Source of the DNA: Brachybacterium aquaticum
Lineage (GTDB): Bacteria; Actinomycetota; Actinomycetes; Actinomycetales; Dermabacteraceae
Reading direction: 5' to 3'
Assembly: GCF_014204755.1 (NCBI RefSeq)
Contig: NZ_JACHLZ010000001.1
Coordinates: 3,348,001 to 3,412,000 of the forward strand
DNA: 64,000 bases
Both the position numbers and the translations under genes were made by a program. Below, in pieces: positions 1 through 64,000 of this stretch; positions within the stretch are counted from its first letter, which is position 1; every line of letters begins with the position of its first letter. The notes under the pieces were generated by a model that was not told the DNA's origin, ran no database searches, and saw nothing but the letters and a program-made list of their open reading frames with translations.

Positions 1-105
1 ATGGACCGCGGCGAGATCGTCGAGCAGGGCGACCCCGAGGAGTTCTTCACCGCCCCGCGCAGCGACCGCGCGAAGGCCTTCCTCAGCAAGATCCTCGCCC
101 ACTGA
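1..105 (+). CDS. Amino-acid ABC transporter ATPase, C-terminal end only
   Basis: The window opens inside this gene; only the last 34 residues are present, ending at a TGA at 103-105. The visible segment begins MDRGEIVEQGDPEEFF and continues FTAPRSDRAKAFLSKIL, the characteristic tail of GlnQ/GluA-type ATPases of polar amino-acid importers (MD-G-IVE-G-P-E-F, then P---R---FL--IL). It would power uptake through the two permeases encoded downstream, with the lipoprotein at 253 as substrate receptor. The gene order ATPase, binding protein, permease, permease matches the gluABCD operon of Corynebacterium. The Walker motifs lie outside the window, so the family call rests on the C-terminus and on context. 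Confidence 0.85.
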   Translation: MDRGEIVEQGDPEEFFTAPRSDRAKAFLSKILAH

Positions 106-252
106 CCGGCACCCCCTGACATGCGCCCCTGACAGCGCCCCGCACCCGGCGCCCCCGTTCCCGGAGCTCGCCCCGCGCGAGCACCGCCACCAGCTCCCCA
201 CCTGTCCCTGCACCGCCGTCCCACCGGACGGCACCGAAGATCGGAGAGATCC

Positions 253-1245
253 ATGACCAGCACCAGCTTCCGCCCCGGCCGTCGGGCCATCGTCGCCGCC
301 GCGGCGACCCTGCCCCTCGTCGGCCTCGCCGCCTGCTCCTCGGACACCGGCGAGGGCCCCGACCTCGGCGGCGGTGACAGCGGCGGCGACGCCAGCGACG
401 GCGGCGGTGCGGGCGGCGACGCCTTCGCCGACGTGATCGCCTCCGGTCCCGTCGCCGCGGACGACGCCGTCGCCGCGAGCGCCTGGGCCACCGCCATCAA
501 GGACAAGGACCAGCTCATTCGCGGCGGCACCCTCGCCAACCAGGTCTTCTCCCTCGCCTCCACCTCCGGCGGCCAGCCCACCGGCTTCGACGCCGGCATC
601 ACCCAGCTGCTGGCGAAGTACATCCTGGGCGAGGGCGGCGAGGAGAAGGTCGAGTACATCGACACCACCGTCGAGACCCGCGAGACCCTCGTCCAGAACG
701 GCACCGTGGACTGCGTGATCGCGACCTACTCGATCACCCCCGAGCGTCTCGAGGTCATCAACTTCGCCGGCCCCTACTACCTCTCCGGCACCGCCATCCA
801 GGTCCGCACCGAGGATGCCGAGACCATCTCCGGCCCCGGGGACCTCACCGGTCTGAACCTGGTCACCCAGGCCAACTCCACCGGCATCCAGGCGATCGAG
901 GAGTTCGTCACCGATCCGGGCGACGTCCAGACCCTCCCGGACAACGAGTCCTGCGTCGCGGCGCTGAAGCAGGGCCGCGCCGACGCATACGTCCTGGACC
1001 AGGGCGTGCTGCTCGGCAACTCCGCCGCGGACCCCGACGTCACCGTGGTCGGCGAGCCCTTCGTCGACGACCCCTACGGCATCGGCCTGTCCCAGGACAA
1101 CGAGGACGCCCTCGACTTCGTGAACACCTTCCTCCAGGAGATCATCGACTCCGGCACCTGGGAGCAGCTCTGGACCGCCACCATCGGCCAGGTCATCGAG
1201 GGCGACGCCCCCGAGCCGCCCGTCCCCGGCGAGCTGCCCGCCTGA
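253..1245 (+). CDS. gluB: Glutamate/polar amino-acid ABC transporter binding lipoprotein
   Basis: Extracytoplasmic solute receptor of 330 residues. The N-terminus has an arginine-rich region (R10 R11), a hydrophobic stretch and a lipobox Leu-Ala-Ala-Cys with the lipidated Cys at residue 28. A Gly/Asp/Ser-rich linker runs to about residue 55, followed by a type 3 periplasmic-binding-protein fold (SBP_bac_3). Seen in the sequence are GFDAGITQLLAKYILG, the segment VDCVIATYSITPER, and FAGPYYLSG, the usual family landmarks. The ATG at 253 follows a GGAGAG ribosome-binding site at 243. It lies between the ATPase fragment and two permeases, so it belongs to one operon. Glutamate is the most likely substrate by gene order, but other acidic or polar amino acids are possible. 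Confidence 0.9.
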   Translation: MTSTSFRPGRRAIVAAAATLPLVGLAACSSDTGEGPDLGGGDSGGDASDGGGAGGDAFADVIASGPVAADDAVAASAWATAIKDKDQLIRGGTLANQVFSLASTSGGQPTGFDAGITQLLAKYILGEGGEEKVEYIDTTVETRETLVQNGTVDCVIATYSITPERLEVINFAGPYYLSGTAIQVRTEDAETISGPGDLTGLNLVTQANSTGIQAIEEFVTDPGDVQTLPDNESCVAALKQGRADAYVLDQGVLLGNSAADPDVTVVGEPFVDDPYGIGLSQDNEDALDFVNTFLQEIIDSGTWEQLWTATIGQVIEGDAPEPPVPGELPA

Positions 1246-1282
1246 TCCCTGCCACCGCCGCCAGATCCCCGCGGCGACCGGC

Positions 1283-1328
1283 GCCGACGGGGACCCCGGC
1301 CGCACCCGGCCCGGTGGTCCCCGTCGGC
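1283..1328 (+). terminator. Hairpin between binding protein and permease genes (attenuator)
   Basis: A perfect 13-bp inverted repeat pairs 1283-1295 with 1316-1328 around a 20-nt loop. The arms are GCCGACGGGGACC and its complement, so the stem is built from two opposed copies of the GCCGACGGG motif that recurs across the window. There is no U-tract. Its place between the receptor and permease genes suggests partial termination or 3'-end protection of the receptor mRNA, a common way to make receptor in excess over membrane subunits. That function is inferred. Confidence 0.6.
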
Positions 1329-1357
1329 CGTCCCCCTTCCGCACCGAGAGGTTCCAG

Positions 1358-2056
1358 ATGGACGCCATCCGCGAGAACATCCCCCTGCTGCTCCAGGGCA
1401 TCGGGACCACGGTCGCCCTGACCCTGCTGGGCTACACGTTCGCGCTCATCCTCGGCACCGTGCTCGCGGTCGCCCGGGTCAGCCCGATCCCGCCGCTGCG
1501 CTGGGCCGCCACCGTGTACGTCGAGATCTTCCGCAACATCCCGCTGCTGAGTCTGCTGATCCTGATCTCGTTCGGTCTGCCGGACGTGGGGCTGCTGCTG
1601 CCGTACTTCTGGTGCGGCGTGCTGGGGCTGACCCTGTCCTCGGCCGCGTTCGTGTGCGAGAACGTCCGCTCGGGCATCAACACCGTCCCCATCGGCCACG
1701 CCGAGGCGGCGCGCTCCATCGGGCTCGGCTTCTTCGGAACGCTGCGCTTCGTGGTGCTGCCCCAGGCCTTCCGCACCATGATCCAGCCGCTGGTGAACGT
1801 GTTCATCGGCACCGTGATCGGCTCGGCCCTGTGCTCCGCGATCGCCGTCCAGGAGATCACCTGGGTCACCCAGACCCTGAACATCCGCTACGCCCAGGCG
1901 GTGCTGATGTTCCTCATCGCCGGTGCCGTCTACCTGATCCTGTCTCTCGGCGGCGCGGCGGTGGGCAGCGCCATCGAGCGGGCCGTCGCCCCCGGCGGTC
2001 GCGGCCGCTCCGAGGCGACCCGCCGCCTCGACGTCACGGCAGGAGCGCAGGCATGA
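1358..2056 (+). CDS. gluC: Amino-acid ABC transporter permease (GluC-type)
   Basis: Integral membrane subunit of 232 residues with about five hydrophobic segments. The cytoplasmic EAA loop is visible as GHAEAARSIGLGFFGTLRFV followed by VLPQAF, the docking site for the ATPase and the hallmark of HisM/GlnP-type permeases. ATG at 1358 follows a purine-rich GAGAGGTT. The stop overlaps the next gene's start by four bases (ATGA), implying translational coupling with the partner permease. Together they would form the heterodimeric pore of the importer whose receptor is at 253. Confidence 0.92.
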   Translation: MDAIRENIPLLLQGIGTTVALTLLGYTFALILGTVLAVARVSPIPPLRWAATVYVEIFRNIPLLSLLILISFGLPDVGLLLPYFWCGVLGLTLSSAAFVCENVRSGINTVPIGHAEAARSIGLGFFGTLRFVVLPQAFRTMIQPLVNVFIGTVIGSALCSAIAVQEITWVTQTLNIRYAQAVLMFLIAGAVYLILSLGGAAVGSAIERAVAPGGRGRSEATRRLDVTAGAQA

Positions 2057-2886
2057 GCGCAGCATCGAACTCCTCCACCGCGACCCAGGTCCTCTTCGAC
2101 GCCCCCGGGCCCAAGGGCCGCCGGCGCATCCTGATCCTCTCGATCCTCAGCGTCGTCGCGATCCTCGCGATCCTCGCCGGGGCGCTGTGGCAGTTCCACG
2201 CCAACGGCCAGCTCGACCCGAACAAATGGGTCGTCTACCTGCGGGCCGATTACATCGCCTTCCTCGGCCAGGGCCTGTGGGGCACCCTCAAGGTCACCGC
2301 GCTCGCGGCGGTCGTCGCCTTTCCCCTCGGGCTGCTGCTCGCGCTCGCGCGGCTGTCCCGCGTGAAGCTGGTCAGCACGCTGGCCGCGGTGTGGATCGAG
2401 TTCTACCGCGGCATCCCGATGCTGCTCGTGGTGTATGCGTTCCTGCTGGCCCTGCCGGCCTTCGGCGTCACCTTCCCGCGGTTCTGGATGCTGGTGATCC
2501 CGATGATCCTGGTCTCCTCCGCCTCCACCGCCGAGGTGTTCCGCGCCGGCATCAACGCCGTGGACAAGGGCCAGCACGAGGCCGCCGCCGCGATCGGCCT
2601 GGGCCGACGCGACGCCATGGCCTCGGTGATCCTGCCGCAGGCCGTGCGCCTGGTCCTGCCGAGCCTCATCCTGGCGCTGGTCTCGCTGCTCAAGGACTCC
2701 ACCCTCGGCTACGTGGTCAGCTACAACGAGCTCCAGTTCCAGGGCAAGACCCTGGTCTCCATCACCCGCTACCTGGTCCAGACGTACCTCGTCGTCTCGG
2801 TGATCTACATCGTCATCAACTTCCTGCTCACCCGCATCGCCCTCGCGCTCGATGCCCGGATGAAGGCCCGCTCGGCCGCGAGCTGA
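2053..2886 (+). CDS. gluD: Amino-acid ABC transporter permease (GluD-type)
   Basis: Second membrane subunit, 277 residues from the ATG at 2053, which sits in an ATGA overlap with the previous stop. The same frame is open much further upstream, but that stretch is a shadow of gluC. After a basic N-terminus come a hydrophobic helix (ILILSILSVVAILAILAG), a periplasmic segment, and a permease domain with GQHEAAAAIGLGRRDAM followed by VILPQAV, the EAA motif. Longer than GluC, as is usual for GluD because of the extra N-terminal helix. Last gene of the importer operon. Confidence 0.92.
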   Translation: MSAASNSSTATQVLFDAPGPKGRRRILILSILSVVAILAILAGALWQFHANGQLDPNKWVVYLRADYIAFLGQGLWGTLKVTALAAVVAFPLGLLLALARLSRVKLVSTLAAVWIEFYRGIPMLLVVYAFLLALPAFGVTFPRFWMLVIPMILVSSASTAEVFRAGINAVDKGQHEAAAAIGLGRRDAMASVILPQAVRLVLPSLILALVSLLKDSTLGYVVSYNELQFQGKTLVSITRYLVQTYLVVSVIYIVINFLLTRIALALDARMKARSAAS

Positions 2887-2925
2887 CAGGCACCACCGGC
2901 CCCGCGCCGGAGAGAAGGACCCTCC

Positions 2926-3744
2926 ATGTGCCGACTGCTCGGCGTCGTCTCCCGCTTGGAGCACGCGCTGACCGAACTCGTCCCGGGCGAGCTGCCCCTG
3001 TTCACCGCGCTCTCCGAGCGCCACAAGGACGGCTGGGGCGTGGCCTCCTACCCGTCGGGCTCGGGGGCCGACGGGGGCGACGACCCGGCCCCGCTGCGGC
3101 CGCTCGTGCGGCACGGCATCGACACGGCGCTGGCCTCGAACGCCTACGGCGACGCGGTCGCGGAGGCACGCGGCGAGGTGATCGCGGTGCACCTGCGCCG
3201 CGCGAGCGTGGGCCTCGCCCTCGAGCTCGCCAACACCCACCCCTTCGTCGAGGGGGAGATGACCTTCAGCCACAACGGCCAGTTCGACCTCTCCGAGGAG
3301 CTTCGCGCGCGGATCCTCGCCCGGGGCGGCCGCACCCCGGCCGGCACGACCGACTCCGAGCTGTTCCTCTCGCTGATCACCGCGTGGGCCGACGAGCTCC
3401 CGCGGGTGGGCGGGAACCGCGACTGGGCGGGCGCGATCCAGCACGCCGCCGCCGAGCTCACGCAGCTCACCACCGAGCTGTTCGGGCGCCCGCCCGAGTC
3501 GCTGAACTGCCTGCTGACCATGCCGGGCGCCCTCGTCGCCTACGCCCAGCACGATCCCGCGCAGGCGCCCGAGGACCAGCCCGTCGAGGTGTATGACCTG
3601 CGCTGGCGCGCGGATGCCGACCGTGTGCTCGTCTCCTCGACCGGTTACCCGCAGGAGGGCTTCTCGACCCTCGCGCAGGGCGCGGCGCTGACCATCCACC
3701 GCGGCTCCCTCCGGGTCGAGGAGCACGCGCCGCTCACGGGCTGA
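2926..3744 (+). CDS. Class II glutamine amidotransferase (YafJ-like)
   Basis: 272-residue protein beginning MCRLLG, so a nucleophilic Cys2 becomes N-terminal after Met removal, as in Ntn-type class II glutamine amidotransferases. Further landmarks are HKDGWGVASY, VIAVHLRRASVGL, NTHPF and FSHNGQFD, which match the YafJ/EgtC/DUG3 group. These enzymes hydrolyse glutamine-like amides; the physiological substrate of this subgroup is mostly unknown. The ATG follows AGAGAAGGAC. It is 39 bp behind gluD and could be co-transcribed with the glutamate importer, so a role in glutamine or gamma-glutamyl handling is an attractive inference. The segment GSGADGGDD near residue 48 carries one copy of the window-wide GCCGACGGG motif in frame. 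Confidence 0.85.
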   Translation: MCRLLGVVSRLEHALTELVPGELPLFTALSERHKDGWGVASYPSGSGADGGDDPAPLRPLVRHGIDTALASNAYGDAVAEARGEVIAVHLRRASVGLALELANTHPFVEGEMTFSHNGQFDLSEELRARILARGGRTPAGTTDSELFLSLITAWADELPRVGGNRDWAGAIQHAAAELTQLTTELFGRPPESLNCLLTMPGALVAYAQHDPAQAPEDQPVEVYDLRWRADADRVLVSSTGYPQEGFSTLAQGAALTIHRGSLRVEEHAPLTG

Positions 3745-3776
3745 GGCCGACGGCGGCCCGTCGGGACCTCGGCCTC
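3743..3776 (+). terminator. Terminator-like hairpin after the amidotransferase gene
   Basis: Inverted repeat GAGGCCGA at 3743-3750 with TCGGCCTC at 3769-3776, beginning at the stop codon. A nested alternative stem pairs 3749-3753 with 3758-3762. GC-rich without a U-run, as is common in high-GC actinobacteria. It separates the first ABC operon and the amidotransferase gene from the osmoprotectant operon. Confidence 0.5.
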
Positions 3777-3891
3777 CCGTCCGACCGGCCGGTCGTGGCC
3801 CCAGCCCCAACGCACCCCGCCGTCGTGCCCGGGCGGTAGGGTGGGCATCCCGGCGGCGAGAGCTCGTCGGCACGACCTGCTGGGAGGCCCC

Positions 3892-4794
3892 GTGATCGGT
3901 TTCGAGAACGTCCGCAAGGAGTACCCCGGCGGTACTGTCGCCGTGGAGGACTTCTCCCTCGACATCGCCTCCCACGAGGCGGTGGCGCTGGTGGGCACCT
4001 CGGGCTCGGGCAAGACCACGCTCATGCGCATGGTCAACCGCATGGTCGACCCCACCTCCGGCCGCGTCCACATCGACGGCGAGGACGTCGCCGGGATGGA
4101 TCCCGTGCAGCTGCGGCGCTCGATCGGCTACGTCATGCAGGCCTCCGGGCTGCTCCCGCACCGCACCGTGCTGGACAACATCACCACCGTCCCGGTGCTG
4201 CGCGGCACCTCCAAGGCCGCTGCGCGCGAGCGGGCCCGGGAGCTCATGGCTACCGTGGGCCTGGCCGAGGAGCTCGCGACCCGCTACCCGGCCCAGCTCT
4301 CCGGCGGCCAGCAGCAGCGGGTCGGGGTGGCCCGCGGCCTCGCCGCCGACCCGAACATCCTGCTGATGGACGAGCCCTTCGGCGCCGTCGACCCGATCGT
4401 GCGCGACGAGCTCCAGGGCGAGCTGCAGCGCCTCCAGCGCGAGCTGAAGAAGACGATCGTGTTCGTCACCCACGACATCGACGAGGCCTTCCGCATCGGC
4501 GACCGCGTGGTCATCCTCCGCCCCGGGGGGATCATCGCCCAGGTCGGCACCCCGCAGGAGATCCTCGCCGACCCCGCCGACGACTTCGCCGCCTCCTTCG
4601 TGGGCGCCGACCGCGGCGCCCGCACCCTCCACGTCGAGCACGTCGACGGGCGCGACATCGTCGTCGACGCCGACGGCCGCGCCGCCGGGGTGCTGCAGGG
4701 CGGGCCGACGGGCGCGGGTGGGAGCGCCGGCGCGGGCAACGGGCGGCCGACGGGCGGGCCAGGGAGCCGGCCGACGGGGCAGGGCGCCGCGTGA
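3892..4794 (+). CDS. opuCA: Osmoprotectant (glycine betaine/choline) ABC transporter ATPase
   Basis: Cytoplasmic ATPase of 300 residues. Walker A GTSGSGKT is at residues 35-42, the signature is LSGGQQQRVGVARGLA, Walker B is NILLMDEPFGAVDP, and the H-loop is VFVTHDIDEAF. These fit the OpuCA/ProV subfamily. GTG 3892 was preferred to an upstream in-frame GTG at 3841 because homologues start at the IGFENV segment and GGGAGG precedes it. Unlike many OpuCA proteins there is no clear tandem CBS pair; after the ATPase core only a short segment and a Gly/Pro-rich tail follow. The tail (about 4700-4790) holds three copies of the GCCGACGGG motif. Overlaps the next gene by GTGA. Confidence 0.9.
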   Translation: MIGFENVRKEYPGGTVAVEDFSLDIASHEAVALVGTSGSGKTTLMRMVNRMVDPTSGRVHIDGEDVAGMDPVQLRRSIGYVMQASGLLPHRTVLDNITTVPVLRGTSKAAARERARELMATVGLAEELATRYPAQLSGGQQQRVGVARGLAADPNILLMDEPFGAVDPIVRDELQGELQRLQRELKKTIVFVTHDIDEAFRIGDRVVILRPGGIIAQVGTPQEILADPADDFAASFVGADRGARTLHVEHVDGRDIVVDADGRAAGVLQGGPTGAGGSAGAGNGRPTGGPGSRPTGQGAA

Positions 4795-5441
4795 GCTGGG
4801 TCCTCGACAACCTCGACGTGATCGCGGGGTACACCGGCGCGCACCTGCTCCAGGCGCTGCCGCCGATCGTGCTCGCCTTCCTGCTCTCCCTGCCGCTGGC
4901 GAAGCTCGCCAACGCCCGCGGCTGGCTGCGCACCGGCGTCACCACCGCCTCCGGGCTCATGTACGCGATCCCCTCGCTGCCCCTGTTCGTGCTGCTGCCG
5001 GGCCTGATCGGCACCGGCGTGCGCAGCCCCCTGAACATCGTCATCGCCCTGACCCTCTACGGCCTCGCGCTCATGGTCCCCACCGCCTCGGACGCCTTCC
5101 GCTCCGTGGGCCGGGACGTGCTCGGCTCCGCCACCGCCCAGGGCTACGCCCCATCCGCACGGTTCCTCCAGGTCGAGCTGCCGCTGGCCGGGCCCGTCCT
5201 CCTCGGCGGGGTGCGGGTCGTCGCCGTCAGCACGATCTCGCTGGTCACCGTCGGCGGCGTGCTCGGCGTGCCGAGCCTCGGCATGCTCTTCGTGGACGGG
5301 GTGCGCCGCGGCATCATCGCCGAGGTCGCCGCGGGCGTGGTCGTCACCGCCGCGCTCGCCCTGCTCCTGGACGCCCTGCTCGTCCTGCTCGGGAAGGCGC
5401 TCATGCCCTGGACCCGCACCGGCGAGGGGAGGCGCGCATGA
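4791..5441 (+). CDS. opuCB: Osmoprotectant ABC transporter permease (first)
   Basis: 216-residue membrane subunit with five or six hydrophobic segments, starting at the GTG in the GTGA overlap with the ATPase gene. The permease motif appears as GRDVLGSATAQGYAPSARFL followed by VELPLAGPVLLGG, typical of OpuCB/OpuBB rather than amino-acid permeases. It ends four bases inside the second permease gene (ATGA at 5438). The two permeases would form the translocation pore for betaine, choline or related compatible solutes. Confidence 0.9.
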   Translation: MSWVLDNLDVIAGYTGAHLLQALPPIVLAFLLSLPLAKLANARGWLRTGVTTASGLMYAIPSLPLFVLLPGLIGTGVRSPLNIVIALTLYGLALMVPTASDAFRSVGRDVLGSATAQGYAPSARFLQVELPLAGPVLLGGVRVVAVSTISLVTVGGVLGVPSLGMLFVDGVRRGIIAEVAAGVVVTAALALLLDALLVLLGKALMPWTRTGEGRRA

Positions 5442-6115
5442 ACGAGTCCGGCAGCCCCTTCGTCCAGGCCTTCGTCTGGCTCGCCGACCCCGCCCGCTGG
5501 TCCGGTCCCGCCGGGATCCCCGTCCGCACCGCCGAGCACCTCGGCTACACCGCCCTCGGCGTGCTCGTCGCCGCGCTCATCGCGATCCCGCTCGGGCTGT
5601 ACGTCGGCCACACCGGACGGTTCAAGAGCCTCGCCGTCGCCGCGGCCGGCGCCGCCCGCGCCCTGCCCACCCTGGGCCTGGTGACCCTGTTCGCCCTGCT
5701 CATCGGCATCGGGCTCACCGCCCCGCTGCTGAGCTTCGTGATCCTCGCGATCCCGTCCCTGCTCGCCGGCGCCTACTCCGCCGTCGAGTCGGCGGACCCG
5801 GCCACCGTCGACGCCGCCCGCGCCCAGGGCATGACCGAATGGCAGATGCTCACCCGCGTCGAGATCCCGCTCGGCATGCCGCTGCTGATCGGCGGGTTCC
5901 GCGGCGCGACCGTTCAGGTCGTCTCCACCGCCATGCTCGCCGCGTACGTCGGCAACGGAGGACTGGGCCGCTACATCTTCCAGGGTCTCGGCTCCCAGGA
6001 CTACCCGCAGATGATCGCCGGATCGCTGCTCGTCATCGCGCTCGCCCTCGTCCTCGACCTCGCCCTGCTGCTGCTCCAGCGCGCCACCGCCCCGCGCGGG
6101 ATCGTGCGCGCGTGA
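5438..6115 (+). CDS. opuCD: Osmoprotectant ABC transporter permease (second)
   Basis: 225-residue membrane subunit from the ATG at 5438, inside an ATGA overlap and preceded by GAGGGGAGG. The same frame is open further upstream, but that part shadows opuCB. Core landmarks are LPTLGLVTLFALLIGIGLT, then VDAARAQGMTEWQMLTRVEI with PLGMPLLIGGFR, the EAA-type loop, and STAMLAAYVGNGGLGRYI, which is conserved in OpuCB/OpuCD permeases. It completes the pore of the compatible-solute importer. Confidence 0.9.
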   Translation: MNESGSPFVQAFVWLADPARWSGPAGIPVRTAEHLGYTALGVLVAALIAIPLGLYVGHTGRFKSLAVAAAGAARALPTLGLVTLFALLIGIGLTAPLLSFVILAIPSLLAGAYSAVESADPATVDAARAQGMTEWQMLTRVEIPLGMPLLIGGFRGATVQVVSTAMLAAYVGNGGLGRYIFQGLGSQDYPQMIAGSLLVIALALVLDLALLLLQRATAPRGIVRA

Positions 6116-6221
6116 CGGGGCGGGGCCCGTCCGTATCCCACCCCGCCTGCATCCCAGCCCGCCCCCACCTGCCAGCCCGCACGCCTACCCTGATCCCGTC
6201 GGCCGACCCCAGGAGAACCCC

Positions 6222-7196
6222 ATGAGCACCCAGTCCACCCGCCGCCACATCCTCGGCGCGCTCGGCGCCGGCGGCCTCGCCCTCGGCGCCGCAGCCTGCG
6301 GCTCCTCCGACCCCTTCGAGGACGAGAACGGCTCCGGCGGCTCCGGCGAGGGGAGCGGCGGCGCGTCCGACGGAGGCTCCGGCGCCTCGGGCGGCGGGGG
6401 CACCCTCGCGATTGGCTCCCAGGCCTACTACTCCAACGAGATCATCGCGGAGCTGTTCGCCCAGGCCCTCGAGGCGGCCGGGTACACCATCGACCGTCAG
6501 TACCAGATCGGCCAGCGCGAGGTGTACATGCCGGAGCTCGAGTCCGGCGCGCTGGACATCTTGCCCGAGTACCTCGGCAACCTCCTCCAGCACTACGAGC
6601 CCGACGCCCCCTCGGCGAGCCCCGAGGAGATCCAGGCCGCCCTCGGCGAGGCCCTTCCGGAGGGGCTGCGGGTCCTGGACTTCGCGGACGCCTCCGACCA
6701 GGACTCCTACACCACCACCTCCGAGTTCGCGACCGAGAACTCCCTCACCTCCATCGGGGACCTCGCCGGCGTCGACGAAGACCTGAAGATCGCCGCGAAC
6801 AGCGAGTTCGAGGTGCGGCCCTACGGCCCCGAGGGCGCGAAGTCGGTGTACGGCGTGGACGTGACCGTCGTGCCCGTCGAGGACTCCGGCGGCCCCCTCA
6901 CCGTCCAGGCGCTCCTGGACGGGAACGTGCAGCTGGCGAACATCTACACCGCCGACCCCGCCATCGCCGAGAACGACCTCGTGGTCCTCGAGGACCCGGA
7001 GGCGCTGATCCTCCCGCAGAACGTGGTCCCCGTGGTCGGCGAGAAGGTCGACGAGACCGCCGCCGAGGCGATCAACGGCGTCATCGCTGCGCTCTCGGCC
7101 GAGGACCTCGTGGAGCTGAACCGTCGTAGCACCGTGGACCAGGCCTCCTCCGCGGACATCGCCTCGCAGTGGCTGAGCGAGAAGGGCCTGGTCTGA
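6222..7196 (+). CDS. opuCC: Osmoprotectant-binding lipoprotein
   Basis: 324-residue receptor. The N-terminus has twin arginines (R7 R8), a hydrophobic run and a lipobox ending at Cys26 (Gly-Ala-Ala-Ala-Cys), so it is a lipoprotein possibly exported by Tat. A Gly/Ser-rich linker reaches about residue 63, followed by an OpuAC-type domain beginning LAIGSQAYYSNEIIAELFAQ, with REVYMPELESGALDILPEYL typical of glycine-betaine/choline receptors. The usual ATPase-permease-permease-receptor order supports the assignment. Its TGA overlaps the start of the following gene by one base (TGATG). Confidence 0.9.
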   Translation: MSTQSTRRHILGALGAGGLALGAAACGSSDPFEDENGSGGSGEGSGGASDGGSGASGGGGTLAIGSQAYYSNEIIAELFAQALEAAGYTIDRQYQIGQREVYMPELESGALDILPEYLGNLLQHYEPDAPSASPEEIQAALGEALPEGLRVLDFADASDQDSYTTTSEFATENSLTSIGDLAGVDEDLKIAANSEFEVRPYGPEGAKSVYGVDVTVVPVEDSGGPLTVQALLDGNVQLANIYTADPAIAENDLVVLEDPEALILPQNVVPVVGEKVDETAAEAINGVIAALSAEDLVELNRRSTVDQASSADIASQWLSEKGLV

Positions 7197-8029
7197 TGCG
7201 CGTGGTCATCACCGGCGCGACGGGGAAGGTGGGCGGCGAGGTCGCGCGCCTCCTCGCCCCGGTCCACGCCGTGGACCTGCGCCTGGTGGGTCGCAGCCTC
7301 GAGCGCGCCCCGCAGATCGAGGGCGCCGAGCTGGTGCGCGCCGAGTTCTCCGACGCCTGCCGCGAGGCCTTCGCCGGCGCCGACGCGGTGCTGCTGGTCT
7401 CCGCCGGGGAGGCCGCCGACCGTCTCGACCAGCACCGCACCGCCATCACCGCGCTCGCCGAGTCCGGGGCGAAGCACGTGGTCTACACGTCCTTCCTCGG
7501 CGCCGGGCCGGAGGCCGAGTTCACCCTCGCCCGCGACCACGGCGCGACCGAGCAGATGCTGCGCGAGTCCGGGGTGCCCTGGACCGTCCTGCGCGACAGC
7601 TTCTACGCCGACGTGCTGCTCGACTTCGCCGGCCGCGACCGCGTGATCCGCGGCCCGGCCGGCAGCGGGCGCTGCGCCTTCGTCTCCCGCCGCGACGTCG
7701 CCGAGGTCGCCGCGCACATCCTGCGCAGCCCCTCCGCCTGGGCGGGCCGCACCCTCGGCCTCACCGGACCGGTCGCCGTCACCCTCGGCGAGGCGGCGCT
7801 GCAGATGACCCGCGCCCGCGGCGAGGAGTACGAGTACGTCGACGAGACCCTCGAGGAGGCCCGCGCGTCCCGCGCCCCCTACGGTGCGCCGGACTGGCAG
7901 GTCGACGCCTGGATCAGCACCTACACCGCCATCGCCTCCGGGGCGCTGGACGTGGTGACCGACGACGTCGCCGAGGTGCTCGGCCGCGCGCCGCGCACTC
8001 TGGCCGAGGCGGTCGCGGACCCGCTGTGA
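7196..8029 (+). CDS. NAD(P)-binding NmrA-like oxidoreductase
   Basis: 277 residues starting at the ATG that shares one base with the opuCC stop. The N-terminal dinucleotide motif is MRVVITGATGKVGGEVARLL (TGATGxxG), followed by LLVSAGEAADRLDQH and HVVYTSFLGAGPEAEFTLAR. This atypical short-chain-dehydrogenase pattern matches NmrA/QOR2-like proteins, which reduce quinones or sense NAD(P)H redox state. The substrate is unknown. The one-base overlap suggests co-transcription with the osmoprotectant operon, but no functional link is established. Confidence 0.85.
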   Translation: MRVVITGATGKVGGEVARLLAPVHAVDLRLVGRSLERAPQIEGAELVRAEFSDACREAFAGADAVLLVSAGEAADRLDQHRTAITALAESGAKHVVYTSFLGAGPEAEFTLARDHGATEQMLRESGVPWTVLRDSFYADVLLDFAGRDRVIRGPAGSGRCAFVSRRDVAEVAAHILRSPSAWAGRTLGLTGPVAVTLGEAALQMTRARGEEYEYVDETLEEARASRAPYGAPDWQVDAWISTYTAIASGALDVVTDDVAEVLGRAPRTLAEAVADPL

Positions 8030-8052
8030 GTGGGGCGGGCATGAGCGTGGTC

Positions 8053-8103
8053 GTGCTGTGAGCGGGGCCGTGCTGTGAGCGGGGCCGTGCTGTGAGCGGG
8101 GCC
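8053..8103. repeat. Three perfect 17-bp tandem repeats between convergent genes
   Basis: The unit GTGCTGTGAGCGGGGCC occurs at 8053-8069, 8070-8086 and 8087-8103 without mismatch. It lies between the convergent stops of the NmrA-like gene and the IclR gene. Perfect identity implies recent slippage; copy number is probably variable between strains. Confidence 0.9.
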
Positions 8104-8123
8104 GTGCCGGCCGCGCTGGGGAG

Positions 8124-8912
8124 TCAGCCCTCCTGCAGCGCGCCGAGGCGGCGCGAGATCGCGTCGGCCGCCTGCTTGGTGCACTGGCCGAGGACGGGCA
8201 GCTGCTCGTCGCCCGCACGGTAGAACGGCGCGGCGAGCAGCACGGCCGCGGCGACCTGCCCGCGATGGTCGCGCACCGGCGCGGAGACGGACACCTCGTC
8301 CTCCGAGGTGGCGCGGTCGTTGATCGCCCAGCCCCGCTCGCGCACCTCGGCGAGACGGTCGAGGTAGGCGGAGACCTCCCAGCCGTCCTCGAGCTGGATC
8401 GTGCCGGAGGAGACGAGCTGCTCGGCCTCGGCGGCCTCGAGGTGGGAGAGGAACACCTGCACCGTCGAGCTCAGCGCCGTGCGGTAGTGGCTGCCCAGGA
8501 TCGAGGTGTGCTTGATCTGGTGGCGGCTCGGGACCTGCTCCACGGTCACCGCGGCCTCCCCGTTCCACACCGCGAGCGCCGAGGTCTCTCCCGTCAGCTC
8601 GGCGAGGGTCTGGAGGTCGTCGACGGCGACCTGTCGCACGTCCAGCTGAGCCAGCAGCGGGCCCGCGACAGCGATGAGGCCGAGCCCGAGGCGGAAGCGG
8701 CGCGTGCGAGGGTCCTGCTCGACCACGTGCTCCTGCTCGAGGGTCGCGAGGATCCTCGAGACGCTGGACTTGTGCAGCCCCACCTTCTCCGCGATCTCGG
8801 TGACGCCCTGCTCGGGCTCGTCCACCGTGAAGCAGCGGATGATCCGCAGGACGTTGACGATGACGGACGGGCCGCGGGTGCTGTCGCTGCGATCGCCGGC
8901 GGAGGTGCTCAT
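8124..8912 (-). CDS. IclR-family transcriptional regulator
   Basis: 262-residue regulator. Residues about 17-75 form the winged helix (VLRIIRCFTVDEPEQGVTEI, then VGLHKSSVSRILATLEQE). The remainder is the IclR effector domain (GETSALAVWNGEAAVTVEQV). It is the last gene of a minus-strand group: transporter, creatinase, cupin, iclR. Its start overlaps the cupin stop by ATGA, so it is translated with that operon and very likely regulates it. Sensing creatine or a breakdown product is inferred. Direct repeats at 12401-12430 upstream of the transporter gene are the best candidate binding site. Confidence 0.9.
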   Translation of the reverse strand: MSTSAGDRSDSTRGPSVIVNVLRIIRCFTVDEPEQGVTEIAEKVGLHKSSVSRILATLEQEHVVEQDPRTRRFRLGLGLIAVAGPLLAQLDVRQVAVDDLQTLAELTGETSALAVWNGEAAVTVEQVPSRHQIKHTSILGSHYRTALSSTVQVFLSHLEAAEAEQLVSSGTIQLEDGWEVSAYLDRLAEVRERGWAINDRATSEDEVSVSAPVRDHRGQVAAAVLLAAPFYRAGDEQLPVLGQCTKQAADAISRRLGALQEG

Positions 8913-9403
8913 CCTCGGATCCTAACGGCGTCGCGGTTCACGGCGTCGCGGGCGGCGATCGCCTTCCGGTAGGAGCGGAAGCCGCTCATGTCGAAGACGC
9001 CCGGCGGACCCCACACCACCAGCAGGCGGAGCTCCTCGTCGCCCTCGCAGGCCAGGTCGTGCGCGATGCCGATCGGTGCGCGCAGCGCGTCGCCGGGACC
9101 GAGGAGGTGCTCCGCCCCGTCCTGGCGGATGCGTGCCTGGCCGGAGAGGACCAGGTAGATCTCCTCGAGCGCGGGGTCGGCATGGGCGGGCATGCCCTCG
9201 CGGGCACCGGGGGAGAGGATCCAGGTCTGCACCCCGACCGGCAGCTGGGACAGACCGGCGAAGTGGTGGCGGATGCGCAGGTCCCCCTCGGCCTCGTGGA
9301 GGGTGTGGGCGAACTCGTGCGCGCCCGCGCGCTCGAGGGTGCTGTCCGCCGTGCTGTCAGGCGGGGCGGGATCCGACGGGGAGGGGGTGTGCGGGGTGCT
9401 CAC
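8909..9403 (-). CDS. Cupin-domain protein of the creatine cluster
   Basis: 164 residues from a GTG at 9403 that follows AGGAAGGA. A disordered Pro/Ser-rich N-terminus (about 25 residues) precedes a single cupin barrel. Motif 1 contains MPAHADPALEEIYLVLSGQA (H-x-E pattern), motif 2 PIGIAHDLACEG. Located between creatinase and the IclR gene with a four-base overlap to the latter. It could be a small metal-dependent enzyme or a ligand-binding accessory of creatine use; the sequence does not decide. No DNA-binding domain is present. Confidence 0.8.
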   Translation of the reverse strand: MSTPHTPSPSDPAPPDSTADSTLERAGAHEFAHTLHEAEGDLRIRHHFAGLSQLPVGVQTWILSPGAREGMPAHADPALEEIYLVLSGQARIRQDGAEHLLGPGDALRAPIGIAHDLACEGDEELRLLVVWGPPGVFDMSGFRSYRKAIAARDAVNRDAVRIRG

Positions 9404-9534
9404 GGGGAGTCCTTCCTGTCCCGGCTGCGCGGCCCGGACGCGGGCGGAGACGCTCCCCGCCCGGGACGGCGACGCCGGCCGACGCCGCCCGCGAGGGGCA
9501 GGGCGCCGACCGGCATCGACGGTGCGGCCTCTGA

Positions 9535-10785
9535 TCAGGCGCTGATGATGTTGTGCTCGGGGCCGAAGGGGAACTTGGTGATGTCCTCCGCGCCGTCCTC
9601 GCCGACCACGAGGATGTCGTGCTCGCGGTAGCCGCCGGCGCCCGGCTGGCCCTCGGGCACGGTGATCATCGGCTCCATGGAGACGACCATGCCCGGCTCG
9701 AGCACGGTGTCGATGTCCTCGCGCAGCTCCAGGCCCGCCTCGCGGCCGTAGTAGTGCGACAGGACGCCGAAGGAGTGGCCGTAGCCGAAGGTGCGGTTCG
9801 GCAGCAGGCCGTAGCCGATGTAGATCTCGTTGAGGGCGTGGGCGATGTCCTTGCAGACAGCGCCGGGCTTGATCAGCTCGATGCCGGCCTTGTGCACCTC
9901 GACGTTGATGTTCCACAGGCGCAGCGACTCCTCGTCCGGCTCGCCGAAGAACAGCGTGCGCTCGAGGGCCGTGTAGTAGCCGGTCGGCATCGGGAAGGCG
10001 TTCAGCGAGAGGATGTCGTGCTCCTGCACCTGACGGGTGGTCGCCCAGTTGTGCGCGCCGTCGGTGTTGATGCCGGACTGGAACCACACCCAGGTGTCGC
10101 GCACCTCGCGGTGCGGGAAGGCCTTGGCGATCTCGCGGGTCATGGCCGCGGTGCCGGCCAGGGCGACCTCGTACTCGGTGACCCCGGCGTGGACGGCGTC
10201 GCGGATGGCCTCGCCGCCGATGTCGCCGATGCGGGCGCTCTCGCGGATCACCGCGATCTCCTCGGCGGACTTGATCATGCGCTTTCGCATCGCGTCCTGG
10301 GAGATGTCCACGAGCACCGCGCCCGGGAAGGCGTCCTGCAGGCGCTGGCGGAGCAGCAGCGGCATGGAGTCGTCCTCGATGCCCAGGCGCTTGGGGCTGG
10401 TGACACCGCGCTGGGAGAGGGCCTGCTGGAGCGCGTAGTAGTAGTTGTCGCGGTTCCAGTCGGTGTAGACGATGTTCTCGCCGTAGCTGGTGCGCCAGGG
10501 CATGCCCGCGTCGATGTTCGCGGTGATGGTGCAGGTGTCGTCGGCGGTGACGACCATGCCGTAGGAGCGGCCGAAGTACGTGAACAGGAAGTCCGAGTAG
10601 TACTTGATGCCCTGGTAGCTGGAGAGGATCACGGCGTCGAGGCTCTTCTCGGCCATGATCTCGCGCAGTCCGCCGAGGCGGCGCTCGAACTCTGCGTCGG
10701 AGAAGGTGAGCTGCTGCTTCTCGCCGTTGTGGAGGACCTTCAGGCGCTCGAGGTCGCTGACGTAGGTGGCGGTGTTGGCGTTCAT
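9535..10785 (-). CDS. Creatinase (creatine amidinohydrolase)
   Basis: 416-residue cytoplasmic enzyme that hydrolyses creatine to sarcosine and urea (EC 3.5.3.3). It belongs to the M24 pita-bread fold, but long stretches match what I recall of Pseudomonas creatinase rather than prolidases: NIVYTDWNRDNYYYALQQAL, KRMIKSAEE, FQSGINTDGAHN, TFGYGHSFGVLSHYYGREAG and LELREDIDTVLEPGMVVSME. His245 in DGAHN aligns with the catalytic His232 described for the Pseudomonas enzyme, which acts without metal. The ATG at 10785 follows AAGGAGA. Downstream of the transporter and upstream of the cupin gene on the same strand. The soxBDAG operon 5 kb away would consume the sarcosine, which strengthens the call over a peptidase annotation. 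Confidence 0.9.
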   Translation of the reverse strand: MNANTATYVSDLERLKVLHNGEKQQLTFSDAEFERRLGGLREIMAEKSLDAVILSSYQGIKYYSDFLFTYFGRSYGMVVTADDTCTITANIDAGMPWRTSYGENIVYTDWNRDNYYYALQQALSQRGVTSPKRLGIEDDSMPLLLRQRLQDAFPGAVLVDISQDAMRKRMIKSAEEIAVIRESARIGDIGGEAIRDAVHAGVTEYEVALAGTAAMTREIAKAFPHREVRDTWVWFQSGINTDGAHNWATTRQVQEHDILSLNAFPMPTGYYTALERTLFFGEPDEESLRLWNINVEVHKAGIELIKPGAVCKDIAHALNEIYIGYGLLPNRTFGYGHSFGVLSHYYGREAGLELREDIDTVLEPGMVVSMEPMITVPEGQPGAGGYREHDILVVGEDGAEDITKFPFGPEHNIISA

Positions 10786-10949
10786 GGGTGTCTCCTTCGA
10801 GGCAGGGGAGGGGTGGGGCCGGTCGGCCCCGGGATGGGTGGGAGTAAGAGGTTCGGGGGCGGCCGCCGGGAGCTGGGCCGATGGATGAGGAGCGAGGAGG
10901 CGTGGGGCCGGGTGCGGCCGACGGGGCGTTCCGCGGGCCGCACCTGCGC

Positions 10950-12329
10950 TCAGTTGCCGCCTGCGGAACGCTGCTCAGCGGCGTTCCAGGCGCGCTCCTC
11001 CTCGGCGGCCGCGGCCTTCGCGGCCTTCGGGTCGTAGGCGTCGCCCTGGAAGATCAAGGCGATGAGCCCGATGGCCGACAGGGTCATGATCAGGAAGGCC
11101 GGTGCGTAGGAGTTGTCGGTGATGGAGATCAGCCAGGTCGCGATGAACGGGGCGGTGCCGCCGAAGATCGCGTTGCCGAAGTTGAACGGGATGGAGAAGC
11201 CGCTCAGGCGCACCTGCGGGGGCACGGCCTCGATGAAGTAGACGGCGAAGGTGGAGTCGTTGAGGCTGAAGAGGGCCACGAGCGAGATCTGGATGAGCAG
11301 GACGCCCACGAATCCGGACTGCCCCAGCAGCACGAACGCGGGGTAACTGAGCAGGATTAATCCGACGGCGTTGATCAGCAGCAGGCGGCGCCTGCCGTAG
11401 GTGTCCGACAGCCACGCGCCCAGGAAGATCAGCGGCAGGTACAGGATCAGGGCCAGGGAGAGGATGACGCTGGACTGGAAGGCGCTCAGCCCCAGCTCCA
11501 CTTCGATGTACGTGACCATGTAGGTGAGCACCAGGTAGTAGCCCGAGGCGTTCACTGCCATGATGAAGAGCATCCATAGCATGGACTTCCAGTGATCCCG
11601 GATCAGCTCGACCAGTGGCGCGGTCGCGACCGACTTCTCCTCTTCCATCTTCTTGCGGACGGGAGAGTCTGAGACCTTCGAGCGGATGTAGCGCACCACG
11701 ATGGTGAGCACGGCGGCGAGGAGGAACGGGATCCGCCAGCCCCACTCCTGCATCGCCTCGGTGGAGAGCAGCCCGTTCAGAGCGGTCGCGGCGACGGAGG
11801 CGCCGAGGAACCCGGCCGACGTTGCCAGCGGAACGGTCGAGACCCAGCGGGCGCGCTTGTCCAGCGGCGCATGCTCGGCCAGCAGCACGGCGGCGCCCGA
11901 GTACTCGCCGGAGGCGCAGAAGCTCTGGAGCATGCGCGCGACCAGAAGCAGGATCGGGGCGGCGACGCCGATCGTCGCGTATGTGGGCAGCACGCCGATC
12001 GTGAAGGTCGCAACGCCCATGCCGACGATGGTCAGGGTCAGGGTGCGTTTGGGGCCGATGCGGTCGCCGAAGTGTCCCCAGAACAGGCCGCCGATGGGGC
12101 GGATCAGGAACGAGATCGCGAAGACGCCGAATGTCTGCAGCAGGGCGGTGGTCGGGTTGGCGTTGGGGAAGAACACCATCGCGATGGTGGTGGCGAGGTA
12201 CGCGTAGCTGGCGTACTCGAACCACTCGATGAACGTGCCGAGCCCCACCGTGCCGACCGTGAGGCGGACCTGCGCGCGCGAGAGCCGAGGTCGGGGGACC
12301 GATGAGTCGGGGGCGAGGTCGGTGGCCAT
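10950..12329 (-). CDS. MHS-family MFS transporter, probable creatine uptake
   Basis: 459 residues with about twelve hydrophobic helices. The start MATDLAP at 12329 has AGGAG eight bases upstream and was preferred to an in-frame start at 12407. The pattern (GTFIEWFEYASYAYLATTIA near the N-terminus, RPIGGLFWGHFGDRIGPKR, ASGEYSGAAVLLAEHAP) is that of metabolite:H+ symporters related to ProP and the sugar-acid carriers. It is the first gene of the strand group ending in creatinase, cupin and IclR, so creatine or a similar guanidino compound is the inferred substrate. A 9-bp inverted repeat (10926-10934 / 10963-10971) spans its stop codon. Confidence 0.87.
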   Translation of the reverse strand: MATDLAPDSSVPRPRLSRAQVRLTVGTVGLGTFIEWFEYASYAYLATTIAMVFFPNANPTTALLQTFGVFAISFLIRPIGGLFWGHFGDRIGPKRTLTLTIVGMGVATFTIGVLPTYATIGVAAPILLLVARMLQSFCASGEYSGAAVLLAEHAPLDKRARWVSTVPLATSAGFLGASVAATALNGLLSTEAMQEWGWRIPFLLAAVLTIVVRYIRSKVSDSPVRKKMEEEKSVATAPLVELIRDHWKSMLWMLFIMAVNASGYYLVLTYMVTYIEVELGLSAFQSSVILSLALILYLPLIFLGAWLSDTYGRRRLLLINAVGLILLSYPAFVLLGQSGFVGVLLIQISLVALFSLNDSTFAVYFIEAVPPQVRLSGFSIPFNFGNAIFGGTAPFIATWLISITDNSYAPAFLIMTLSAIGLIALIFQGDAYDPKAAKAAAAEEERAWNAAEQRSAGGN

Positions 12330-12400
12330 GGATGCTCCTGTCTTCCTCGAGCGTCGATGGTCGAGGGATGCCGGGACGCCTGAACCGCACGACGTCGAGT

Positions 12401-12430
12401 GTTGCATTCAAGTCAACTGCGTTGCATTGA
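12401..12430 (-). promoter_or_regulatory. Direct repeats upstream of the transporter gene, candidate IclR site
   Basis: GTTGCATTCA at 12401-12410 and GTTGCATTGA at 12421-12430 lie exactly 20 bp apart, two helical turns, so a protein could bind both on one face. A minus-strand TTGACT (12412-12417) between them could be a -35 element. The block is markedly AT-richer than its surroundings. Assignment to the local IclR regulator is inferred from position only. Confidence 0.45.
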
Positions 12431-12534
12431 GTGTGACGAGTGTTCGGCGTCACGTCAAGGGGGCCAGGCGAAGCGTCGGAACAGACTGCTCAGTAGGTGG
12501 TGACGAGGCGAGCAGTCCGGTGTCAGCATTGGCC

Positions 12535-14538
12535 ATGTCGCCCGATGGAGCCAATGGGACGAAGACGGCTGGGTTCTCTCGCTGGGTGGACCGGCTGCGA
12601 GCGGCCATGCACTCAGGGGAGGCGTTAGACCTGAGGGGCGAGCCGAGGGCTCCGGAATTGCCGGAGTGTGGCCGAGAGGTCAGGTTCTCTTCGGGCTGGA
12701 GGATTCCTGACATCGAAGCTTCTCCTGAGTCGACACATATCCCCGCTTCAGCCATTCGCCGAGTGCTGCTCGATCCTGAGGTAGGGGCAGATCCTCGAGG
12801 GCTACGGATCCATGGAGCGGTCGTCGTCGGTGGACTGGAACTGAACGGCGCTGCCGTGCGATGCGCCCTCTCGGTAACGTGCAGCCACTTCGTCGAGGTG
12901 CCTGACTTCGGAGCGGCGACCTTGCCCGCGCTCTCTCTGAGTGGGTCTGCGGTTCCGGGGCTTCGAGCGGATGGAATCCGCCTTGGGGCAGGAGGGTTCA
13001 AGGCGGATCAACTCAGTGCGGAGGGCGTGGTGCGGGCAGTGGATGCCCTGATCTCGGGCTCGTTGAGGCTGCAGAACGCGGAGCTGAAAGCGGCGAGTGG
13101 GCCCTCTCTGTCTTTGGATCGAGCGCGGATAGACGGGGAACTTGATGCCGAGGCGCTCCACACATTTGGGCGATTCCATGCCCTGGGTGCCGTGGTCGGT
13201 GGGCAGGTAAACGTGCGCGAAGCGGTGCTCAATGGTGTTGGTGCAGCTGCTCTGTCCCTGGACCGAGCGCGCATCGGTGGCGGCCTCATCGCGACCGGGT
13301 TGAAATCGTCCGGGGCAGTTCGCGCCCGCGGGGCAGTCATCGCTGGACAGGTCAACGTCTGCGAGGCGCAGTTGCAGGGCGATGGCGATGCTGCGCTCTC
13401 CCTCGGGCGCACGCGCATCGAAGGAGGGGTATTTGCGCAACGACTTGAGACGGCTGGCGAGGTTCGCGCGATCGGGCTCGTGGTGGCAGGCCAACTGAAT
13501 CTCCGAGAGGCCGTACTGGACGGAGCTGGAGGCCCAGCTTTGAACCTCGATCGGGCGCGGGTCGACGGGAACCTCATCGCCGAGGGTGTACGGGCGACGG
13601 GTGAGATCCGTGCTCGGGGCGCAGCTCTCCCCGGAGTGCTGAACATGGACCGCGCGGTGCTGGACGGGAGGGGCGGAATAGCCCTTACCCTCGACAGGGC
13701 GAGGAGCGGTGGAGGAATCTCTGCGCGAGAGATGACGTCGTCCGGTGGCGTCCGTGCTGTCGGAGCTGTTGTTGCTGGCCGCCTGGACCTCGAAGATGCG
13801 GTGCTGAACGCCGCGGAGATGGCGGCGCTGAATCTCAGGCAGGCAGAAATCGGCGAGCTGAGCATTCCAGGACTCGGTGAGCGCTGGGCAGGCGAGATGG
13901 AGTTCGATCATGCCACGGTGGCGGTTCTGGATTCCGGCGCTGAGCGCCCTGAACACCCGGCAGTGCTGAAGGCCTCAGGGTGGACACTCGGTCAGGTTAC
14001 GGTGCACCTGAAAGCCGACTCGACGTCGTTTGGCGAGTGGCTTGCAGTGGGCGCGGACTTCGAATCGCAGCCCTGGGCGGAGGTCGCCTCCTTCTACCAC
14101 CGTGTGGGGCAGCCCGGACATGCGAGAAGGATGCTCATCGAGATGGAGCGGCGGGCCACCGGCCGCTTGACTCCGACGCGACGCTGGCTACGAAGAATCC
14201 TGTATGGCGGAACAGTGGGGTACGGATATCGACCGATGCTCGCATTGATCTGGCTCGCGGTGATCGCCGCGGTCGCCGGAGTCCTGACTTGGTGGGCCCC
14301 TCGGGGCGCCTTCGTCAATGCGGACGATGGGTCCGCTTCGGACGCGGCTGTGGGGCCCACTCCCTGGGTGGTGGCGATGGAGGCCGCGCTCCCGGCGGTG
14401 GATCCGGTCGTGGACAACCCGTGGGAGCCGATACAACTGTGGATGCAGGTGATGTTCACGGCGCTGGGGGCCGCCGGTTGGCTTCTGGGCATCTTCTTCG
14501 TCGCGGGGGTCACCGGCATACTCCGCAAGACGAACTGA
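12535..14538 (+). CDS. Beta-helix-repeat protein with C-terminal membrane anchor, function unknown
   Basis: 667 residues from the ATG at 12535; GTG 12520 is an alternative and neither has a clear Shine-Dalgarno. Residues about 145-430 contain roughly six imperfect 48-residue repeats. A typical unit is ALSLDRARIGGGLIATGL, a linker, then ARGAVIAGQVNVCEAQLQG. The pattern of short hydrophobic strands with glycine turns suggests a right-handed beta-helix, as in pentapeptide-like and bactofilin-like proteins. Two C-terminal hydrophobic helices are at about 568-589 (MLALIWLAVIAAVAGVLTWW) and 635-660. Similar actinobacterial proteins are often labelled membrane-associated oxidoreductase, but I see no redox motif. 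Codon use is visibly less GC-rich than that of neighbours, suggesting acquisition. It interrupts the creatine and sarcosine gene sets. Confidence 0.8.
   Translation: MSPDGANGTKTAGFSRWVDRLRAAMHSGEALDLRGEPRAPELPECGREVRFSSGWRIPDIEASPESTHIPASAIRRVLLDPEVGADPRGLRIHGAVVVGGLELNGAAVRCALSVTCSHFVEVPDFGAATLPALSLSGSAVPGLRADGIRLGAGGFKADQLSAEGVVRAVDALISGSLRLQNAELKAASGPSLSLDRARIDGELDAEALHTFGRFHALGAVVGGQVNVREAVLNGVGAAALSLDRARIGGGLIATGLKSSGAVRARGAVIAGQVNVCEAQLQGDGDAALSLGRTRIEGGVFAQRLETAGEVRAIGLVVAGQLNLREAVLDGAGGPALNLDRARVDGNLIAEGVRATGEIRARGAALPGVLNMDRAVLDGRGGIALTLDRARSGGGISAREMTSSGGVRAVGAVVAGRLDLEDAVLNAAEMAALNLRQAEIGELSIPGLGERWAGEMEFDHATVAVLDSGAERPEHPAVLKASGWTLGQVTVHLKADSTSFGEWLAVGADFESQPWAEVASFYHRVGQPGHARRMLIEMERRATGRLTPTRRWLRRILYGGTVGYGYRPMLALIWLAVIAAVAGVLTWWAPRGAFVNADDGSASDAAVGPTPWVVAMEAALPAVDPVVDNPWEPIQLWMQVMFTALGAAGWLLGIFFVAGVTGILRKTN
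12960..13830 (+). repeat. Imperfect 144-bp coding repeats
   Basis: The repeat domain of the preceding protein is encoded by diverged tandem units of about 144 bp (48 codons). Each starts near a Leu-Asp-Arg-Ala-Arg box; boxes recur at about 13110, 13255, 13400, 13545 and 13690. Divergence is high at DNA level, so the array is old and structural rather than a recent slippage product. Confidence 0.7.
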
Positions 14539-14568
14539 TAGCCGCCGGGCGCCGAAGAGCCGCCCCGC

Positions 14569-15330
14569 TCAGAGCACCTTGCGGATCGAGGTCTCGAACT
14601 CCGCCACGTGCGCGCTGATCAGCTCCGCGGCGCGGTCGGCGTCGCCGGCGAGGATCGCGTCGAGCAGCACTTCCAGCTCGGTGACGTGGGAGTCGAGGTC
14701 CGGCAGACGGTGGGTCGCCATGCACCAGATTCGGGTCGAGAGGTTGTCCAGGCGCACCAGCCCCTCCTCGAGGTACGGGTTGCCGCCGGCGCGGTAGATC
14801 GCACGGTGCACGTCGATGTCCACCCGCATCGCGGCGCGCGGATCCGCGGCGCCCCCGTCGGCCGAACTCGTCGCGGCATCCCCGTCGGCCGAGCCGGCCG
14901 CGCTGCCCCCGTCGGCCGCGCCGCCCCCGTCGGCCGACGCGCCGGTGCCCGACCCGCCCGCCGTCAGCGCCTCGAGCCGGCTGCGCGCCCCTTCGAGCAG
15001 CGCCCGGGCGGCCGGGTCCGTGGCCCGGGCCGCCGCGCGGACCGCGACCGGCTCGAGCGCCGCGCGCACCTCGGTGATCGCGGCGAGGGCGGTGATGTCC
15101 ACGTGGGTCGCGAAGGTGCCGCGACGCGGATAGGAGACCACCAGGTGGTCCAGCTCGAGGTGCTTCATCGCCTCTCGCAGCGGCGTGCGCCCCACGCCGA
15201 GCTCCTCGGACAGCCGACCCTCCTGCAGGGGCTCGCCGGGGGCGATGTCGAGCATGATCAGCCGGTCGCGCAGGGCGACGTACGCCTGCTCCGCGAGCGA
15301 GCCGGTGGAGGTTCCGGCGAGGGTGGTCAT
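14569..15330 (-). CDS. GntR/FadR-type regulator of the sarcosine oxidase operon
   Basis: 253 residues from ATG 15330, with AGGAGA just upstream. The winged helix covers residues about 10-75 (LAEQAYVALRDRLIMLDIAP, LGVGRTPLREAMKHLELDHL). The C-terminal part is an FCD ligand domain with an Asp-x-x-x-His-x-x-x-Tyr segment (DIDVHRAIYRAGGNPYLEEG) supplying likely metal ligands. An Ala/Asp/Gly/Ser-rich insertion of about 40 residues (14853-14940) splits the FCD domain and consists of repeated GCCGACGGG motifs. Divergent from soxB across a region with a 12-bp palindrome, so it is very probably the local repressor; glycine, sarcosine or creatine is the inferred effector. Confidence 0.88.
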   Translation of the reverse strand: MTTLAGTSTGSLAEQAYVALRDRLIMLDIAPGEPLQEGRLSEELGVGRTPLREAMKHLELDHLVVSYPRRGTFATHVDITALAAITEVRAALEPVAVRAAARATDPAARALLEGARSRLEALTAGGSGTGASADGGGAADGGSAAGSADGDAATSSADGGAADPRAAMRVDIDVHRAIYRAGGNPYLEEGLVRLDNLSTRIWCMATHRLPDLDSHVTELEVLLDAILAGDADRAAELISAHVAEFETSIRKVL

Positions 15331-15447
15331 GTCTCTCCTGGGGTGGGTCGTGCCGGTGGTGCGGGGTCCATTGTCCGTCGGCGGCGTCCGCTCGCCGCGC
15401 TCCGGGAACACCGGAAGATCACGGAGGGGTCACGGTGAGAGAGGCGG

Positions 15448-15476
15448 TTGACGGCCGACGGGGGCCAGCCTACTGT
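15448..15476 (+). promoter_or_regulatory. sox operon promoter (-35/-10)
   Basis: TTGACG at 15448-15453, a 17-bp spacer, and TACTGT at 15471-15476 match the actinobacterial housekeeping promoter pattern well. The spacer itself contains a GCCGACGGG motif. Predicted transcription start is about 15482, immediately before the palindromic operator and about 95 bp ahead of soxB. Confidence 0.65.
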
Positions 15477-15485
15477 GGCCCACAC

Positions 15486-15497
15486 CTGATATATCAG
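15486..15497. promoter_or_regulatory. 12-bp palindromic operator for the GntR regulator
   Basis: CTGATATATCAG is a perfect palindrome in an otherwise very GC-rich intergenic space, the kind of AT-centred half-site pair recognised by FCD-type GntR proteins. Located at the predicted +1 region of the sox promoter, where a bound repressor would block initiation. It also lies between the two divergent genes, allowing control of both. Confidence 0.7.
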
Positions 15498-15577
15498 TCG
15501 TCGATCACATCGGCGCCGCCCGGTCGCGGCGATCTCCAACGACGGAGGCCGCCGGGCCCGTCTCCGAAGGGACCTCC

Positions 15578-16795
15578 ATGGCTGACCTTCTGCCCGAGCA
15601 TCCTGATTTCCTGTGGAACAACCCCGAGCCCAAGTCCGGCTATGACGTCGTGATCGTCGGCGGCGGCGGTCATGGGCTCGCCACCGCCTACTACCTGGCC
15701 TCCCGCCACGGCATCACCAACGTCGCCGTGCTCGAGCGTGGCTGGCTGGCCGGCGGGAACATGGCCCGCAACACCACGATCATCCGCTCCAACTACCTCT
15801 GGGACGAGTCCGCGGCGATCTACGAGAAGTCCCTGAAGCTGTGGGAGCAGCTCCCCGAGGAGCTCGACTACGACTTCCTGTTCAGCCAGCGCGGCGTGCT
15901 GAACCTCGACCACACCCTCGGCGACGTGCGCGGCTCCGTGCGCCGCGTCGAGGCCAACAAGCTCAACGGCGTCGACGCCGAGTGGCTGGACCCCCAGCAG
16001 GTCAAGGAGGTGGTGCCGATCCTCAACATCTCCGAGGACATCCGCTACCCCGTCATGGGCGGCACCTACCAGCCCCGCGCCGGCATCGCCAAGCACGACC
16101 ACGTCGCCTGGGCCCTCGCCCGCGCCTCGGACCGCATGGGTGTGCACATCATCCAGAACTGCGAGGTCACCGACATCATCGTCGAGAACGGCCGCGCGGT
16201 CGGGGTGGAGACCACCCGCGGACGCATCAACGCCGGGAAGGTCGCGATGGCCGCGGCCGGCCATTCGAGCGTCGTGGCGGAGGCCGCGGGCGTGCGCCTG
16301 CCGGTCCAGTCCCGTCCCCTGCAGGCGCTGGTCAGCGAGCTGTTCGAGCCCGTCCACCCCACCGTGGTGATGAGCAACCACGTGCACGTGTACGTCTCCC
16401 AGGCCCACAAGGGTGAGCTGGTGATGGGTGCAGGCGTGGACCAGTACAACGGCTACGGGCAGCGCGGCGCCTTCCACGTCGTCGAGGACCAGCTGGCCGC
16501 GGCCGTGGAGCTGTTTCCGATCTTCGCCCGCGCGCACGTGCTGCGCACCTGGGGCGGCATCGTGGACGTCACCGCGGACGCCTCGCCGATCATCTCCAAG
16601 ACCGAGGTGGATCAGCTCTACGTCAACTGCGGCTGGGGGACCGGCGGCTTCAAGGCCACCCCCGGCGCGGGCTACGCCTTCGCGCACACCATCGCGAACG
16701 ACGAGCCCCACGACATCAACCGGCCCTTCGCCCTCGAGCGCTTCGAGACCGGCCACCTCATCGACGAGCACGGCGCCGCCGGCGTCGCACACTGA
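15578..16795 (+). CDS. soxB: Sarcosine oxidase beta subunit
   Basis: 405-residue catalytic subunit of heterotetrameric sarcosine oxidase, which oxidatively demethylates sarcosine to glycine. The dinucleotide motif [20 protein letters not shown] has its glycines at residues 28-33 for non-covalent FAD. His173 in [12 protein letters not shown] coincides with the histidine that carries covalent FMN in corynebacterial SoxB. The ATG at 15578 follows GAAGGGACC. First gene of soxBDAG, directly under the promoter and operator at 15448-15497. Length and motifs are complete, so it should be functional. Confidence 0.95.
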
Positions 16796-16812
16796 TCACC
16801 GGAGGCCCCTTC

Positions 16813-17271
16813 ATGCTCCTCATCGAATGCCCCTACTGCGGCCCCCGCAACGAGGTCGAGTTCCACTACGGCGGCGAGGCCCACGTGCCCTACCCCGAGG
16901 ATCCCTCGGCGCTCAGCGACCGCGAGTGGTCCGAGTACCTCTTCTACCGCGCCAACCCCAAGGGGATCCTGGCCGAGCGCTGGCAGCACTCGGCCGGCTG
17001 CCGCAAGTGGTTCAACGCCCTGCGCGACACCCGCACCTACCGCTTCGAGCAGGTCTACGAGATGGGTACCCCGCGGCCCGACCTGCCGCCGGTCCCCGAG
17101 ATCCCGGCCGACGCCGCCGAGCCCGACCGCTTCGCGGCCGCGGCCGCCACCGAGGGCCGCACCGAGACGCCGCTCGCTGATTCCACCGGCGCCTCCGGCA
17201 CCTCCTCCGCCGGCACCTCCACCACCGACCCCTCCTCCCGGACCGAGCAGAACGGGGACCACCATGGCTGA
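16813..17271 (+). CDS. soxD: Sarcosine oxidase delta subunit
   Basis: 152 residues. Cys6, Cys9, His59 and Cys63 are present ([10 protein letters not shown] and [11 protein letters not shown]) and correspond to the structural zinc ligands known for corynebacterial SoxD. The usual protein is about 100 residues; here a C-terminal extension of some 50 residues rich in Ala/Glu/Thr/Ser follows residue 100 and looks disordered. ATG 16813 follows a GGAGG. Its end overlaps soxA by eight bases, implying coupled translation and stoichiometric assembly. Confidence 0.93.
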
Positions 17272-20227
17272 GCGCACCGACGCACGCCGCGGGCCCGCCC
17301 ACGGGATCGACCCGTCGCGGCCGCTGACCCTCACCGTCGACGGCGAGACCGTCCCCGCCCTCGCGGGCGACACCGTCGCGAGCGCCCTGCTCGCCGCGGG
17401 CCGCCACACCGCCGCGGACTCGATGTACCTGCGCCGCCCGCGCGGCATCATGGCCGCCGGTCTCGAGGAGACCAACGCCCTGATCACCGTCCACGACCGC
17501 CGCGAGGACGGGACCGACGAGTCCATGCTCCCCGCCACCGCGGTCGAGGCCGTCGACGGGCTCGAGGCGAGCCTGCTGAGCGGCCTGGGCGTGCTGGACC
17601 CCCGCGAGGACACCGCGTACTACGACCACAAGCACGTCCACGCCGACGTGCTCGTGGTCGGCGCGGGCCCCGCCGGTCTCGCCGCCGCCCGGGAGGCCGC
17701 CCGCAGCGGCGCCCGCGTGGTCCTCATGGACGAGCAGCCGATCGCCGGCGGCTCCCTCCTCTCCTCGCGCGACCTGCGCATCGAGGGCAGGGACGCCATG
17801 GAATGGGCGGACGCGACCGTCGCCGAGCTGCGCCGCACCGGGGACGTCACCGTCCTCGCCCGCACCACCGTGTTCGGCAGCTACGACTCCAACTACGTCA
17901 CCGCCCTGCAGAAGCGCACCGACCACCTGGGCCTCGCCGGCTCCGCGGAGCGCCCTGGCGTCTCCCGCGAGCGGGTCTGGCACGTGCGCGCCGCGCAGGT
18001 CGTCCTGGCACCGGGCAGCATGGACCGCCCCGTCGTGTTCGCGCACAACGACCGCCCCGGCATCCTGCTCGCCGCGGCCGTGCAGACGTACCTCAACCGC
18101 TACGGCGTCGCCGTCGGCGAGGACGTCGCGGTCCTGACCACCAACGACTCCGCCTGGGACGTCGTCGCGGACCTCCACGCCGCCGGGGTGCGCCTCCCCG
18201 TGGTCGTGGACTCCCGCCCCGAGCCCACCGCCCGCGCCGCCGCGGTCGTCGCCGCCACCGGCGTCGACGCCCGCTTCGGCTGGGCCGTCGTGGACACCGA
18301 CGGGGACGGCGAGGGCGGCCGGATCTCGGCCGTGAAGATCGCCCCGCTCGGCGCCGACGGCGAGGTCGCCGGGCACGTCGAGACGATCGCGGCCGACGCG
18401 CTCGCGGTCTCCGGCGGCCTGTCGCCGCTGGTGCACCTGCACTCCCAGCGCCAGGGCCGGATCCAGTACGACGAGTCGCTGACCTCGTTCGTCGCCGTCC
18501 CCTCCGTCGAGGCCCAGCACCTCGCCGGCAGCGTGCTCGGCACCGCCGACCTCGCCGCCGCGCTCTCCCAGGGCGCGGAGGCCGGGGCCGCCGCCGCGAC
18601 CGCCGCCGGGTTCTCGACCACCGCGCAGGTCCCGTCGGCCGACGCGCAGAGCGTCGCCGAGACGGCCGGCCCCGTGGCCGCCGCCCGGCCGCTGTGGCTG
18701 GTGCCGAGCCCGAGCTCGGGCCCCGTCGGCCGCGCGACCGAGGACCCCGAGGCCTGGCGCGAGCACTTCGTGGACCTCCAGCGCGACCAGACCGTGCGCG
18801 ACGTGCTGCGCGCGCTCGGCGCGGGCATGAGCTCCGTCGAGCACGTCAAGCGCTACACCTCCATCACCACCGCGAACGACCAGGGCAAGACCTCCGGCGT
18901 CGCCGCGATCGGTGTCATGTCCGTGCTGCTGGGGGAGAGCGACCTCGGCGGCATCGGCACCACCACCTACCGCGCCCCTTACGCGCCGGTGTCCTTCGCG
19001 GCCCTGGCCGGCCGGCGCCGCGGGCAGATGTTCGACCCCGCCCGCATCACGTCCCTGCACCAGTGGCACCTCGAGCACGGCGCCGTCTGGGAGGACGTGG
19101 GCCAGTGGAAGCGCCCGCGCTACTTCCCCCAGGGCGAGGAGGACATGGACGCGGCGGTGCTGCGCGAGTGCGCCGGCGTGCGGACCTCCGTGGGCATCAT
19201 GGACGGCACGACGCTGGGGAAGATCGAGATCCGCGGCGCGGATGCGGCGACGTTCCTCAACCGCGTCTACACCAACGGCTTCCTCAAGCTGCCCGTCGGC
19301 AAGGGCCGCTACGGCGTCATGACCGGCCCCGACGGCATGATCATGGACGACGGCGTGACCCTGCGCCTGGCCGACGACCACTTCTTCATGACCACCACCT
19401 CCTCCGGCGCCGCCAAGGTGCTGGACCACCTCGAGGAGTGGCACCAGACGGAGTGGCCCGAGCTGGACGTCGCCATGACGTCGGTGACCGAGCAGTGGAC
19501 CACCATCACCGTCGCCGGGCCCCGCTCCCGCGACGTGATCGCCAAGGTCGCCCCGGAGCTCGACGTCTCCAAGGAGGGCTTCGCCTTCATGGAGTTCCGC
19601 GACACCGTCCTCGCCTCCGGCATCCCTGCGCGCATCCCGCGCATCTCCTTCTCCGGCGAGCTCGCCTTCGAGATCAACGTGGACGCCTTCTACGGCCGGA
19701 AGGTCTGGGAGGACGTGTACGAGGCCGGCCAGGAGTTCGACGTGGTCCTGTACGGCACCGAGACCATGCACGTGCTGCGCGCCGAGAAGGGCCTGATCAT
19801 CGTCGGCCAGGACACCGACGGCACGATCACCCCCCACGACGCGAACATGTCCTGGGTGGTCGGCGCGAAGAAGAAGGACTTCATCGGCAAGCGGTCCCTG
19901 GACCGTCCCGACTCGGTCCGCGAGGACCGCCGCCAGCTGGTGGGCCTGCTGTCCAAGGACCGCACCACCCGCCTGCCCGAGGGTGCGCAGCTCGTCGCGG
20001 CGGGCACGCCCATCACCCCCGAGGAGGGGCCGGTGCCGATGATCGGCTGGGTCTCCTCCTCCTACGACTCGGCCGCCCTGGAGCAGCCCTTCGCCCTTGC
20101 CCTCGTGGAGGGCGGGCTGGGCCGCATCGGCGAGACGATCGTGTCCCCGCAGAACGGGACCCTCGTCGAGCTCGAGATCACCTCCCCCGTGCTGGTCGAC
20201 CCCGAAGGAGCCCGTCGTGACGGCTGA
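17264..20227 (+). CDS. soxA: Sarcosine oxidase alpha subunit
   Basis: 987-residue large subunit. An N-terminal ferredoxin-like segment ([20 protein letters not shown]) precedes a dinucleotide-binding domain, [20 protein letters not shown] at about residues 129-148, which binds NAD+ in this family. From about residue 600 the C-terminal half resembles the glycine-cleavage T-protein/aminomethyltransferase fold ([38 protein letters not shown]), which transfers the one-carbon unit to tetrahydrofolate. With soxB it channels the imine product so that 5,10-methylene-THF rather than free formaldehyde can be made. Overlaps both neighbours (8 and 11 bp). Confidence 0.95.
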
Positions 20228-20951
20228 GAACCCCACCCCCGCAGCGCCCGAGGACCCCTGGGCCCGGATCAAGCCGCCGAGCCGCGAGCCCGCACAGCTG
20301 GCCGAGCTCGACCAGATGCGCATCGGCCCCGCCCGCCACCTCGAGGGCCTCATGGCCTCGGCGGGCGTGGAGGGGGAGCGCGGCGTGTCCCTGCGCGAGC
20401 ACGAGTTCGCGGTCCAGATCGGCCTGCGCGCCGTGCCCGGCTCCGCGAGCGCTGCGGCGCTCGAGCAGGTGCTCGGCGTGCCGCTGCCGACGACCCACGG
20501 CGTGGTCACCGGCGATCCGGACGGCCTGCACGTGCTGTGGCTGTCGCCCGACGAATTCCTCGCCGTCGACGTCTCCCGCCCGCAGACGCCCGGCGTCGAG
20601 GTGCCCTGCCAGGAGGCCCTCGCGGGTCTGCCCGGCCAGGCCGTGGACCTCTCCGCCAACCGCACCGTGCTGGTGCTCGAGGGCCCCGGCGCCCGTGAGG
20701 TGCTCGAGAAGTCCGTCGCGATCGACCTGCATCCGCGCGTGTTCGGCGTGGCCCGGGCCGAGGCGACCCTGCTGGGCACCGTCCCGGTGCTCCTCGTCCG
20801 CGCCGGGGAGGACACCTGGCGCGTGCTGCCCCGCGCCTCCTTCGCCGACCACGTCACCAAGTGGCTGGTCGACGGGATGACAGAGCTCGGCTCCACCTCC
20901 CCGGAGGAGGAGTCCGCGGCCGCCTCGGTGCGGCCGGCGCAGTACGCCTGA
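20217..20951 (+). CDS. soxG: Sarcosine oxidase gamma subunit
   Basis: 244 residues from the GTG at 20217, which overlaps the soxA end by 11 bp and has GAAGGAG upstream. The body ([53 protein letters not shown]) matches SoxG, a small GcvT-like subunit that completes the heterotetramer. The C-terminal approximately 20 residues are Glu/Ser/Ala-rich. Followed by a strong hairpin, so this is the end of the operon. Confidence 0.92.
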
Positions 20952-20971
20952 ACGGGAGGCGACTGCGAGAA

Positions 20972-21016
20972 CGTCGGCCGGCGGGTCCTCTGGGGAGAGG
21001 GGTCCGCCGGCCGACG
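20972..21016 (+). terminator. Terminator hairpin after the sox operon
   Basis: Positions 20972-20989 pair with 20999-21016: 13 consecutive Watson-Crick pairs, then a few G-U wobbles, around a 9-nt loop. It begins 21 bp after soxG. There is no U-tract. The outer stem contains the GTCGGCC core found elsewhere in the window. Confidence 0.7.
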
Positions 21017-21059
21017 CATGCTCGGGGGAGGGGCTCGTCGGCAGACGGGGGCCGGGAGC

Positions 21060-21075
21060 CCCGTCGGCCGACGGG
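21060..21075. repeat. 16-bp perfect palindrome of the iterated motif
   Basis: CCCGTCGGCCGACGGG, two GCCGACGGG motifs fused head to head and sharing the GGCC centre. It sits between the sox terminator and the next gene, where a further near-match (GCAGACGGGGG) also occurs at about 21048. Confidence 0.8.
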
Positions 21076-21176
21076 CGTGCCGCCGACATACGCGCCCGCA
21101 GGGCGCTGACCAGGCATGTCGACCGTCCGGTCGCCGGATCCGTGACATCCGGGCGCGATCGCGGCAGGGTGGAGGG

Positions 21177-21662
21177 ATGAGCAACGACCAGACGCAGCTG
21201 ACCGTGACCCGCACCGTCGACGCCCCCGCGAAGGACGTCTTCGCGGTGCTGACCCTCCCGGCCCGCCACTCCGAGTTCGACGGCTCCGGGACCGTCCGCG
21301 CTGCCGACGACACCGAGCGCATCACCGCCTCCGGCCAGAAGTTCGTGATGAACATGCACGCCGACCACATGGGCGGCGACTACCGCACCCACAACTTCGT
21401 CACCGCCTACGACGAGAACAAGATGCTCGGCTGGCAGCCCGCCCCCGAGGAGGACGGCATCGCCCCCGAGGGGCCGCTGGGCTGGGAGTGGCTCTACACC
21501 CTCACCCCGCAGGGCAGCGACGCCACCGAGGTGGCGCTGACCTACGACTGGTCCGGCGTCGACGACAAGGAGCTCCTCCAGCAGGTCGGCTTCCCCGCCA
21601 TCCCGCGCGAGGCGCTCGAGGAGTCGCTGAACCTCTTGGCCGCGACGGTCACCAAGGGCTGA
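21177..21662 (+). CDS. SRPBCC/AHSA1-like protein
   Basis: 161 residues from ATG 21177 with GGAGGG immediately upstream. The start TVTRTVDAPAKDVFAVLTLP and the later LGWEWLYTLTPQGSDATEVA fit the START/Bet v1-like SRPBCC fold used for hydrophobic ligand binding. No catalytic residue is apparent. It lies just downstream of the sox terminator, so co-regulation with sarcosine use is not supported; function unknown. Confidence 0.8.
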   Translation: MSNDQTQLTVTRTVDAPAKDVFAVLTLPARHSEFDGSGTVRAADDTERITASGQKFVMNMHADHMGGDYRTHNFVTAYDENKMLGWQPAPEEDGIAPEGPLGWEWLYTLTPQGSDATEVALTYDWSGVDDKELLQQVGFPAIPREALEESLNLLAATVTKG

Positions 21663-21779
21663 TTCCGCGGATCCCGCGCCGGCGGCGCCGATCTCTGCCA
21701 GGCTTGCGCCACGCGACGGCGCGTCCGTCGCGGGTGCAGGCGGCTCGATCGCGCCGCCGCGTGACCCCAGGAGCGCATC

Positions 21780-22328
21780 ATGGCCGACGACACCCTCTCC
21801 GCCACCGACCCCGTGCCCGACGAGATCGTGCGCAGCACCCTCATCCGTGCGCGGCCGGAGACGGTCTACGGGATCATCCGAGAGCCCGGCTGGTTCATCA
21901 ACGACGGCGAGTACCGCCCCCACGAGATCTCGGCCGACGGGGACCTGGTGCGCGTGGTCGACCCCGTCCACGGCACCTTTCAGCTCGAGATCGAGCGGCG
22001 CGATCCCCCGAACCGCATCGCCTTCCGCTGGCTCGGCGGCGGGATCGGCGACATCGCCGATGCCCCGCACAACACCGTCGAGTTCTCCATCCGCCCCGAG
22101 GGCGGCACCGTCGCCGACGGGGTGGTGCTCACCGTGCGGGAGCGCGGCTTCGCGAAGCTGGGCCTCGACGAGGCGGTACGCCGACGCAACTACGAGGAGA
22201 ACCTCGCCGGCTGGGAGCAGCAGCTCGAGCTCGCGAAGGCCCTCGCCGAGAACGGGCGCGGCGGAAACGGGGACGGATCGAGCGAGGAGCAGGAGCGGTC
22301 TGAGCAGGACGGTTCGGCCGACGGCTGA
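21780..22328 (+). CDS. SRPBCC-domain protein
   Basis: 182 residues. EIVRSTLIRARPETVYGIIR opens a second SRPBCC fold, with VEFSIRPEGGTVADGVVLTV and a C-terminal helix (LAGWEQQLELAKALAE) typical of AHSA1-type proteins. A charged, Gly/Glu/Ser-rich tail of about 30 residues follows. It is a paralogue in fold, but not close in sequence, to the gene at 21177. Function unknown. The ATG follows CCCAGGAGC. Confidence 0.8.
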   Translation: MADDTLSATDPVPDEIVRSTLIRARPETVYGIIREPGWFINDGEYRPHEISADGDLVRVVDPVHGTFQLEIERRDPPNRIAFRWLGGGIGDIADAPHNTVEFSIRPEGGTVADGVVLTVRERGFAKLGLDEAVRRRNYEENLAGWEQQLELAKALAENGRGGNGDGSSEEQERSEQDGSADG

Positions 22329-22368
22329 GCCCCGACCGCGCCGCAGGTGAGCGGACTATCCTCGAGGG

Positions 22369-23241
22369 ATGGGCAGGGTCACCGACAGCACGCGGATCCG
22401 CACCGTCCGGGTGCGGGAGGGACGGCTGTACGCCGGGCGCAAGAGCGACCACGTCGCCGTCGAGGAGCCGCTGGACATCCGCCTGAACGGCCAGCAGCTC
22501 TCGCTCACGATGCGCACCCCCGGCAACGACGTCGAGCTCATCCACGGCTTCCTCCACGGCGAGGGCATCATCCGCGACCGCGAGGACATCTCCGAGGCCC
22601 GCTACTGCGACGGCGCGGTGGTCGACGAGGGCAACGGCTTCGCACAGAACACCTACAACGTCATGGACTTCACGACCACCCGGCCGCAGCTGCTGCCGCT
22701 GGTCACGAAGAACTTCACCACCACCTCCGCATGCGGGGTGTGCGGCTCCGAGAGCATCGACGCGGTGCGGCAGAAGAGCCGCTACACCCTCATGCAGACC
22801 TGGACCGTCACCCCGCAGATCGTCCTCGCCGCCGCCCGGGCGCTCTCCGACCAGCAGGCCGTGTTCGCCCGCACCGGGGGAGTGCACGCCGCCGCGCTCG
22901 TGGACCTCGAGGGGAACCTGCTGGTGGTGCGCGAGGACGTGGGCCGGCACAACGCCGTGGACAAGGTGATCGGCTGGGCGCTGCTCGAAGACCGCCTCCC
23001 GTTGCGCGACTGCTTCCTGCTCGTCTCCTCCCGCGCAAGCTTCGAGATCACCCAGAAGGCGTACATGGCCGGCATCCCGATGCTCGCCTGCGTGTCCGCC
23101 GCCAGCTCCCTCGCCGTCGACACCGCCGAGGAGTTCGGGATGACGCTGCTGGGCTTCACCCGCGCCGGCGAGCACGGCGACGGCCGGATGAACCTCTACA
23201 CCCACCCCGAGCGGATCGACCTCGCCGCCGCCGAGCGGTGA
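22369..23241 (+). CDS. fdhD: Formate dehydrogenase accessory sulfurtransferase
   Basis: 290-residue protein that delivers sulfur to the molybdenum or tungsten cofactor of formate dehydrogenase. The CxxC motif is visible as Cys122-Gly-Val-Cys125 within TTSACGVCGSESID. FARTGGVHAAAL and VREDVGRHNAVDKVIG are the other family blocks. No formate dehydrogenase gene lies in the window. Formate is a plausible endpoint of the one-carbon unit released from sarcosine, so its position 1.4 kb after soxG may be meaningful, though there is no shared operon. The start ATG 22369 has no strong ribosome-binding site. Confidence 0.93.
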   Translation: MGRVTDSTRIRTVRVREGRLYAGRKSDHVAVEEPLDIRLNGQQLSLTMRTPGNDVELIHGFLHGEGIIRDREDISEARYCDGAVVDEGNGFAQNTYNVMDFTTTRPQLLPLVTKNFTTTSACGVCGSESIDAVRQKSRYTLMQTWTVTPQIVLAAARALSDQQAVFARTGGVHAAALVDLEGNLLVVREDVGRHNAVDKVIGWALLEDRLPLRDCFLLVSSRASFEITQKAYMAGIPMLACVSAASSLAVDTAEEFGMTLLGFTRAGEHGDGRMNLYTHPERIDLAAAER

Positions 23242-23247
23242 GCACCC

Positions 23248-24207
23248 TCATCGCAGCGCGAGCAGGCTCGCGGCCGTGATCTCGTCGACGACCACGTCGG
23301 TCGCGACCCCCGCGCGCAGCGCCGCCCGCAGCGGCAGCGCCTTGCGCGAGCCGGAGGCGACCAGCAGGCGCCGAGGGATCCGGGTGAGCTGATCGGGGGA
23401 GACCCCGGAGCCGCGGGCGTTCATCGTGATGTCGCGGAAGCTGCCGTCGGCCCGCAGGAACACCGTGCACACGTCCCCCACCGCCCCGTCGGCTCGCAGG
23501 GACTGCAGGTCCGCGGGGGTGAGGTAGTTGTGGGTGTAGAGGTGGCTGGGCACCTCGGCATCGAAGGCGCCCACGCTGAACACGGCCAGCGTGGTCTGGT
23601 GCTGGGTCTCGCGCACCCGCTGCACCGAGCGCTCGCGCCACATCGCCTCCCGGGTCTCCGCGTAGTCGAAGAACGCCGGGACCGGGAACTGGTGCACCGC
23701 CGCGTCCCAGCGGTTCGCGGCCCGGGCGAGCACGGTCGAGACGTAGGTGAGCCCGGAGCCCTCGACGTTGATCGCCCCGTTCAGCTGCACGATCCGCAGC
23801 CCGGGAACGGGGCGCGGGCGGATGGCGGCGAGCAGTGCGGCGAGCGTCGTGCCCCAGGCCAGCCCGAGCGTGGTGCCCGGCTCCAGCATCTCGTCCAGCA
23901 GCGCCGCGCCGCGCTCGACGACCACCTGCAGCCGCTCGCGCTCGCCGTCCTCCGGGCCCGTCGCCACCACGTGCACCCGCACCCCGTAGCGCGAGGCGAT
24001 CCGCCGGCGCAGCTCCTCGACCCGGTGCGCCCCGGGTGGTCGCAGGGTGATCGTCACCAGCCCCGCCGCGCGGGCCTCGCGCAGCATCCGGGAGACCGTC
24101 GAGCGGGAGACCTTCAGGGTCGAGGCGATCGACTCCATCGTCAGCCCGTCGTCGTAGTACATCCGTGCAGCCTCGTAGAGCGCTGCGGGGCGTGATCCGA
24201 GATTCAC
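23248..24207 (-). CDS. SorC/DeoR-family sugar-binding transcriptional regulator
   Basis: 319 residues. The N-terminal helix-turn-helix is visible as MESIASTLKVSRSTVSRMLR at about residues 24-43. The remainder is the SorC ligand domain (VVVERGAALLDEM, LGLAWGTTLAAL, IVQLNGAINVEGSGLTYVST, CTVFLRADGSF), which usually binds phosphorylated sugars. Divergent from glpD across a 191-bp region containing a symmetrical TGCACG/CGTGCA site, so control of the glp genes is likely; glycerol 3-phosphate is a reasonable inferred effector. Its stop is only 6 bp from the fdhD stop (convergent). Confidence 0.9.
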   Translation of the reverse strand: MNLGSRPAALYEAARMYYDDGLTMESIASTLKVSRSTVSRMLREARAAGLVTITLRPPGAHRVEELRRRIASRYGVRVHVVATGPEDGERERLQVVVERGAALLDEMLEPGTTLGLAWGTTLAALLAAIRPRPVPGLRIVQLNGAINVEGSGLTYVSTVLARAANRWDAAVHQFPVPAFFDYAETREAMWRERSVQRVRETQHQTTLAVFSVGAFDAEVPSHLYTHNYLTPADLQSLRADGAVGDVCTVFLRADGSFRDITMNARGSGVSPDQLTRIPRRLLVASGSRKALPLRAALRAGVATDVVVDEITAASLLALR

Positions 24208-24218
24208 GACACCAGTCT

Positions 24219-24232
24219 TGCACGTTCGTGCA
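24219..24232. promoter_or_regulatory. Candidate SorC operator between sorC-like gene and glpD
   Basis: TGCACGTTCGTGCA consists of perfect 6-bp arms (TGCACG/CGTGCA) around two bases, 12 bp upstream of the regulator's start. The surrounding stretch to 24280 is AT-richer and holds weaker matches (TTCACGATGTGCG at 24261-24273). Position between divergent genes suits dual control and autoregulation. Confidence 0.55.
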
Positions 24233-24398
24233 TCGCATTTGCTCGTCGCTGCGCATGCCGTTCACGATGTGCGTATGCGGATGCCCGTCGGGGCACCCGC
24301 AGGGATACACACGGCGGTGGCCCCACGGCTCCGCCCTCCAGACGGCGCCGCACCCCTGCCCGGGCGACGTCTCGACGACATGACGAAGGAGCGTGTTC

Positions 24399-26141
24399 GT
24401 GTCCGAACCGCAGCGGTCCGCCCTCACTCCCGCAGCCCGTGACGAGCACCTGGCGCGCCTGCGCGCCGCCACGGCGCAGACCCCCCTGGACGTGCTCGTG
24501 GTCGGCGGCGGGGTCAACGGCGCCGGCGCCGCCTTCGACGCCGCGACCCGCGGCCTCTCCGTCGGCCTCGTCGAGACCCGCGATTGGGCCTCCGGCACCT
24601 CCTCCCGCTCCTCCAAGCTCATGCACGGCGGCCTGCGCTACCTGCAGATGCTCGACTTCAAGCTCGTCGCCGAGGCGCTGCGCGAGCGGGACCTGCTGAT
24701 CCAGCACACCGCCCCGCACCTCGTGAAGCCGATCAGCTTCGTCTTCCCCTTCTTCCGCAAGGTGATCGACCGCGGCTTCATCGGCTCCGGCGTGATGCTC
24801 TACGACGCCATGCAGTCCGTGGGCCGCAAGCGCGCCGTCCCCTTCCACCGCCACCTCCTGCACGGGAAGATGCTCGAGGTGTTCCCGGCCCTGGACGGCG
24901 AGAAGGCTGTGGGGGCGCTCGAGTACTACGACGCGCAGATGGACGACGCCCGCTTCGTGCTGATGCTGGTGCGCTCCGCCGCCCAGCACGACGCTGCGGT
25001 CGCGAACTACACCACCGTGGTCGACTACCTCCACGAGGGCCCGCGCGTGATCGGCGTGCGCGTGCGCGACGAGGAGAGCGGCGAGGAGTTCGACGTCCAC
25101 GCCCGCGAGACCATCCTCGCCGGTGGAGTGTGGACCCAGGAGCAGCAGGAGCTCGCCGGGGCCGATGCGGGCCTCGAGGTCCTCGCCTCCAAGGGCATCC
25201 ACATCACCGTCGCCCGTGAGCGCATCCCCGCCGCCCCGGACACCGGCATCATCACCCAGACCGAGAAGTCGGTGCTGTTCATCATCCCCTGGGACGAGTA
25301 CTGGGTCATCGGCACCACAGATACCCCCTGGACCCAGGACCCCCGCGATGTCGGGGCCACCTCGGACGACATCGACTACGTGCTCGAGCACGCCAACGCC
25401 GTGCTCGCCGACGACCTCAGCCGGGACGACGTCATCGGCGTCTACTCCGGCCTGCGCCCGCTGCTGCAGCCGGTGAAGAAGGGGTCGGACAAGGGCTCCA
25501 CGAAGGTCTCCCGCGAGCACACCGTGATGGAGGTCGAGCCCGGCCTCACCGCGATCGCCGGCGGCAAGTACACCACCTACCGGGTGATGGCCGAGGACGT
25601 CGTCGACTTCGCCCTGAAGGACTCCCAGCCCGGTCGCCCGAGCCTCACCCGCACGGTGCCGGTGATCGGCGCGCAGGGCTACGAGGCGCTGAAGCGCGAC
25701 AAGCACGAGATCGCGCGCCGCCACGGCTGGGACGAGACCCGCGTGGACCGGCTCCTGTTCCGCTACGGCGCCCTGCTCACCGACGTGCTCGCCCTCGCGG
25801 ACGAGGACGACTCGCTCGCCAACCCGCTCGAGCACGCCCCGCGCTACCTGCGCGCCGAGGCGCTCTACGCGGTGCGCGCTGAGGGCGCACGGCACCTGGC
25901 CGACGTGCTCGAGCGCCGCACCCGGCTGGACTACGAGACCCGGGACCGCGGCGTTGCCGCGGCCGAGGAGGTCGCCGCGCTCGTCGGCCCCGAGCTGGGC
26001 TGGGACGAGGCGACCCGCGAGCGCGAGGTCGCGGCCTACCGCGAGTACATCGCGGCCCGGCTCGAGGGAGAGACCACGCACAGCGACGAGCAGGTCGCCG
26101 CGCGTCTGGACGGGATCGCGGAGGTGCCGAGGACCCGTTGA
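24399..26141 (+). CDS. glpD: Aerobic glycerol-3-phosphate dehydrogenase
   Basis: 580 residues from GTG 24399, chosen because AAGGAG at 24386-24391 is then seven bases away; a GTG at 24393 is too close. The FAD motif is LDVLVVGGGVNGAGAAFDAA, then the GlpD signature SGTSSRSSKLMHGGLRYLQM. HMKG-type catalytic-region blocks follow (VLFIIPWDEYWVIGTTDTPW, LTAIAGGKYTTYRVMAEDVV). The C-terminal helical domain is complete. A membrane-associated flavoprotein, it oxidises glycerol 3-phosphate to dihydroxyacetone phosphate and feeds quinone. First of glpD, glpF, glpK. Confidence 0.95.
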   Translation: MSEPQRSALTPAARDEHLARLRAATAQTPLDVLVVGGGVNGAGAAFDAATRGLSVGLVETRDWASGTSSRSSKLMHGGLRYLQMLDFKLVAEALRERDLLIQHTAPHLVKPISFVFPFFRKVIDRGFIGSGVMLYDAMQSVGRKRAVPFHRHLLHGKMLEVFPALDGEKAVGALEYYDAQMDDARFVLMLVRSAAQHDAAVANYTTVVDYLHEGPRVIGVRVRDEESGEEFDVHARETILAGGVWTQEQQELAGADAGLEVLASKGIHITVARERIPAAPDTGIITQTEKSVLFIIPWDEYWVIGTTDTPWTQDPRDVGATSDDIDYVLEHANAVLADDLSRDDVIGVYSGLRPLLQPVKKGSDKGSTKVSREHTVMEVEPGLTAIAGGKYTTYRVMAEDVVDFALKDSQPGRPSLTRTVPVIGAQGYEALKRDKHEIARRHGWDETRVDRLLFRYGALLTDVLALADEDDSLANPLEHAPRYLRAEALYAVRAEGARHLADVLERRTRLDYETRDRGVAAAEEVAALVGPELGWDEATREREVAAYREYIAARLEGETTHSDEQVAARLDGIAEVPRTR

Positions 26142-26175
26142 TCGTCGGTGCGCCTGGGAACGATCCCGGGGCGCA

Positions 26176-26204
26176 CCGGGGACGCGCACCGTGCGCGTCC
26201 CCGG
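26176..26204 (+). terminator. Palindromic hairpin after glpD
   Basis: A 29-bp sequence that is a perfect inverted repeat except for its central base: 14-nt arms CCGGGGACGCGCAC and complement. In RNA a stem of about 12 pairs with a small loop would form. It begins 35 bp after the glpD stop and could terminate or attenuate transcription before glpF. Confidence 0.65.
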
Positions 26205-26394
26205 CGGCCCCGACGGCGGGGCCGCGAAGGGCAGCACCAGGATCCGCGCCGGGATCCGCGCTCTCTCCGAGCGGCAGGACATCCCGGAGCCCTCCCCATG
26301 CGGCGTCCCCGTCCCGGGACCGCCGCTCCCCAGAGGTCCTGGGCGGCACCGGAGACCGCTGCGCATCGACGCGCAGCAGTGAAGGAGAGAACGC

Positions 26395-27123
26395 ATGGGC
26401 ACTATCGGAACGATCTTCCTCTCGGAGATCGCGGGCACGGCGATGCTCACCCTGCTGGGTGGCGGCGTCGTCGCGAACGTGATCCTCGGGAAGACCAAGG
26501 GCAACGGCGGCGGCTGGCTGCTCATCAACATCGGCTGGGGTCTCGCGGTCTTCGCGGGCGTGTGGGTCGCGTTCCTCACCGGCGCGCACCTGAACCCGGC
26601 CGTCACCTTCGGCCTGCTGGCCAACGGCGCCTCCGAGTACGGCCCCGGGATCCCGGTGACCGCCGGCACCACCGTCGCCTACCTGCTCGCGGAGCTCATC
26701 GGCGCCTTCCTCGGTGCGGTGCTCGCGTGGATGACCTACAAGAACCACTACGACCAGGAGACCGACGCCGGCACCATCCTGGGAACCTTCTCGACCGGTC
26801 CGGAGATCCGCTCATACGGCTGGAACCTCGTCACCGAGATCATCGCGACCTTCGTGCTCGTGTACGTGATCATCATGTTCGGCAACACCCCGCACCAGCT
26901 CGGCCCGCTCGCGGTCGCCCTGCTCGTGGTCGGTATCGGCGCCAGCCTCGGCGGGCCCACCGGCTACGCCATCAACCCCGCCCGTGACCTCGGGCCCCGC
27001 ATCGCGCACGCGATCCTGCCGATCCCGCACAAGGGCAGCAGCGACTGGGGATACTCGTGGGTGCCGATCGTCGGCCCCCTGATCGGCGGCGTCCTCGCCG
27101 GCCTCGCGGCGCTGGCCTTCTGA
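26395..27123 (+). CDS. glpF: Glycerol uptake facilitator (MIP/aquaporin family)
   Basis: 242-residue channel with six hydrophobic helices and both half-helix motifs: NPAVTF after TGAHL near residue 64, and NPARDLGPR near residue 195. The Asp after the second NPA is typical of glycerol-conducting aquaglyceroporins rather than water channels. ATG 26395 follows GAAGGAGAG. Set between glpD and glpK, it supplies glycerol to the kinase. Confidence 0.94.
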
Positions 27124-27134
27124 CCTCCACCCCT

Positions 27135-27173
27135 GCCCGGGCGGGGTCGTCGGCCGACGGTCCCCGCCCGGGC
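27135..27173 (+). terminator. Strong hairpin between glpF and glpK
   Basis: Arms GCCCGGGCGGGG (27135-27146) and its exact complement (27162-27173) form a 12-bp perfect stem. The 15-nt loop contains the palindrome GTCGGCCGAC, the core of the iterated motif. It lies inside the glp gene set, suggesting an attenuator that uncouples glpF and glpK levels. Confidence 0.65.
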
Positions 27174-27229
27174 CCCCGACGGCGCGACGACGCGCCGCCA
27201 CTCTCGATCCATCACACGAAGGAGTTCCG

Positions 27230-28774
27230 ATGAACGACGAGACCATGTACATCATGTCCATCGACCAGGGCACGACCTCGACCCGCGCGATCATCTTCGA
27301 CCACGCCGGGCAGATCGTCGCGACCGGCCAGAAGGAGCACGAGCAGATCTTCCCGAAGTCCGGCTGGGTCGAGCACGACCCGATGGAGATCTGGAAGAAC
27401 ACCCGCGACGTGGTGGGCCAGGCGCTCGTGGGCGCCGAGATCAACCGTCACCAGCTCGCGGGCGTGGGCATCACCAACCAGCGCGAGACCGCGGTGGTGT
27501 GGGACCGCACCACCGGCGAGCCGGTGTACAACGCGATCGTCTGGCAGGACACCCGCACCCAGAAGATCTGCGACGAGCTCGCCGGGGACGAGGGGGCGGA
27601 CAAGTACAAGGAGCGTGTGGGCCTGCCGCTGGCGACCTACTTCTCCGGCCCCAAGGTCAAGTGGATCCTCGACAACGTCGAGGGCGCCCGCGAGAAGGCC
27701 GAGGCCGGTGACCTGCTCTTCGGCAACACCGATGCCTGGCTGGTGTGGAACATGACCGGCGGCGTCGACGGCGGCGTCCACGTCACCGACGTCACCAACG
27801 CCTCCCGCACCATGCTCATGAACATCGACACCCTCGACTGGAACGAGGACATCGCGAAGGACATGGGCATCCCGCTGTCCATGCTCCCCGAGATCCGCTC
27901 CTCCTCCGAGGTGTATGGCACGGGCCGCAAGCAGGGCCTGCTCATCGACACCCCGATCGCCGGCATCCTCGGCGACCAGCAGGCCGCGACCTTCGGCCAG
28001 GCCTGCTTCGAGGTGGGCATGGGCAAGAACACCTACGGCACCGGCAACTTCATGCTGGTCAACACCGGTGAGGAGCTGGTGCGCAGCGAGAACGGGCTGC
28101 TCACCACCGTCGCGTACAAGATCGGCAACAACAAGCCGGTCTACGCGCTCGAGGGCTCGGTGGCGGTCACCGGCTCGCTCGTGCAGTGGGTGCGCGACAA
28201 CCTCGGCATCATCTCCTCCGCCCCCGAGATCGAGGACCTCGCCAAGCAGGTCGACGACAACGGCGGACTGTTCATCGTCCCGGCGTTCTCGGGCCTGTTC
28301 GCCCCGCACTGGCGCTCCGACGCCCGCGGCGTGATGGTCGGCATGACCCGCTTCCACAACAAGAACCACATCGCCCGCGCGGCGCTGGAGGCCACGGCCT
28401 TCCAGTCCCGCGAGGTGCTGGACGCGATGGTCGCCGACGCGGCGAGCGACGGCGTCGAGCTCACCGAGCTCAAGGTCGACGGCGGCATGGTCATGAACGA
28501 GACCCTCATGCAGTTCCAGGCCGACATCCTCGGCGTGCCCGTGGTGCGCCCGAAGGTCATCGAGACCACCGCGCTCGGCGCCGCCTACGCCGCCGGCATC
28601 GCGGTGGGCTTCTGGGACGGCGAGCAGGACGTCATCGACAACTGGGCCGAGGACAAGCGTTGGGAGCCCCAGATGGACGAGGAGACCCGCGACCGCTACA
28701 TGCGCCTGTGGAAGAAGGCCGTCGAGCGCACCCTGGACTGGGTCGACGACGACACCGAGGCGCTGTTCGGCTGA
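27230..28774 (+). CDS. glpK: Glycerol kinase
   Basis: 514-residue FGGY-family kinase that phosphorylates glycerol to glycerol 3-phosphate. The ATP-binding opening [17 protein letters not shown] and the segments [43 protein letters not shown] and [20 protein letters not shown] are all glycerol-kinase hallmarks. C-terminal [20 protein letters not shown] is intact. ATG 27230 follows GAAGGAG. Completes the pathway with GlpF and GlpD. Confidence 0.96.
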
Positions 28775-28996
28775 CATCGCCGACCGCGCGGCAGGGCTCC
28801 CGGAGGGGGCGGAGCGCGTGAGTGGGGTCACAGGGGCGTAGGGTTCTCCCCATCCGGAGACAGCGCCGCCTGTACGGTGGCGCGTCGACTGCACCTGTCC
28901 CGATCCCCGTCCGCTCTCCCTTCCCCCGGGGCCCTGCCGCTCCTCACGCCGGACCCCGTCCCGGAGAGCCACTTCCTCGAGAACGGAGCTCCTGCC

Positions 28997-30538
28997 ATGG
29001 AACTTGCCTTCAAAATCATCGCGCTGGTCGTGTACTTCGGCGCCATGATCGGCATCGGCCTGTACGCCTTCCGCAAGACCACGGACGGCGAGGACTACAT
29101 GCTCGGCGGCCGCCAGCTGCACCCCTTCGTCGCCGCGCTCTCCGCCGGCGCCTCGGACATGTCCGGCTGGCTGCTGATGGGCCTGCCCGGCGCGCTGTAC
29201 ATGAGCGGCCTGGTCGAGGCGTGGATCGCCGTCGGCCTCACCGTGGGTGCCGCGCTGAACTGGGTCTTCGTCGCCCCGCGCCTGCGTCAGTACACGCAGA
29301 TCGCCGGCAACGCGATCACCGTGCCGAGCTTCTTCGGCAACCGCCTCCATGACCGCAGCAACGTGCTGCGCATCGCCGCGGGCCTGATCATCCTGGTGTT
29401 CTTCACCTTCTACGTCTCCTCCGGCATGGTCGCCGGCGGCGTGTTCTTCCAGTCGATGTTCGGCGGCCCCTACCTCACCGGCATGCTCCTGGTGGGCGGC
29501 GTGACCATCCTGTACACCCTGTTCGGCGGCTTCCTCGGCGCCAGCTACACCGATGTCGTCCAGGGCCTGATCATGCTGGTCTCCCTCATCGTCGTCCCGA
29601 TCACCGCGATGGTCGTCGTGGGCGGCCCCGCGGCGATGTTCGCCTCCGTGCGCGAGGTCGACCCCACCTTCGGCTCGATGGTCGCCGGCGGCACCTGGGT
29701 CGGCATCGTCTCGGCGCTCGCGTGGGGCCTCGGCTACTTCGGACAGCCGCACATCATCGTGCGCTTCATGGCGCTGCGCTCCTCGCGCGATGCCAAGTAC
29801 GGCACCGTCGTCGGCATGAGCTGGATGATCCTGTGCGTGCTCGGCGCCGTGTTCACCGCCATGGCGGGCCTTGCCTACTTCCAGCAGAACCAGGACCAGC
29901 AGCTCACCGACACCGTCAACGGAGAGTCCGTGTTCCTGGACCTCGCCCAGATCCTGTTCCACCCGCTGATCGCCGGCATCCTGCTCGCCGCGGTGCTCGC
30001 CGCGATCATGTCCACCATCTCCTCCCAGCTGATCGTCACCAGCTCCGCGCTGATCGAGGACATCGTGGGCGGCTTCGGCGTGAAGCTAGGCGCCGTCCAG
30101 AAGCTCTGGGGCGGCCGCATCGGCGTGCTCGTCGTCTCGGTCATCTCCGTGCTGCTGGCGCTGGACCCGGAGAGTTCCGTGCTCGCCCTGGTCGCCTTCG
30201 CCTGGGCCGGCTTCGGCTCCGCCTTCGGACCGATCATCCTGCTGTCCCTGTTCTGGCGCCGCCTGACCGCCGCCGGCGCGGCCGTGGGCATGGTCGCCGG
30301 CGCCGTGGTCGCCTTCGTCTGGGGCCAGTTCCAGCCCGACGTCGACTGGGGCTGGTTCGGCGGGGAGCACCTCTACGAGATCATCCCCGGCTTCCTCATC
30401 TGCCTCGTGCTCGCCGTGGTGGTCAGCCTGTTCACCCCGCAGCCGGACAAGAAGGCCATGGAGGAGTTCGACGACATGGTCGACTCGCTCGCCACCGGCG
30501 AGGCCCGGGACCGCTCGGCGGAGGCCGCCTCGGCCTGA
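28997..30538 (+). CDS. putP: Sodium/proline-type solute symporter (SSS family)
   Basis: 513 residues with about thirteen hydrophobic helices. The ATG at 28997 (MELAFKIIALVVYFGAMIGI) follows GGAGCTCC and was chosen over upstream in-frame starts that lack a membrane start. SAGASDMSGWLLMGLPGALY and GYFGQPHIIVRFMALRSSRD are PutP signature blocks; IMSTISSQLIVTSSALIEDI contains the conserved Na+-site region. Proline import coupled to sodium is likely, but close relatives carry pantothenate or other solutes. Apparently monocistronic. Confidence 0.9.
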   Translation: MELAFKIIALVVYFGAMIGIGLYAFRKTTDGEDYMLGGRQLHPFVAALSAGASDMSGWLLMGLPGALYMSGLVEAWIAVGLTVGAALNWVFVAPRLRQYTQIAGNAITVPSFFGNRLHDRSNVLRIAAGLIILVFFTFYVSSGMVAGGVFFQSMFGGPYLTGMLLVGGVTILYTLFGGFLGASYTDVVQGLIMLVSLIVVPITAMVVVGGPAAMFASVREVDPTFGSMVAGGTWVGIVSALAWGLGYFGQPHIIVRFMALRSSRDAKYGTVVGMSWMILCVLGAVFTAMAGLAYFQQNQDQQLTDTVNGESVFLDLAQILFHPLIAGILLAAVLAAIMSTISSQLIVTSSALIEDIVGGFGVKLGAVQKLWGGRIGVLVVSVISVLLALDPESSVLALVAFAWAGFGSAFGPIILLSLFWRRLTAAGAAVGMVAGAVVAFVWGQFQPDVDWGWFGGEHLYEIIPGFLICLVLAVVVSLFTPQPDKKAMEEFDDMVDSLATGEARDRSAEAASA

Positions 30539-30604
30539 TCCTGAGCGAGGGCAGCCCCGGCTCGGCGTGCGCAGTGCACTGCGGAGGGTCGGGATTGCAC
30601 ACTC

Positions 30605-30661
30605 TGCGCTCCTGGCGCGACGTCACCGGCCATATGGCTGTGAGGTCACGCCAGGAGCGCA
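30605..30661. terminator. Long bidirectional inverted repeat between convergent genes
   Basis: 22-nt arms (30605-30626 and 30640-30661) pair with only two mismatches around a 13-nt loop, giving one of the strongest stems in the window. It lies between the convergent putP and SMP-30 genes and can fold on either strand, so it is best read as a bidirectional terminator. The flanks continue with weaker complementarity. There is no U-tract. Confidence 0.65.
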
Positions 30662-30716
30662 TTCTTTGCAGGCGACGGTGCGAAGTGGGCGGAGAGAGGC
30701 GTCCGCCACGGCGCGT

Positions 30717-31592
30717 TCAGCCCTCCTCGTCCCCGTCCTCGGGGTCGCCGAACAGCAGCTCCTCCGTCGCACCCGTCACCCCGGGCTGCACGGAGAACAG
30801 CGAGCCGGCCGCGGGATCCTCACCGTCGGGGAGGTTCTCCCGGCTGGTGGTGATGTACAGCGTCGCGAGGTCCGCGCCGCCGAAGGTGCAGGCAGTGACC
30901 TGGCGGGCGCCCACCTCGACCTTCTCCGCGACGCGGCCGCCCGCATCGAGGCCCAGCACCTGCCCGCCGCCGTACATCGCCACCCACACGTTGCCCTCCG
31001 CGTCCAGGCACAGCCCGTCGGGATGGCCCTCCTCCGCGGTGAGGTCCGCGAAGGGGCGCCGGCCGGAGAAGCCGGACTCGGCCGACCAGTCCATGACGTC
31101 GACGCGCCCCGTCGGGGTGTCGACGAAGAACGCGGAGGCGCCGTCGGCCGCGAAGGCGAGACCGTTGGAGATCGTGAGGTCCCCGAACTCGATCCCGGTA
31201 GTGCCGTCGGGGAGCAGGCGCCACATCGACGCAGCGCCCGGGCGCTGGTCATAGGTCATGGAGCCGCAGTAGAACGAACCGTCCGGTGCGACGGCGCCCT
31301 CGTTCATGCGCACGTCCTCGTCCCACAGCGGGGGGAGGCGGCGGATCGAGCCATCGGCGTCCTCCAGGGCGAAGCACTTCTCCAGCGCCAGCACCGCGCC
31401 GCCGCCATGAGCAGGGCGCACGCAGGCCACGACCGCGCCGGGCGTGGGCAGCCGGCGCGCGGACCCGTCGGGACGCAGCTGCAGCATGTCGCCCTCGAGC
31501 ATGTCCACCCAGCGCAGCCCGCCCCAGGTCTCGGACCAGTACGGACCCTCGCCGTGGTGGGCGAGCGAATCGGTGATGCGGTCGGCGTGCAT
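30717..31592 (-). CDS. SMP-30/gluconolactonase-like protein
   Basis: 291-residue six-bladed propeller enzyme. The first-blade metal ligand segment is HGEGPYWSETWGGLRWVDML. Further family blocks are MNEGAVAPDGSFYCGSMTYD and LTISNGLAFAADGASAFFVD, ending the chain with HPDGLCLDAEGNVWVAMYGG. These Ca/Zn-dependent enzymes open sugar lactones to aldonates. It lies 111 bp downstream of a sugar-type MFS gene on the same strand, so a lactone import-and-hydrolysis pair is inferred. The stop faces the long hairpin at 30605. Confidence 0.9.
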   Translation of the reverse strand: MHADRITDSLAHHGEGPYWSETWGGLRWVDMLEGDMLQLRPDGSARRLPTPGAVVACVRPAHGGGAVLALEKCFALEDADGSIRRLPPLWDEDVRMNEGAVAPDGSFYCGSMTYDQRPGAASMWRLLPDGTTGIEFGDLTISNGLAFAADGASAFFVDTPTGRVDVMDWSAESGFSGRRPFADLTAEEGHPDGLCLDAEGNVWVAMYGGGQVLGLDAGGRVAEKVEVGARQVTACTFGGADLATLYITTSRENLPDGEDPAAGSLFSVQPGVTGATEELLFGDPEDGDEEG

Positions 31593-31703
31593 GGGCCCTC
31601 CCGGGGTCGTGTGCGAGTCCCCGGCGCGCGGTCGCCGGTGGTGCCACGGTACGGGGTGCGCACCGATGGTGCGTGGTACTCCTGCCGACGAGCCGCCCCG
31701 CCC

Positions 31704-33155
31704 TTACTCCGCCAGCGCCTTCCCCCGCTGCTCCGGCAGCGTGAACGCCGCCGCGGACGCGATCGCGAAGGCCAGCGCGAACACCACGAACGCCAGCACC
31801 TGACCGCCGGAGACCACGAGCACCGGCACCAGGAACGGGGCGATGATCGAGGCGAGGCGGCCGAAGGCGGCGGCCGCGCCGGTGCCGGTGCCGCGCACCG
31901 CGGTCGGGTACAGCTCCGGCCCGATCGCGTAGAGCGCGCCCCAGGCGCCGAGGTTGAAGAAGCTGAGGAAACACCCCGCCACGAGGATCGTCGCCTCGGA
32001 GTCGGCCATGCCGTAGCCGATCGCGGACAGGGCGGAGCCGGCGAGGAAGATCGTCAGCGTCCAGCGCCGGCCCAGCACCTCGATCAGCCACGCCGCGGCG
32101 GCGTAGCCGGGCAGCTGGGCGAGGGTGATGATCAGCGTGAAGGTGAAGGACTGGGTGAGGGTGAAACCGCGGTCCACCAGCAGCGTCGGGATCCAGATGA
32201 ACGCGCCGTAGTAGGCGAGGTTGATGCAGAACCACACCGCCCACAGCCCGGCCGTGCGGGCACGCAGGCCCGCGGACCAGATGCCGCCGGTCGCCTCGAC
32301 CCGGTCGGCCTCGGGGACGACGCCGACCTCGTCGGCCGCGACGCGCCCGTCCCCGTCGGCCGCAACCGCCACGGCAGTAGCACCGGACGCGCCGGCGGCG
32401 GACCCGTCGGCCGACGCCGCCTGCGGCTCCTCGATCCCGGCGCTCGCCTCGAAGTCGCGCACGATCCGCTCGGCCTCGTCGTGGCGGCCCTTCTTCTCCA
32501 GGAACCGCACCGATTCGGGCATCCCGAGCCGCACCACGATCGAGTAGGCGGCCGGGATCATGCCGAGCGCCAGCGCCCAGCGCCAGCCGGCCGGCCCCGA
32601 GGTCGCGACGAACGTGCCGATCACGGCGGCGAGGATCCAGCCCAGCGCCCAGAACGCCTCGAGCCACACCACCACGCGGCCGCGGATGCGGGCGGGGGCG
32701 AACTCGCTGACCAGGGTGGAGGCCACCGGAAGCTCGGCGCCGAGGCCGAGACCCACCACGAAGCGCAGTGCGATCAGCACGCCCACGCCCATCGCGAGCG
32801 CGGAGGCGCCGGTCGCGAGGCCGTAGATCAGCAGGGTGAGGGCGAAGACGCTGCGCCTGCCGATCCGGTCGGCGAGCAGGCCGCCCACGGTCGCGCCGAT
32901 CGCCATGCCGGCGAACCCGGCGGAGGCGATGAGGGAGCCGTCGGACTTGTCGATGCCCCAGTGCACGGTCAGCGCCGCGATGACGAAGGAGATCAGACCC
33001 ACGTCCATCGCGTCCAGCGCCCAGCCGATGCCGGAGGCGCCGAGCAGCTTGCCGTGCTTGCGCGTGAACGGCAGCCGGTCCAGGCGCTGGGAGCGGGTGA
33101 GGGGGCGATCGATCGGGGTGGCCGACGACTCGGGGAGAGCGGGGGAGGGGCTCAT
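31704..33155 (-). CDS. MFS transporter, sugar/aromatic-acid type
   Basis: 483 residues from ATG 33155, which has GGAGG upstream; an in-frame start at 33212 is less likely. Twelve predicted helices with the MFS loop LLADRIGRRSVFALTLLIYG after helix 2 and LPVASTLVSEFAPARIRGRV around helix 5. The central cytoplasmic loop (about 32290-32420) is expanded by an Ala/Asp/Gly-rich stretch carrying three to four GCCGAC-type motifs. Substrate unknown; the downstream SMP-30 gene suggests a sugar lactone, aldonate or related acid. Confidence 0.87.
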   Translation of the reverse strand: MSPSPALPESSATPIDRPLTRSQRLDRLPFTRKHGKLLGASGIGWALDAMDVGLISFVIAALTVHWGIDKSDGSLIASAGFAGMAIGATVGGLLADRIGRRSVFALTLLIYGLATGASALAMGVGVLIALRFVVGLGLGAELPVASTLVSEFAPARIRGRVVVWLEAFWALGWILAAVIGTFVATSGPAGWRWALALGMIPAAYSIVVRLGMPESVRFLEKKGRHDEAERIVRDFEASAGIEEPQAASADGSAAGASGATAVAVAADGDGRVAADEVGVVPEADRVEATGGIWSAGLRARTAGLWAVWFCINLAYYGAFIWIPTLLVDRGFTLTQSFTFTLIITLAQLPGYAAAAWLIEVLGRRWTLTIFLAGSALSAIGYGMADSEATILVAGCFLSFFNLGAWGALYAIGPELYPTAVRGTGTGAAAAFGRLASIIAPFLVPVLVVSGGQVLAFVVFALAFAIASAAAFTLPEQRGKALAE

Positions 33156-33257
33156 GGGGACCTCCGGCGGTGGGGGCAGGGTGGGCACATCATGGCGCAC
33201 GCCCGCACGCACGTCATGCGACGCCGGTCACACTCGTCGGCCGACGGGGGCTCCCGG

Positions 33258-33275
33258 CGGTCGGACTCCCGACCG
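33258..33275. terminator. Small hairpin between the NUDIX and MFS genes
   Basis: CGGTCGG (33258-33264) pairs exactly with CCGACCG (33269-33275) across a 4-nt loop. It could end the minus-strand NUDIX transcript before the MFS gene. Short and without a U-run, so support is moderate. Confidence 0.4.
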
Positions 33276-33352
33276 ACACTCCTGGTCAGTCTGAGAAAAA
33301 GCCCTGAGGTCTCGGAATCATCTCGGATTGTGCGAGGGTCCGTGTCGTCTCA

Positions 33353-33403
33353 GCCGACGGGACGGGTCGGCCGACGGGACGGGGCGGTCGACGGGGCAGC
33401 GAG
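33353..33403. repeat. 17-bp tandem array of the GCCGACGGG motif
   Basis: Three adjoining 17-bp units start at 33353, 33370 and 33387, each beginning GCCGACGGG or GTCGACGGG. A fourth copy begins at 33415, overlapping the 3' end of the NUDIX gene. The array occupies the gap between the NUDIX stop and the MFS gene. Confidence 0.8.
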
Positions 33404-33411
33404 GGAACCAG

Positions 33412-33912
33412 TCAGCCGACGGGACGGGGCGGGTGCGAGAACATGTCGACCTCCGCTTCGCCGCGCAGCACCGCGAGGGCGCGCCGGGCGCGGGAGGCGC
33501 CCCAGGCGGAGAGCATGTCCGCCTGTGACTCGGCGATGAGCGCCCAGTCGTCCAGCTCCGAGGCCTGCGGCACGATCCGCGCCTCGAGCTCGGCGCGCGG
33601 GATGACCCCGGCATCGAACAGGAAGTGCACGCCCATCGGGGCGGAGTGCACGGGGCTCGAAGGCAGCCAGTCCACAGCGAGCAGCCGCCCAACCTCGACG
33701 TCGAGCCCGAGCTCCTCCATGACCTCGCGTTGGGCGCAGGCGCGGGCGTCTTCGCCGGGGTCCACGCCGCCGCCGGGCAGCAGCCAGTGCGCACGGTAGT
33801 TCGGCTTCTCGATGACGAAGCGGCCGTCCTCGTCCCGCAGGATCACGGCTCCGGAGGTGATGACCTTGGGGAGGGTGGCGAAATAGGCGGGGTCGGGCAG
33901 CAGTCGCGGCAT
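33412..33912 (-). CDS. NUDIX hydrolase
   Basis: 166 residues. The complete Nudix box is present as GGVDPGEDARACAQREVMEE followed by LG, matching G-x5-E-x7-R-E-U-x-E-E-x-G-U. SGAVILRDEDGRFVIEKPNY precedes it. Such enzymes hydrolyse nucleoside diphosphate derivatives; the specific substrate cannot be read. The last codons run into a GCCGACGGG repeat. Divergent from the toxin-antitoxin pair 114 bp away. Confidence 0.9.
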   Translation of the reverse strand: MPRLLPDPAYFATLPKVITSGAVILRDEDGRFVIEKPNYRAHWLLPGGGVDPGEDARACAQREVMEELGLDVEVGRLLAVDWLPSSPVHSAPMGVHFLFDAGVIPRAELEARIVPQASELDDWALIAESQADMLSAWGASRARRALAVLRGEAEVDMFSHPPRPVG

Positions 33913-34002
33913 GGCCTCATCGTGTCACCGTGCGGTGGCATGCGACCAACCGGTTCCGCGGGACCGGGCGAGGCGTGCCGGATGAGCGCTTCGCAGCCAT
34001 GG

Positions 34003-34027
34003 TGATACGGTCATGCCCGCCGTATCA
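34003..34027. promoter_or_regulatory. Inverted-repeat operator of the toxin-antitoxin pair
   Basis: TGATACGG (34003-34010) and CCGTATCA (34020-34027) are perfect 8-bp arms spaced by nine bases. The downstream arm ends on the first base of the upstream candidate start codon, so bound antitoxin would block transcription or initiation, the usual autoregulation of such modules. Confidence 0.6.
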
Positions 34028-34632
34028 TGGAGTGCATGAGCAGTGCGACCATGGATCCGGCCGGGGAGCTCGCTCGCGCCCTGCACCGCCGAGGGGACCC
34101 GATGAGCGCGAGCGCGTTCCTCGAGGTCCTCGGGGAAGTGGTCGGCGGCTCCACGGCACCCCTCACGGCAGGGGAGCGGGACTTCCTGCTCACCCACGCG
34201 GGCCTCAACGAGCAGGACCTCAGCGAGCAGGGACGGGCCGCGACGCAGCTGGGACTGGCGCGGGAGCGGTTCACCCTCGACGCCGCAGCCCTCGACGGTG
34301 CCCTGTCGACGGGCGAGGTCGCCGCGCTCCTCGGACGCGCCGAGGCCAACGTGCGAAGGTCCCGCCTCGTCGGCGACCTCTACGCCCCGAACCCCGGTGA
34401 CCCGGCCGGGCTGCGGTTCCCGCGCTGGCAGTTCACGGCCGACGGGCGCGTGGTACCGGGGCTGCGCCGGATCCTCCCCGCCTTCCCGCGGGACACCCAT
34501 CCGCTGGCGATCGGCCGATTCATGACGCAGGCCCAGGAGGAGCTGGAGGGCATGAGCCCGGTCGACTGGCTGGCCGGTGATGGCCCGGTGGAGCCTGTCC
34601 TCGCCCTGGTCGAGGACCTGGGGTACCTGTGA
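34027..34632 (+). CDS. Xre/MbcA-type antitoxin of a RES-Xre module
   Basis: 201 residues from ATG 34027; ATG 34036 is equally possible and would leave the operator fully outside the coding region. A central helix-turn-helix-like segment (LSTGEVAALLGRAEANVRRS) is followed by GLRFPRWQFTADGRVVPGLR and a C-terminal EELEGMSPVDWLAGDGPVEP, resembling the toxin-binding tail of DUF2384-type antitoxins. The N-terminal approximately 90 residues are an extension beyond the minimal family. It overlaps the toxin gene by four bases (GTGA) and is preceded by an operator, so it should bind both DNA and the RES toxin. Confidence 0.8.
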   Translation: MECMSSATMDPAGELARALHRRGDPMSASAFLEVLGEVVGGSTAPLTAGERDFLLTHAGLNEQDLSEQGRAATQLGLARERFTLDAAALDGALSTGEVAALLGRAEANVRRSRLVGDLYAPNPGDPAGLRFPRWQFTADGRVVPGLRRILPAFPRDTHPLAIGRFMTQAQEELEGMSPVDWLAGDGPVEPVLALVEDLGYL

Positions 34633-35288
34633 GCCCCTCGCTCCCGAAGGCGCCCCGCTCGCCGAAGGCGCCGCTGCGGCTGGGCCCGAAGGATGTCGTC
34701 GCATGGCGGGCGCCGCTGTGGCGGATCCATGCGATCGTGGGTCCGCACTCGGTGGCCTGGAACGAGCTGCGGGCGTTCGGGCCGGTCTCGACATGCCGGT
34801 GGGATCCGCACCCGGAGCCGCGCCGTCTGCATACCGCCGACGGTTCCCCGTTCAGAGGGCTGACTCCGGCGGTCGCCTATGCCGCAGCAGATCCCGACAC
34901 CGCGTTCGTCGAGGTGTCCCAGAGCGGCATCATCACCCTGTCACCGGACCGGGCCCTCACGGCATGGGAGCCGACGAGCCCGCTGGAACTGCTGGACCTC
35001 ACCGGCAGCGACTTCCTGATGCGCAACGGTGCGACCGACGCGCTGCTGTCGGCCCCGCGGTCGACGTGCCGAGCCTGGGCCAGGGCGATCTGGGAGCAGC
35101 TCGGGAACTCGATCAGCGGGCTGCTGACCCGCTCCACGTGGACCGGTGATCCCGTCATCGTCCTGTTCCCGATGGCGGCTGGTAAGTTCCCCGCGGCCCC
35201 GGCGTTCACCCGCAGCCTGGACCACCCCGATGTCGCGACCCTCGCGCGCCGCGCGGGCGGCCGCTTCGGCTGGTCCGTGCATCTCTAG
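34629..35288 (+). CDS. RES-domain toxin
   Basis: 219 residues starting at the GTG within the GTGA overlap with the antitoxin gene. The RES domain shows WRAPLWRIHAI near residue 30 (conserved Arg), AVAYAAADPDTAFVEVSQSG with Tyr84 and Glu95, and a C-terminal RSLDHPDVATLARRAGGRFG. RES toxins such as MbcT of Mycobacterium tuberculosis degrade NAD+, an ADP-ribosyltransferase-like activity; the same is inferred here. Translational coupling behind the antitoxin is the expected arrangement. Intact by length and motifs. Confidence 0.85.
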   Translation: MSPSLPKAPRSPKAPLRLGPKDVVAWRAPLWRIHAIVGPHSVAWNELRAFGPVSTCRWDPHPEPRRLHTADGSPFRGLTPAVAYAAADPDTAFVEVSQSGIITLSPDRALTAWEPTSPLELLDLTGSDFLMRNGATDALLSAPRSTCRAWARAIWEQLGNSISGLLTRSTWTGDPVIVLFPMAAGKFPAAPAFTRSLDHPDVATLARRAGGRFGWSVHL

Positions 35289-35310
35289 ACGGCATCATCG
35301 CCGGACGGCT

Positions 35311-37431
35311 TCATCCCCGCACGGCATCGGAGCTCGCGGCATCGCAGTCCGCGGCGTCCGTGAAGCGCAGCGCGGTGCCCGCCGCCGCCTGGGCGAGGGC
35401 GTCGAGGCCGGCGCGCGTGACGACCGCGATCACCGGATAGCCGCCGGTGGTGGGGTGGTCGGGGCCGAACACGACGGGCAGGCCCGAGGGCGGGATCTGC
35501 ACGGCCCCGGGCAGCATCGGCTCGCTCGGCACGCCGGCGGCACCGTCCGGGACGGGCAGCGGCGGACCGTCCAGCCGCACGCCCACCCGGTCCGAGTCGG
35601 GGCGCACCGTCCACTCGGCCGCGAGGAACGCGGCGACCGCCGCCGCACCGAGCAGAGCGTCGCGCGGGCCGAGGCGGACGGGGACCAGGAGGGGTGCGCT
35701 GGGCGCGCCGGGGTCGGCTGTGTCGGCTGTGTCGCTGTCGTGCGCGTCGACGGCGTGCTCGCCGGTGATCTCGGCGGGCGGCGGCACCGCGTCCAGCCCG
35801 TGCTCCGACCCGACCAGCAGCACATCGCCCACCTGCAGCGGCGCGGGGCCGAGCCCGGAGAGCGTGTCGCGGCAGCGGGCGCCGAGCACCAGGGTGTCGG
35901 GGTCGGCCGCGGTCTCGCCGTCGCGGCGGATCCCGGCGACCCCACCGCGCACCGCGAGGACCAGCCGAAGCCCGGCTGCGGCGGGCCCGACCTCGAGCCG
36001 GTCCCCGGGATCCAGGGCGATCGCGCGCTCCCGGGCGTCCTCGGAGGCGAGGTCGACCGGGCCGACCTCCTCGTCGGCCCGTTCCACCGTGAGCGGTGCG
36101 AGCGCGCCGGAGATGGCGACGACGGTGGGCGCGGTGACCCGCAGCGCGAGCGGCCCGGCGACGGTCTCGAGCACGGCGGCGCCGGAGGGGTTGCCGACGG
36201 CGAGGTTCGCCCGGCTCAGCGCGCCGCGGTCGAAGGCGCCCGACGGGCTCACCCCGATCGCGGCCCGGCCCGGTCGGCCGCCGTCCTCGAGCAGGGTCAG
36301 CGGGCCCGGAGCGAGGACCTCGAGCGCCGGGCGGGCCTCGGAGGCGGGCCCGGTAGTGGGCTCGGAGGTGGGCGCAGCCCCCGATGCGGTGGCGGGCCTG
36401 GCCGCGGTGCCCGTGGACTCGCCGCGCCGCGCGCGCAGCGACGACACGGCCCGCTCGGGCATCGCCCCCGCCTGCAGGGCGCGTGCCTGCACGGCGCGGG
36501 CCTGGACCGCGGCCGCTTCCCGTGCGCGCTGGAGCGCGAGCGCCGGGGCGGACTGTGCGAAGGCGGAGGAGGGGAACGGCGCCCCGGCCCGGGGCGGGGT
36601 CGCGCGGGTGAGGGCGCGCTGGGGCGCGAAGTGCACGCGCGTCCCGGGGGTGAGTAGGGCGGGAGGGTCGCGTCGGACGTCGAACAGCGCCGCGTCGCTG
36701 CGCCCGATCAGCTGCCACCCGCCGGGGGAGGGGCGCGGGTAGATGCCGCAGTACCCTGCGGCGAGGCCGACGGCGCCCGCGGGCACAGCGGTGCGCGGCT
36801 CCGCGCGGCGCGGCACCTCCCAGGGCGGAAGGGCGGGGACGGGCGGGGCACCCGCGCCGGCGCGGCCGACGTCCCCGTTCGACCCGCCCGCGTCGCGATC
36901 ATGAGGGGCGGCACCGGGCTCCGCCACCGGCAGCAGGTACGCGAACCCCGGTGCGAAGCCGCCGAAAGCCGCCTCCCACACCGTCCCGGAATGGGCGCTG
37001 ATCAGGGCGTCCGTACTCATGCCGAGCAGGTCAGCGACCTCGCCGAGGTCCTCGCCGTCGTACACGATCCCGACGCTCACCTCGCCCACCTCGCCATGCG
37101 CATCCTCCGCGGCGGGCAGGTGCGCGAGCAGCGCGGCGAAGCGCTGCGGGTCGCGGCCCGAGGCACCGCGCAGCAGCAGCGTCCGCTCCGCCGGGACCAG
37201 GTCCGCCAGGTGCGCGGGGGCGAGGGCGCGCACCGCCGCGGCGGCTGCGAGGACGGCGGCGGGATCCGGGTACTCGGCCAGCAGGGCGGTCTTCCCAGCG
37301 CGGTGGACGGCGAGGGGAGCTGGGAGCAGGGAGGTGCCGGCACGACCATCGAGCGCCCGGTGCACGCCGGGCGTCTCGTCCGCGCCGCGCGCCCCGGGTG
37401 CTCCGATCGCTTCGACGCCGGCCTCGTTCAC
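35311..37431 (-). CDS. 5-oxoprolinase subunit B-C fusion (KipI/KipA type)
   Basis: 706 residues from the GTG at 37431, four bases inside the pxpA end (GTGA). The N-terminal PxpB domain contains LAPAHLADLVPAERTLLLRG and VWEAAFGGFAPGFAYLLPVA. The C-terminal PxpC domain begins LEVLAPGPLTLLEDGGRPGR and has IGVSPSGAFDRGALSRANLA and a late GLPVVFGPDHPTTGGYPVIA. A linker of about 110 residues, very Ala/Arg/Pro-rich, joins them. With PxpA it forms the ATP-dependent enzyme that opens 5-oxoproline to glutamate. The fusion is known elsewhere, but the long low-complexity linker is unusual. An in-frame upstream extension to 39096 is spurious. Confidence 0.9.
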   Translation of the reverse strand: MNEAGVEAIGAPGARGADETPGVHRALDGRAGTSLLPAPLAVHRAGKTALLAEYPDPAAVLAAAAAVRALAPAHLADLVPAERTLLLRGASGRDPQRFAALLAHLPAAEDAHGEVGEVSVGIVYDGEDLGEVADLLGMSTDALISAHSGTVWEAAFGGFAPGFAYLLPVAEPGAAPHDRDAGGSNGDVGRAGAGAPPVPALPPWEVPRRAEPRTAVPAGAVGLAAGYCGIYPRPSPGGWQLIGRSDAALFDVRRDPPALLTPGTRVHFAPQRALTRATPPRAGAPFPSSAFAQSAPALALQRAREAAAVQARAVQARALQAGAMPERAVSSLRARRGESTGTAARPATASGAAPTSEPTTGPASEARPALEVLAPGPLTLLEDGGRPGRAAIGVSPSGAFDRGALSRANLAVGNPSGAAVLETVAGPLALRVTAPTVVAISGALAPLTVERADEEVGPVDLASEDARERAIALDPGDRLEVGPAAAGLRLVLAVRGGVAGIRRDGETAADPDTLVLGARCRDTLSGLGPAPLQVGDVLLVGSEHGLDAVPPPAEITGEHAVDAHDSDTADTADPGAPSAPLLVPVRLGPRDALLGAAAVAAFLAAEWTVRPDSDRVGVRLDGPPLPVPDGAAGVPSEPMLPGAVQIPPSGLPVVFGPDHPTTGGYPVIAVVTRAGLDALAQAAAGTALRFTDAADCDAASSDAVRG

Positions 37432-38198
37432 AGCGCCGCCCGCAGCTCCACGCCCGCACTCTCGAGCCGCGCGCGGATTGTGCGCGCGAGCGCCACGGCG
37501 CCGGGGGTGTCCCCGTGCAGGCAGAGCGACCGGACCGGGAGGTCCACCCAGGACCCGTCGGCCGCCCGCACCCCCTGCGCGGTCGCGATCGAGAGCGCCT
37601 GTTCGGCCACCGCGACCGGATCGGTGAGCACTGCACCCGGCATCCGGCGCGGGGTGAGGGTGCCGTCGGGCAGATACGCGCGGTCGGCGAAGCCCTCGAG
37701 CACCACCGCGATCCCCGCCTCCTGGGCGAGACGCACCACCACGGACCCCGGCGCGGCGAGCAGCGGCAGACCCCCGCCGAGCTCCACGAGCGCCCGCACC
37801 ACCGCCGCGGCCTGCGCCTCGTGGTGCGCGAGCGCGTTGTACAGCGCGCCGTGGGGCTTCACCCCGGCCACCACCGCATCCTCTGCCCCTGCCATCGCTT
37901 GCAGTGCTCCGACCTGCACGATCACCTGGTCGGTGAGGTCTCCGGGGGCGATGTCCAGGAACCGTCGGCCGAAGCCCTGCAGATCCGGGTAGGCGACGTG
38001 TGCGGTGATCGCGACCCCGCGCGCGGCGGCGGCGCGGCAGGCGCGGCGCATGGTCCCGCCGTCCCCGGCGTGCCCGCCGCAGGCGACGTTCGCGGTGGTG
38101 ACGACCTGCAGCATCGCGTCGTCGTCGCCCAGCGTCCAGCTCCCGAAGCCCTCGGCGAGGTCGGCGTTCAGGTCCAGCAGCGGCGCGGCGGCGGTCAT
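37428..38198 (-). CDS. pxpA: 5-oxoprolinase subunit A (LamB/YcsF family)
   Basis: 256 residues from ATG 38198, with AAGGAG about 12 bases upstream. Family landmarks are LLDLNADLAEGFGSWTLGDD at the N-terminus, TTANVACGGHAGDGGTMRRA, VAYPDLQGFGRRFLDI, GVKPHGALYNALAHHE and GFADRAYLPDGTLTPRRMPG, ending SLCLHGDTPGAVALAR. It acts with the PxpB-PxpC fusion encoded immediately downstream, overlapping by four bases. Complete for the family (about 250 residues). Confidence 0.94.
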   Translation of the reverse strand: MTAAAPLLDLNADLAEGFGSWTLGDDDAMLQVVTTANVACGGHAGDGGTMRRACRAAAARGVAITAHVAYPDLQGFGRRFLDIAPGDLTDQVIVQVGALQAMAGAEDAVVAGVKPHGALYNALAHHEAQAAAVVRALVELGGGLPLLAAPGSVVVRLAQEAGIAVVLEGFADRAYLPDGTLTPRRMPGAVLTDPVAVAEQALSIATAQGVRAADGSWVDLPVRSLCLHGDTPGAVALARTIRARLESAGVELRAAL

Positions 38199-38310
38199 TC
38201 CGAAAGGCTCCTTCGCACGGTGGTGGTCGCCCCATTGTCCGCCCCCGAGCACGGGGCCGGCGGCGTGCGCCGCGCTCCGGGCGGTCGCCCCCGACGCTAG
38301 GGTCGAGACC

Positions 38311-39234
38311 ATGACCCCGCCCCCTGCCGACCCTGCCCCGACCGCGCGCGAGGACATCACGGCCGCGGACGACGTGCTCGCCCGCGCCACCGGAGGCGAG
38401 CCGGAGCTGCTGCTCACCCTCACCGACGAGCAGATCGCGGGGCTCGACGGCGAGGAGCGTCGGCAGTTCGTCGCCGAGCCCTGGCTCGAGAGCCGTTCCG
38501 AGGTGCGGGCCGAGGTCGCCGAGGCGGGGCTGCGGGCGCTGCTGGCCGCGGAGCGGGTGCGCGAGCTGGTCGACCCCACCACCGGGCGGCGGCGCTGGCA
38601 GGCCGAGCCGGAGATCGTCGGCTGCCTGTTGCTGCGCCGCACCGCGCCCACCTTCACCACCGCCGAGCGGACCGTGCAGACCCCGCACGGCCCCGAGGTG
38701 CAGCGCCTGCACCACTACGTCCATCCCGGCGGTGTGCTCGAGGAGGAGGTCACCCCCTCCGGCCTGCACCGCTTCACGCCCCTGCGTCCCGAGCAGGCCG
38801 CGGCGCGGCTCGCGGTGGTGGTCGATCGCGAGGGCGCGGCGGAGGTGCCTGCGGGCGGCCCGTCGGGCGACGGGGGAGCGGCCGACGGGGGCGCGGCCGA
38901 CGGGGGCGCGGCCGACGGGGACCGCGGAGCCGAGGAGCGCAGCGGGACTGCCCGCAAGGAGACCGTGCGGACGGAGTCCGTGCGCGTCCGCGGCTCGGAG
39001 CTCGCCGCCGGGCATCCCCTCGCCGCGCGCCTCGCCGCCGCACAGGCGCTCGTGGTGCTCACCTCCGTGCGGGCCGACGACGGCGCGGTCCGCCAAGTCA
39101 GCGTCGCGACCTGCGAGGACGAGGTGCTGCTCATGGAGGCCGAGGACCCCGCAGCCGCGGACCCGCCCCTGCGCATCAGGTCGCTGGACTCAGGAGATGT
39201 GCGCGCACTCGCCGTCGAGATCCTCGGTGTCTGA
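38311..39234 (+). CDS. Uncharacterised acidic protein with Ala-Asp-Gly repeat linker
   Basis: 307 residues, cytoplasmic by lack of signal or membrane segments. I do not recognise the family. Two blocks look folded, residues 15-170 (LLLTLTDEQIAGLDGEERRQ, RWQAEPEIVGCLLLRRTAPT) and 225-307 (HPLAARLAAAQALVVLTSVR, ending with IRSLDSGDVRALAVEIL). They are separated by a linker with three perfect 15-bp DNA repeats encoding Ala-Ala-Asp-Gly-Gly. Read-outs such as VLLMEAEDPAAADPPLRIRS suggest a two-lobed protein of the kind found in actinobacterial gene-neighbourhood unknowns. Overlaps the next small gene by one base (TGATG). Confidence 0.75.
   Translation: MTPPPADPAPTAREDITAADDVLARATGGEPELLLTLTDEQIAGLDGEERRQFVAEPWLESRSEVRAEVAEAGLRALLAAERVRELVDPTTGRRRWQAEPEIVGCLLLRRTAPTFTTAERTVQTPHGPEVQRLHHYVHPGGVLEEEVTPSGLHRFTPLRPEQAAARLAVVVDREGAAEVPAGGPSGDGGAADGGAADGGAADGDRGAEERSGTARKETVRTESVRVRGSELAAGHPLAARLAAAQALVVLTSVRADDGAVRQVSVATCEDEVLLMEAEDPAAADPPLRIRSLDSGDVRALAVEILGV
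38878..38922 (+). repeat. Three 15-bp in-frame repeats built on GCCGACGGGG
   Basis: Units at 38878-38892, 38893-38907 and 38908-38922 are GCGGCCGACGGGGGC with one change in the last. Each encodes Ala-Ala-Asp-Gly-Gly, so expansion or loss keeps the frame. A diverged copy precedes the array at about 38863. Confidence 0.9.
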
Positions 39235-39548
39235 TGAGCGGCCATCGACGTAGCCCCCGCCCTGCAGGACCGCGCCGCGTCCGGCTCATGAACGACTACG
39301 GCGCCGGCTGGCCGCTGTGGGACGAGGAGGGCGGGACCGGGCCGAGGGACTGGGTCCTCTCGCCCGCTCTCGAGGAACGACTCCTCGCCTGGGCGGCGAA
39401 CTTCGATGCCCACTTCGTCCACGAGCACGGATTCCCCACCGAGGAGATGGCGGTGAAGCACCGTGCCGAGGGCGAGGCGCTGCTGCCGTGGCTGCGCCGG
39501 GAGCTCGGCGAGGGCTACGAGGTGGTCGCCGACTTCTGGGAGGCGTGA
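39234..39548 (+). CDS. Small uncharacterised protein
   Basis: 104 residues from ATG 39234, which shares a base with the preceding stop. An internal ATG at 39288 (MNDYGAGWPLWDEEG) would give 86 residues and may be the true start, since the first 18 residues are Arg/Pro-rich and look unstructured. The body is acidic and aromatic (LEERLLAWAANFDAHFVHEH, LLPWLRRELGEGYEVVADFW), apparently a small helical cytoplasmic protein. Not recognised; the tight spacing suggests an operon with the preceding unknown gene. Confidence 0.65.
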   Translation: MSGHRRSPRPAGPRRVRLMNDYGAGWPLWDEEGGTGPRDWVLSPALEERLLAWAANFDAHFVHEHGFPTEEMAVKHRAEGEALLPWLRRELGEGYEVVADFWEA

Positions 39549-39561
39549 CGGCGCGCGCCGC

Positions 39562-40560
39562 TCAGGCCCCCGGCGCGGTGGCCCGCACCCACCGCTCCAG
39601 CACGTCCTCGAGCCGGCCGTGCAGGCGCACGGTCGCGTCCGGATCGGCGCGGGTGGGGCCGTCGTTGAGGATGAAGGTGGGCTTGCCCTGCCGGCCCGCG
39701 GCGCGCACGAACCGCAGTCCCGACTGCACGGTGAGGCTCGAGCCGAGCACGAGCAGCGCGTCGGCCGCCTCGAGCGCGGCGAAGGCGGAGGCGACCACCT
39801 CGCGCCGCGCCGACTCCCCGAAGAAGACCACATCGGGCTTGAGGATCCCGCCGCACAGCGGGCACGGCGGATAGCGGAAGGTGCTCGTGCGATCCACCTC
39901 CGCGTCGCCGTCCGGGGCCTGCGCCGCGTCGGAGGCGAGCTCGGGCAGGCGCGCGGAGAGCTCGGGGTTCATCGTCAGCATCCGGCGGTGCAGCGCCTCG
40001 CGGGAGGAGAGCGCGTCGCAGCCCTGGCAGCGCACCCGGTCCAGCCGCCCGTGCAGGTCGACCACCGGATGGGAGCCGGCTGCGGCGTGCAGCCCGTCGA
40101 CGTTCTGGGTGATCACGGCGGTGACCTCGAAGGCCGAGGGGCTCAGCGCCGCCAGCAGCCGGTGCGCCGCGCCCGGCCGGGCCGAACGGAACTGCTCCCA
40201 GCCCACGGTGGAGCGTGCCCAGTAGCGGCGCCGGGCCAGGTCGTGCCCCATGAACTCCTGGTAGGTCATGGGGGAGCGGGGCACCGCGTCGCGGCCGCGG
40301 TAGTCCGGCAGGCCCGAGCCGGTGGACATCCCCGCGCCCGTCAGCACCGCGACCGGCCGGCCGCGCAGGAGCGCGAGCGCCGCGTCGATCTCGTCGTCGG
40401 GGCTGCGCAGCCCGTAGTCGGCTCCCTCCATCGGCCCCCATGCGGGCAGGCGCGGTCCGCCGCGGGTGGGGCCGGGCGCATCCAGCGGCCGGGAGGTGGC
40501 GGTGGCGAACCAGCGGCCGACGTCCGCGGCCCCGAGGTCGGCGCGGGGAGGCGTGCTCAT
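39562..40560 (-). CDS. Sir2-family NAD-dependent protein deacylase
   Basis: 332 residues. The NAD+-binding motif GAGMSTGSGLPDYRGRD starts at residue 75; TAVITQNVDGLHAAAG and the catalytic-His segment VVDLHGRLDRVRC follow. The zinc knuckle cysteines are CQGC and, after an acidic insert, CPLCGG, with ILKPDVVFFGES next. The first 55 residues are an N-terminal extension absent from minimal sirtuins. Overlaps the DedA gene by ATGA on the same strand, implying co-translation in the order sirtuin then DedA. Lysine deacetylation or desuccinylation cannot be told apart. Confidence 0.92.
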   Translation of the reverse strand: MSTPPRADLGAADVGRWFATATSRPLDAPGPTRGGPRLPAWGPMEGADYGLRSPDDEIDAALALLRGRPVAVLTGAGMSTGSGLPDYRGRDAVPRSPMTYQEFMGHDLARRRYWARSTVGWEQFRSARPGAAHRLLAALSPSAFEVTAVITQNVDGLHAAAGSHPVVDLHGRLDRVRCQGCDALSSREALHRRMLTMNPELSARLPELASDAAQAPDGDAEVDRTSTFRYPPCPLCGGILKPDVVFFGESARREVVASAFAALEAADALLVLGSSLTVQSGLRFVRAAGRQGKPTFILNDGPTRADPDATVRLHGRLEDVLERWVRATAPGA

Positions 40561-41249
40561 TCCTCGAGGGTAGAGGGTTCCCCGTCGGCCGCATCCTCGT
40601 CGGCCGGGCCCCCGTCGGCCGACCCGTCGCCGTCGGGCTCCCCGCTATCGCGCCGCGAGCGCAGGCGCTGGGTCGCGAGGCCCACGACCGCGAGGATCCC
40701 GATCCCGGCGACGATCGAGGAGTAGATCCGCACGAAGCCCTCGAGCGCCTCGCCGCCGGCCTGGCCGAAGAAGTACCCGGCCACCACGAACAGGGCGTTC
40801 CAGACCCCCGACCCCAGCCCGGTGGCCAGGGCGAACAGCCACGCCGGCATGCGCTCGATGCCGGCCGGGATCGAGATGAAGGTGCGCACCATCGGCACGA
40901 ACCGGGCGATCGCGACGGCGGGGAAGCCCCACCGGTCGAAGAAGCGCATCGCGGCGTCGACGTCGTGCTCCTCGAGCAGCGGCAGGCGTCGGACGAGGGC
41001 CTTCGTGCGGCGCAGCCCGAGCGCGCGGCCCACGGCGTACACCCCGAGCCCGCCGAGCACGGAGCCGAGGGTCGTCCAGAAGATCGGCACCAGCACGCTC
41101 TGCCCGTTCGCGGCGGCGGTGACCCCGGCGAAGGGGAGCAGCACCTCGCCCGGGATCGGCGGGAACAGCGCCTCCGAGGCGATGACAAGCGCCGTGCCGG
41201 GCCCGCCGAGGAACTCCATCAGCGCGATGGCCCATGAGGTGAAGTCCAC
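40557..41249 (-). CDS. DedA-family membrane protein
   Basis: 230 residues from the GTG at 41249, which follows GGGAGG; a longer frame to 41330 is basic and unlikely. DedA/SNARE-assoc landmarks are FPPIPGEVLLPFAGVTAAAN, FFDRWGFPAVAIARFVPMVR with the conserved acidic-arginine pairs, and FISIPAGIERMPAWLFA. Four to five hydrophobic segments. DedA proteins are linked to lipid-carrier flipping and membrane homeostasis. The cytoplasmic C-terminus ends in an Asp/Gly/Ala-rich tail (40560-40640) encoded by three copies of the iterated motif. It lies upstream of the sirtuin frame only by end overlap: its stop overlaps the sirtuin start. Confidence 0.87.
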   Translation of the reverse strand: MDFTSWAIALMEFLGGPGTALVIASEALFPPIPGEVLLPFAGVTAAANGQSVLVPIFWTTLGSVLGGLGVYAVGRALGLRRTKALVRRLPLLEEHDVDAAMRFFDRWGFPAVAIARFVPMVRTFISIPAGIERMPAWLFALATGLGSGVWNALFVVAGYFFGQAGGEALEGFVRIYSSIVAGIGILAVVGLATQRLRSRRDSGEPDGDGSADGGPADEDAADGEPSTLEE

Positions 41250-41412
41250 CGGGGCCTCCCGTCCTGGCGCGGCGGGTCCGGGGCGGGGCGAGCCGCGCGG
41301 GCGCCGGGTGCGTGCTGCTGGCGCGAGCACCGTAGCCGCCGGGAATGGAGGGGAGGTGAACGGGGCGTGGCGGTTCCCGGGCGCGGGGCCCGGACGCGTC
41401 AGGTACCAGTGA

Positions 41413-42648
41413 TCAGAAAGCGGGGGAGGCTTTCCGGATCCGGCGCCGGGACCCGGCGCGGACGGCCGCGAGGACGAGCGTGTGCACGAGCATCACCGCG
41501 GCGACGGCAAGGCCACCGCCGGTGATCAGGAAGTACACGACGATCGAGCCGGTGTAGCTCTGCCAGATCCAGGGGATGGAGGTGAGCAGGCCCGGCACGA
41601 ACAGCGCAGCGGTCGCACCGAGGAGCACCAGGGCGGGCAGGAGCATGGCCCAGGGCGAGAACCGCGTCAGCGCCGCGGTCACCCACAGGACCACCGCGCC
41701 GGCGATCACGAGCCCGGCGAGCAGCGGCGTGGTCTGCGCGGTGAACGTGACCATCGAGAGGACGGCGTTCTCGGAGTGCCCGTAGAGCAGCATGCCTGCC
41801 CCGAGGAGCAGCAGGACCGGGAGCGCCACGAGCCCCAGCAGTGCGGGGGCCGCCCCCGCGGCGGGCCGACGTCGCGCCACGCACAGGGCCACGCCGAACC
41901 CGCCCATCAGCGGCAGCAGCAGCTGGGGCAGGGCGGTGTACACCAGCGTCGTGACCTCCATCGGGAAGAGTCCGGGGAGCATACGCATGCCGTCGATGAG
42001 GAGCATGGGCATGGCCGACAGCGCGATCGCCCCGACGGCCAGCAGACTCACCAGCATCAGCCCGGCCGAGCTCGCCAGCCCCGTGACGACGACGGAGACG
42101 AGCAGCAGAGCGCCGATGCCGAGCAGCACCGTGGCCTGGACCCCCTCCGGCGTGCCGAGGAAGGCGGTCGCCGAGGTCCGCAGGTCCGCAGGCATCCGCG
42201 CCACCGGGAACCAGCCGTCGGCCCCGTAGCCGAGAAGGACCAGGCCGAGCGGCGTGACGAGCAGGGCGTACACCGCCGTGATGAGGCGGGCGAGCCAGCT
42301 CGAGCCGTGGCGCGGGCGCACCGGGATCGGGGTGGTCGCGGGGGCCGGTTCATAGGTGCGCTGAGGGGCGAACTGCTGGTGCTCGGCGCGCTCATGATCC
42401 GTCGCGCGCTCCTGCGCGGACGGGTCGACGGCCCGGAACTCCCGGGTGGGGGTCTCCTGGACGCGCAGCTCCTCGGTGGGCGGCTCCTGGCGGGCCAGCT
42501 GCTCCGTGCGGGGCTCCTCGGCGCGGGGCGCGCCGGTGACGGCCGCGTCGGTCGTGTATGCGTCGGCCGCGCGCGAGTCGGTCGCGTACGAGTCGGTGCC
42601 GTCCGACGGGGGCCGTCGGTCCTCTTGGCCCGTGGGGTCCGTGCCCAT
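41413..42648 (-). CDS. Multi-pass membrane protein with disordered N-terminus
   Basis: 411 residues from ATG 42648, preceded by AGGAGG. The first 125 or so residues are polar and charged with Thr/Glu/Arg/Gln repeats (RQEPPTEELRVQETPTREFR). After that come about nine hydrophobic helices (ITAVYALLVTPLGLVLLGYG, VLLGIGALLLVSVVVTGLAS, VYFLITGGGLAVAAVMLVHT). No transporter or enzyme motif is recognised. Actinobacteria have many such proteins with a regulatory-looking disordered head and a polytopic body. The gene appears monocistronic; the 248-bp upstream region to the divergent DUF1206 gene contains a tandem repeat array. Confidence 0.78.
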   Translation of the reverse strand: MGTDPTGQEDRRPPSDGTDSYATDSRAADAYTTDAAVTGAPRAEEPRTEQLARQEPPTEELRVQETPTREFRAVDPSAQERATDHERAEHQQFAPQRTYEPAPATTPIPVRPRHGSSWLARLITAVYALLVTPLGLVLLGYGADGWFPVARMPADLRTSATAFLGTPEGVQATVLLGIGALLLVSVVVTGLASSAGLMLVSLLAVGAIALSAMPMLLIDGMRMLPGLFPMEVTTLVYTALPQLLLPLMGGFGVALCVARRRPAAGAAPALLGLVALPVLLLLGAGMLLYGHSENAVLSMVTFTAQTTPLLAGLVIAGAVVLWVTAALTRFSPWAMLLPALVLLGATAALFVPGLLTSIPWIWQSYTGSIVVYFLITGGGLAVAAVMLVHTLVLAAVRAGSRRRIRKASPAF

Positions 42649-42764
42649 GGTGCTCCTCCTGGTCAGGGATGACCCGGCGCCGACGCACGGGTCCTGTGGC
42701 TGAGCATAGGGGGAGCGGAGCCAGCGGGCGGGGTGCGCGGGCGGATGCCCGAGCGCGGGTCGCG

Positions 42765-42844
42765 GTCGACGGGGCACGCAGCCGACGGGGCACGCAGCCG
42801 ACGGGGCTCCCGGCCGACGGGATCTGCGGCCGACGGGATCCGCG
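42765..42844. repeat. Five 16-bp tandem repeats of the iterated motif
   Basis: Units of exactly 16 bp start at 42765, 42781, 42797, 42813 and 42829. Each begins GYCGACGGG and varies in its last seven bases. Two shorter 12-bp units (ACGGGATCCGCG type) follow to about 42868. The array fills the intergenic region between two divergent membrane-protein genes. Confidence 0.85.
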
Positions 42845-42884
42845 ACGGGATCCGCGACGGGGCGCGGGTGACACCGTTGCCCTC

Positions 42885-42890
42885 TACAGT
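42885..42890 (+). promoter_or_regulatory. -10 element giving a leaderless DUF1206 transcript
   Basis: TACAGT ends six bases before the ATG at 42897 and matches the TANNNT -10 pattern. No Shine-Dalgarno exists upstream of the start, and no good -35 is seen. Together this suggests transcription starting at or next to the start codon, a common actinobacterial arrangement. Confidence 0.4.
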
Positions 42891-42896
42891 TCCCTC

Positions 42897-43739
42897 ATGG
42901 GAACCATGGACAGCGCCCGCGAAGGTGCCGCGAACGTCGAGAGCGCGGCCGAGAACGTCGCTGAGCACCCCGTGTTCGAGAACATCGCCCGCGGCGGCTT
43001 CGTGATGAGCGGGCTCGTGCACGTGCTCATCGGTCTGATCGCGCTGCGCGTTGCTCTTGGCGGGTCCTCGCAGGATGCCGACCAGTCGGGCGCCCTGCGC
43101 GCCATCGCGAGCGCGCCCGGCGGGAACATCCTGCTGTGGATCGGCGGCCTCGCCATGGTGGCGCTCATGATCTGGCACCTCGCCGAGGCCTGGTTCGGCG
43201 CGAAGTGGGAGGACGACACCAAGAAGCGCGTCAACCACGTCGTGAAGACCGTCGGCAAGGCGGTGGTCTACGGCGCACTCGCCGTCACCGCGCTGCGCTT
43301 CGCCGCCGGCGGCAGCAGCGACTCCGGGGAGCAGACCTCCGAGCTCACCGCCGGGTTCCTCGGCAACCCCGCGGGCCGGATCGCGATCGTCATCGCGGGC
43401 CTCGTGGCCCTCGGCATCGGCGGCTATCACGTCGTCAAGGGCATCAGCCGCGGCTTCGAGGACGACCTGCGCCTGCCCCGCGGGCAGAAGGTCGCCGGGG
43501 TCGTGGTGGTCACCGGCGTGATCGGCTACATCGCCAAGGGGCTCGCGCTGATCGGTGTGGGCATCATGTTCGCCTGGGCCGGGATCGGCTCCGATCCGGA
43601 GAAGGCCACCGGCATGGACGGCGCGCTGAAGGCGATGGTGTCCCTGCCCCTGGGCACTGTGCTGCTCGCGGTCGTCGGCGCGGGGCTGATCCTGTATGGC
43701 GTCTACGCGGTGCTGAGATCGCGGTACGCGCCCATGTGA
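42897..43739 (+). CDS. DUF1206 membrane protein
   Basis: 280 residues. Three repeats of a two-helix DUF1206 unit are visible, each opening with a Gly-rich helix: IARGGFVMSGLVHVLIGLIA, VGKAVVYGALAVTALRFAAG, and VTGVIGYIAKGLALIGVGIM. Conserved Gly-Tyr/His-Val-Lys-Gly segments (GYHVVKGISRGFEDDL) lie between helices. Function is unknown, although the family is widespread in actinobacteria. A second ATG at 42906 is possible. Divergent from the membrane protein at 41413. Confidence 0.88.
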   Translation: MGTMDSAREGAANVESAAENVAEHPVFENIARGGFVMSGLVHVLIGLIALRVALGGSSQDADQSGALRAIASAPGGNILLWIGGLAMVALMIWHLAEAWFGAKWEDDTKKRVNHVVKTVGKAVVYGALAVTALRFAAGGSSDSGEQTSELTAGFLGNPAGRIAIVIAGLVALGIGGYHVVKGISRGFEDDLRLPRGQKVAGVVVVTGVIGYIAKGLALIGVGIMFAWAGIGSDPEKATGMDGALKAMVSLPLGTVLLAVVGAGLILYGVYAVLRSRYAPM

Positions 43740-43816
43740 GCCTCGAGGGTGGGGGCACCCTTCGGTGTACTGACAGTTCCTCCTTCACCCGCCGTGACCG
43801 CTCTACGGTGAGTGGC

Positions 43817-44116
43817 GTGGAGCATCGAGCAGAGGTTTCGGAGTTCCTGCGCACCCGCAGGGACCGGATCACTCCCGAGCAGGTGGGACTCGCCCCCGGA
43901 ATGCGGCGGCGGGTGCCGGGCCTGCGACGGGAGGAGGTCGCGATGCTCGCCGGCGTCAGCGTCGAGTACTACGCGAAGATGGAGCAGGCGACCTCACCGG
44001 AGTCTCCGCCGAGGTGCTCAACGCGCTCGCCCGCGCGCTGCGGCTGGACGAGCCGGAGATCGACCACCTCGCCGATCTCGCACGCGCCGCCGGTCCGTGC
44101 CCCCTGCGCTCGCTGA
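43817..44116 (+). pseudogene. Frameshifted, truncated XRE-family (MmyB-like) regulator
   Basis: GTG 43817 opens EFLRTRRDRITPEQVGLAPG and LRREEVAMLAGVSVEYYAKM, the helix-turn-helix of MmyB-like XRE regulators. After the codons for Met-Glu-Gln the frame goes wrong. The downstream homologous text (GDLTGVSAEVLNALARALRL then DEPEIDHLADLARAAG) is in another frame, and aligning the two requires one missing base near 43988. The large C-terminal ligand domain (normally about 180 more residues) is also absent; unrelated sequence follows from about 44105. Two independent lesions make a functional product unlikely. Confidence 0.85.
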
Positions 44117-44262
44117 GGAACCGCACGGGCGGTGAGGGCCAGGATCTTGGCCGATTTGAGATCGAAGTCTGCGGAGGCTGCGGTGACGGCCGGCAGTGGG
44201 ATGCGGCCGGACTCGCGGGGCACGGCCGGGGTCGAGGCGTCAACGGAGCAGTACACCGACCG
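44105..44262. other. Remnant DNA between the broken regulator and folA
   Basis: About 160 bp with no convincing gene. A minus-strand frame here (down from 44256, VPRESGRIPLPAVTAASADF) has coding-like composition but runs into the regulator remnant and matches nothing I recognise. It may be the other edge of the deletion that removed the regulator's C-terminal domain. Confidence 0.4.
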
Positions 44263-44796
44263 TCAGCGCCGGTACGTCACCATCCGGTACAGCAACTCGT
44301 TCTCCGCCTCGTGCCATCCCTCGTCGGGGTCGGCGGCGGAGACGGTGAAGTCCTCGGGGATCTCGGGGGCGAGGGTGTCCCCGTCGACCTCGAGGTCGAT
44401 CTCGGTGACGACCAGCAGCTCGGCGACCTCGATCGCGTCGGCGTAGATCGAGCCGCCGCCGATCACCCAGGTAGTGCCGTCGGGTCCCGCCTCGGTCGCG
44501 GCGAGCTCGAGTGCCTCGGGCAGGGAGCGGGCCCGCACGGCGCCGGGCAGCTCGATCGAGTCGTCGCGGGTGATGACGATGTTCGTGCGGCCGGGCAGCG
44601 GCCGGAACCTCGCGGGGAACGAGTCCCAGGTGCGCCGCCCCATGACGACGGGGGAGCCGGCCGTGGTGCGGCGGAAGTGCCGCAGGTCCTCGGGCAGGTG
44701 CCAGGGCATGGTGCCTCCGGCACCGATCACGCCGCCGCGCGCCTGCGCCCAGATCATCCCGATGCGGGGGCTCCCGCCCCCGTCGGCCGCGCTCAC
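44263..44796 (-). CDS. folA: Dihydrofolate reductase
   Basis: 177 residues from the GTG at 44796 in a GTGA overlap with thyA. The DHFR core is complete: [34 protein letters not shown] with the catalytic acid, [12 protein letters not shown], and [13 protein letters not shown]. The first approximately nine residues are extra relative to the enzyme core. It regenerates tetrahydrofolate from the dihydrofolate made by ThyA, encoded directly upstream and translationally coupled. Confidence 0.95.
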
Positions 44797-45611
44797 ACCG
44801 CCACCGGCGCCTTGATGCCGGGGTGGTGCTGGTAGCCGACGATCTCGATGTCCTCGAGCGTGTAGTCGAACAGCGAGTCCGCGCGGCGCAGCTGCAGGGT
44901 CGGATAGGGGTGGGGCTCGCGCGAGAGCTGCCGGGTGACCTGCTCGACGTGGTTGACGTAGATATGGCAGTCCCCGCCGGTCCACACGAAGTCGCCCACC
45001 TCGAGATCGGTCTGCTGGGCGATCATGTGGGTGAGCAGCGCGTAGCTGGCGATGTTGAAGGGCACGCCGAGGAACAGATCGGCGCTGCGCTGGTAGAGCT
45101 GGCAGGAGAGCTTCCCGTCGTGCACCTCGAACTGGAACAGGGCGTGGCAGGGCGCGAGCGCCATCTGCGGGATCTCGGCCGGGTTCCACGCCGAGACGAT
45201 GAGGCGGCGCGAGTCGGGGTTGGTGCGGATCTGCTCGACCACGTCGGCGATCTGGTCGATCACGCCACCGTTCGGCGCGGGCCACGACCGCCACTGCGCG
45301 CCGTAGACCGGGCCGAGGTCGCCGTTCTCGTCCGCCCACTCGTCCCAGATGGTGACGTCGTGGTCGTGCAGGTACTGCACGTTCGTGTCCCCGCGCAGGA
45401 ACCACAGCAGCTCCACCACGAGCGAGCGGATGTGCACGCGCTTGGTGGTGATCAGCGGGAAGCCCTGCGAGAGGTCGAAGCGGATCTGCTTGCCGAAGAG
45501 GCTGCGGGTGCCGGTGCCGGTGCGGTCGCCCTTGGCGTGGCCGGTCTCCATCACCTCGCGCAGGAGGTCCTCGTAGGGGGTCGGGATCGTCGGCGGGGTG
45601 GTGGGGGCCAT
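44793..45611 (-). CDS. thyA: Thymidylate synthase
   Basis: 272-residue folate-dependent enzyme converting dUMP to dTMP. The active-site cysteine is Cys155 in [48 protein letters not shown] and [20 protein letters not shown] are hallmark blocks, and the C-terminus IKAPVAV is intact. The ATG at 45611 lies 88 bp downstream of the LacI gene end on the same strand. Operon with folA. Confidence 0.96.
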
Positions 45612-45699
45612 GGGGTCGATTCTCGCACTCGCGGACGGGCCGAGGGGAGGGTGTGACTGAGGCGGCGCGTGGCCCGACTCTCGGCCCAGCACCCTGGGA

Positions 45700-46779
45700 T
45701 CACTGCTCCTCACCCTGTGCGACAGAGCTCGCACCGAGGGCCAGACGGTGCGGGACGGTGACCGTCCGCGGGGGTCCGTCGTATCCCTCGATCCTCTGCA
45801 TGAGCATCTCCAGCGCCGAGTGGACGAGCAGATCCTTGTCCGGGCTGATGGAGATCAGCCCGGGACGCGAGTAGGCGGCATCGGGGAAGTCGTCGAAACC
45901 GATGACGGCCACCTCCTCCGGGACGCGGATGCCTGCCTCGTGCAGTGCGGAGAGCGCACCCTGGGCCAGGTCGTCGTTGCCGCAGACGATCCCGTCAAGG
46001 TCGGAGTGGGTGCTCAGCAGCGTGCGCACCGCGTCGTGGCCGTCCTGACGGTGCCACCTCCGGAGCATCGGCGCGGGGGCGCCGGCCGACGGGAGCCCGG
46101 CGAGGTCGAGCGCCTGCCGGAAGCCGGCGAGTCGCATCGCCGACGAGCTGTGCGTCTGGTCCGGCGCGATGCTGCGATCCGTGCTGCCCAGGAACGCCAG
46201 CCGACGACGGCCGAGCGAGAGCAGGTGCGCCGTCGCCTCGGCGGTGGCGGCGGTGTTGTCGATCCGGACGTAGTCCGAGCCCGGGGGCAGGCTCGACTGC
46301 GAGAGGTGCTCGCCGATGAAGACCGTCGGCTGGTCCACACGCTCCATCGCGGCGAGGTACTCCTCGCCGACCAGCAGCGGGTTGAAGATGACGCCGTCGC
46401 CGATCCGTCGCCGGAAGCCGCGCAGCACCTCGATCTCCTCATCGCGCCCTGCGCTCGTGCTGTGAAGGAGGACGGTGCGGCCCTGGGTCTGGGCGACGTC
46501 GACGAACCGCTGTGCGAGATCGGCGAAGTAGTCGAAGCGCAGCGAGGGGACGGCGAGGGTGAGGATCCCGCTGGACCCCGTGCGCAGCTGCTGGGCCGCG
46601 AGCTGGGGCCGGTAGCCGGTCGCCTCGATCGCGGCCTCCACCTTCGCCCGCGTGCTCGCGCTGACGTGCGGATAGTCGTTGACCACGTTCGAGACCGTCT
46701 TGATGGAGACCCCGGCCAGCTCGGCGACATCCCGAAGTGCGGGAGGGCGTGGACGGCCGCGCGCGGGGGGAGGGGTCAT
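45700..46779 (-). CDS. LacI-family regulator adjacent to arabinofuranosidase
   Basis: 359 residues. The LacI helix-turn-helix and hinge are [20 protein letters not shown] then [20 protein letters not shown] at about residues 14-57. The sugar-binding domain follows ([60 protein letters not shown]). Divergent from the GH51 gene across 219 bp with a symmetrical site at 46879-46897, so it is the probable repressor of arabinoside degradation. Confidence 0.92.
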
Positions 46780-46878
46780 GGTGCGGATTGTGTCATCGAC
46801 CCGCGTGATCGCGGCGTGGATCGCTCCCGGGTGACGCTTGTGCGTTCTGGGGGCCGGAGAGCGCTTGACGAGGGGCAG

Positions 46879-46897
46879 AACGGCGTGGTTCGCCGTT
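46879..46897. promoter_or_regulatory. Candidate LacI operator upstream of the GH51 gene
   Basis: AACGGCG and CGCCGTT form perfect 7-bp arms around five bases. A TTGACG at 46865-46870 could be a -35 element of the plus-strand promoter. The site lies about 100 bp upstream of both divergent starts, which suits joint control. Confidence 0.5.
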
Positions 46898-46998
46898 TCC
46901 AATGTTGCAGAGACGGTGTCGATCGTGCGTCGCCGCGATCGGACAGGCCGCTCGCCCCGCTGCACGCTCTTTGGCACGGACCCCCTGAAAGGACGTCG

Positions 46999-48615
46999 AT
47001 GTCCGCCACCGTCTCCATCACCCTGCCCCACGATCTCGTCAGCGTTCTCGGCGCCACCACCGCCGGGTCCCGTGCGGACCTGCCGCGCGCCGGGCGGACC
47101 GACGGCCCGGCCCGCGTGGTCATCGACCTGGACCTGCCCGGCGCGACGATCTCCCGCCACGTCTACGGCCACTTCGCCGAGCACCTGGGCCACTGCATCT
47201 ACGGCGGCTTCTTCGTCGGCGAGGACTCGGAGATCCCGAACACCCGCGGGATCCGCCAGGACGTGGTCGAGGCGCTGCGCGCGCTGCGCATCCCGAACCT
47301 GCGCTGGCCCGGCGGCTGCTTCGCCGACGAGTACCACTGGAAGGACGGTATCGGCCCGCGCGCGCAGCGCCCGCGGATGGTCAATTCCCACTGGGGCGAC
47401 GTCGTCGAGGACAACTCCTTCGGCACCCACGAGTTCATGGACCTCGTGGAGATGCGCGGCACCGACGCGTACATCAGCGGCAACGTCGGCTCCGGCACCG
47501 TGCAGGAGATGAGCGAGTGGATCGAGTACCTCACCCGCGCCGACGACTCCCCGATGGCGGCGCTGCGCCGACAGAACGGGCGGGAGGAGCCCTGGACGGT
47601 GCCGTTCTCCGGCATCGGCAATGAGTCCTGGGGCTGCGGCGGGAACATGCGCCCCGAGGACTACGTGGCACTCGCCCGCCAGTACTCGACCTTCGTGCGC
47701 GAGCATGCGGGGAACCGCCTCACCCGCATCGCCGCCGGCGCGAACAACGATGACTATGCGTGGACCGAGGCGCTCATGCGCTCGGCCGACGGGGGCCGCG
47801 CGCCCTGGCAGGCGATCTCCCTGCACCACTACACGTCGACGGGCCCGGCCTCTGTCTCCCGCGGCTCCGCCACCGAGTTCAGCGAGGAGGAGTGGTACCT
47901 CGCCCTCTCCCGCGCCACGCGCACCGAGGAGCCAATCGCCCGCCACTCCACCGTCATGGACCGCTACGACCCCGAGAGGTCCATCGGCCTGGTCCTGGAC
48001 GAGTGGGGCACCTGGTGGGACGTCGAGCCCGGCACGAATCCGGGCTTCCTGTACCAGCAGAACACTGTCCGGGACTCCCTGGTCGCCGCGCTCCACTTCG
48101 ACGGCTTCCACCGCCACGCGGACCGTCTGGTGATGACCAACATCGCCCAGACCGTCAACGTGCTCCAGGCGATGATCCTCACCGATCCCGATTCCGGCGC
48201 GCTCGTGCTGACGCCGACGTACCACGTATTCGCGATGAACGCCGGTCACCAGGACGCCTCGGCACTCGCCGCGTACCTCCTCCTGCCCGAGGAGCCGGAG
48301 GTCGTCGACGGGCGGGCCCTTCCGCGCGTCTCCGCCTCCGCCTCGCTCGCGGCCGACGGGGGCTCGGCCCTCGTCTCCCTCTCGAACCTCGACGCCTCCG
48401 CGCCGCGCACCCTGGTGCTCGACCTGCGCGGCCGGGAGGTCACCGGGTACGAGGCGACGGTGCTCACCGGCGAGACGACCGCCGCGCACAACGACCCCGA
48501 TCACCCGGACGCCGTTGCCCCCGCGCCGCTCACCTCGGTGGTGGCCCACGAGCGGGGCCTCGAGGCCACCCTGCCGCCGCATTCGTTCGCGACGGTGCGG
48601 CTCGAGCTGGGGTGA
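46999..48615 (+). CDS. Alpha-L-arabinofuranosidase, family GH51
   Basis: 538 residues, no signal peptide, so an intracellular exo-enzyme that releases arabinose from imported arabino-oligosaccharides. Landmarks are [20 protein letters not shown] and [20 protein letters not shown]. The acid/base Glu209 lies in [14 protein letters not shown] and the nucleophile Glu335 in [16 protein letters not shown]. The C-terminal beta-sandwich is present. ATG 46999 follows GAAAGGA. An N-terminal extension of about 35 residues precedes the barrel. Two GCCGACGGG motifs occur in frame (47787 and 48352). Confidence 0.94.
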
Positions 48616-48655
48616 GTCGTGTGGAGCGGGTTCGCGATGAGAGCAGAATCGAGCG

Positions 48656-49585
48656 ATGAACACGCAGACGGACACGCCGTCAACCCACCGCGCCCGACTG
48701 CGCACGCTGCTCGGCATCGCCGAAGGGCCCGCCGGCGGCTCTCGTCTCGAGGGCATGCCCGAGACCGCCCGCCCCGGCGTGCCCACTGAGGTCACCGTCC
48801 GCCCTGTGCATGGTGCCCCCATCCCTGCCCTGCTCCTTCGTCCGGACTCGGCGACGAACACCGGCGCCGCCGTCGTCCTCGTCGCCGGGCACGGCCGCGG
48901 CATCGACGACCTCGTCGCCACACACCCGGCCGACGGCTACCACGACGCCCTCGCGCACAAGCTCGTCCGTGCCGGCATGACCGTGCTGTGCCCGGAGATG
49001 ATCAGCTTCGGCCGGCGCCGCGTCCCCCGTCGGCCGGGCGAGGCACCCTACGAGGAGGCCGAGAACTCCTGCGGCATCGACGCGGCCCGGTACCTGCTGC
49101 ACGGCCGGCCCGTGATGGGGGCGCGCGTGGCCGATGCCCAGGCCGCCGCCCAGGCCCTGGCCAGGGTCCCGGGTGTGGATCCGCAGCGGATCGCCGTCGT
49201 CGGCGGCTCCGGCGGGGGAGCGGTCGCGCTGATGCTCGCCGCACTCGACACCACGATCGCCGCCGCGCTGGTCGCGAACTACTTCTCGAGCTTCGCCGCC
49301 AGCATCGCCGCGATCCGGCACTGCCCCTGCAACATCGTCCCCGGCCTCCTGCCGGACCTCGAGATGGTCGACATCGCGTCTCTCATCGCGCCCCGCGCCC
49401 TCGTGCTCGAGGCGGGGGAGCGGGACCCGATCTTCCCGATCGCTGCGACCCGCGAGGCGCACCGTGCGCTCGGCCCGGTCTGGGAGGCATGGCACGCTCC
49501 CGCCCCGGAGCTCGTGGTCACCGAGGGCGGCCATGCCTTCCGCGCCGAGCGCTCCCTCGAGCTGCTCGCCGCCCGGCTCGCCTGA
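48656..49585 (+). CDS. Alpha/beta hydrolase (acetyl-xylan-esterase/DLH-like)
   Basis: 309 residues without a signal peptide. The nucleophile elbow is VVGGSGGGAVALMLAAL (Gly-x-Ser-x-Gly), with the acid in EAGERDPIFPI and the histidine in VVTEGGHAFRAERS. GAAVVLVAGHGRGIDDLVAT precedes. It resembles cytosolic esterases found near glycosidase genes. It lies 40 bp after the GH51 gene, probably in one operon, and may deacylate arabinoxylan fragments; that substrate is inferred. Confidence 0.85.
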   Translation: MNTQTDTPSTHRARLRTLLGIAEGPAGGSRLEGMPETARPGVPTEVTVRPVHGAPIPALLLRPDSATNTGAAVVLVAGHGRGIDDLVATHPADGYHDALAHKLVRAGMTVLCPEMISFGRRRVPRRPGEAPYEEAENSCGIDAARYLLHGRPVMGARVADAQAAAQALARVPGVDPQRIAVVGGSGGGAVALMLAALDTTIAAALVANYFSSFAASIAAIRHCPCNIVPGLLPDLEMVDIASLIAPRALVLEAGERDPIFPIAATREAHRALGPVWEAWHAPAPELVVTEGGHAFRAERSLELLAARLA

Positions 49586-49822
49586 TCCCTGCCACCGCCC
49601 CGCACCCTGTCAACGTGACAAGATCGCGGATCTCGCTCGGGGGTATGGGGTGAAGGCCACTTCCTGACGTACGGTGAGTGCCGTGCACGCTGCTGCACCT
49701 CCGCCAGGCTGTCCAGCGGCGCGCCGGACCGACAGGGTCCGGGTGCCAGGGCGCTCGCCGAGGGACGCGCGCGGCACGCTGAGACCTCAGTCCATGTCCC
49801 TTCGACGATTGTGAAGACCCCT

Positions 49823-51511
49823 ATGCCTGTTGCGCACCGCAACGACCTGAACGCACCCCAGCGCCTGCCCAAGAAGGGCCTGCGCATCACCCCCCTCGGC
49901 GGCCTGGGGGAGGTGGGCCGCAACATGACCGTCTTCGAGCACAACGGCAAGCTGCTGATCGTGGACATCGGCGTGCTGTTCCCCGAGGACCACCAGCCCG
50001 GCATCGACGTGATCCTGCCGGACTTCACCTCGATCCGCGACCGCCTCGACGACATCGTCGGCATCGTGCTCACCCACGGCCACGAGGACCACATCGGCGG
50101 CGTGCCCTACCTCCTCAAGGAGCGCGCGGACATCCCGCTGTACGGCTCGGAGCTGACGCTGGCGTTCATCGCGGCCAAGCTCAAGGAGCACCGCATCACC
50201 CCGAAGCTCATGCAGGTCAAGGCCGGGGACCGCCAGCAGGCCGGTCCCTTCGACCTCGAGTTCGTGGCGGTGAACCACTCGATCCCGGACGCGCTGGCGG
50301 TCTTCCTCCGCACCTCCGCCGGCACCGTGCTGCACACCGGCGACTTCAAGATGGACCAGTTCCCGCTGGACGGCCGGATCACCGACCTGCGCGCCTTCGC
50401 CCGCCTGGGCGAGGAGGGTGTGGACGTGTTCCTCACCGACTCCACCAACGCCGAGGTCCCCGGCTTCACCATGTCGGAGCGGGACCTCACTCCTGCGATC
50501 GACCGCGTCTTCGCGACCTCGCCGCGACGCATCATCGTCTCGAGCTTCGCTAGCCACGTGCACCGCATCCAGCAGGTCATCGACGCCGCCCACGCCAACG
50601 GCCGCAAGGTCGCCTTCGTCGGCCGCTCGATGGTGCGCAACATGAAGATCGCCCGCGAGCTCGGCTACCTGTCGATCCCCAAGGGCGTCGTCGTCGACTT
50701 CCGCAAGATCCAGTCGATGCCCGACAACAAGATCACCCTGATCTGCACCGGCTCCCAGGGCGAGCCGATGGCGGCGCTGGCCCGCATGGCCAACGGCGAC
50801 CACCAGATCCAGGTGGGCGAAGGCGACACCGTCCTCATGGCCTCCTCGCTGATCCCCGGCAACGAGAACGCGATCTACGGGATCATCAACAAGCTCATCG
50901 ACCTCGGCGCGAACATCGTCCACAAGGGCAACGCCAAGGTGCACGTCTCCGGCCACGCAAGCGCCGGCGAGCTCGTGTACTGCTACAACATCGTCAAGCC
51001 CAGGAACGTCATGCCGGTGCACGGCGAGTCCAAGCACCTGCACGCCAACGCCGAGCTGGCCCGCATGACCGGCGTGCCGGACGACCGCGTGGTCGTCGGC
51101 TTCGACGGCGTGGTCGTGGACCTCGTGGACGGCAAGGTCAAGGTCGCCGGAAAGGTCGACGCGGGCCTGGTCTACGTGGACGGCCAGACCATCGGCGCCG
51201 CCACCGAGGACACCCTCGCCGAGCGCCGCCTTCTCTCCGGCGGCGGCGTGGTCACCGTGGTCGCCCTCATCGACCCGAAGACCCACAAGCCGGTCGAGCC
51301 GGTCGAGTTCCTCACCAAGGGCTTCGTGCACGACAAGAAGACCTTCGAGGGCGCCTCCGCCCAGGTTGAGAAGGCTCTCGTCCAGTCGAAGGCCGACGGG
51401 ATCGACGACATCGCCGAGATCGAGAAGATCGTGGTCGACACCGTCAGCAATCACCTGCGCCGTACCTACCGCCGCGAGCCCGCGGTCATGGCAGTCGTCA
51501 TCGATTCCTGA
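49823..51511 (+). CDS. rnj: Ribonuclease J
   Basis: 562 residues from ATG 49823; GTG 49811 in frame is an alternative and neither has a clear ribosome-binding site. The metallo-beta-lactamase motif is His85-x-His87-x-Asp89-His90 in LTHGHEDHIGG. The beta-CASP parts follow: IIVSSFASHVHRIQQVIDAA, ICTGSQGEPMAALARMANGD and VHVSGHASAGELVYCYNIVK with MPVHGESKHLHANAELA. It combines endo- and 5'-exonuclease activity in mRNA decay and rRNA processing. Many actinobacteria keep it next to dapA; that neighbour is missing here. Confidence 0.96.
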   Translation: MPVAHRNDLNAPQRLPKKGLRITPLGGLGEVGRNMTVFEHNGKLLIVDIGVLFPEDHQPGIDVILPDFTSIRDRLDDIVGIVLTHGHEDHIGGVPYLLKERADIPLYGSELTLAFIAAKLKEHRITPKLMQVKAGDRQQAGPFDLEFVAVNHSIPDALAVFLRTSAGTVLHTGDFKMDQFPLDGRITDLRAFARLGEEGVDVFLTDSTNAEVPGFTMSERDLTPAIDRVFATSPRRIIVSSFASHVHRIQQVIDAAHANGRKVAFVGRSMVRNMKIARELGYLSIPKGVVVDFRKIQSMPDNKITLICTGSQGEPMAALARMANGDHQIQVGEGDTVLMASSLIPGNENAIYGIINKLIDLGANIVHKGNAKVHVSGHASAGELVYCYNIVKPRNVMPVHGESKHLHANAELARMTGVPDDRVVVGFDGVVVDLVDGKVKVAGKVDAGLVYVDGQTIGAATEDTLAERRLLSGGGVVTVVALIDPKTHKPVEPVEFLTKGFVHDKKTFEGASAQVEKALVQSKADGIDDIAEIEKIVVDTVSNHLRRTYRREPAVMAVVIDS

Positions 51512-51563
51512 GTCGCGATGCGGTGAGAGCCTGAGCCCTTCGCGGCCGACGCGCTCCCAGCCC

Positions 51564-51605
51564 CGACGCGCCCCCTCCGAGCTCCGGCTCGGCGGGGGCG
51601 CGTCG
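51564..51605. terminator. Strong terminator between convergent rnj and kinase genes
   Basis: A 12-bp outer stem (51564-51575 with 51594-51605) plus an inner 5-bp stem (CGAGC/GCTCG) around a TCCG loop. Plus-strand read-through would continue TCATTCGTT. Placed between convergent stops at 51511 and 51647, it can serve both strands. Confidence 0.8.
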
Positions 51606-51646
51606 TCATTCGTTGCGGCGCGGCTGCTCTGCGCGGCCGGACCCGC

Positions 51647-52216
51647 TCAGCGCCCCTCCGCCATCCACTCCGGGGCCGGATCCCCCTCCGGATCCCAGCT
51701 CTCCACCGCCTCGACCAGCTCCGTCACCGGCCGGGCGCTGTCCAGGTGCAGCACGGGCTTGCCGAGCCGGCGCAGCCAGCTCTGGTGGCCGGCGAGGCTG
51801 CGGCCGGCGAAGGTCGGGTCGTCGTAGCCGCGCGCCCACTCCAGGAACTGGCGCTGCGCCTCGCGGTCCACGTCGGTGCCGTGCCCCCGCAGCGCCTCGC
51901 GGGCGAGCAGGCGCCGCATCCGCTCGCCCGGCTCGAGGGTCACGAACACCACGGCGTCGCAGCGGGCCACGATCTCGTCGCCCCAGCCCACGAGCGACCC
52001 GGACAGCACCCACGCCTCGCGGTCCACGAACATCTCCCGCATCAGCGCGACGCGCTCGGAGATCGGACGCTTCGCGGTGAACGGCGGGGTGGTGGGGTGC
52101 CAGAAGTAGTCGTCGGTGTCCGCGTGGGGAACTGACCAGCGGTCGGCGAGGGCCCGGCCGAGCGAGGTGGTGCCGGAGCCGCTGGCGCCGAGGACGTGGA
52201 CCCGTGAGCGTCGCAT
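51647..52216 (-). CDS. P-loop nucleoside/adenylate-kinase-like protein
   Basis: 189 residues from ATG 52216; an in-frame GTG at 52252 is an alternative. Walker A is VHVLGASGSGTTSLGRALAD (GASGSGTT). A second block, VPHADTDDYFWHPTTPPFTA, and SGSLVGWGDEIVARCDAVVF follow, the pattern of AAA_18/topology-modulation (FlaR-like) kinases. The phosphate acceptor is unknown. It follows the lipoprotein gene at 52263 on the same strand by 46 bp and may be transcribed with it. Confidence 0.82.
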   Translation of the reverse strand: MRRSRVHVLGASGSGTTSLGRALADRWSVPHADTDDYFWHPTTPPFTAKRPISERVALMREMFVDREAWVLSGSLVGWGDEIVARCDAVVFVTLEPGERMRRLLAREALRGHGTDVDREAQRQFLEWARGYDDPTFAGRSLAGHQSWLRRLGKPVLHLDSARPVTELVEAVESWDPEGDPAPEWMAEGR

Positions 52217-52262
52217 CAGAGCATCATCGCTGGCCGCGCCCGACACGCACAACCCGCGGAGG

Positions 52263-53786
52263 TCACTGGTAGGACACGAACCAGGGCCGCGGCTCCAGCG
52301 CGTAGGTCTCCTCGGGGGTGAACATCGGGGTGTCCTCGTCGATGAAGTTCTTCCACGCCATGAAGATCCCGCCGGGCAGGTCCCTCTGCAGCGCTTCCCA
52401 GGTCGCCATCTTGTCCCCGGGATTGCCGTGCCCGTCCGCGTGCAGGGTGATCGCGAGCTCGGGGCGGGAGGTGTCCACGTCCTGCCGGTCGGAGATCATG
52501 CGCAGGTTGAACTGGTGCAGGATCAGCACCTTCTGCGGCAGGCCGTTCTGGGCGGTGAGGTCGGCGAGCCAGGTGATGACCTCGTTGATCTCCGCGGCGG
52601 GGACCGAGCCGATCTGGACCATGTGCCGCTGGCCGGGCTTCAGCCGCCACTCGGGATCCAGGGCCAGGCCCACGTGCGGGTTCAGCAGCAGCTCCTCGTA
52701 CTTCTTGGCCTGGTCGAGGAAGTGGGTGGTGCCGGGCTGGAGGTCGAGGACCACGTACACCCCGGCCTCGCCGGCTGCGTCCACCCACTCGCGCAGGCCG
52801 TCGATGCCGAGCTCGGTCGAGTAGTCCCCGTCGGCCCCCGCGGCGGCCGACGCGACCGTCGTGATGATCTCGAACGCCGGGATCACCTGCTCGTCGGAGA
52901 ACTCCTCGTAGTCCGCGGCCATCTGCTTCACGCGCTCGATGGTCTCCTCGAGGCCCTGCTCGCCGAGGATGCCGAGGGAGGGGGTGTGCGGGGTGCCGTA
53001 CGCGGCGATCATGCGCCGGCCGGGGAAGGCGGTGATCCCGCCGCCGGGCAGCTCGGAGGTCGTGGTGGTCACCCGCGAGACCACGGACGGGAACACGTCG
53101 GAGCCGCCGAAGGTGTCGCCGAGGGCGAGCACCCCGTGGGTGGGGTCCTCGGTCGCGGCGTCGCGCACGACGGCGACGGAGTCGCTGGTGCGGCCGACGT
53201 CCCCGCCCGGCGCCTCGGCGACGGTTCCGCCGACGGCGGTGATGACCGCGGTCGCGAGGCCCTGCGCGGGCACCTCCTGGTCGGGGTCGAGGAACAGGGC
53301 CACGGGCACCTGATGGCCGTCGCCCTCGACGTCGGGCAGGCCGGGCTCCTCGGCGGTCAGGTCGATCTCGGTGATCTCACGGTCTCCGGCGAGGTCGCCG
53401 AGGTCGGTGCCGGCCGACGTGATCAGGGTGCCGGCCCCCAGCCGGTCCAGCTCCTCACCGACCGCGCCGCCCGTGCCGATGAGCAGAGGTAGCGGGAGGG
53501 ACTGCCCGTCCAGCAGCGACAGGAAGGCGTCCAGGTCGGCCTCGGGGGTCACGATCGCGGCGTCGGCCGAGGCGTACAGGGCGGCGCTGAGCGCGACCGA
53601 GGTCGCGGTGAGCTCGTCACCCGGCAGCACGGCGGTGGCGGGCGGGTCCGCCACCAGATCCACGCCGATCCCGCCCCCGTCACCGTCGTCGGTGCAGGCG
53701 GCGAGGGCGCCCGCGAGGGCGAGGACGGTGGCGCCTGCGAAGGTCCTGCGGGTCACCCGGAACGGTCCGCTGCGTGCTGCTGTCAT
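52263..53786 (-). CDS. Large lipoprotein with barrel-like C-terminal domain, function unknown
   Basis: 507 residues from ATG 53786. An Arg-rich start is followed by TFAGATVLALAGALAAC, a lipobox ending in Cys near residue 31. Residues about 40-220 are rich in Val/Thr/Asp with repeated LITSAGTDLGDLAGD-like pieces, reminiscent of cell-wall-binding repeat 2. Residues about 230-507 read like a TIM-barrel carbohydrate enzyme: GRRMIAAYGTPHTPSLGILG, AFEIITTVASAAAGADGDYS, VYVVLDLQPGTTHFLDQAKK and VGLALDPEWRLKPG. A related actinobacterial family exists but is uncharacterised as far as I know. Surface-anchored wall or polysaccharide processing is an inference. Confidence 0.8.
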   Translation of the reverse strand: MTAARSGPFRVTRRTFAGATVLALAGALAACTDDGDGGGIGVDLVADPPATAVLPGDELTATSVALSAALYASADAAIVTPEADLDAFLSLLDGQSLPLPLLIGTGGAVGEELDRLGAGTLITSAGTDLGDLAGDREITEIDLTAEEPGLPDVEGDGHQVPVALFLDPDQEVPAQGLATAVITAVGGTVAEAPGGDVGRTSDSVAVVRDAATEDPTHGVLALGDTFGGSDVFPSVVSRVTTTTSELPGGGITAFPGRRMIAAYGTPHTPSLGILGEQGLEETIERVKQMAADYEEFSDEQVIPAFEIITTVASAAAGADGDYSTELGIDGLREWVDAAGEAGVYVVLDLQPGTTHFLDQAKKYEELLLNPHVGLALDPEWRLKPGQRHMVQIGSVPAAEINEVITWLADLTAQNGLPQKVLILHQFNLRMISDRQDVDTSRPELAITLHADGHGNPGDKMATWEALQRDLPGGIFMAWKNFIDEDTPMFTPEETYALEPRPWFVSYQ

Positions 53787-53889
53787 CAGAAGGGCTCCCG
53801 TCGGCCTGCGAACTCCCTCGGTGTCCATAGTCGCAGACCCCTGCCGCGAGGGGGGGGGAGGCTCGCAGCCGGTCGGCCCGCTCGCTGCT

Positions 53890-53915
53890 GCCGGCCCCTC
53901 TGCGGAGGGGCCGGC
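53890..53915 (-). terminator. Terminator hairpin after the GH95 pseudogene
   Basis: Perfect 10-bp arms GCCGGCCCCT / AGGGGCCGGC with a 6-nt loop, beginning 11 bp beyond the minus-strand stop at 53926. No U-tract. Its survival suggests the upstream gene decayed recently. Confidence 0.7.
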
Positions 53916-54268
53916 ACATGCCGCCTCAGGCCGCGAGCGCCGCCAGGTCCACGCGCACAGGGGCGAGGTCCGTCAGCTCCACCTCGAGGGCGCAGTTCCC
54001 GTGGCGCACCCGGTGCACGCCGAGCGCGCCGGGGCCGAGAGCACGCAGGGCGAGCACCGTGACCGCGCCCTCCGACCAGGTCATGTCGACCGCGATCCCG
54101 GGCCGGGCCCGCAGCCCGCGCACGGTCCCGTCGGCCATCGCCGCAGGCAGCGCGGGCAGCAGCGCGATCTCCCCGCGATGGCTCTGGACCAGGCACTCCG
54201 CGAGCGCGGCGACGATGCCGAAGTTCCCGTCGATTCGGAACGGGGGATGTTCGGAGAACAGGCTGGGG

Positions 54269-54313
54269 TACAGCCCGGTCCGGTACAGCCCGGTCCGGTA
54301 CAGCCCGGACCGA
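54269..54313. repeat. Three 15-bp repeats inside the GH95 pseudogene
   Basis: GTACAGCCCGGTCCG at 54269-54283 and 54284-54298, and with one change at 54299-54313. On the coding strand it encodes repeated Gly-Leu-Tyr-Arg-Thr just before the conserved HPPFRIDGNFG block, an insertion absent from the family as I know it. Confidence 0.88.
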
Positions 54314-55163
54314 TCCCGCTCGCCCTCGCGCTCGGCGGGGCGGAGGTACAGCTCCAGCAGTGCCTGCACCCGCTCGGGCCGGCCGAGCCGCGCCCACAGG
54401 CACGCCTTCCACACGAGCGACCAGCCGGTCGCCTCGTCCCCGCGCGCCAGCAGCGACCGCTCCGCCGCGGCCTCCTCCGCAGGGCTCGTCGCCTGCTCGC
54501 CGGGGTAGAGGAAGCCGAGGTGGGAGACGTGCCGGTGGTGCGGCTCGACCTCCGCGAGATCGTCGCGATGCCACTCGAGCACGCGCCCGTCGTCCCCGAT
54601 CCGCACCCCGGGCACGAGGCCCAGCAGGGAGGCGGCCTGCTGGACCACGGGGTCGCCCGTGCCCCCCAGCCGCTCCGCGGCGGCGATCACGTGCTCGACC
54701 GCCTCGCGCAGCGCCGGGAAGCTGCGCGCGGCGAGCTCGTCCTCCGTGGCGCCCTCGAAGCGGGACAGGGAGTCCAGCTCCCGCTCGAGCCACAGCCCGG
54801 CCACCGGCCAGCTCGCCCAGGACGCGTCCCCGCACCGGGCCGGTGTACCCCCAGGGATCGGTGTTGTGGTGCGCGGTCCAGCCGTCGGCCCCGTAGAGGC
54901 GGTGGGCGGTCTCCCGCCCGGGCTCGCGCAGCATCGCCACGAACTCCCCGGGCGCGGCGGAGGCCTCGGGGACGTGGGCGATGCCGGCGCCCCAGTGGTT
55001 CATCTCGAGGTTGATGTTCGTGGTGTAGTTCGAGGACCAGGGCGCCTCGAGCTCGGCCTTCCAGATCCCCTGCAGGGTCGCGGGCGGCAGGCCGGGACGC
55101 GACGACGCCGCCAGCAGGTAGCGGCCGTAGGCGAAGACGGTGGTGAGCTGCTCGGACTCCGGA

Positions 55164-55179
55164 GAGCCGGTGAGCCGGT
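55164..55179. repeat. 8-bp tandem duplication causing a frameshift
   Basis: GAGCCGGT at 55164-55171 is repeated at 55172-55179 and followed by a further GAGC. Eight bases are not a multiple of three, so the second copy breaks the glycosidase frame. Loss of one copy by slippage would restore the frame locally. Confidence 0.85.
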
Positions 55180-56202
55180 GAGCTGCAGCGACACCTCGTC
55201 CGTGCCGGGTGCGGGATGGGCGCGGTGCCGGGTGCGCAGCTTTTCCTCGCCGCGGGCGAGCGCGGCGGCGGCCTGAGCGCGCGCCTCGGCGAGCACAGCG
55301 CGCAGGTCCCGGTTCGGCGCCCTGCCGAGGCCCTGCCAGCTGGTCGCGATGGCGCACACGACGAGCAGCCGTTCGGCCTCGCGGCGCGCGTGCACCACGA
55401 CCGCCGCGCGCGTCGGCCCGTCTGCCGCCCAGGCGATCTTGTGCTCGTCGCGGAAGTCCGCGGCGCGGAGGTCCGACGGGACGGGCAGCACCAGGTCGAG
55501 AGCGGCCTCGTGCGCGGGGTCGGGGACACCGGCCTCGGAGTCGACGGCCCCCGCGGAGTCCAAGCCCGCGGAGACGTCGGTGCGCATCTCCTCGAGCAGC
55601 GGCGACGTCCACTCGAGCACCACGCGGTCGCCCTCGGGGCAGGGGAGGGCGTGCACCAGCACCTCGTCGGCCCGGCTGAGGAACGAGACCTGCTCGCCGT
55701 CGCTGGCGGTCACCACGTGCTCGGACCGCTCGAGGTCCAGGACGCGCTCGACCGACGGGGCCGACCCGTCGACCGCAGACTTCGCGGCGCCCGGCCCGTC
55801 GGCCGGAGAGACCGCATCGGCCGCGGAGCCCCCGTCGGCCGCAGAGTCCCCGTCGGCCGAGCCGCCCCCGCCCTCGAACCGGACCACGAGGTCCCCGAGG
55901 GGGACGTACGCCTGCGACAAGGAGGCACCGAGTCGTTCGATCTCTCGCTGGGCGCCCGCCGCGTCGCCGGACTCGAACAGGGCGCGCGAGCGGGAGAGCG
56001 CGGTCTCCGCGTCGAGGTGCGAGGTGCGGTGGGGGGCGTCGACGTCCGGGGCGCCGGACCAGAGCGTCGACTCGTTCAGCGAGAAGCGTGCCCGGGCGGG
56101 ATCGCCCCAGGCCATCGCCCCGATCCGGCCGTTACCGAGGGGAAGCGCGTCCCGCCAGCTTGTGGCCGGGCCGTATCGGCGGAGTGCGAGGGGAGAAGTC
56201 AC

Positions 56203-56517
56203 GGGAGGCCCTTCCGAGGGGGGCGAAGGCTGGGTCGTGAGCGGTGCGGAGGTGGCGAGGGGTCGGGGGGCGCCCTGGTCGTGGCGTCGTCCTCGAGCGC
56301 GGTGTCCCGTGCAGGGAGACGCTGAACTGTCTTCGTAGGCGGGACGATATGAACTCGACCACAGCGTGCCATCTATTGCCCCGCCGACAGGTGGCGACTC
56401 GTGCCCGGCATGCGCTTGCCGAACCCGCTGTCCCCATGGTTGAATACCCGAGATGGAAAGCGGTTACCGCCCGCGATGAGGCGCGGCGGGCCCCCAGCAC
56501 GGAAGAGAGCACCTCCC
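56203..56517. other. 315-bp intergenic region between divergent GH95 and Gfo/Idh genes
   Basis: No gene is supported here. The first 100 bp are G-rich spacer upstream of the GH95 start. From about 56340 to 56470 composition becomes AT-richer (TATGAACTC, TCTATTGCC, TTGAATACCC), the likely promoter zone of the plus-strand operon. It holds the operator-like site at 56454-56468. The longer Gfo/Idh frame that enters this region (from 56401) is rejected as a start. Confidence 0.6.
56454..56468 (+). promoter_or_regulatory. LacI-type (cre-like) operator before the Gfo/Idh operon
   Basis: TGGAAAGCGGTTACC has the central CG and imperfect dyad (GGAAAGC/GGTTACC, five of seven positions symmetrical) typical of LacI-family sites. 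It is 50 bp upstream of the first gene. No LacI gene is adjacent; the one at 62261 is the nearest candidate. Confidence 0.5.
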
Positions 56518-57681
56518 ATGACAGAACGCAGGATCGGGATCATCGTCAACGGCGCCACCGGGCGCATGGGCTACCGCCAGCACCTGGTGCGCTCGCTGCT
56601 CGCGATCCGCGAGCAGGGCGGGGTGGAGCTGGCCGACGGGGACCGGCTCATGCCCGACCTGCTGCTCGTCGGCCGCAACGAGGAGAAGCTGCGCGGCGTC
56701 GCCGAGAAGCACGGCCTGGCCAGCTGGACGACCGATGTCGACGAGGCGCTCGCGAACCCGGACTACGAGGTCTACGTCGACGCGCTGGTGACCAACCTCC
56801 GCGTCGCGAACCTCAAGAAGGCGATCGCCGCCGGCAAGGCGATCTGCACCGAGAAGCCCACCGCCGAGTCCTTCGAGGACGCGCTCGAGCTCGCGCGCCT
56901 GGCGAAGGAGGCCGGGGTCGTCAACGGCGTCGTCCACGACAAGCTCTACCTCCCCGGCCTGCTCAAGCTGCGCCGCCTGATCGACGCGGGCTTCTTCGGC
57001 GAGATCCTCTCCGTGCGCGGCGAGTTCGGGTACTGGGTCTACGAAGGCGACTGGCAGAGCGCCCAGCGTCCCTCCTGGAACTACCGCTCCGAGGACGGCG
57101 GCGGCATCGTCGCGGACATGTTCCCCCACTGGAACTACGTCATCGAGGAGCTGTTCGGCCGCGTCGAGGACGTCTACGCCCAGACCGCCACCCACATCGG
57201 CACCCGCTGGGACGAGAAGGGCCAGGAGTACACCGCCACCGCCGACGACGCGGCCTACGGCGTGTTCCGCCTCGAGGGCGGCACCGTGGTCCAGATGAAC
57301 TCCAGCTGGGACGTGCGCGTGCACCGCGACGAGCTGGTCGAGTTCCAGGTCGACGGCACCGAGGGCTCCGCCGTGGTGGGTCTGCACGGCGCCCGCATCC
57401 AGCCCCGCGAGGCGACGCCGAAGCCCGTGTGGAACCCCGACGTCAAGGACGGCCACGACTACCGCGCCGACTGGATCGAGGTCCCGGACAACGCCGCCCC
57501 CGACGGTTTCGACAACGGCTTCAAGGTGCAGTGGGAGGACTTCCTGCGCCACTACATCGAAGGACGTGAATACCCCTTCGACTTCCTCTCCGGCGCCCGC
57601 GGCGTGCGCCTTGCCGAGGCGGGGCTCGCCAGCTCCGCCGAGGGTCGCCGCATCACCCTCGACCCGCTGACGGAGGTGTGA
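56518..57681 (+). CDS. Gfo/Idh/MocA-family oxidoreductase
   Basis: 387 residues from ATG 56518 (MTERRIGIIVNGATGRMGYR). The N-terminal Rossmann motif is GATGRMG. The family EKP motif is in AIAAGKAICTEKPTAESFED at about residue 118, and the C-terminal domain includes ADMFPHWNYVIEELFG, giving the metal- or substrate-site histidine. Such enzymes oxidise or reduce hydroxyls of sugars or inositols with NAD(P). First of a three-gene operon with DUF993 and an isomerase; the substrate is unknown. Confidence 0.9.
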   Translation: MTERRIGIIVNGATGRMGYRQHLVRSLLAIREQGGVELADGDRLMPDLLLVGRNEEKLRGVAEKHGLASWTTDVDEALANPDYEVYVDALVTNLRVANLKKAIAAGKAICTEKPTAESFEDALELARLAKEAGVVNGVVHDKLYLPGLLKLRRLIDAGFFGEILSVRGEFGYWVYEGDWQSAQRPSWNYRSEDGGGIVADMFPHWNYVIEELFGRVEDVYAQTATHIGTRWDEKGQEYTATADDAAYGVFRLEGGTVVQMNSSWDVRVHRDELVEFQVDGTEGSAVVGLHGARIQPREATPKPVWNPDVKDGHDYRADWIEVPDNAAPDGFDNGFKVQWEDFLRHYIEGREYPFDFLSGARGVRLAEAGLASSAEGRRITLDPLTEV

Positions 57682-57683
57682 GC

Positions 57684-58991
57684 ATGAGCGAGTCCCTGCA
57701 GCTCACCCTGCTCGACGAGGACGGCTCCCTGCGACGCCTGGACGTCGACCCCGCCCCGGCCTTCGCGCCGCCCACCGCGCCGCTGCGCTCCCGCGTCGTC
57801 TACGCCGCGGTGCACGTGGTGCCGAAGGTCCACGGCGACAACACCCCCGGCGCCCCGGCGGACGTCGACTGGGACCCGACCCTCGCCTTCCGCCGCACCA
57901 TGTGGTCCCGCGGCCTCGGGGTGGCCGACGCGATGGACACCGCCCAGCGCAACATGGGCCTGGGCCCCGCGGCGACCCGCGAGCTCATCTCCCGCACGGC
58001 CGAGGCCGCCCGCGAGGCGCTCGCCGATCCCGCGATCGCGGCGGTCTTCCGGCCCGGTGCGACGGTCGCCGACCTCGTCGTCGCCGGGGTCAACACCGAC
58101 CAGCGCAGCGAGAGCGCGCTGAGCCTCGACGAGATCGTCGACGCCTACGTGGAGCAGCTGCGCGCCACCGAGGCGAGCGGCGCCGGGGCCGTGCTCATGG
58201 CCAGCCGCCATCTCGCGGCCGCCGCGACCTCCGCCGCGGACTACGAGGACGTCTACCGCCGCGTGCTCGCCGAGGCCACCGCGCCGGTGGTCCTGCACTG
58301 GCTCGGCACCGCCTTCGACCCGCAGCTGGCGGGCTACTTCGGCAGCGACGCCCCCGAGGTCGGGGCGGAGACGCTGCTGCGCATCATCGGCGAGGACCCC
58401 GCCCGCATCCGCGGCGTGAAGATGAGTCTGCTGGACGACGCCGCCGAGATCGCCGTGCGCGAGCGCCTACCCAAGGGCGTGCGCATGCTCACCGGCGACG
58501 ACTTCCACTTCTCCCACCTCATCGTCGGCGACGGCACCTCGACGGGAGAGGCCGACGAGGCCCAGGCGCCGGGGGAGTACTCCGACGCGCTGCTCGGCGC
58601 CTTCGCCGCGACCGCGCCTGCCGCGTCGGCCGCCGTGCAGGCGCTCGACGCCGGGGATCCTGCGGAGGCGCGGCGCATCCTCGACGCCTCCGAGCAGCTC
58701 GCCCGGCACGTCTTCTCCGCCCCCACCTACCACTACAAGACCGGCGTCGCGTTCCTGGCCTGGCTGAACGGACACCAGCAGGCCTTCCAGATGGTGGCCG
58801 GCATGCACTCCGCGCGCAGCCTGCCTCACCTCTCGCGCACCCTCGAGCTCGCCGCTACCACCGGCAACCTCGAGGATCCGGCCCTCGCCGCCGAGCGCTG
58901 GCACGCGATGCTGGCCGTGAACGGGTACGACGTCACCGGCGAGGGTGCGGGCAGCGAGAACGCCGACCAGCTCCAGGGAGCTTCCCGATGA
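57684..58991 (+). CDS. DUF993 family protein (aldolase-like barrel)
   Basis: 435 residues from ATG 57684, seven bases after GGAGG; a GTG at 57678 is less well spaced. The chain reads as a DapA/aldolase-type barrel: LAFRRTMWSRGLGVADAMDT, VLMASRHLAAAATSAADYED, TAPVVLHWLGTAFDPQLAGY and RIRGVKMSLLDDAAEIAVRE, with a lysine in KMS that could form a Schiff base. No biochemical role is established for DUF993 as far as I know. Its position between a sugar oxidoreductase and an isomerase suggests cleavage or rearrangement of an oxidised sugar. The stop overlaps the next start (ATGA). Confidence 0.85.
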   Translation: MSESLQLTLLDEDGSLRRLDVDPAPAFAPPTAPLRSRVVYAAVHVVPKVHGDNTPGAPADVDWDPTLAFRRTMWSRGLGVADAMDTAQRNMGLGPAATRELISRTAEAAREALADPAIAAVFRPGATVADLVVAGVNTDQRSESALSLDEIVDAYVEQLRATEASGAGAVLMASRHLAAAATSAADYEDVYRRVLAEATAPVVLHWLGTAFDPQLAGYFGSDAPEVGAETLLRIIGEDPARIRGVKMSLLDDAAEIAVRERLPKGVRMLTGDDFHFSHLIVGDGTSTGEADEAQAPGEYSDALLGAFAATAPAASAAVQALDAGDPAEARRILDASEQLARHVFSAPTYHYKTGVAFLAWLNGHQQAFQMVAGMHSARSLPHLSRTLELAATTGNLEDPALAAERWHAMLAVNGYDVTGEGAGSENADQLQGASR

Positions 58992-59842
58992 CCCCGCAGA
59001 CCGCCGGCCCCGCCCCGCGCCTGTCCATCAACCGCTGGACCTGCCGCACCACCCCTCTGCAGGACTTCCTCGAGGCCACCGCTGCCCACGGCATCGAGGC
59101 CGTGGGCCTGTGGCGTCAGGACGTCGAGGAGGTGGGGCTGCCGGCCCTGCGCCGCCGCGTCGACGACGCCGGACTGCGCGTGACGAGCCTGTGCCGCGGC
59201 GGGTTCCTCACCACGGCCGACGAGACGGACCGCGCCGCGGCGCTCGAGGACAACCGCCGCGCGATCGACGAGGCGGTCGCCCTCGGTGCGCCCACGCTCG
59301 TCATGGTCGTCGGCGGACTGACCCGCGAGGACAAGGACCTCGTCGCCGCGCGCGAGCGCGTCACCGAGAACATCGCGACCCTCGCCCCGTACGCCGAGGA
59401 CGCCGGGATCACCCTCTCCCTCGAGCCGATGCACCCCATGTTCGCGGCCGACCGGGCAGTGCTCTCCACCACCCACCAGGCCCTCGACATCGCCGAGGCC
59501 GTGGGCAGCGACGCCGTGGGGGTCGTGGTGGACACCTACCACGTGTGGTGGGACCCGGCCCTGGCCTCCGCGATCACCCGCGCCGCCGAGACGAACCGGC
59601 TGCTCTGCTACCAGGTGTGCGACTGGAACCTGCCGCTGGCCGCCGAGCCGCTGTTCTCCCGCGGCTACATGGGCGACGGCTTCGTCGACTTCCCCGCGAT
59701 CACCACGCTGATCAGGGACGCCGGATACACCGGGGACATCGAGGTCGAGATCTTCAACGAGGACGTGTGGGCGACCCCGGTCGAGGAGTCGCTCGGGATC
59801 GTCAAGGACCGCTACCTGGAGCTCGTGCTGCCCCACGCGTGA
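58988..59842 (+). CDS. Sugar phosphate isomerase/epimerase (AP-endonuclease-2 fold)
   Basis: 284 residues starting in the ATGA overlap. The TIM-barrel metal ligands are recognisable in ITLSLEPMHPMF (Glu), VGVVVDTYHVWWDP (Asp and His), CYQVCDWNLPL and GDIEVEIFNEDVW (Glu). This matches the IolE/IolI/hydroxypyruvate-isomerase group. It would act on the keto or enol product of the Gfo/Idh enzyme and completes the operon. Substrate unknown. Confidence 0.88.
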   Translation: MTPQTAGPAPRLSINRWTCRTTPLQDFLEATAAHGIEAVGLWRQDVEEVGLPALRRRVDDAGLRVTSLCRGGFLTTADETDRAAALEDNRRAIDEAVALGAPTLVMVVGGLTREDKDLVAARERVTENIATLAPYAEDAGITLSLEPMHPMFAADRAVLSTTHQALDIAEAVGSDAVGVVVDTYHVWWDPALASAITRAAETNRLLCYQVCDWNLPLAAEPLFSRGYMGDGFVDFPAITTLIRDAGYTGDIEVEIFNEDVWATPVEESLGIVKDRYLELVLPHA

Positions 59843-59872
59843 GCGGGGCGGGTGGGAACTGAGAGGACGCCG

Positions 59873-60316
59873 TCAGCGCTCCCCGCGCTGCTCCTGCTCC
59901 GCGCGCCAGCCCTTCTCCTTGGCGATGTACTCGTTGTCCTCGGAGACGAGGGCGGCGATCTCCTCATCGGCGTGGATTCGTCGCACCTCGAGCTTCATCC
60001 CGGGGCCGAGCGGGCAGCGCACCGCCCACGACTCGGCCTCCTCGCGCGAGGCGACCTCGAGGATCCACCAGCCGTTGAACAGCGACTCGGTGGGGCCGTA
60101 GGCGCCGGTCGAGACCGACGGCGGGGTCTGCGAGAAGTCGACCACGAAGTTCGCCTCGTCGGCCGCGTCGGAGAGGCCTTCGCCCGCGCGGAGGACGTCG
60201 GCCTGGATCATCGCCTCGTTGAAGGCGCCCATGGCGTTGACGACCTCCTCGAAGTCGACGTCCTGCGAGGCCGCGAGGGCCGCGTCCGTCGCGCGCATGA
60301 TCAGCATGTACTTCAT
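59873..60316 (-). CDS. YCII/DGPF-domain protein
   Basis: 147 residues beginning MKYMLIMRATDAA, with VVNAMGAFNEAMIQADVLRA, NGWWILEVASREEAESWAVR and the late CPLGPGMKLEVRRI, the ferredoxin-like YCII/DGPF fold often fused or linked to ECF sigma factors. No sigma gene is nearby. Function unknown. Convergent with the isomerase gene, 30 bp apart. Confidence 0.87.
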   Translation of the reverse strand: MKYMLIMRATDAALAASQDVDFEEVVNAMGAFNEAMIQADVLRAGEGLSDAADEANFVVDFSQTPPSVSTGAYGPTESLFNGWWILEVASREEAESWAVRCPLGPGMKLEVRRIHADEEIAALVSEDNEYIAKEKGWRAEQEQRGER

Positions 60317-60698
60317 CGCAGCTCCTCAAGGGCCGGTGGTCGGGGCGAGGTGCCCCGTGCCGCGTTCAGCGTAGGGCCCGGGGCCGACGCTCGCACCATG
60401 GGCGAGGGGGCCGACGGGCTCGTGAGGCCTGGCGCCGCCAGCGAGGGATGCGCGGCGGACGCGGCGCGGAATCTGCAGGATCCAGGCTAGGGAGTCTGCA
60501 GAATCCGGGCTAGAAGGTCTGCAGGATCCGGGTTAGGACGTCTGCGAGATCCAGGCTAGAAGGTCTGCAGGATCCAGGTTAGGATGTCTGCAGAATCCAG
60601 CCCAGCGCATCTGATGGAGCTGGTTCACGAGGTGCGGATCGTGCGTTGCGGGTGATCTGCCTGCGCCGATGCTTCGCCATGACAGGCAGAGGGGGCAG
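60317..60698. other. 382-bp intergenic region with a tandem repeat array
   Basis: No gene is supported. It contains the divergent starts of the YCII gene and the ATPase gene, one GCCGACGGG motif at about 60409, and the 23-bp array at 60472-60609. The part after the array (60610-60690) is AT-richer and is the likely ATPase promoter zone, ending in a GAGGGGGC ribosome-binding site. Confidence 0.6.
60472..60609. repeat. Six 23-bp tandem repeats upstream of the DUF4143 ATPase
   Basis: Units start at 60472, 60495, 60518, 60541, 60564 and 60587. The consensus begins TCTGCAGGATCCRGGYTAGR and each unit carries a CTGCAG or near-match. Units differ at several positions, so the array is not brand new. 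Head-to-tail contiguity with no spacers excludes a CRISPR array. Regular 23-bp spacing (about two helical turns) could suit cooperative protein binding. Confidence 0.92.
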
Positions 60699-61976
60699 AT
60701 GGATACGGGTCAGGAGCTCGGTCGGGCGTATCGCCCACGAATCATCGATCTCGCCGTGCAGCGAGCGCTCGAGGCCGCAGGGGCCGTCGTGATCGAAGGT
60801 GCACGTGCCAGTGGGAAGACGATGACTGCGCTGAACGCGGCGCGCTCCTACGCCTTCGTCGATGACCCCCGGACCCGCCAGCTCCTGGAGATCGCCCCCG
60901 AGGCTCTACTGGAGGGTGAGAGGCCGCGCCTTCTGGACGAGTGGCAGGTGGCCCCTGACATCTGGAATCTGGTGCGGCGAGCGGTCGACCGCTCGGAGTC
61001 CGCGGGGCAGTACCTGCTCACTGGGTCCGCATTGCCCGCCGACGACATCACCCGGCACACGGGGGCAGGGAGGTTCCTCCGGCTGCGACAGCGGACGATG
61101 AGCTGGCACGAGAAGCGCGATGGCGAGCCGGGACGGGTCAGCCTCATGGCTCTGTTCGATGGTGAGCGCCCTGCCGCGTCGACGGGAGGGGAGCCGGCGA
61201 TCGAGTCCGTGATCGACGGCATCGTGCAACCCGGGTTCCCTGCGATGACCGCGCTCGACCATGCGCAGTCCGCACAACGACTGCGCGGATACATCGACGA
61301 GATCGCTCGGACCGACGTGCGCCGGCTGAGCGATGTGCGCCACGGTCCGGACGCGATCCGCCAGCTGATCCGCTCATTGGCCCGCTCCACGGCCTCGGAG
61401 GTCACATACGTGACACTCGCCAAGGACCTTCGGGCCATCGCTTCGAGTATCTCCGCGGAGACCACCCGCGGATACGTCGAACTGCTCGAGCGCCTCTTCG
61501 TCGTCGAGGCGCAGCTGCCCTGGGCGCCGGCTGTGCGCTCGCGAGCACGGCTGCGTCGATCGCCCAAGCTCCATCTGGTCGACCCCTCTCTGGCCGCCGT
61601 TGCACTCGGTGCGGGGCCGGAGGCGCTGCTCGCCGACCTGGAGACGCTGGGACTGCTGTTCGAGAGCGCCGTTGTCCACGATCTCCTCGTCCTCGCCTCG
61701 GCCCAGGACGGGGAGGTGAGGCACTACCGCAACTCCAACGGGAAGGAGATCGACGCGATCGTCCTGCTCCCGGACGGGAGATGGGGGGCCGTGGAGATCA
61801 AGCTCGGGGGCGGACAGATCTCCGCAGGGGTGGCATCGCTCCGCGCTGCGATCGAGGAGATCGACACGAGCGTGGTGGGGGAGCCGGCGTTCTCGCTGGT
61901 CGTCACGGGCACCGGGCCTGTGCTCACCGCGGGGGACGGCACCGTGACCTGCTCGCTCGGCGATCTCGCGCCCTGA
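60699..61976 (+). CDS. AAA-type ATPase with DUF4143 domain
   Basis: 425 residues from ATG 60699 after GAGGGGGCAG. Walker A is VIEGARASGKTMTALNAARS, Walker B-like LLDEWQVAPDIW, sensor region GQYLLTGSALPADD. The C-terminal DUF4143 part has a winged-helix stretch (LAKDLRAIASSISAETTRGY) and a PD-(D/E)xK-like core, NSNGKEIDAIVLLPDGRWGA then VEIKLGGG. These proteins are common, mobile and functionally unclear; defence or toxin roles have been proposed for some relatives. The upstream 23-bp array may be its regulatory DNA. Confidence 0.88.
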   Translation: MDTGQELGRAYRPRIIDLAVQRALEAAGAVVIEGARASGKTMTALNAARSYAFVDDPRTRQLLEIAPEALLEGERPRLLDEWQVAPDIWNLVRRAVDRSESAGQYLLTGSALPADDITRHTGAGRFLRLRQRTMSWHEKRDGEPGRVSLMALFDGERPAASTGGEPAIESVIDGIVQPGFPAMTALDHAQSAQRLRGYIDEIARTDVRRLSDVRHGPDAIRQLIRSLARSTASEVTYVTLAKDLRAIASSISAETTRGYVELLERLFVVEAQLPWAPAVRSRARLRRSPKLHLVDPSLAAVALGAGPEALLADLETLGLLFESAVVHDLLVLASAQDGEVRHYRNSNGKEIDAIVLLPDGRWGAVEIKLGGGQISAGVASLRAAIEEIDTSVVGEPAFSLVVTGTGPVLTAGDGTVTCSLGDLAP

Positions 61977-62003
61977 CTCGGCCGCCCGTGCCAGCCCGGT
62001 CGG

Positions 62004-62264
62004 TCAGCGGCTCCGGCGGGCTTCCCGCTCCCAGAGGAACCCCGTGACGCCGGCGACTGCCAGGCCGATCGCGACCACTGGCGCGAGGATCATCCCTGAC
62101 CTGTTGCGGACGTCCAGCGGATCATCGCCCGTCGCGGACGCTGCGATCGGCCCGACGACGCTGAGCGTGACGGCCACGAGCCACATCGCCACGTAGGGGA
62201 GTGGGCCGCGTGCAGGCGCGTTTCGCTCGGCGGGGGTGGTGCGGTCGGGGCCGGAATGTGTCAT
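62004..62264 (-). CDS. Small two-helix membrane protein
   Basis: 86 residues; its start overlaps the LacI stop by ATGA. Two hydrophobic helices (LPYVAMWLVAVTLSVVGPIA and MILAPVVAIGLAVAGVTGFL) flank a short polar loop, with a basic C-terminus. Not recognised. Coupled translation with a regulator gene is unusual and suggests constant co-expression. It is too short for a transporter on its own. Confidence 0.7.
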   Translation of the reverse strand: MTHSGPDRTTPAERNAPARGPLPYVAMWLVAVTLSVVGPIAASATGDDPLDVRNRSGMILAPVVAIGLAVAGVTGFLWEREARRSR

Positions 62265-63400
62265 CGCGCGGCGCTCAGTGCCGTCGACTCTCGCAGCACC
62301 ACGTCGCCGCGCACGTGCACCACGTGGGCGTTCGCCACCCCGTCGGCCGACGTGCCGTCGCCGCGCGACGGGCCCGCACCGATCGAGGAGCCCCCGTCGG
62401 CCGTGTCGTCACCGTCGGCCGACGCGCCACGACCGCCGGAGCTCTCGCGCACCCAGGCGACGGCCTGCGCGGCCATCTCCGCGAGCGGCAGGGCGATCGT
62501 CGTGAGGGACGGGTTCGCATCCGCCGCGGCGCTGACGCCGCCGAAGCCGGCGACGGCGACCTGGCCGGGCACGTCGATGCCGCGGCGTCGCAGCTCGCCG
62601 AGTGCGCCGAGGGCCATGACGTCGGCCGGGGCGAACACGCACAGCGGCAGGTCCTCGGCCGACGGGGAGTCCTCGAGGTGCTGGGCCAGGCGCGCGGCGA
62701 GCTCGAGGCCGCCCTGGCGGGTCAGCCCCGCGGCGATGCTCAGCTCAGGCTCGATCCCTGCCTCGGTGAGCGCCTTGACGAAGCCGCCGGTGCGGTCGCC
62801 GGCCGACGGGATGCCCGTGATCCCCTCGACCACGGCGAAGCGGCGGTGCCCCTCCACGATCAGCGCGTCGGCGAGCTCCTCGGCGGCCTCGGCGTTGTCC
62901 GGGGCGAGGGTCCGGCCCATCCCGAGGGACTGTCCGAGGCCCACCACGGTCCCGCCGTTGCGCTCGAAGCCCTGCAACAGCGTGCTGATCGAGGCATCCG
63001 CCTCGACGCCGTAGCGGTGCGAGCCGACGAGGATCAGCGCATCGACCTGCTGCGCGATCAGCGCCCGCAGCGCCCGGATCTCGGTGTCGATGTCACGGCC
63101 GGTCTGGGTGAGCAGCACCTGGGACTGGGTGGCGAACAGCTGCTGCTGGATCTCGCCCGCGATCGCCGCGAAGTAGGGGTCGTCGATGTTGTGGACGACC
63201 AGGCCGATCAGTCCCGAGCGGGAGCGGGCGAGGGCCTGCGCCTGGGCGTTGGGGACGTAGCCGAGCTTCGCGGCGGAGGCGCGGACCTTCTCGGCCACCT
63301 CCTTGCCCGGCACGCGGGCGGAGCCGTTGAGCACCCGGGACGCGGTGGCGAGGGACACGCCGGCGTCCTGGGCGACGTCGCTGAGGCGCACGGCGGGCAC
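62261..63400 (-). CDS. LacI-family transcriptional regulator
   Basis: 379 residues from the GTG at 63400 with AAGGAG five bases upstream; further in-frame upstream sequence covers the operator and is rejected. The HTH is VRLSDVAQDAGVSLATASRV at residues 4-23, with hinge VRASAAKLGYVPNAQAQALA. The ligand domain includes LIGLVVHNIDDPYFAAIAGE and VFAPADVMALGALGELRRRG. An Asp/Gly/Ala/Ser-rich insertion near the C-terminus (62335-62430) carries three GCCGAC-type motifs. Nested palindromes just upstream suggest autoregulation. Target operon uncertain; the Gfo/Idh operon 5 kb away is a candidate. Confidence 0.9.
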   Translation of the reverse strand: MPAVRLSDVAQDAGVSLATASRVLNGSARVPGKEVAEKVRASAAKLGYVPNAQAQALARSRSGLIGLVVHNIDDPYFAAIAGEIQQQLFATQSQVLLTQTGRDIDTEIRALRALIAQQVDALILVGSHRYGVEADASISTLLQGFERNGGTVVGLGQSLGMGRTLAPDNAEAAEELADALIVEGHRRFAVVEGITGIPSAGDRTGGFVKALTEAGIEPELSIAAGLTRQGGLELAARLAQHLEDSPSAEDLPLCVFAPADVMALGALGELRRRGIDVPGQVAVAGFGGVSAAADANPSLTTIALPLAEMAAQAVAWVRESSGGRGASADGDDTADGGSSIGAGPSRGDGTSADGVANAHVVHVRGDVVLRESTALSAAR

Positions 63401-63413
63401 GGGGACTCCTTCT

Positions 63414-63443
63414 GGGACAGCACCGGGAAACGCTGTCCCGGTG
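63414..63443. promoter_or_regulatory. Nested palindromes at the LacI promoter
   Basis: Two interlocked 8-bp inverted repeats: GGGACAGC/GCTGTCCC (63414-63421 with 63432-63439) and CACCGGGA/TCCCGGTG (63421-63428 with 63436-63443). The shared centre GGGAAACGCTGTCCC resembles a LacI-family site with central CG. It ends 14 bp upstream of the regulator's start codon. Confidence 0.55.
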
Positions 63444-63494
63444 CCGCTCAGCATAGCGTCGCGCTCCCGCCCCGCCTGGTCTTCCGTCGAGGAG

Positions 63495-64000
63495 TCACAC
63501 AGTGGTCTCCGCCGCCCGGACCCTCGGCGCCAGGGGTGGGTGTGCGTACTCGTCGCGCTTCGAGGTGCCGACGCCCATGCGGGCCATGCCCGAGGCGAGC
63601 CCGACCGCTGCGGCGACCCCGTCGACGACCGGCACGCCCAGCGAGGCGCTGAGACGGTGGCAGAGATCCGCCATCCCCGCGCAGCCGAGCACGACCACGT
63701 CGGCCTCGTCCTCCTCCACCACCGTCCGGCACCAGCCGAGGATCCGTTCGTACGCCTCGGGTCGGGTGTCCTCGAGCTCGAGGACCCCGAGCCCCGAACC
63801 GTACGCCGCGACCAGGGCGCCGTCGGCCCCGTAGCGATGCGCGATGTCCCGTGCCCGGCCGAGGGTCCGCGAGAGCGTGGTGACGATCCCGAAGGTCCGT
63901 CCGGCCAGCATGGCGACGTGCATCGCCGCCTCGGCGACGCCGATCACCGGCACATCCACGAGCTCCCGGGCGGCGTCCAGGCCCGGATCGCCGAAGCAGG
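63495..64000 (-). CDS. Asp/Glu/hydantoin racemase, start outside the window
   Basis: The C-terminal approximately 168 residues are visible; the gene continues past the right edge. The edge begins CFGDPGLDAARELVDVPVIG then VAEAA, which contains the first catalytic cysteine (Cys-Phe-Gly-Asp-Pro) of hydantoin/allantoin racemases. The second catalytic cysteine lies in ADVVVLGCAGMADLCHRLSA. GRTFGIVTTLSRTLGRARDI lies between. It interconverts stereoisomers of hydantoins, allantoin or acidic amino acids; which one cannot be told. An internal GTG at 63959 is not the true start. Confidence 0.9.
   Translation of the reverse strand, partial: CFGDPGLDAARELVDVPVIGVAEAAMHVAMLAGRTFGIVTTLSRTLGRARDIAHRYGADGALVAAYGSGLGVLELEDTRPEAYERILGWCRTVVEEDEADVVVLGCAGMADLCHRLSASLGVPVVDGVAAAVGLASGMARMGVGTSKRDEYAHPPLAPRVRAAETTV

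Follow-up and report, generated by a model that had tools for sequence, protein, structure and literature searches.

A highly iterated DNA word in Brachybacterium aquaticum with features of a DNA uptake sequence

Is the word GCCGACGGG, which recurs throughout a 64,000-nt stretch of the Brachybacterium aquaticum chromosome (hereafter, the window), more frequent than composition and codon usage allow, and what might keep it there? The original prediction put about 50 copies in the window by eye against a chance expectation of a handful, and both estimates held: we counted 56 exact copies on both strands, compared to a mean of 5.5 and a maximum of 15 in 100 dinucleotide-preserving shuffles of the window and a third-order Markov expectation of 6.9. 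Across the 3,449,336-bp chromosome, GCCGACGGG occurs 1,970 times (1,001 forward, 969 reverse), while the reversed word, used as a control, occurs 69 times (34 + 35). Our main sample of 464 kb (the window and 20 stretches of 20 kb) holds 264 sites, where a third-order Markov model predicts 45. An Rfam scan of the window returned no matches at gathering scores. Sites in the window are listed in Table 1.

Table 1 Copies of GCCGACGGG in the window, singly or grouped, with gene context where assigned.
Position	Strand	Feature
1283-1328	.	Two facing copies with a 37-bp offset between starts, possible hairpin, gene gap
3067-3075	+	Single copy
4704-4778	+	Three copies, 3' end of ABC-transporter ATPase gene (3892-4794)
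6195-6203	-	Single copy
10917-10925	+	Single copy
14854-14934	-	Four copies within GntR/FCD regulator gene (14569-15330)
15454-15462	+	Single copy
18631-18730	-	Two copies, gene with sarcosine-oxidase-alpha domains (17264-20227)
19292-19300	-	Single copy, same gene (17264-20227)
21060-21075	.	16-bp palindrome CCCGTCGGCCGACGGG, two copies sharing two bases, gene gap
21933-21941	+	Single copy
22113-22121	+	Single copy
23485-23493	-	Single copy; CCGACG conserved in 13/15 aligned relatives, full 9-mer in 1/15 (L054)
32352-32411	-	Two copies, sugar/MFS transporter gene (31704-33155)
33240-33248	+	Single copy
33353-33423	+	Array, 17-bp unit at start (33353-33395), three exact copies, extends into NUDIX gene end
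34438-34446	+	Single copy
37554-37562	-	Single copy
38881-38919	+	Array, 15-bp unit, three exact copies, gene without Pfam match (38311-39234)
40581-40619	-	Array, 15-bp unit, two exact copies, VTT-domain gene (40557-41249)
42781-42837	+	Array, 16-bp unit, four exact copies, partly dissimilar spacers, gene gap
44779-44787	-	Single copy
46085-46093	+	Single copy
47785-47793	+	Single copy
48352-48360	+	Single copy
49026-49034	-	Single copy
51392-51400	+	Single copy, RNase J-type gene (49811-51511)
52827-52835	-	Single copy
53797-53805	-	Single copy
54127-54135	-	Single copy
55795-55857	-	Array, 18-bp unit, three exact copies, gene with partial GH65 N-terminal match (55000-56115)
56632-56640	+	Single copy
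60410-60418	+	Single copy
62339-62401	-	Two copies, LacI-type regulator gene (62261-63400)
62658-62666	+	Single copy
62802-62810	+	Single copy

The original prediction named one outcome that would refute it: that codon usage and GC content, through Ala-Asp-Gly codons, suffice to produce the word. The commonest genic frame is indeed GCC-GAC-GGG, which accounts for 97 of the 200 genic sites, and the share of sites on the coding strand equals the codon expectation. However, shuffling synonymous codons within predicted genes (calls from a simple codon-score script trained on the 464-kb sample, not curated annotation) yielded 45.8 sites (sd 6.0, largest 63, n = 100) where 200 were observed. The excess was seen in all six frame/strand classes, density was higher outside predicted genes than inside (0.92 versus 0.51 per kb), and the excess is missing from the further members of the order and class that were compared. 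We therefore consider this explanation effectively ruled out. Predicted genes contain 204 of the 264 sampled sites, which are spread evenly over the deciles of gene length, with no preference for gene ends. These results demonstrate that the excess of GCCGACGGG is independent of protein coding.

The motif had also been described as orientation-biased. The G-rich strand is the coding strand at 119 of the 204 genic sites, but this is no separate signal, as codon usage alone predicts a share of 60% (binomial P = 0.57) and so accounts for the excess. With replichores drawn from an origin placed by dnaA (which lies in one of the stretches, with 3 + 3 sites) and a terminus placed by halving, the 264 sites divide into 128 leading and 136 lagging, revealing no replication-strand bias. 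KOPS and AIMS are directional, G-rich segregation words, and we rejected a word of this type because replichore orientation is absent. In gaps between genes of the same direction, the G-rich strand opposes the genes at 26 of 35 (P = 0.006).

The boundaries of the word are sharp. In the 464-kb sample, single mismatches at positions 1-7 of the 9-mer occur at 0.4-1.6 times expectation and those at positions 8-9 at 1.6-2.0 times, compared to 5.8 times for the exact word, and the consensus is weak beyond about -3 to +9. A fuller unit, approximately CGGCCGACGGGG, has 626 copies in this genome and at most 51 in each of 295 other genomes of the class. A linked-base analysis around CCGACG added little. 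In Helcobacillus and the Dermabacter-type genomes, 85% and 84% of sites have a C at a distance of ten bases from the start of CCGACG; in our genome its share is 53%, matched by another flank position, and we rejected it as a feature of all dialects. REP/BIME elements are intergenic inverted repeats of 20-40 bp, and this class was rejected on the genic location of most sites and the short consensus. Thus, the unit is a discrete, non-palindromic DNA word of 10-12 bp.

Genome comparisons indicate that the word is a family trait of Dermabacteraceae, with lineage dialects that share CCGACG. Helcobacillus DSM 23040 prefers the spelling GGCCGACGGG and carries 1,612 copies of GGCCGACGG (reversed control, 70). 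TCCGACGSTTGC has 231 and 161 copies in two genomes (controls, 2 and 1) and 0-1 in nine others; both TCCGACGSTTGC and GGCCGACGG contain CCGACG. These two genomes, G060 (labelled Helcobacillus massiliensis / 'Dermabacter indicis') and G061 (Dermabacter hominis NBRC 106157), carry the same word and are therefore both called Dermabacter-type here. Dialects and genus labels do not match throughout: G060 is one such case, and a Dermabacter-labelled MAG that spells GGCCGACGG is another. Within the genus, samples of 60-82 kb from three members (G010, G011 and G034) show no excess of the 9-mer over third-order Markov expectation. Two Micrococcus genomes carry 238 and 270 copies of GGCCGACGG (93 and 62 reversed).

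Individual copies are poorly conserved. Our copies were exact in relatives in 6.8% of comparisons and aligned to gaps in 31%, versus 18% and 6.5% for words of the same composition; these figures come from 74 site-species pairs that are not independent, because about 16 sites and 12 relatives supply them (the aligned-site survey covered 15 relatives). In the reverse direction, relatives' copies were exact in our genome in 5 of 42 comparisons and faced gaps in 5 of 42. The species compared lie far apart, with 77-85% DNA identity where they align. These alignments show that copies are gained and lost quickly.

Single copies make up 163 of the 206 site groups in the 464-kb sample. Both the 16-bp palindrome and the inverted pair that had been predicted are present, as are the arrays with 15-, 16- and 17-bp units (38864-38920, 42761-42844 and 33353-33395). 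Among 63 neighbouring pairs less than 150 bp apart, 49 are direct, 6 converging and 8 diverging, and 7 of these 8 are the overlapping palindrome. Pairs under 60 bp number 50 in our genome, versus 8.9 by chance, and direct spacings of close pairs are multiples of three in 30 of 32 cases within genes versus 2 of 11 elsewhere. (Pair counts leave out an extra own-genome set that overlaps the main sample by 16 kb, and distinct palindromes were recounted.) Thus, in this species copies also multiply as small, frame-keeping arrays. Distinct overlapping double palindromes number 8 in 646 kb of our genome and 0 in the counted samples of relatives. Close pairs, examined for a terminator role, are few in samples of other lineages. 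In D. hominis, at least three facing pairs lie 14-15 bp apart.

These arrays raise the possibility that the word is functionless, a GC-rich sequence that slips and duplicates, spreading as small tandem arrays tolerated in loops and gaps. The number of close pairs far above chance, the genic spacings in multiples of three and the rate of gaps at copies fit such an origin, as does the GntR/FCD regulator gene at 14569-15330, which one array makes 75-108 bp longer than six homologues in the genus, each with at most one copy. Single copies nevertheless predominate, Helcobacillus and B. paraconglomeratum samples show the word excess without arrays, near-miss words are hardly in excess, and relatives' copies face gaps in just the 5 of 42 comparisons given above. 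Slippage also leaves the different word of other lineages unexplained, and we regard a purely mutational origin as quite unlikely.

Four of five mobile elements examined are poor in the word. Together the five hold 4 copies, compared to 22.2 expected from genome-wide density, although a satellite in genome G014 is not depleted (2 versus 2.0). In three of the four copy-poor elements, GC content is 62-67%, below that of the chromosome. Our genome's own phage satellite, which has chromosomal GC, holds 0 copies versus 4.9 expected. Correction for local composition, which covered two of the five elements, gave 0 versus 7.9 for this satellite (P = 0.0004) and 1 versus 3.5 for the genome's AICE (P = 0.13, not significant). 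The other two tyrosine recombinases of the genome best match XerC/XerD-type models, scoring above the cut-off of the general model NF001399 and below the XerC/XerD equivalog cut-offs; their surroundings, which contain copies, were therefore counted as chromosome, outside the mobile-element count. No relatives of the satellite integrase were confirmed in IMG/VR, and a prophage survey for depletion found a capsid match in 4 of 20 genomes.

Competence genes are present as well. ComEC was found in all 16 genomes searched, and our genome carries comEA and comEC side by side plus two tad/Flp-type loci. Classical type IV pilins (PF07963) were found in 0 of 16 genomes, and a T2SSF gene pair at 288 kb was rejected as PilC because the locus is Tad-type. 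These genes do not discriminate: a Micrococcus and a Brevibacterium genome also have ComEC and T2SSF genes, yet their counts reach no more than 2.6 and 1.7 times those of the reversed word.

Of the likenesses first suggested for the motif, to HIP1 or to an uptake or segregation signal, the uptake signal fits best, given a non-palindromic 10-12-mer, dialects, four copy-poor mobile elements of five and competence genes; segregation is not supported, given the even strand split, and HIP1 is similarly abundant but a palindrome, a form that our word takes only in occasional overlapping double copies. We propose, with a probability of about 0.5, that Brachybacterium has in this word its own dialect of a DNA-uptake-sequence (DUS)-like signal of Dermabacteraceae. 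We describe the word as DUS-like and do not file it as a DUS. Under this hypothesis, a surface or pilus receptor, perhaps on a Tad/Flp-ComEA-ComEC route as in Micrococcus luteus, would bind word-bearing DNA, so that DNA from cells of the same kind would be taken up and recombined more often. Word-bearing alleles would thus be copied into neighbours more than word-free alleles (a transmission drive), copies would accumulate where proteins and gene gaps tolerate them, and dialects would track receptor changes, restricting exchange between lineages. A bolder version is tentative, and we hold it at somewhat short of even odds: Dermabacteraceae would possess a DUS system without precedent both among Actinobacteria and in acting via a Flp/Tad pilus, with CCGACG dialects and a drive that forces in-frame arrays into Brachybacterium proteins.

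Two intracellular functions have to be weighed against an uptake signal. The word could be a Chi-like recombination signal read by an AdnAB/RecBCD-type helicase-nuclease; copies would then be favoured for rescuing broken chromosomes of the species itself, whereas foreign DNA would be degraded. Chi sites are G-rich, directional, abundant in the chromosome and different between species, and a non-palindromic, G-rich, very abundant word with few copies in four of the five mobile elements would suit this role. However, Chi words are 5-8 bases long, shorter than the 10-12 here, and the leading-strand bias of E. coli Chi is missing, making this reading unlikely. Alternatively, an intracellular DNA-binding or methylating protein (for nucleoid organisation, mismatch repair or methylation) could maintain the word for some HIP1-like use in the chromosome. 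Abundance in genes and gaps, fast turnover and lineage-specific variants agree with this, and the 8 overlapping double palindromes could suit a dimeric protein. Cyanobacterial HIP1, another highly iterated short word of genes and gaps, is itself the palindrome GCGATCGC and is tied to orphan methyltransferases (PMC4390886), whereas the 1,970 copies here are directional and palindromes occasional. Scarcity in mobile elements is no requirement of this model, and we judge it improbable.

The DUS-like reading is best placed beside known systems. In the literature we found, uptake sequences belong to Neisseriaceae and Pasteurellaceae, both Gram-negative. Uptake in these families uses type IV pili. 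If our reading holds, sequence-specific sex would have arisen independently in a Gram-positive family with Tad pili, hence at least twice in evolution, and there would be a new receptor to find. It would become testable whether such words spread by benefit to the cell or by preferential copying, with dialects, fast turnover and one array-burst species comparable within a single family, and the word would offer a practical handle for Brachybacterium transformation. Among the literature matches listed, which included no bioRxiv preprints and few subscription papers, none reported this word or any actinobacterial uptake sequence. Neither tandem arrays nor overlapping palindromes are known as a hallmark of uptake sequences. 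In the Pasteurellaceae uptake signal sequence (USS), as here, the core is short and the consensus extends into its flanks, but its word is unrelated to this one. PMC2346458 describes hundreds to thousands of USS copies with reading-frame bias, and our word resembles USS in both respects but lacks a gene-end bias.

Passages on Neisseriaceae DUS describe dialects around a fixed core (PMC3630211), siting in permissive regions, absence from recently acquired genes and high conservation in place (PMC2397512). As far as these passages and PMC2346458 go, our word is alike in its many non-palindromic 10-12-mer copies, family dialects with a fixed core, permissive siting, one orientation commoner in reading frames and perhaps scarcity in acquired DNA (here in four of five elements, three of them lower in GC). 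It differs in its actinobacterial host, the lack of a ComP-type pilin among the 16 genomes searched, its arrays and its poor conservation between species; inverted terminator-type pairs, frequent in Neisseria and not required of all uptake sequences, are few. In a review (PMC6370729), the passages on 'DUS' or 'uptake sequence' deal with Neisseria only. Finally, transformation of Micrococcus luteus requires tad genes, according to PMC4322843, and our genome resembles this Flp/Tad-dependent system in carrying tad-type loci, comEA and comEC.

The 9-mer GCCGACGGG (hereafter, the word) occurred 56 times in the window, whereas dinucleotide shuffling predicted 5.5 copies and a third-order Markov model predicted 6.9. 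The original prediction of about fifty copies, far above composition, was thus borne out, and the structures it described were all present (i.e., a 16-bp palindrome, a facing pair and arrays with 15-, 16- and 17-bp units). Whole-chromosome counts strengthened this observation, as the single 3,449,336-bp contig of B. aquaticum, in which the window spans 3348001-3412000, contains 1,970 copies, with 1,001 in forward and 969 in reverse orientation, versus 69 of the reversed control (the word read backwards). Flanking bases lengthened the word to about (T/G)CGGCCGACGGG(G). Words with one mismatch were found at 0.4-1.6 times expectation for positions 1-7 and at 1.6-2.0 times for positions 8-9, compared with 5.8 times for the exact word. 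The core is thus strict and the ends are soft, a pattern like that of protein-recognised sites. In this chromosome the 12-mer CGGCCGACGGGG was present in 626 copies (control, 3), and elsewhere in at most 51 copies per genome among 295 other genomes of the class, many of them larger. A glycerol-3-phosphate-oxidase-like protein encoded in the window was 69-88% identical to Brachybacterium records.

A 464-kb sample of the chromosome (the window plus 20 further stretches) held 264 sites, 204 within predicted genes (0.51 per kb) and 60 outside them (0.92 per kb). Shuffling synonymous codons within each gene yielded 45.8 sites (SD 6.0; maximum of 100 shuffles, 63) versus 200 counted, ruling out codon usage as the source of the excess. 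All six frame/strand classes showed an excess in this comparison, demonstrating that it is real and lies at the DNA level. The G-rich strand was indeed the coding strand at 119 of the 204 genic sites, as had been noted; however, this share matches the 60% expected from shuffling (P = 0.57), and the genic orientation bias is thus a codon effect rather than a separate signal.

With dnaA at 3.13 Mb and the terminus set by halving, 128 sampled sites lay on the leading strand and 136 on the lagging strand, and copies were evenly distributed along gene length. Gaps of 12-1,500 bp held 1.73 copies per kb where the flanking genes run in the same direction, 1.22 where they converge and 0.76 where they diverge; this last, lowest value indicates that the word is not concentrated at promoters. 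At 26 of 35 sites in same-direction gaps, the G-rich strand pointed against the genes on either side (P = 0.006), opposite to the tendency within genes. The window also contains a tandem repeat and a stretch of long open frames, the latter with a Pfam match in none of three frames tested.

Comparison of window copies with 12 relatives (74 site-species pairs) revealed that the word was exactly conserved in 6.8% of pairs, whereas words of the same composition reached 18% and words 15-60 bp away reached 18.8%. It fell in alignment gaps in 31% of pairs, versus 6.5% and 11.8%, respectively, for these two sets of words. In the reverse direction, 5 of 42 aligned copies in relatives were exact in B. 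aquaticum and 5 were in gaps. Low exact conservation and frequent gaps indicate that copies are young and that, in this species, many arrive with insertions. One array lies within a GntR/FCD regulator gene whose length exceeds that of six homologues in the genus by 75-108 bp; each of these homologues has at most one copy of the 9-mer. Neighbouring sites at most 60 bp apart were also in excess in the sample (50 pairs versus 8.9 expected), and 40 of the 50 were direct. Direct spacings below 65 bp were divisible by three in 30 of 32 cases within genes versus 2 of 11 elsewhere. Duplication thus adds further copies of the word in B. aquaticum, with the reading frame acting as a filter. Spacing of the word was not fixed, and 646 kb of the chromosome held eight distinct palindromes of two overlapping copies. 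Close-pair excess was absent from samples of Helcobacillus, B. paraconglomeratum, the Brachybacterium genome G014 and pooled named Brachybacterium; some was seen in genomes G019 (5 versus 0.6) and G002 (3 versus 0.1).

Counts of the 9-mer ranged from 298 to 1,255 in 35 further genomes from the genus, 3.3-22 times the reversed control. The ratio was 0.6-3.2 for 22 genomes from the order, and the weakest genus members are thus barely distinct. Other lineages carry other spellings (e.g., TCCGACGSTTGC). GGCCGACGG was found 1,612 times in 2.6 Mb of Helcobacillus massiliensis DSM 23040 (control, 70) and 1,047 times in 2.5 Mb of a Dermabacter-labelled MAG, G064 (control, 50), versus just 121 and 130 times in two Dermabacter-type genomes (controls, 32 and 22). 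This pair comprises G060 and Dermabacter hominis NBRC 106157. De novo word counting in 122 kb of G060 uncovered a different word, TCCGACG(C/G)TTGC. Counts over whole genomes confirmed it, with 231 copies in G060 and 161 in D. hominis NBRC 106157 (controls, 2 and 1); in nine other genomes, including G064 and DSM 23040, there were 0-1 copies. CCGACG is common to the Brachybacterium, Helcobacillus and Dermabacter-type words. A C ten bases from its start was found at 85% of 48 Helcobacillus sites and 84% of 70 Dermabacter-type sites; in B. aquaticum it was found at 53%, not above another flank position. TAE3 isolates form a third branch favouring GGCCGACG, with the right side not fixed.

Labels and dialects disagree in two records: the D. 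hominis word is found in G060 (stretch L074), whose record bears the title Helcobacillus massiliensis / 'Dermabacter indicis', and GGCCGACGG is found in the Dermabacter-labelled G064 (L082). The label of G060, G064 or both may be wrong. Samples of 60-82 kb from three Brachybacterium species (B. squillarum, strain SGAir0954 and G034) had no 9-mer excess. The word is a family trait with dialects, although these three species and the label mismatches oppose a simple family-wide story. A TAE3-type repeated element at times occurs as facing pairs, and there are dense clusters of GTTTCACGTGAAAC, the parS consensus.

Coordinates of features (window positions count from its start; L numbers are sequence stretches)
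Feature	Location	Content
16-bp palindrome	window 21060-21075	
Facing pair	window 1283-1328	
Array in regulator gene	window 14854-14934	
Tandem repeat	window 60468-60600	23/46-bp repeat (TCTGCAGGATCCAGG...), upstream of DUF4143/AAA gene
Long open frames	window 12330-14568	2.2 kb, both strands; no gene predicted by codon score
GTTTCACGTGAAAC cluster, Dermabacteraceae TAE3 genome	L162:13666-14385	7 exact copies in ~0.7 kb
GTTTCACGTGAAAC cluster, G060	L159:11420-12170	4 copies in ~0.75 kb
TAE3-type repeated element	L163:7070; L164:1720-2492 and 19182; L165:5770-5845 and 18980; L077:2317	mostly starts ACGTTTGGGTGCACT, some copies then AAAACGCGGTTTAACCC
Phage satellite, B. aquaticum	897025-905590 (L216/L201)	capsid, head-tail adaptor, primase, serine integrase
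Satellite-like element, G014	1391124-1399601 (L217)	capsid, integrase-like gene
AICE-like element, B. aquaticum	406-420 kb	RepSA, FtsK-type protein, integrase with internal stop

Mobile DNA tended to be poor in the word. The B. aquaticum phage satellite, whose GC content is chromosomal (72.1%), had no copies versus 4.9 expected, and the AICE-like element (GC low, 63%) had one versus 8.0. Elements of relatives had 0 versus 2.1 (G016), 1 versus 5.3 (G028; GC 62%, ending at a contig end) and 2 versus 2.0 (G014, which departs from the trend). Pooled, the five elements held 4 copies versus 22.2 expected (P about 3e-6, with an expectation not corrected for GC). The satellite-like elements of B. aquaticum and G014 each lie beside or within a tad-type locus, which suggests an attachment site common to the two species.

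We consider an uptake-like signal the best reading of these data, with a probability of about one half. A HIP-like chromosomal word is an unlikely explanation, a Chi-like recombination signal is equally so, and a purely mutational origin is less probable than either. For an uptake-like signal, a pilus or envelope protein would read the word. In B. aquaticum, comEA adjoins comEC and there are two tad/Flp-type loci, the kind of set used by transforming Micrococcus luteus, in which transformation is reported to require the tad genes (PMC4322843). Because com and tad genes are also present in relatives without the word, this machinery permits the uptake model but does not prove it.

Among the open-access matches listed, none described this word or any uptake sequence in Actinobacteria. 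The DNA uptake sequences (DUS) of Neisseria are described as varying by dialect while keeping CTG as a fixed core (PMC3630211), as preferring one orientation in reading frames (PMC2346458), and as permissively sited, absent from recently acquired genes, highly conserved in place and often paired as terminators (PMC2397512). Unlike these, the B. aquaticum word is neither highly conserved in place nor often in terminator pairs. It is not classed as a DUS, for which uptake specificity is the defining test, yet its genomic pattern is DUS-like: a discrete, directional word, in excess where proteins permit, with lineage dialects, fast turnover and a tendency to be scarce in newcomers, is as a DUS predicts.
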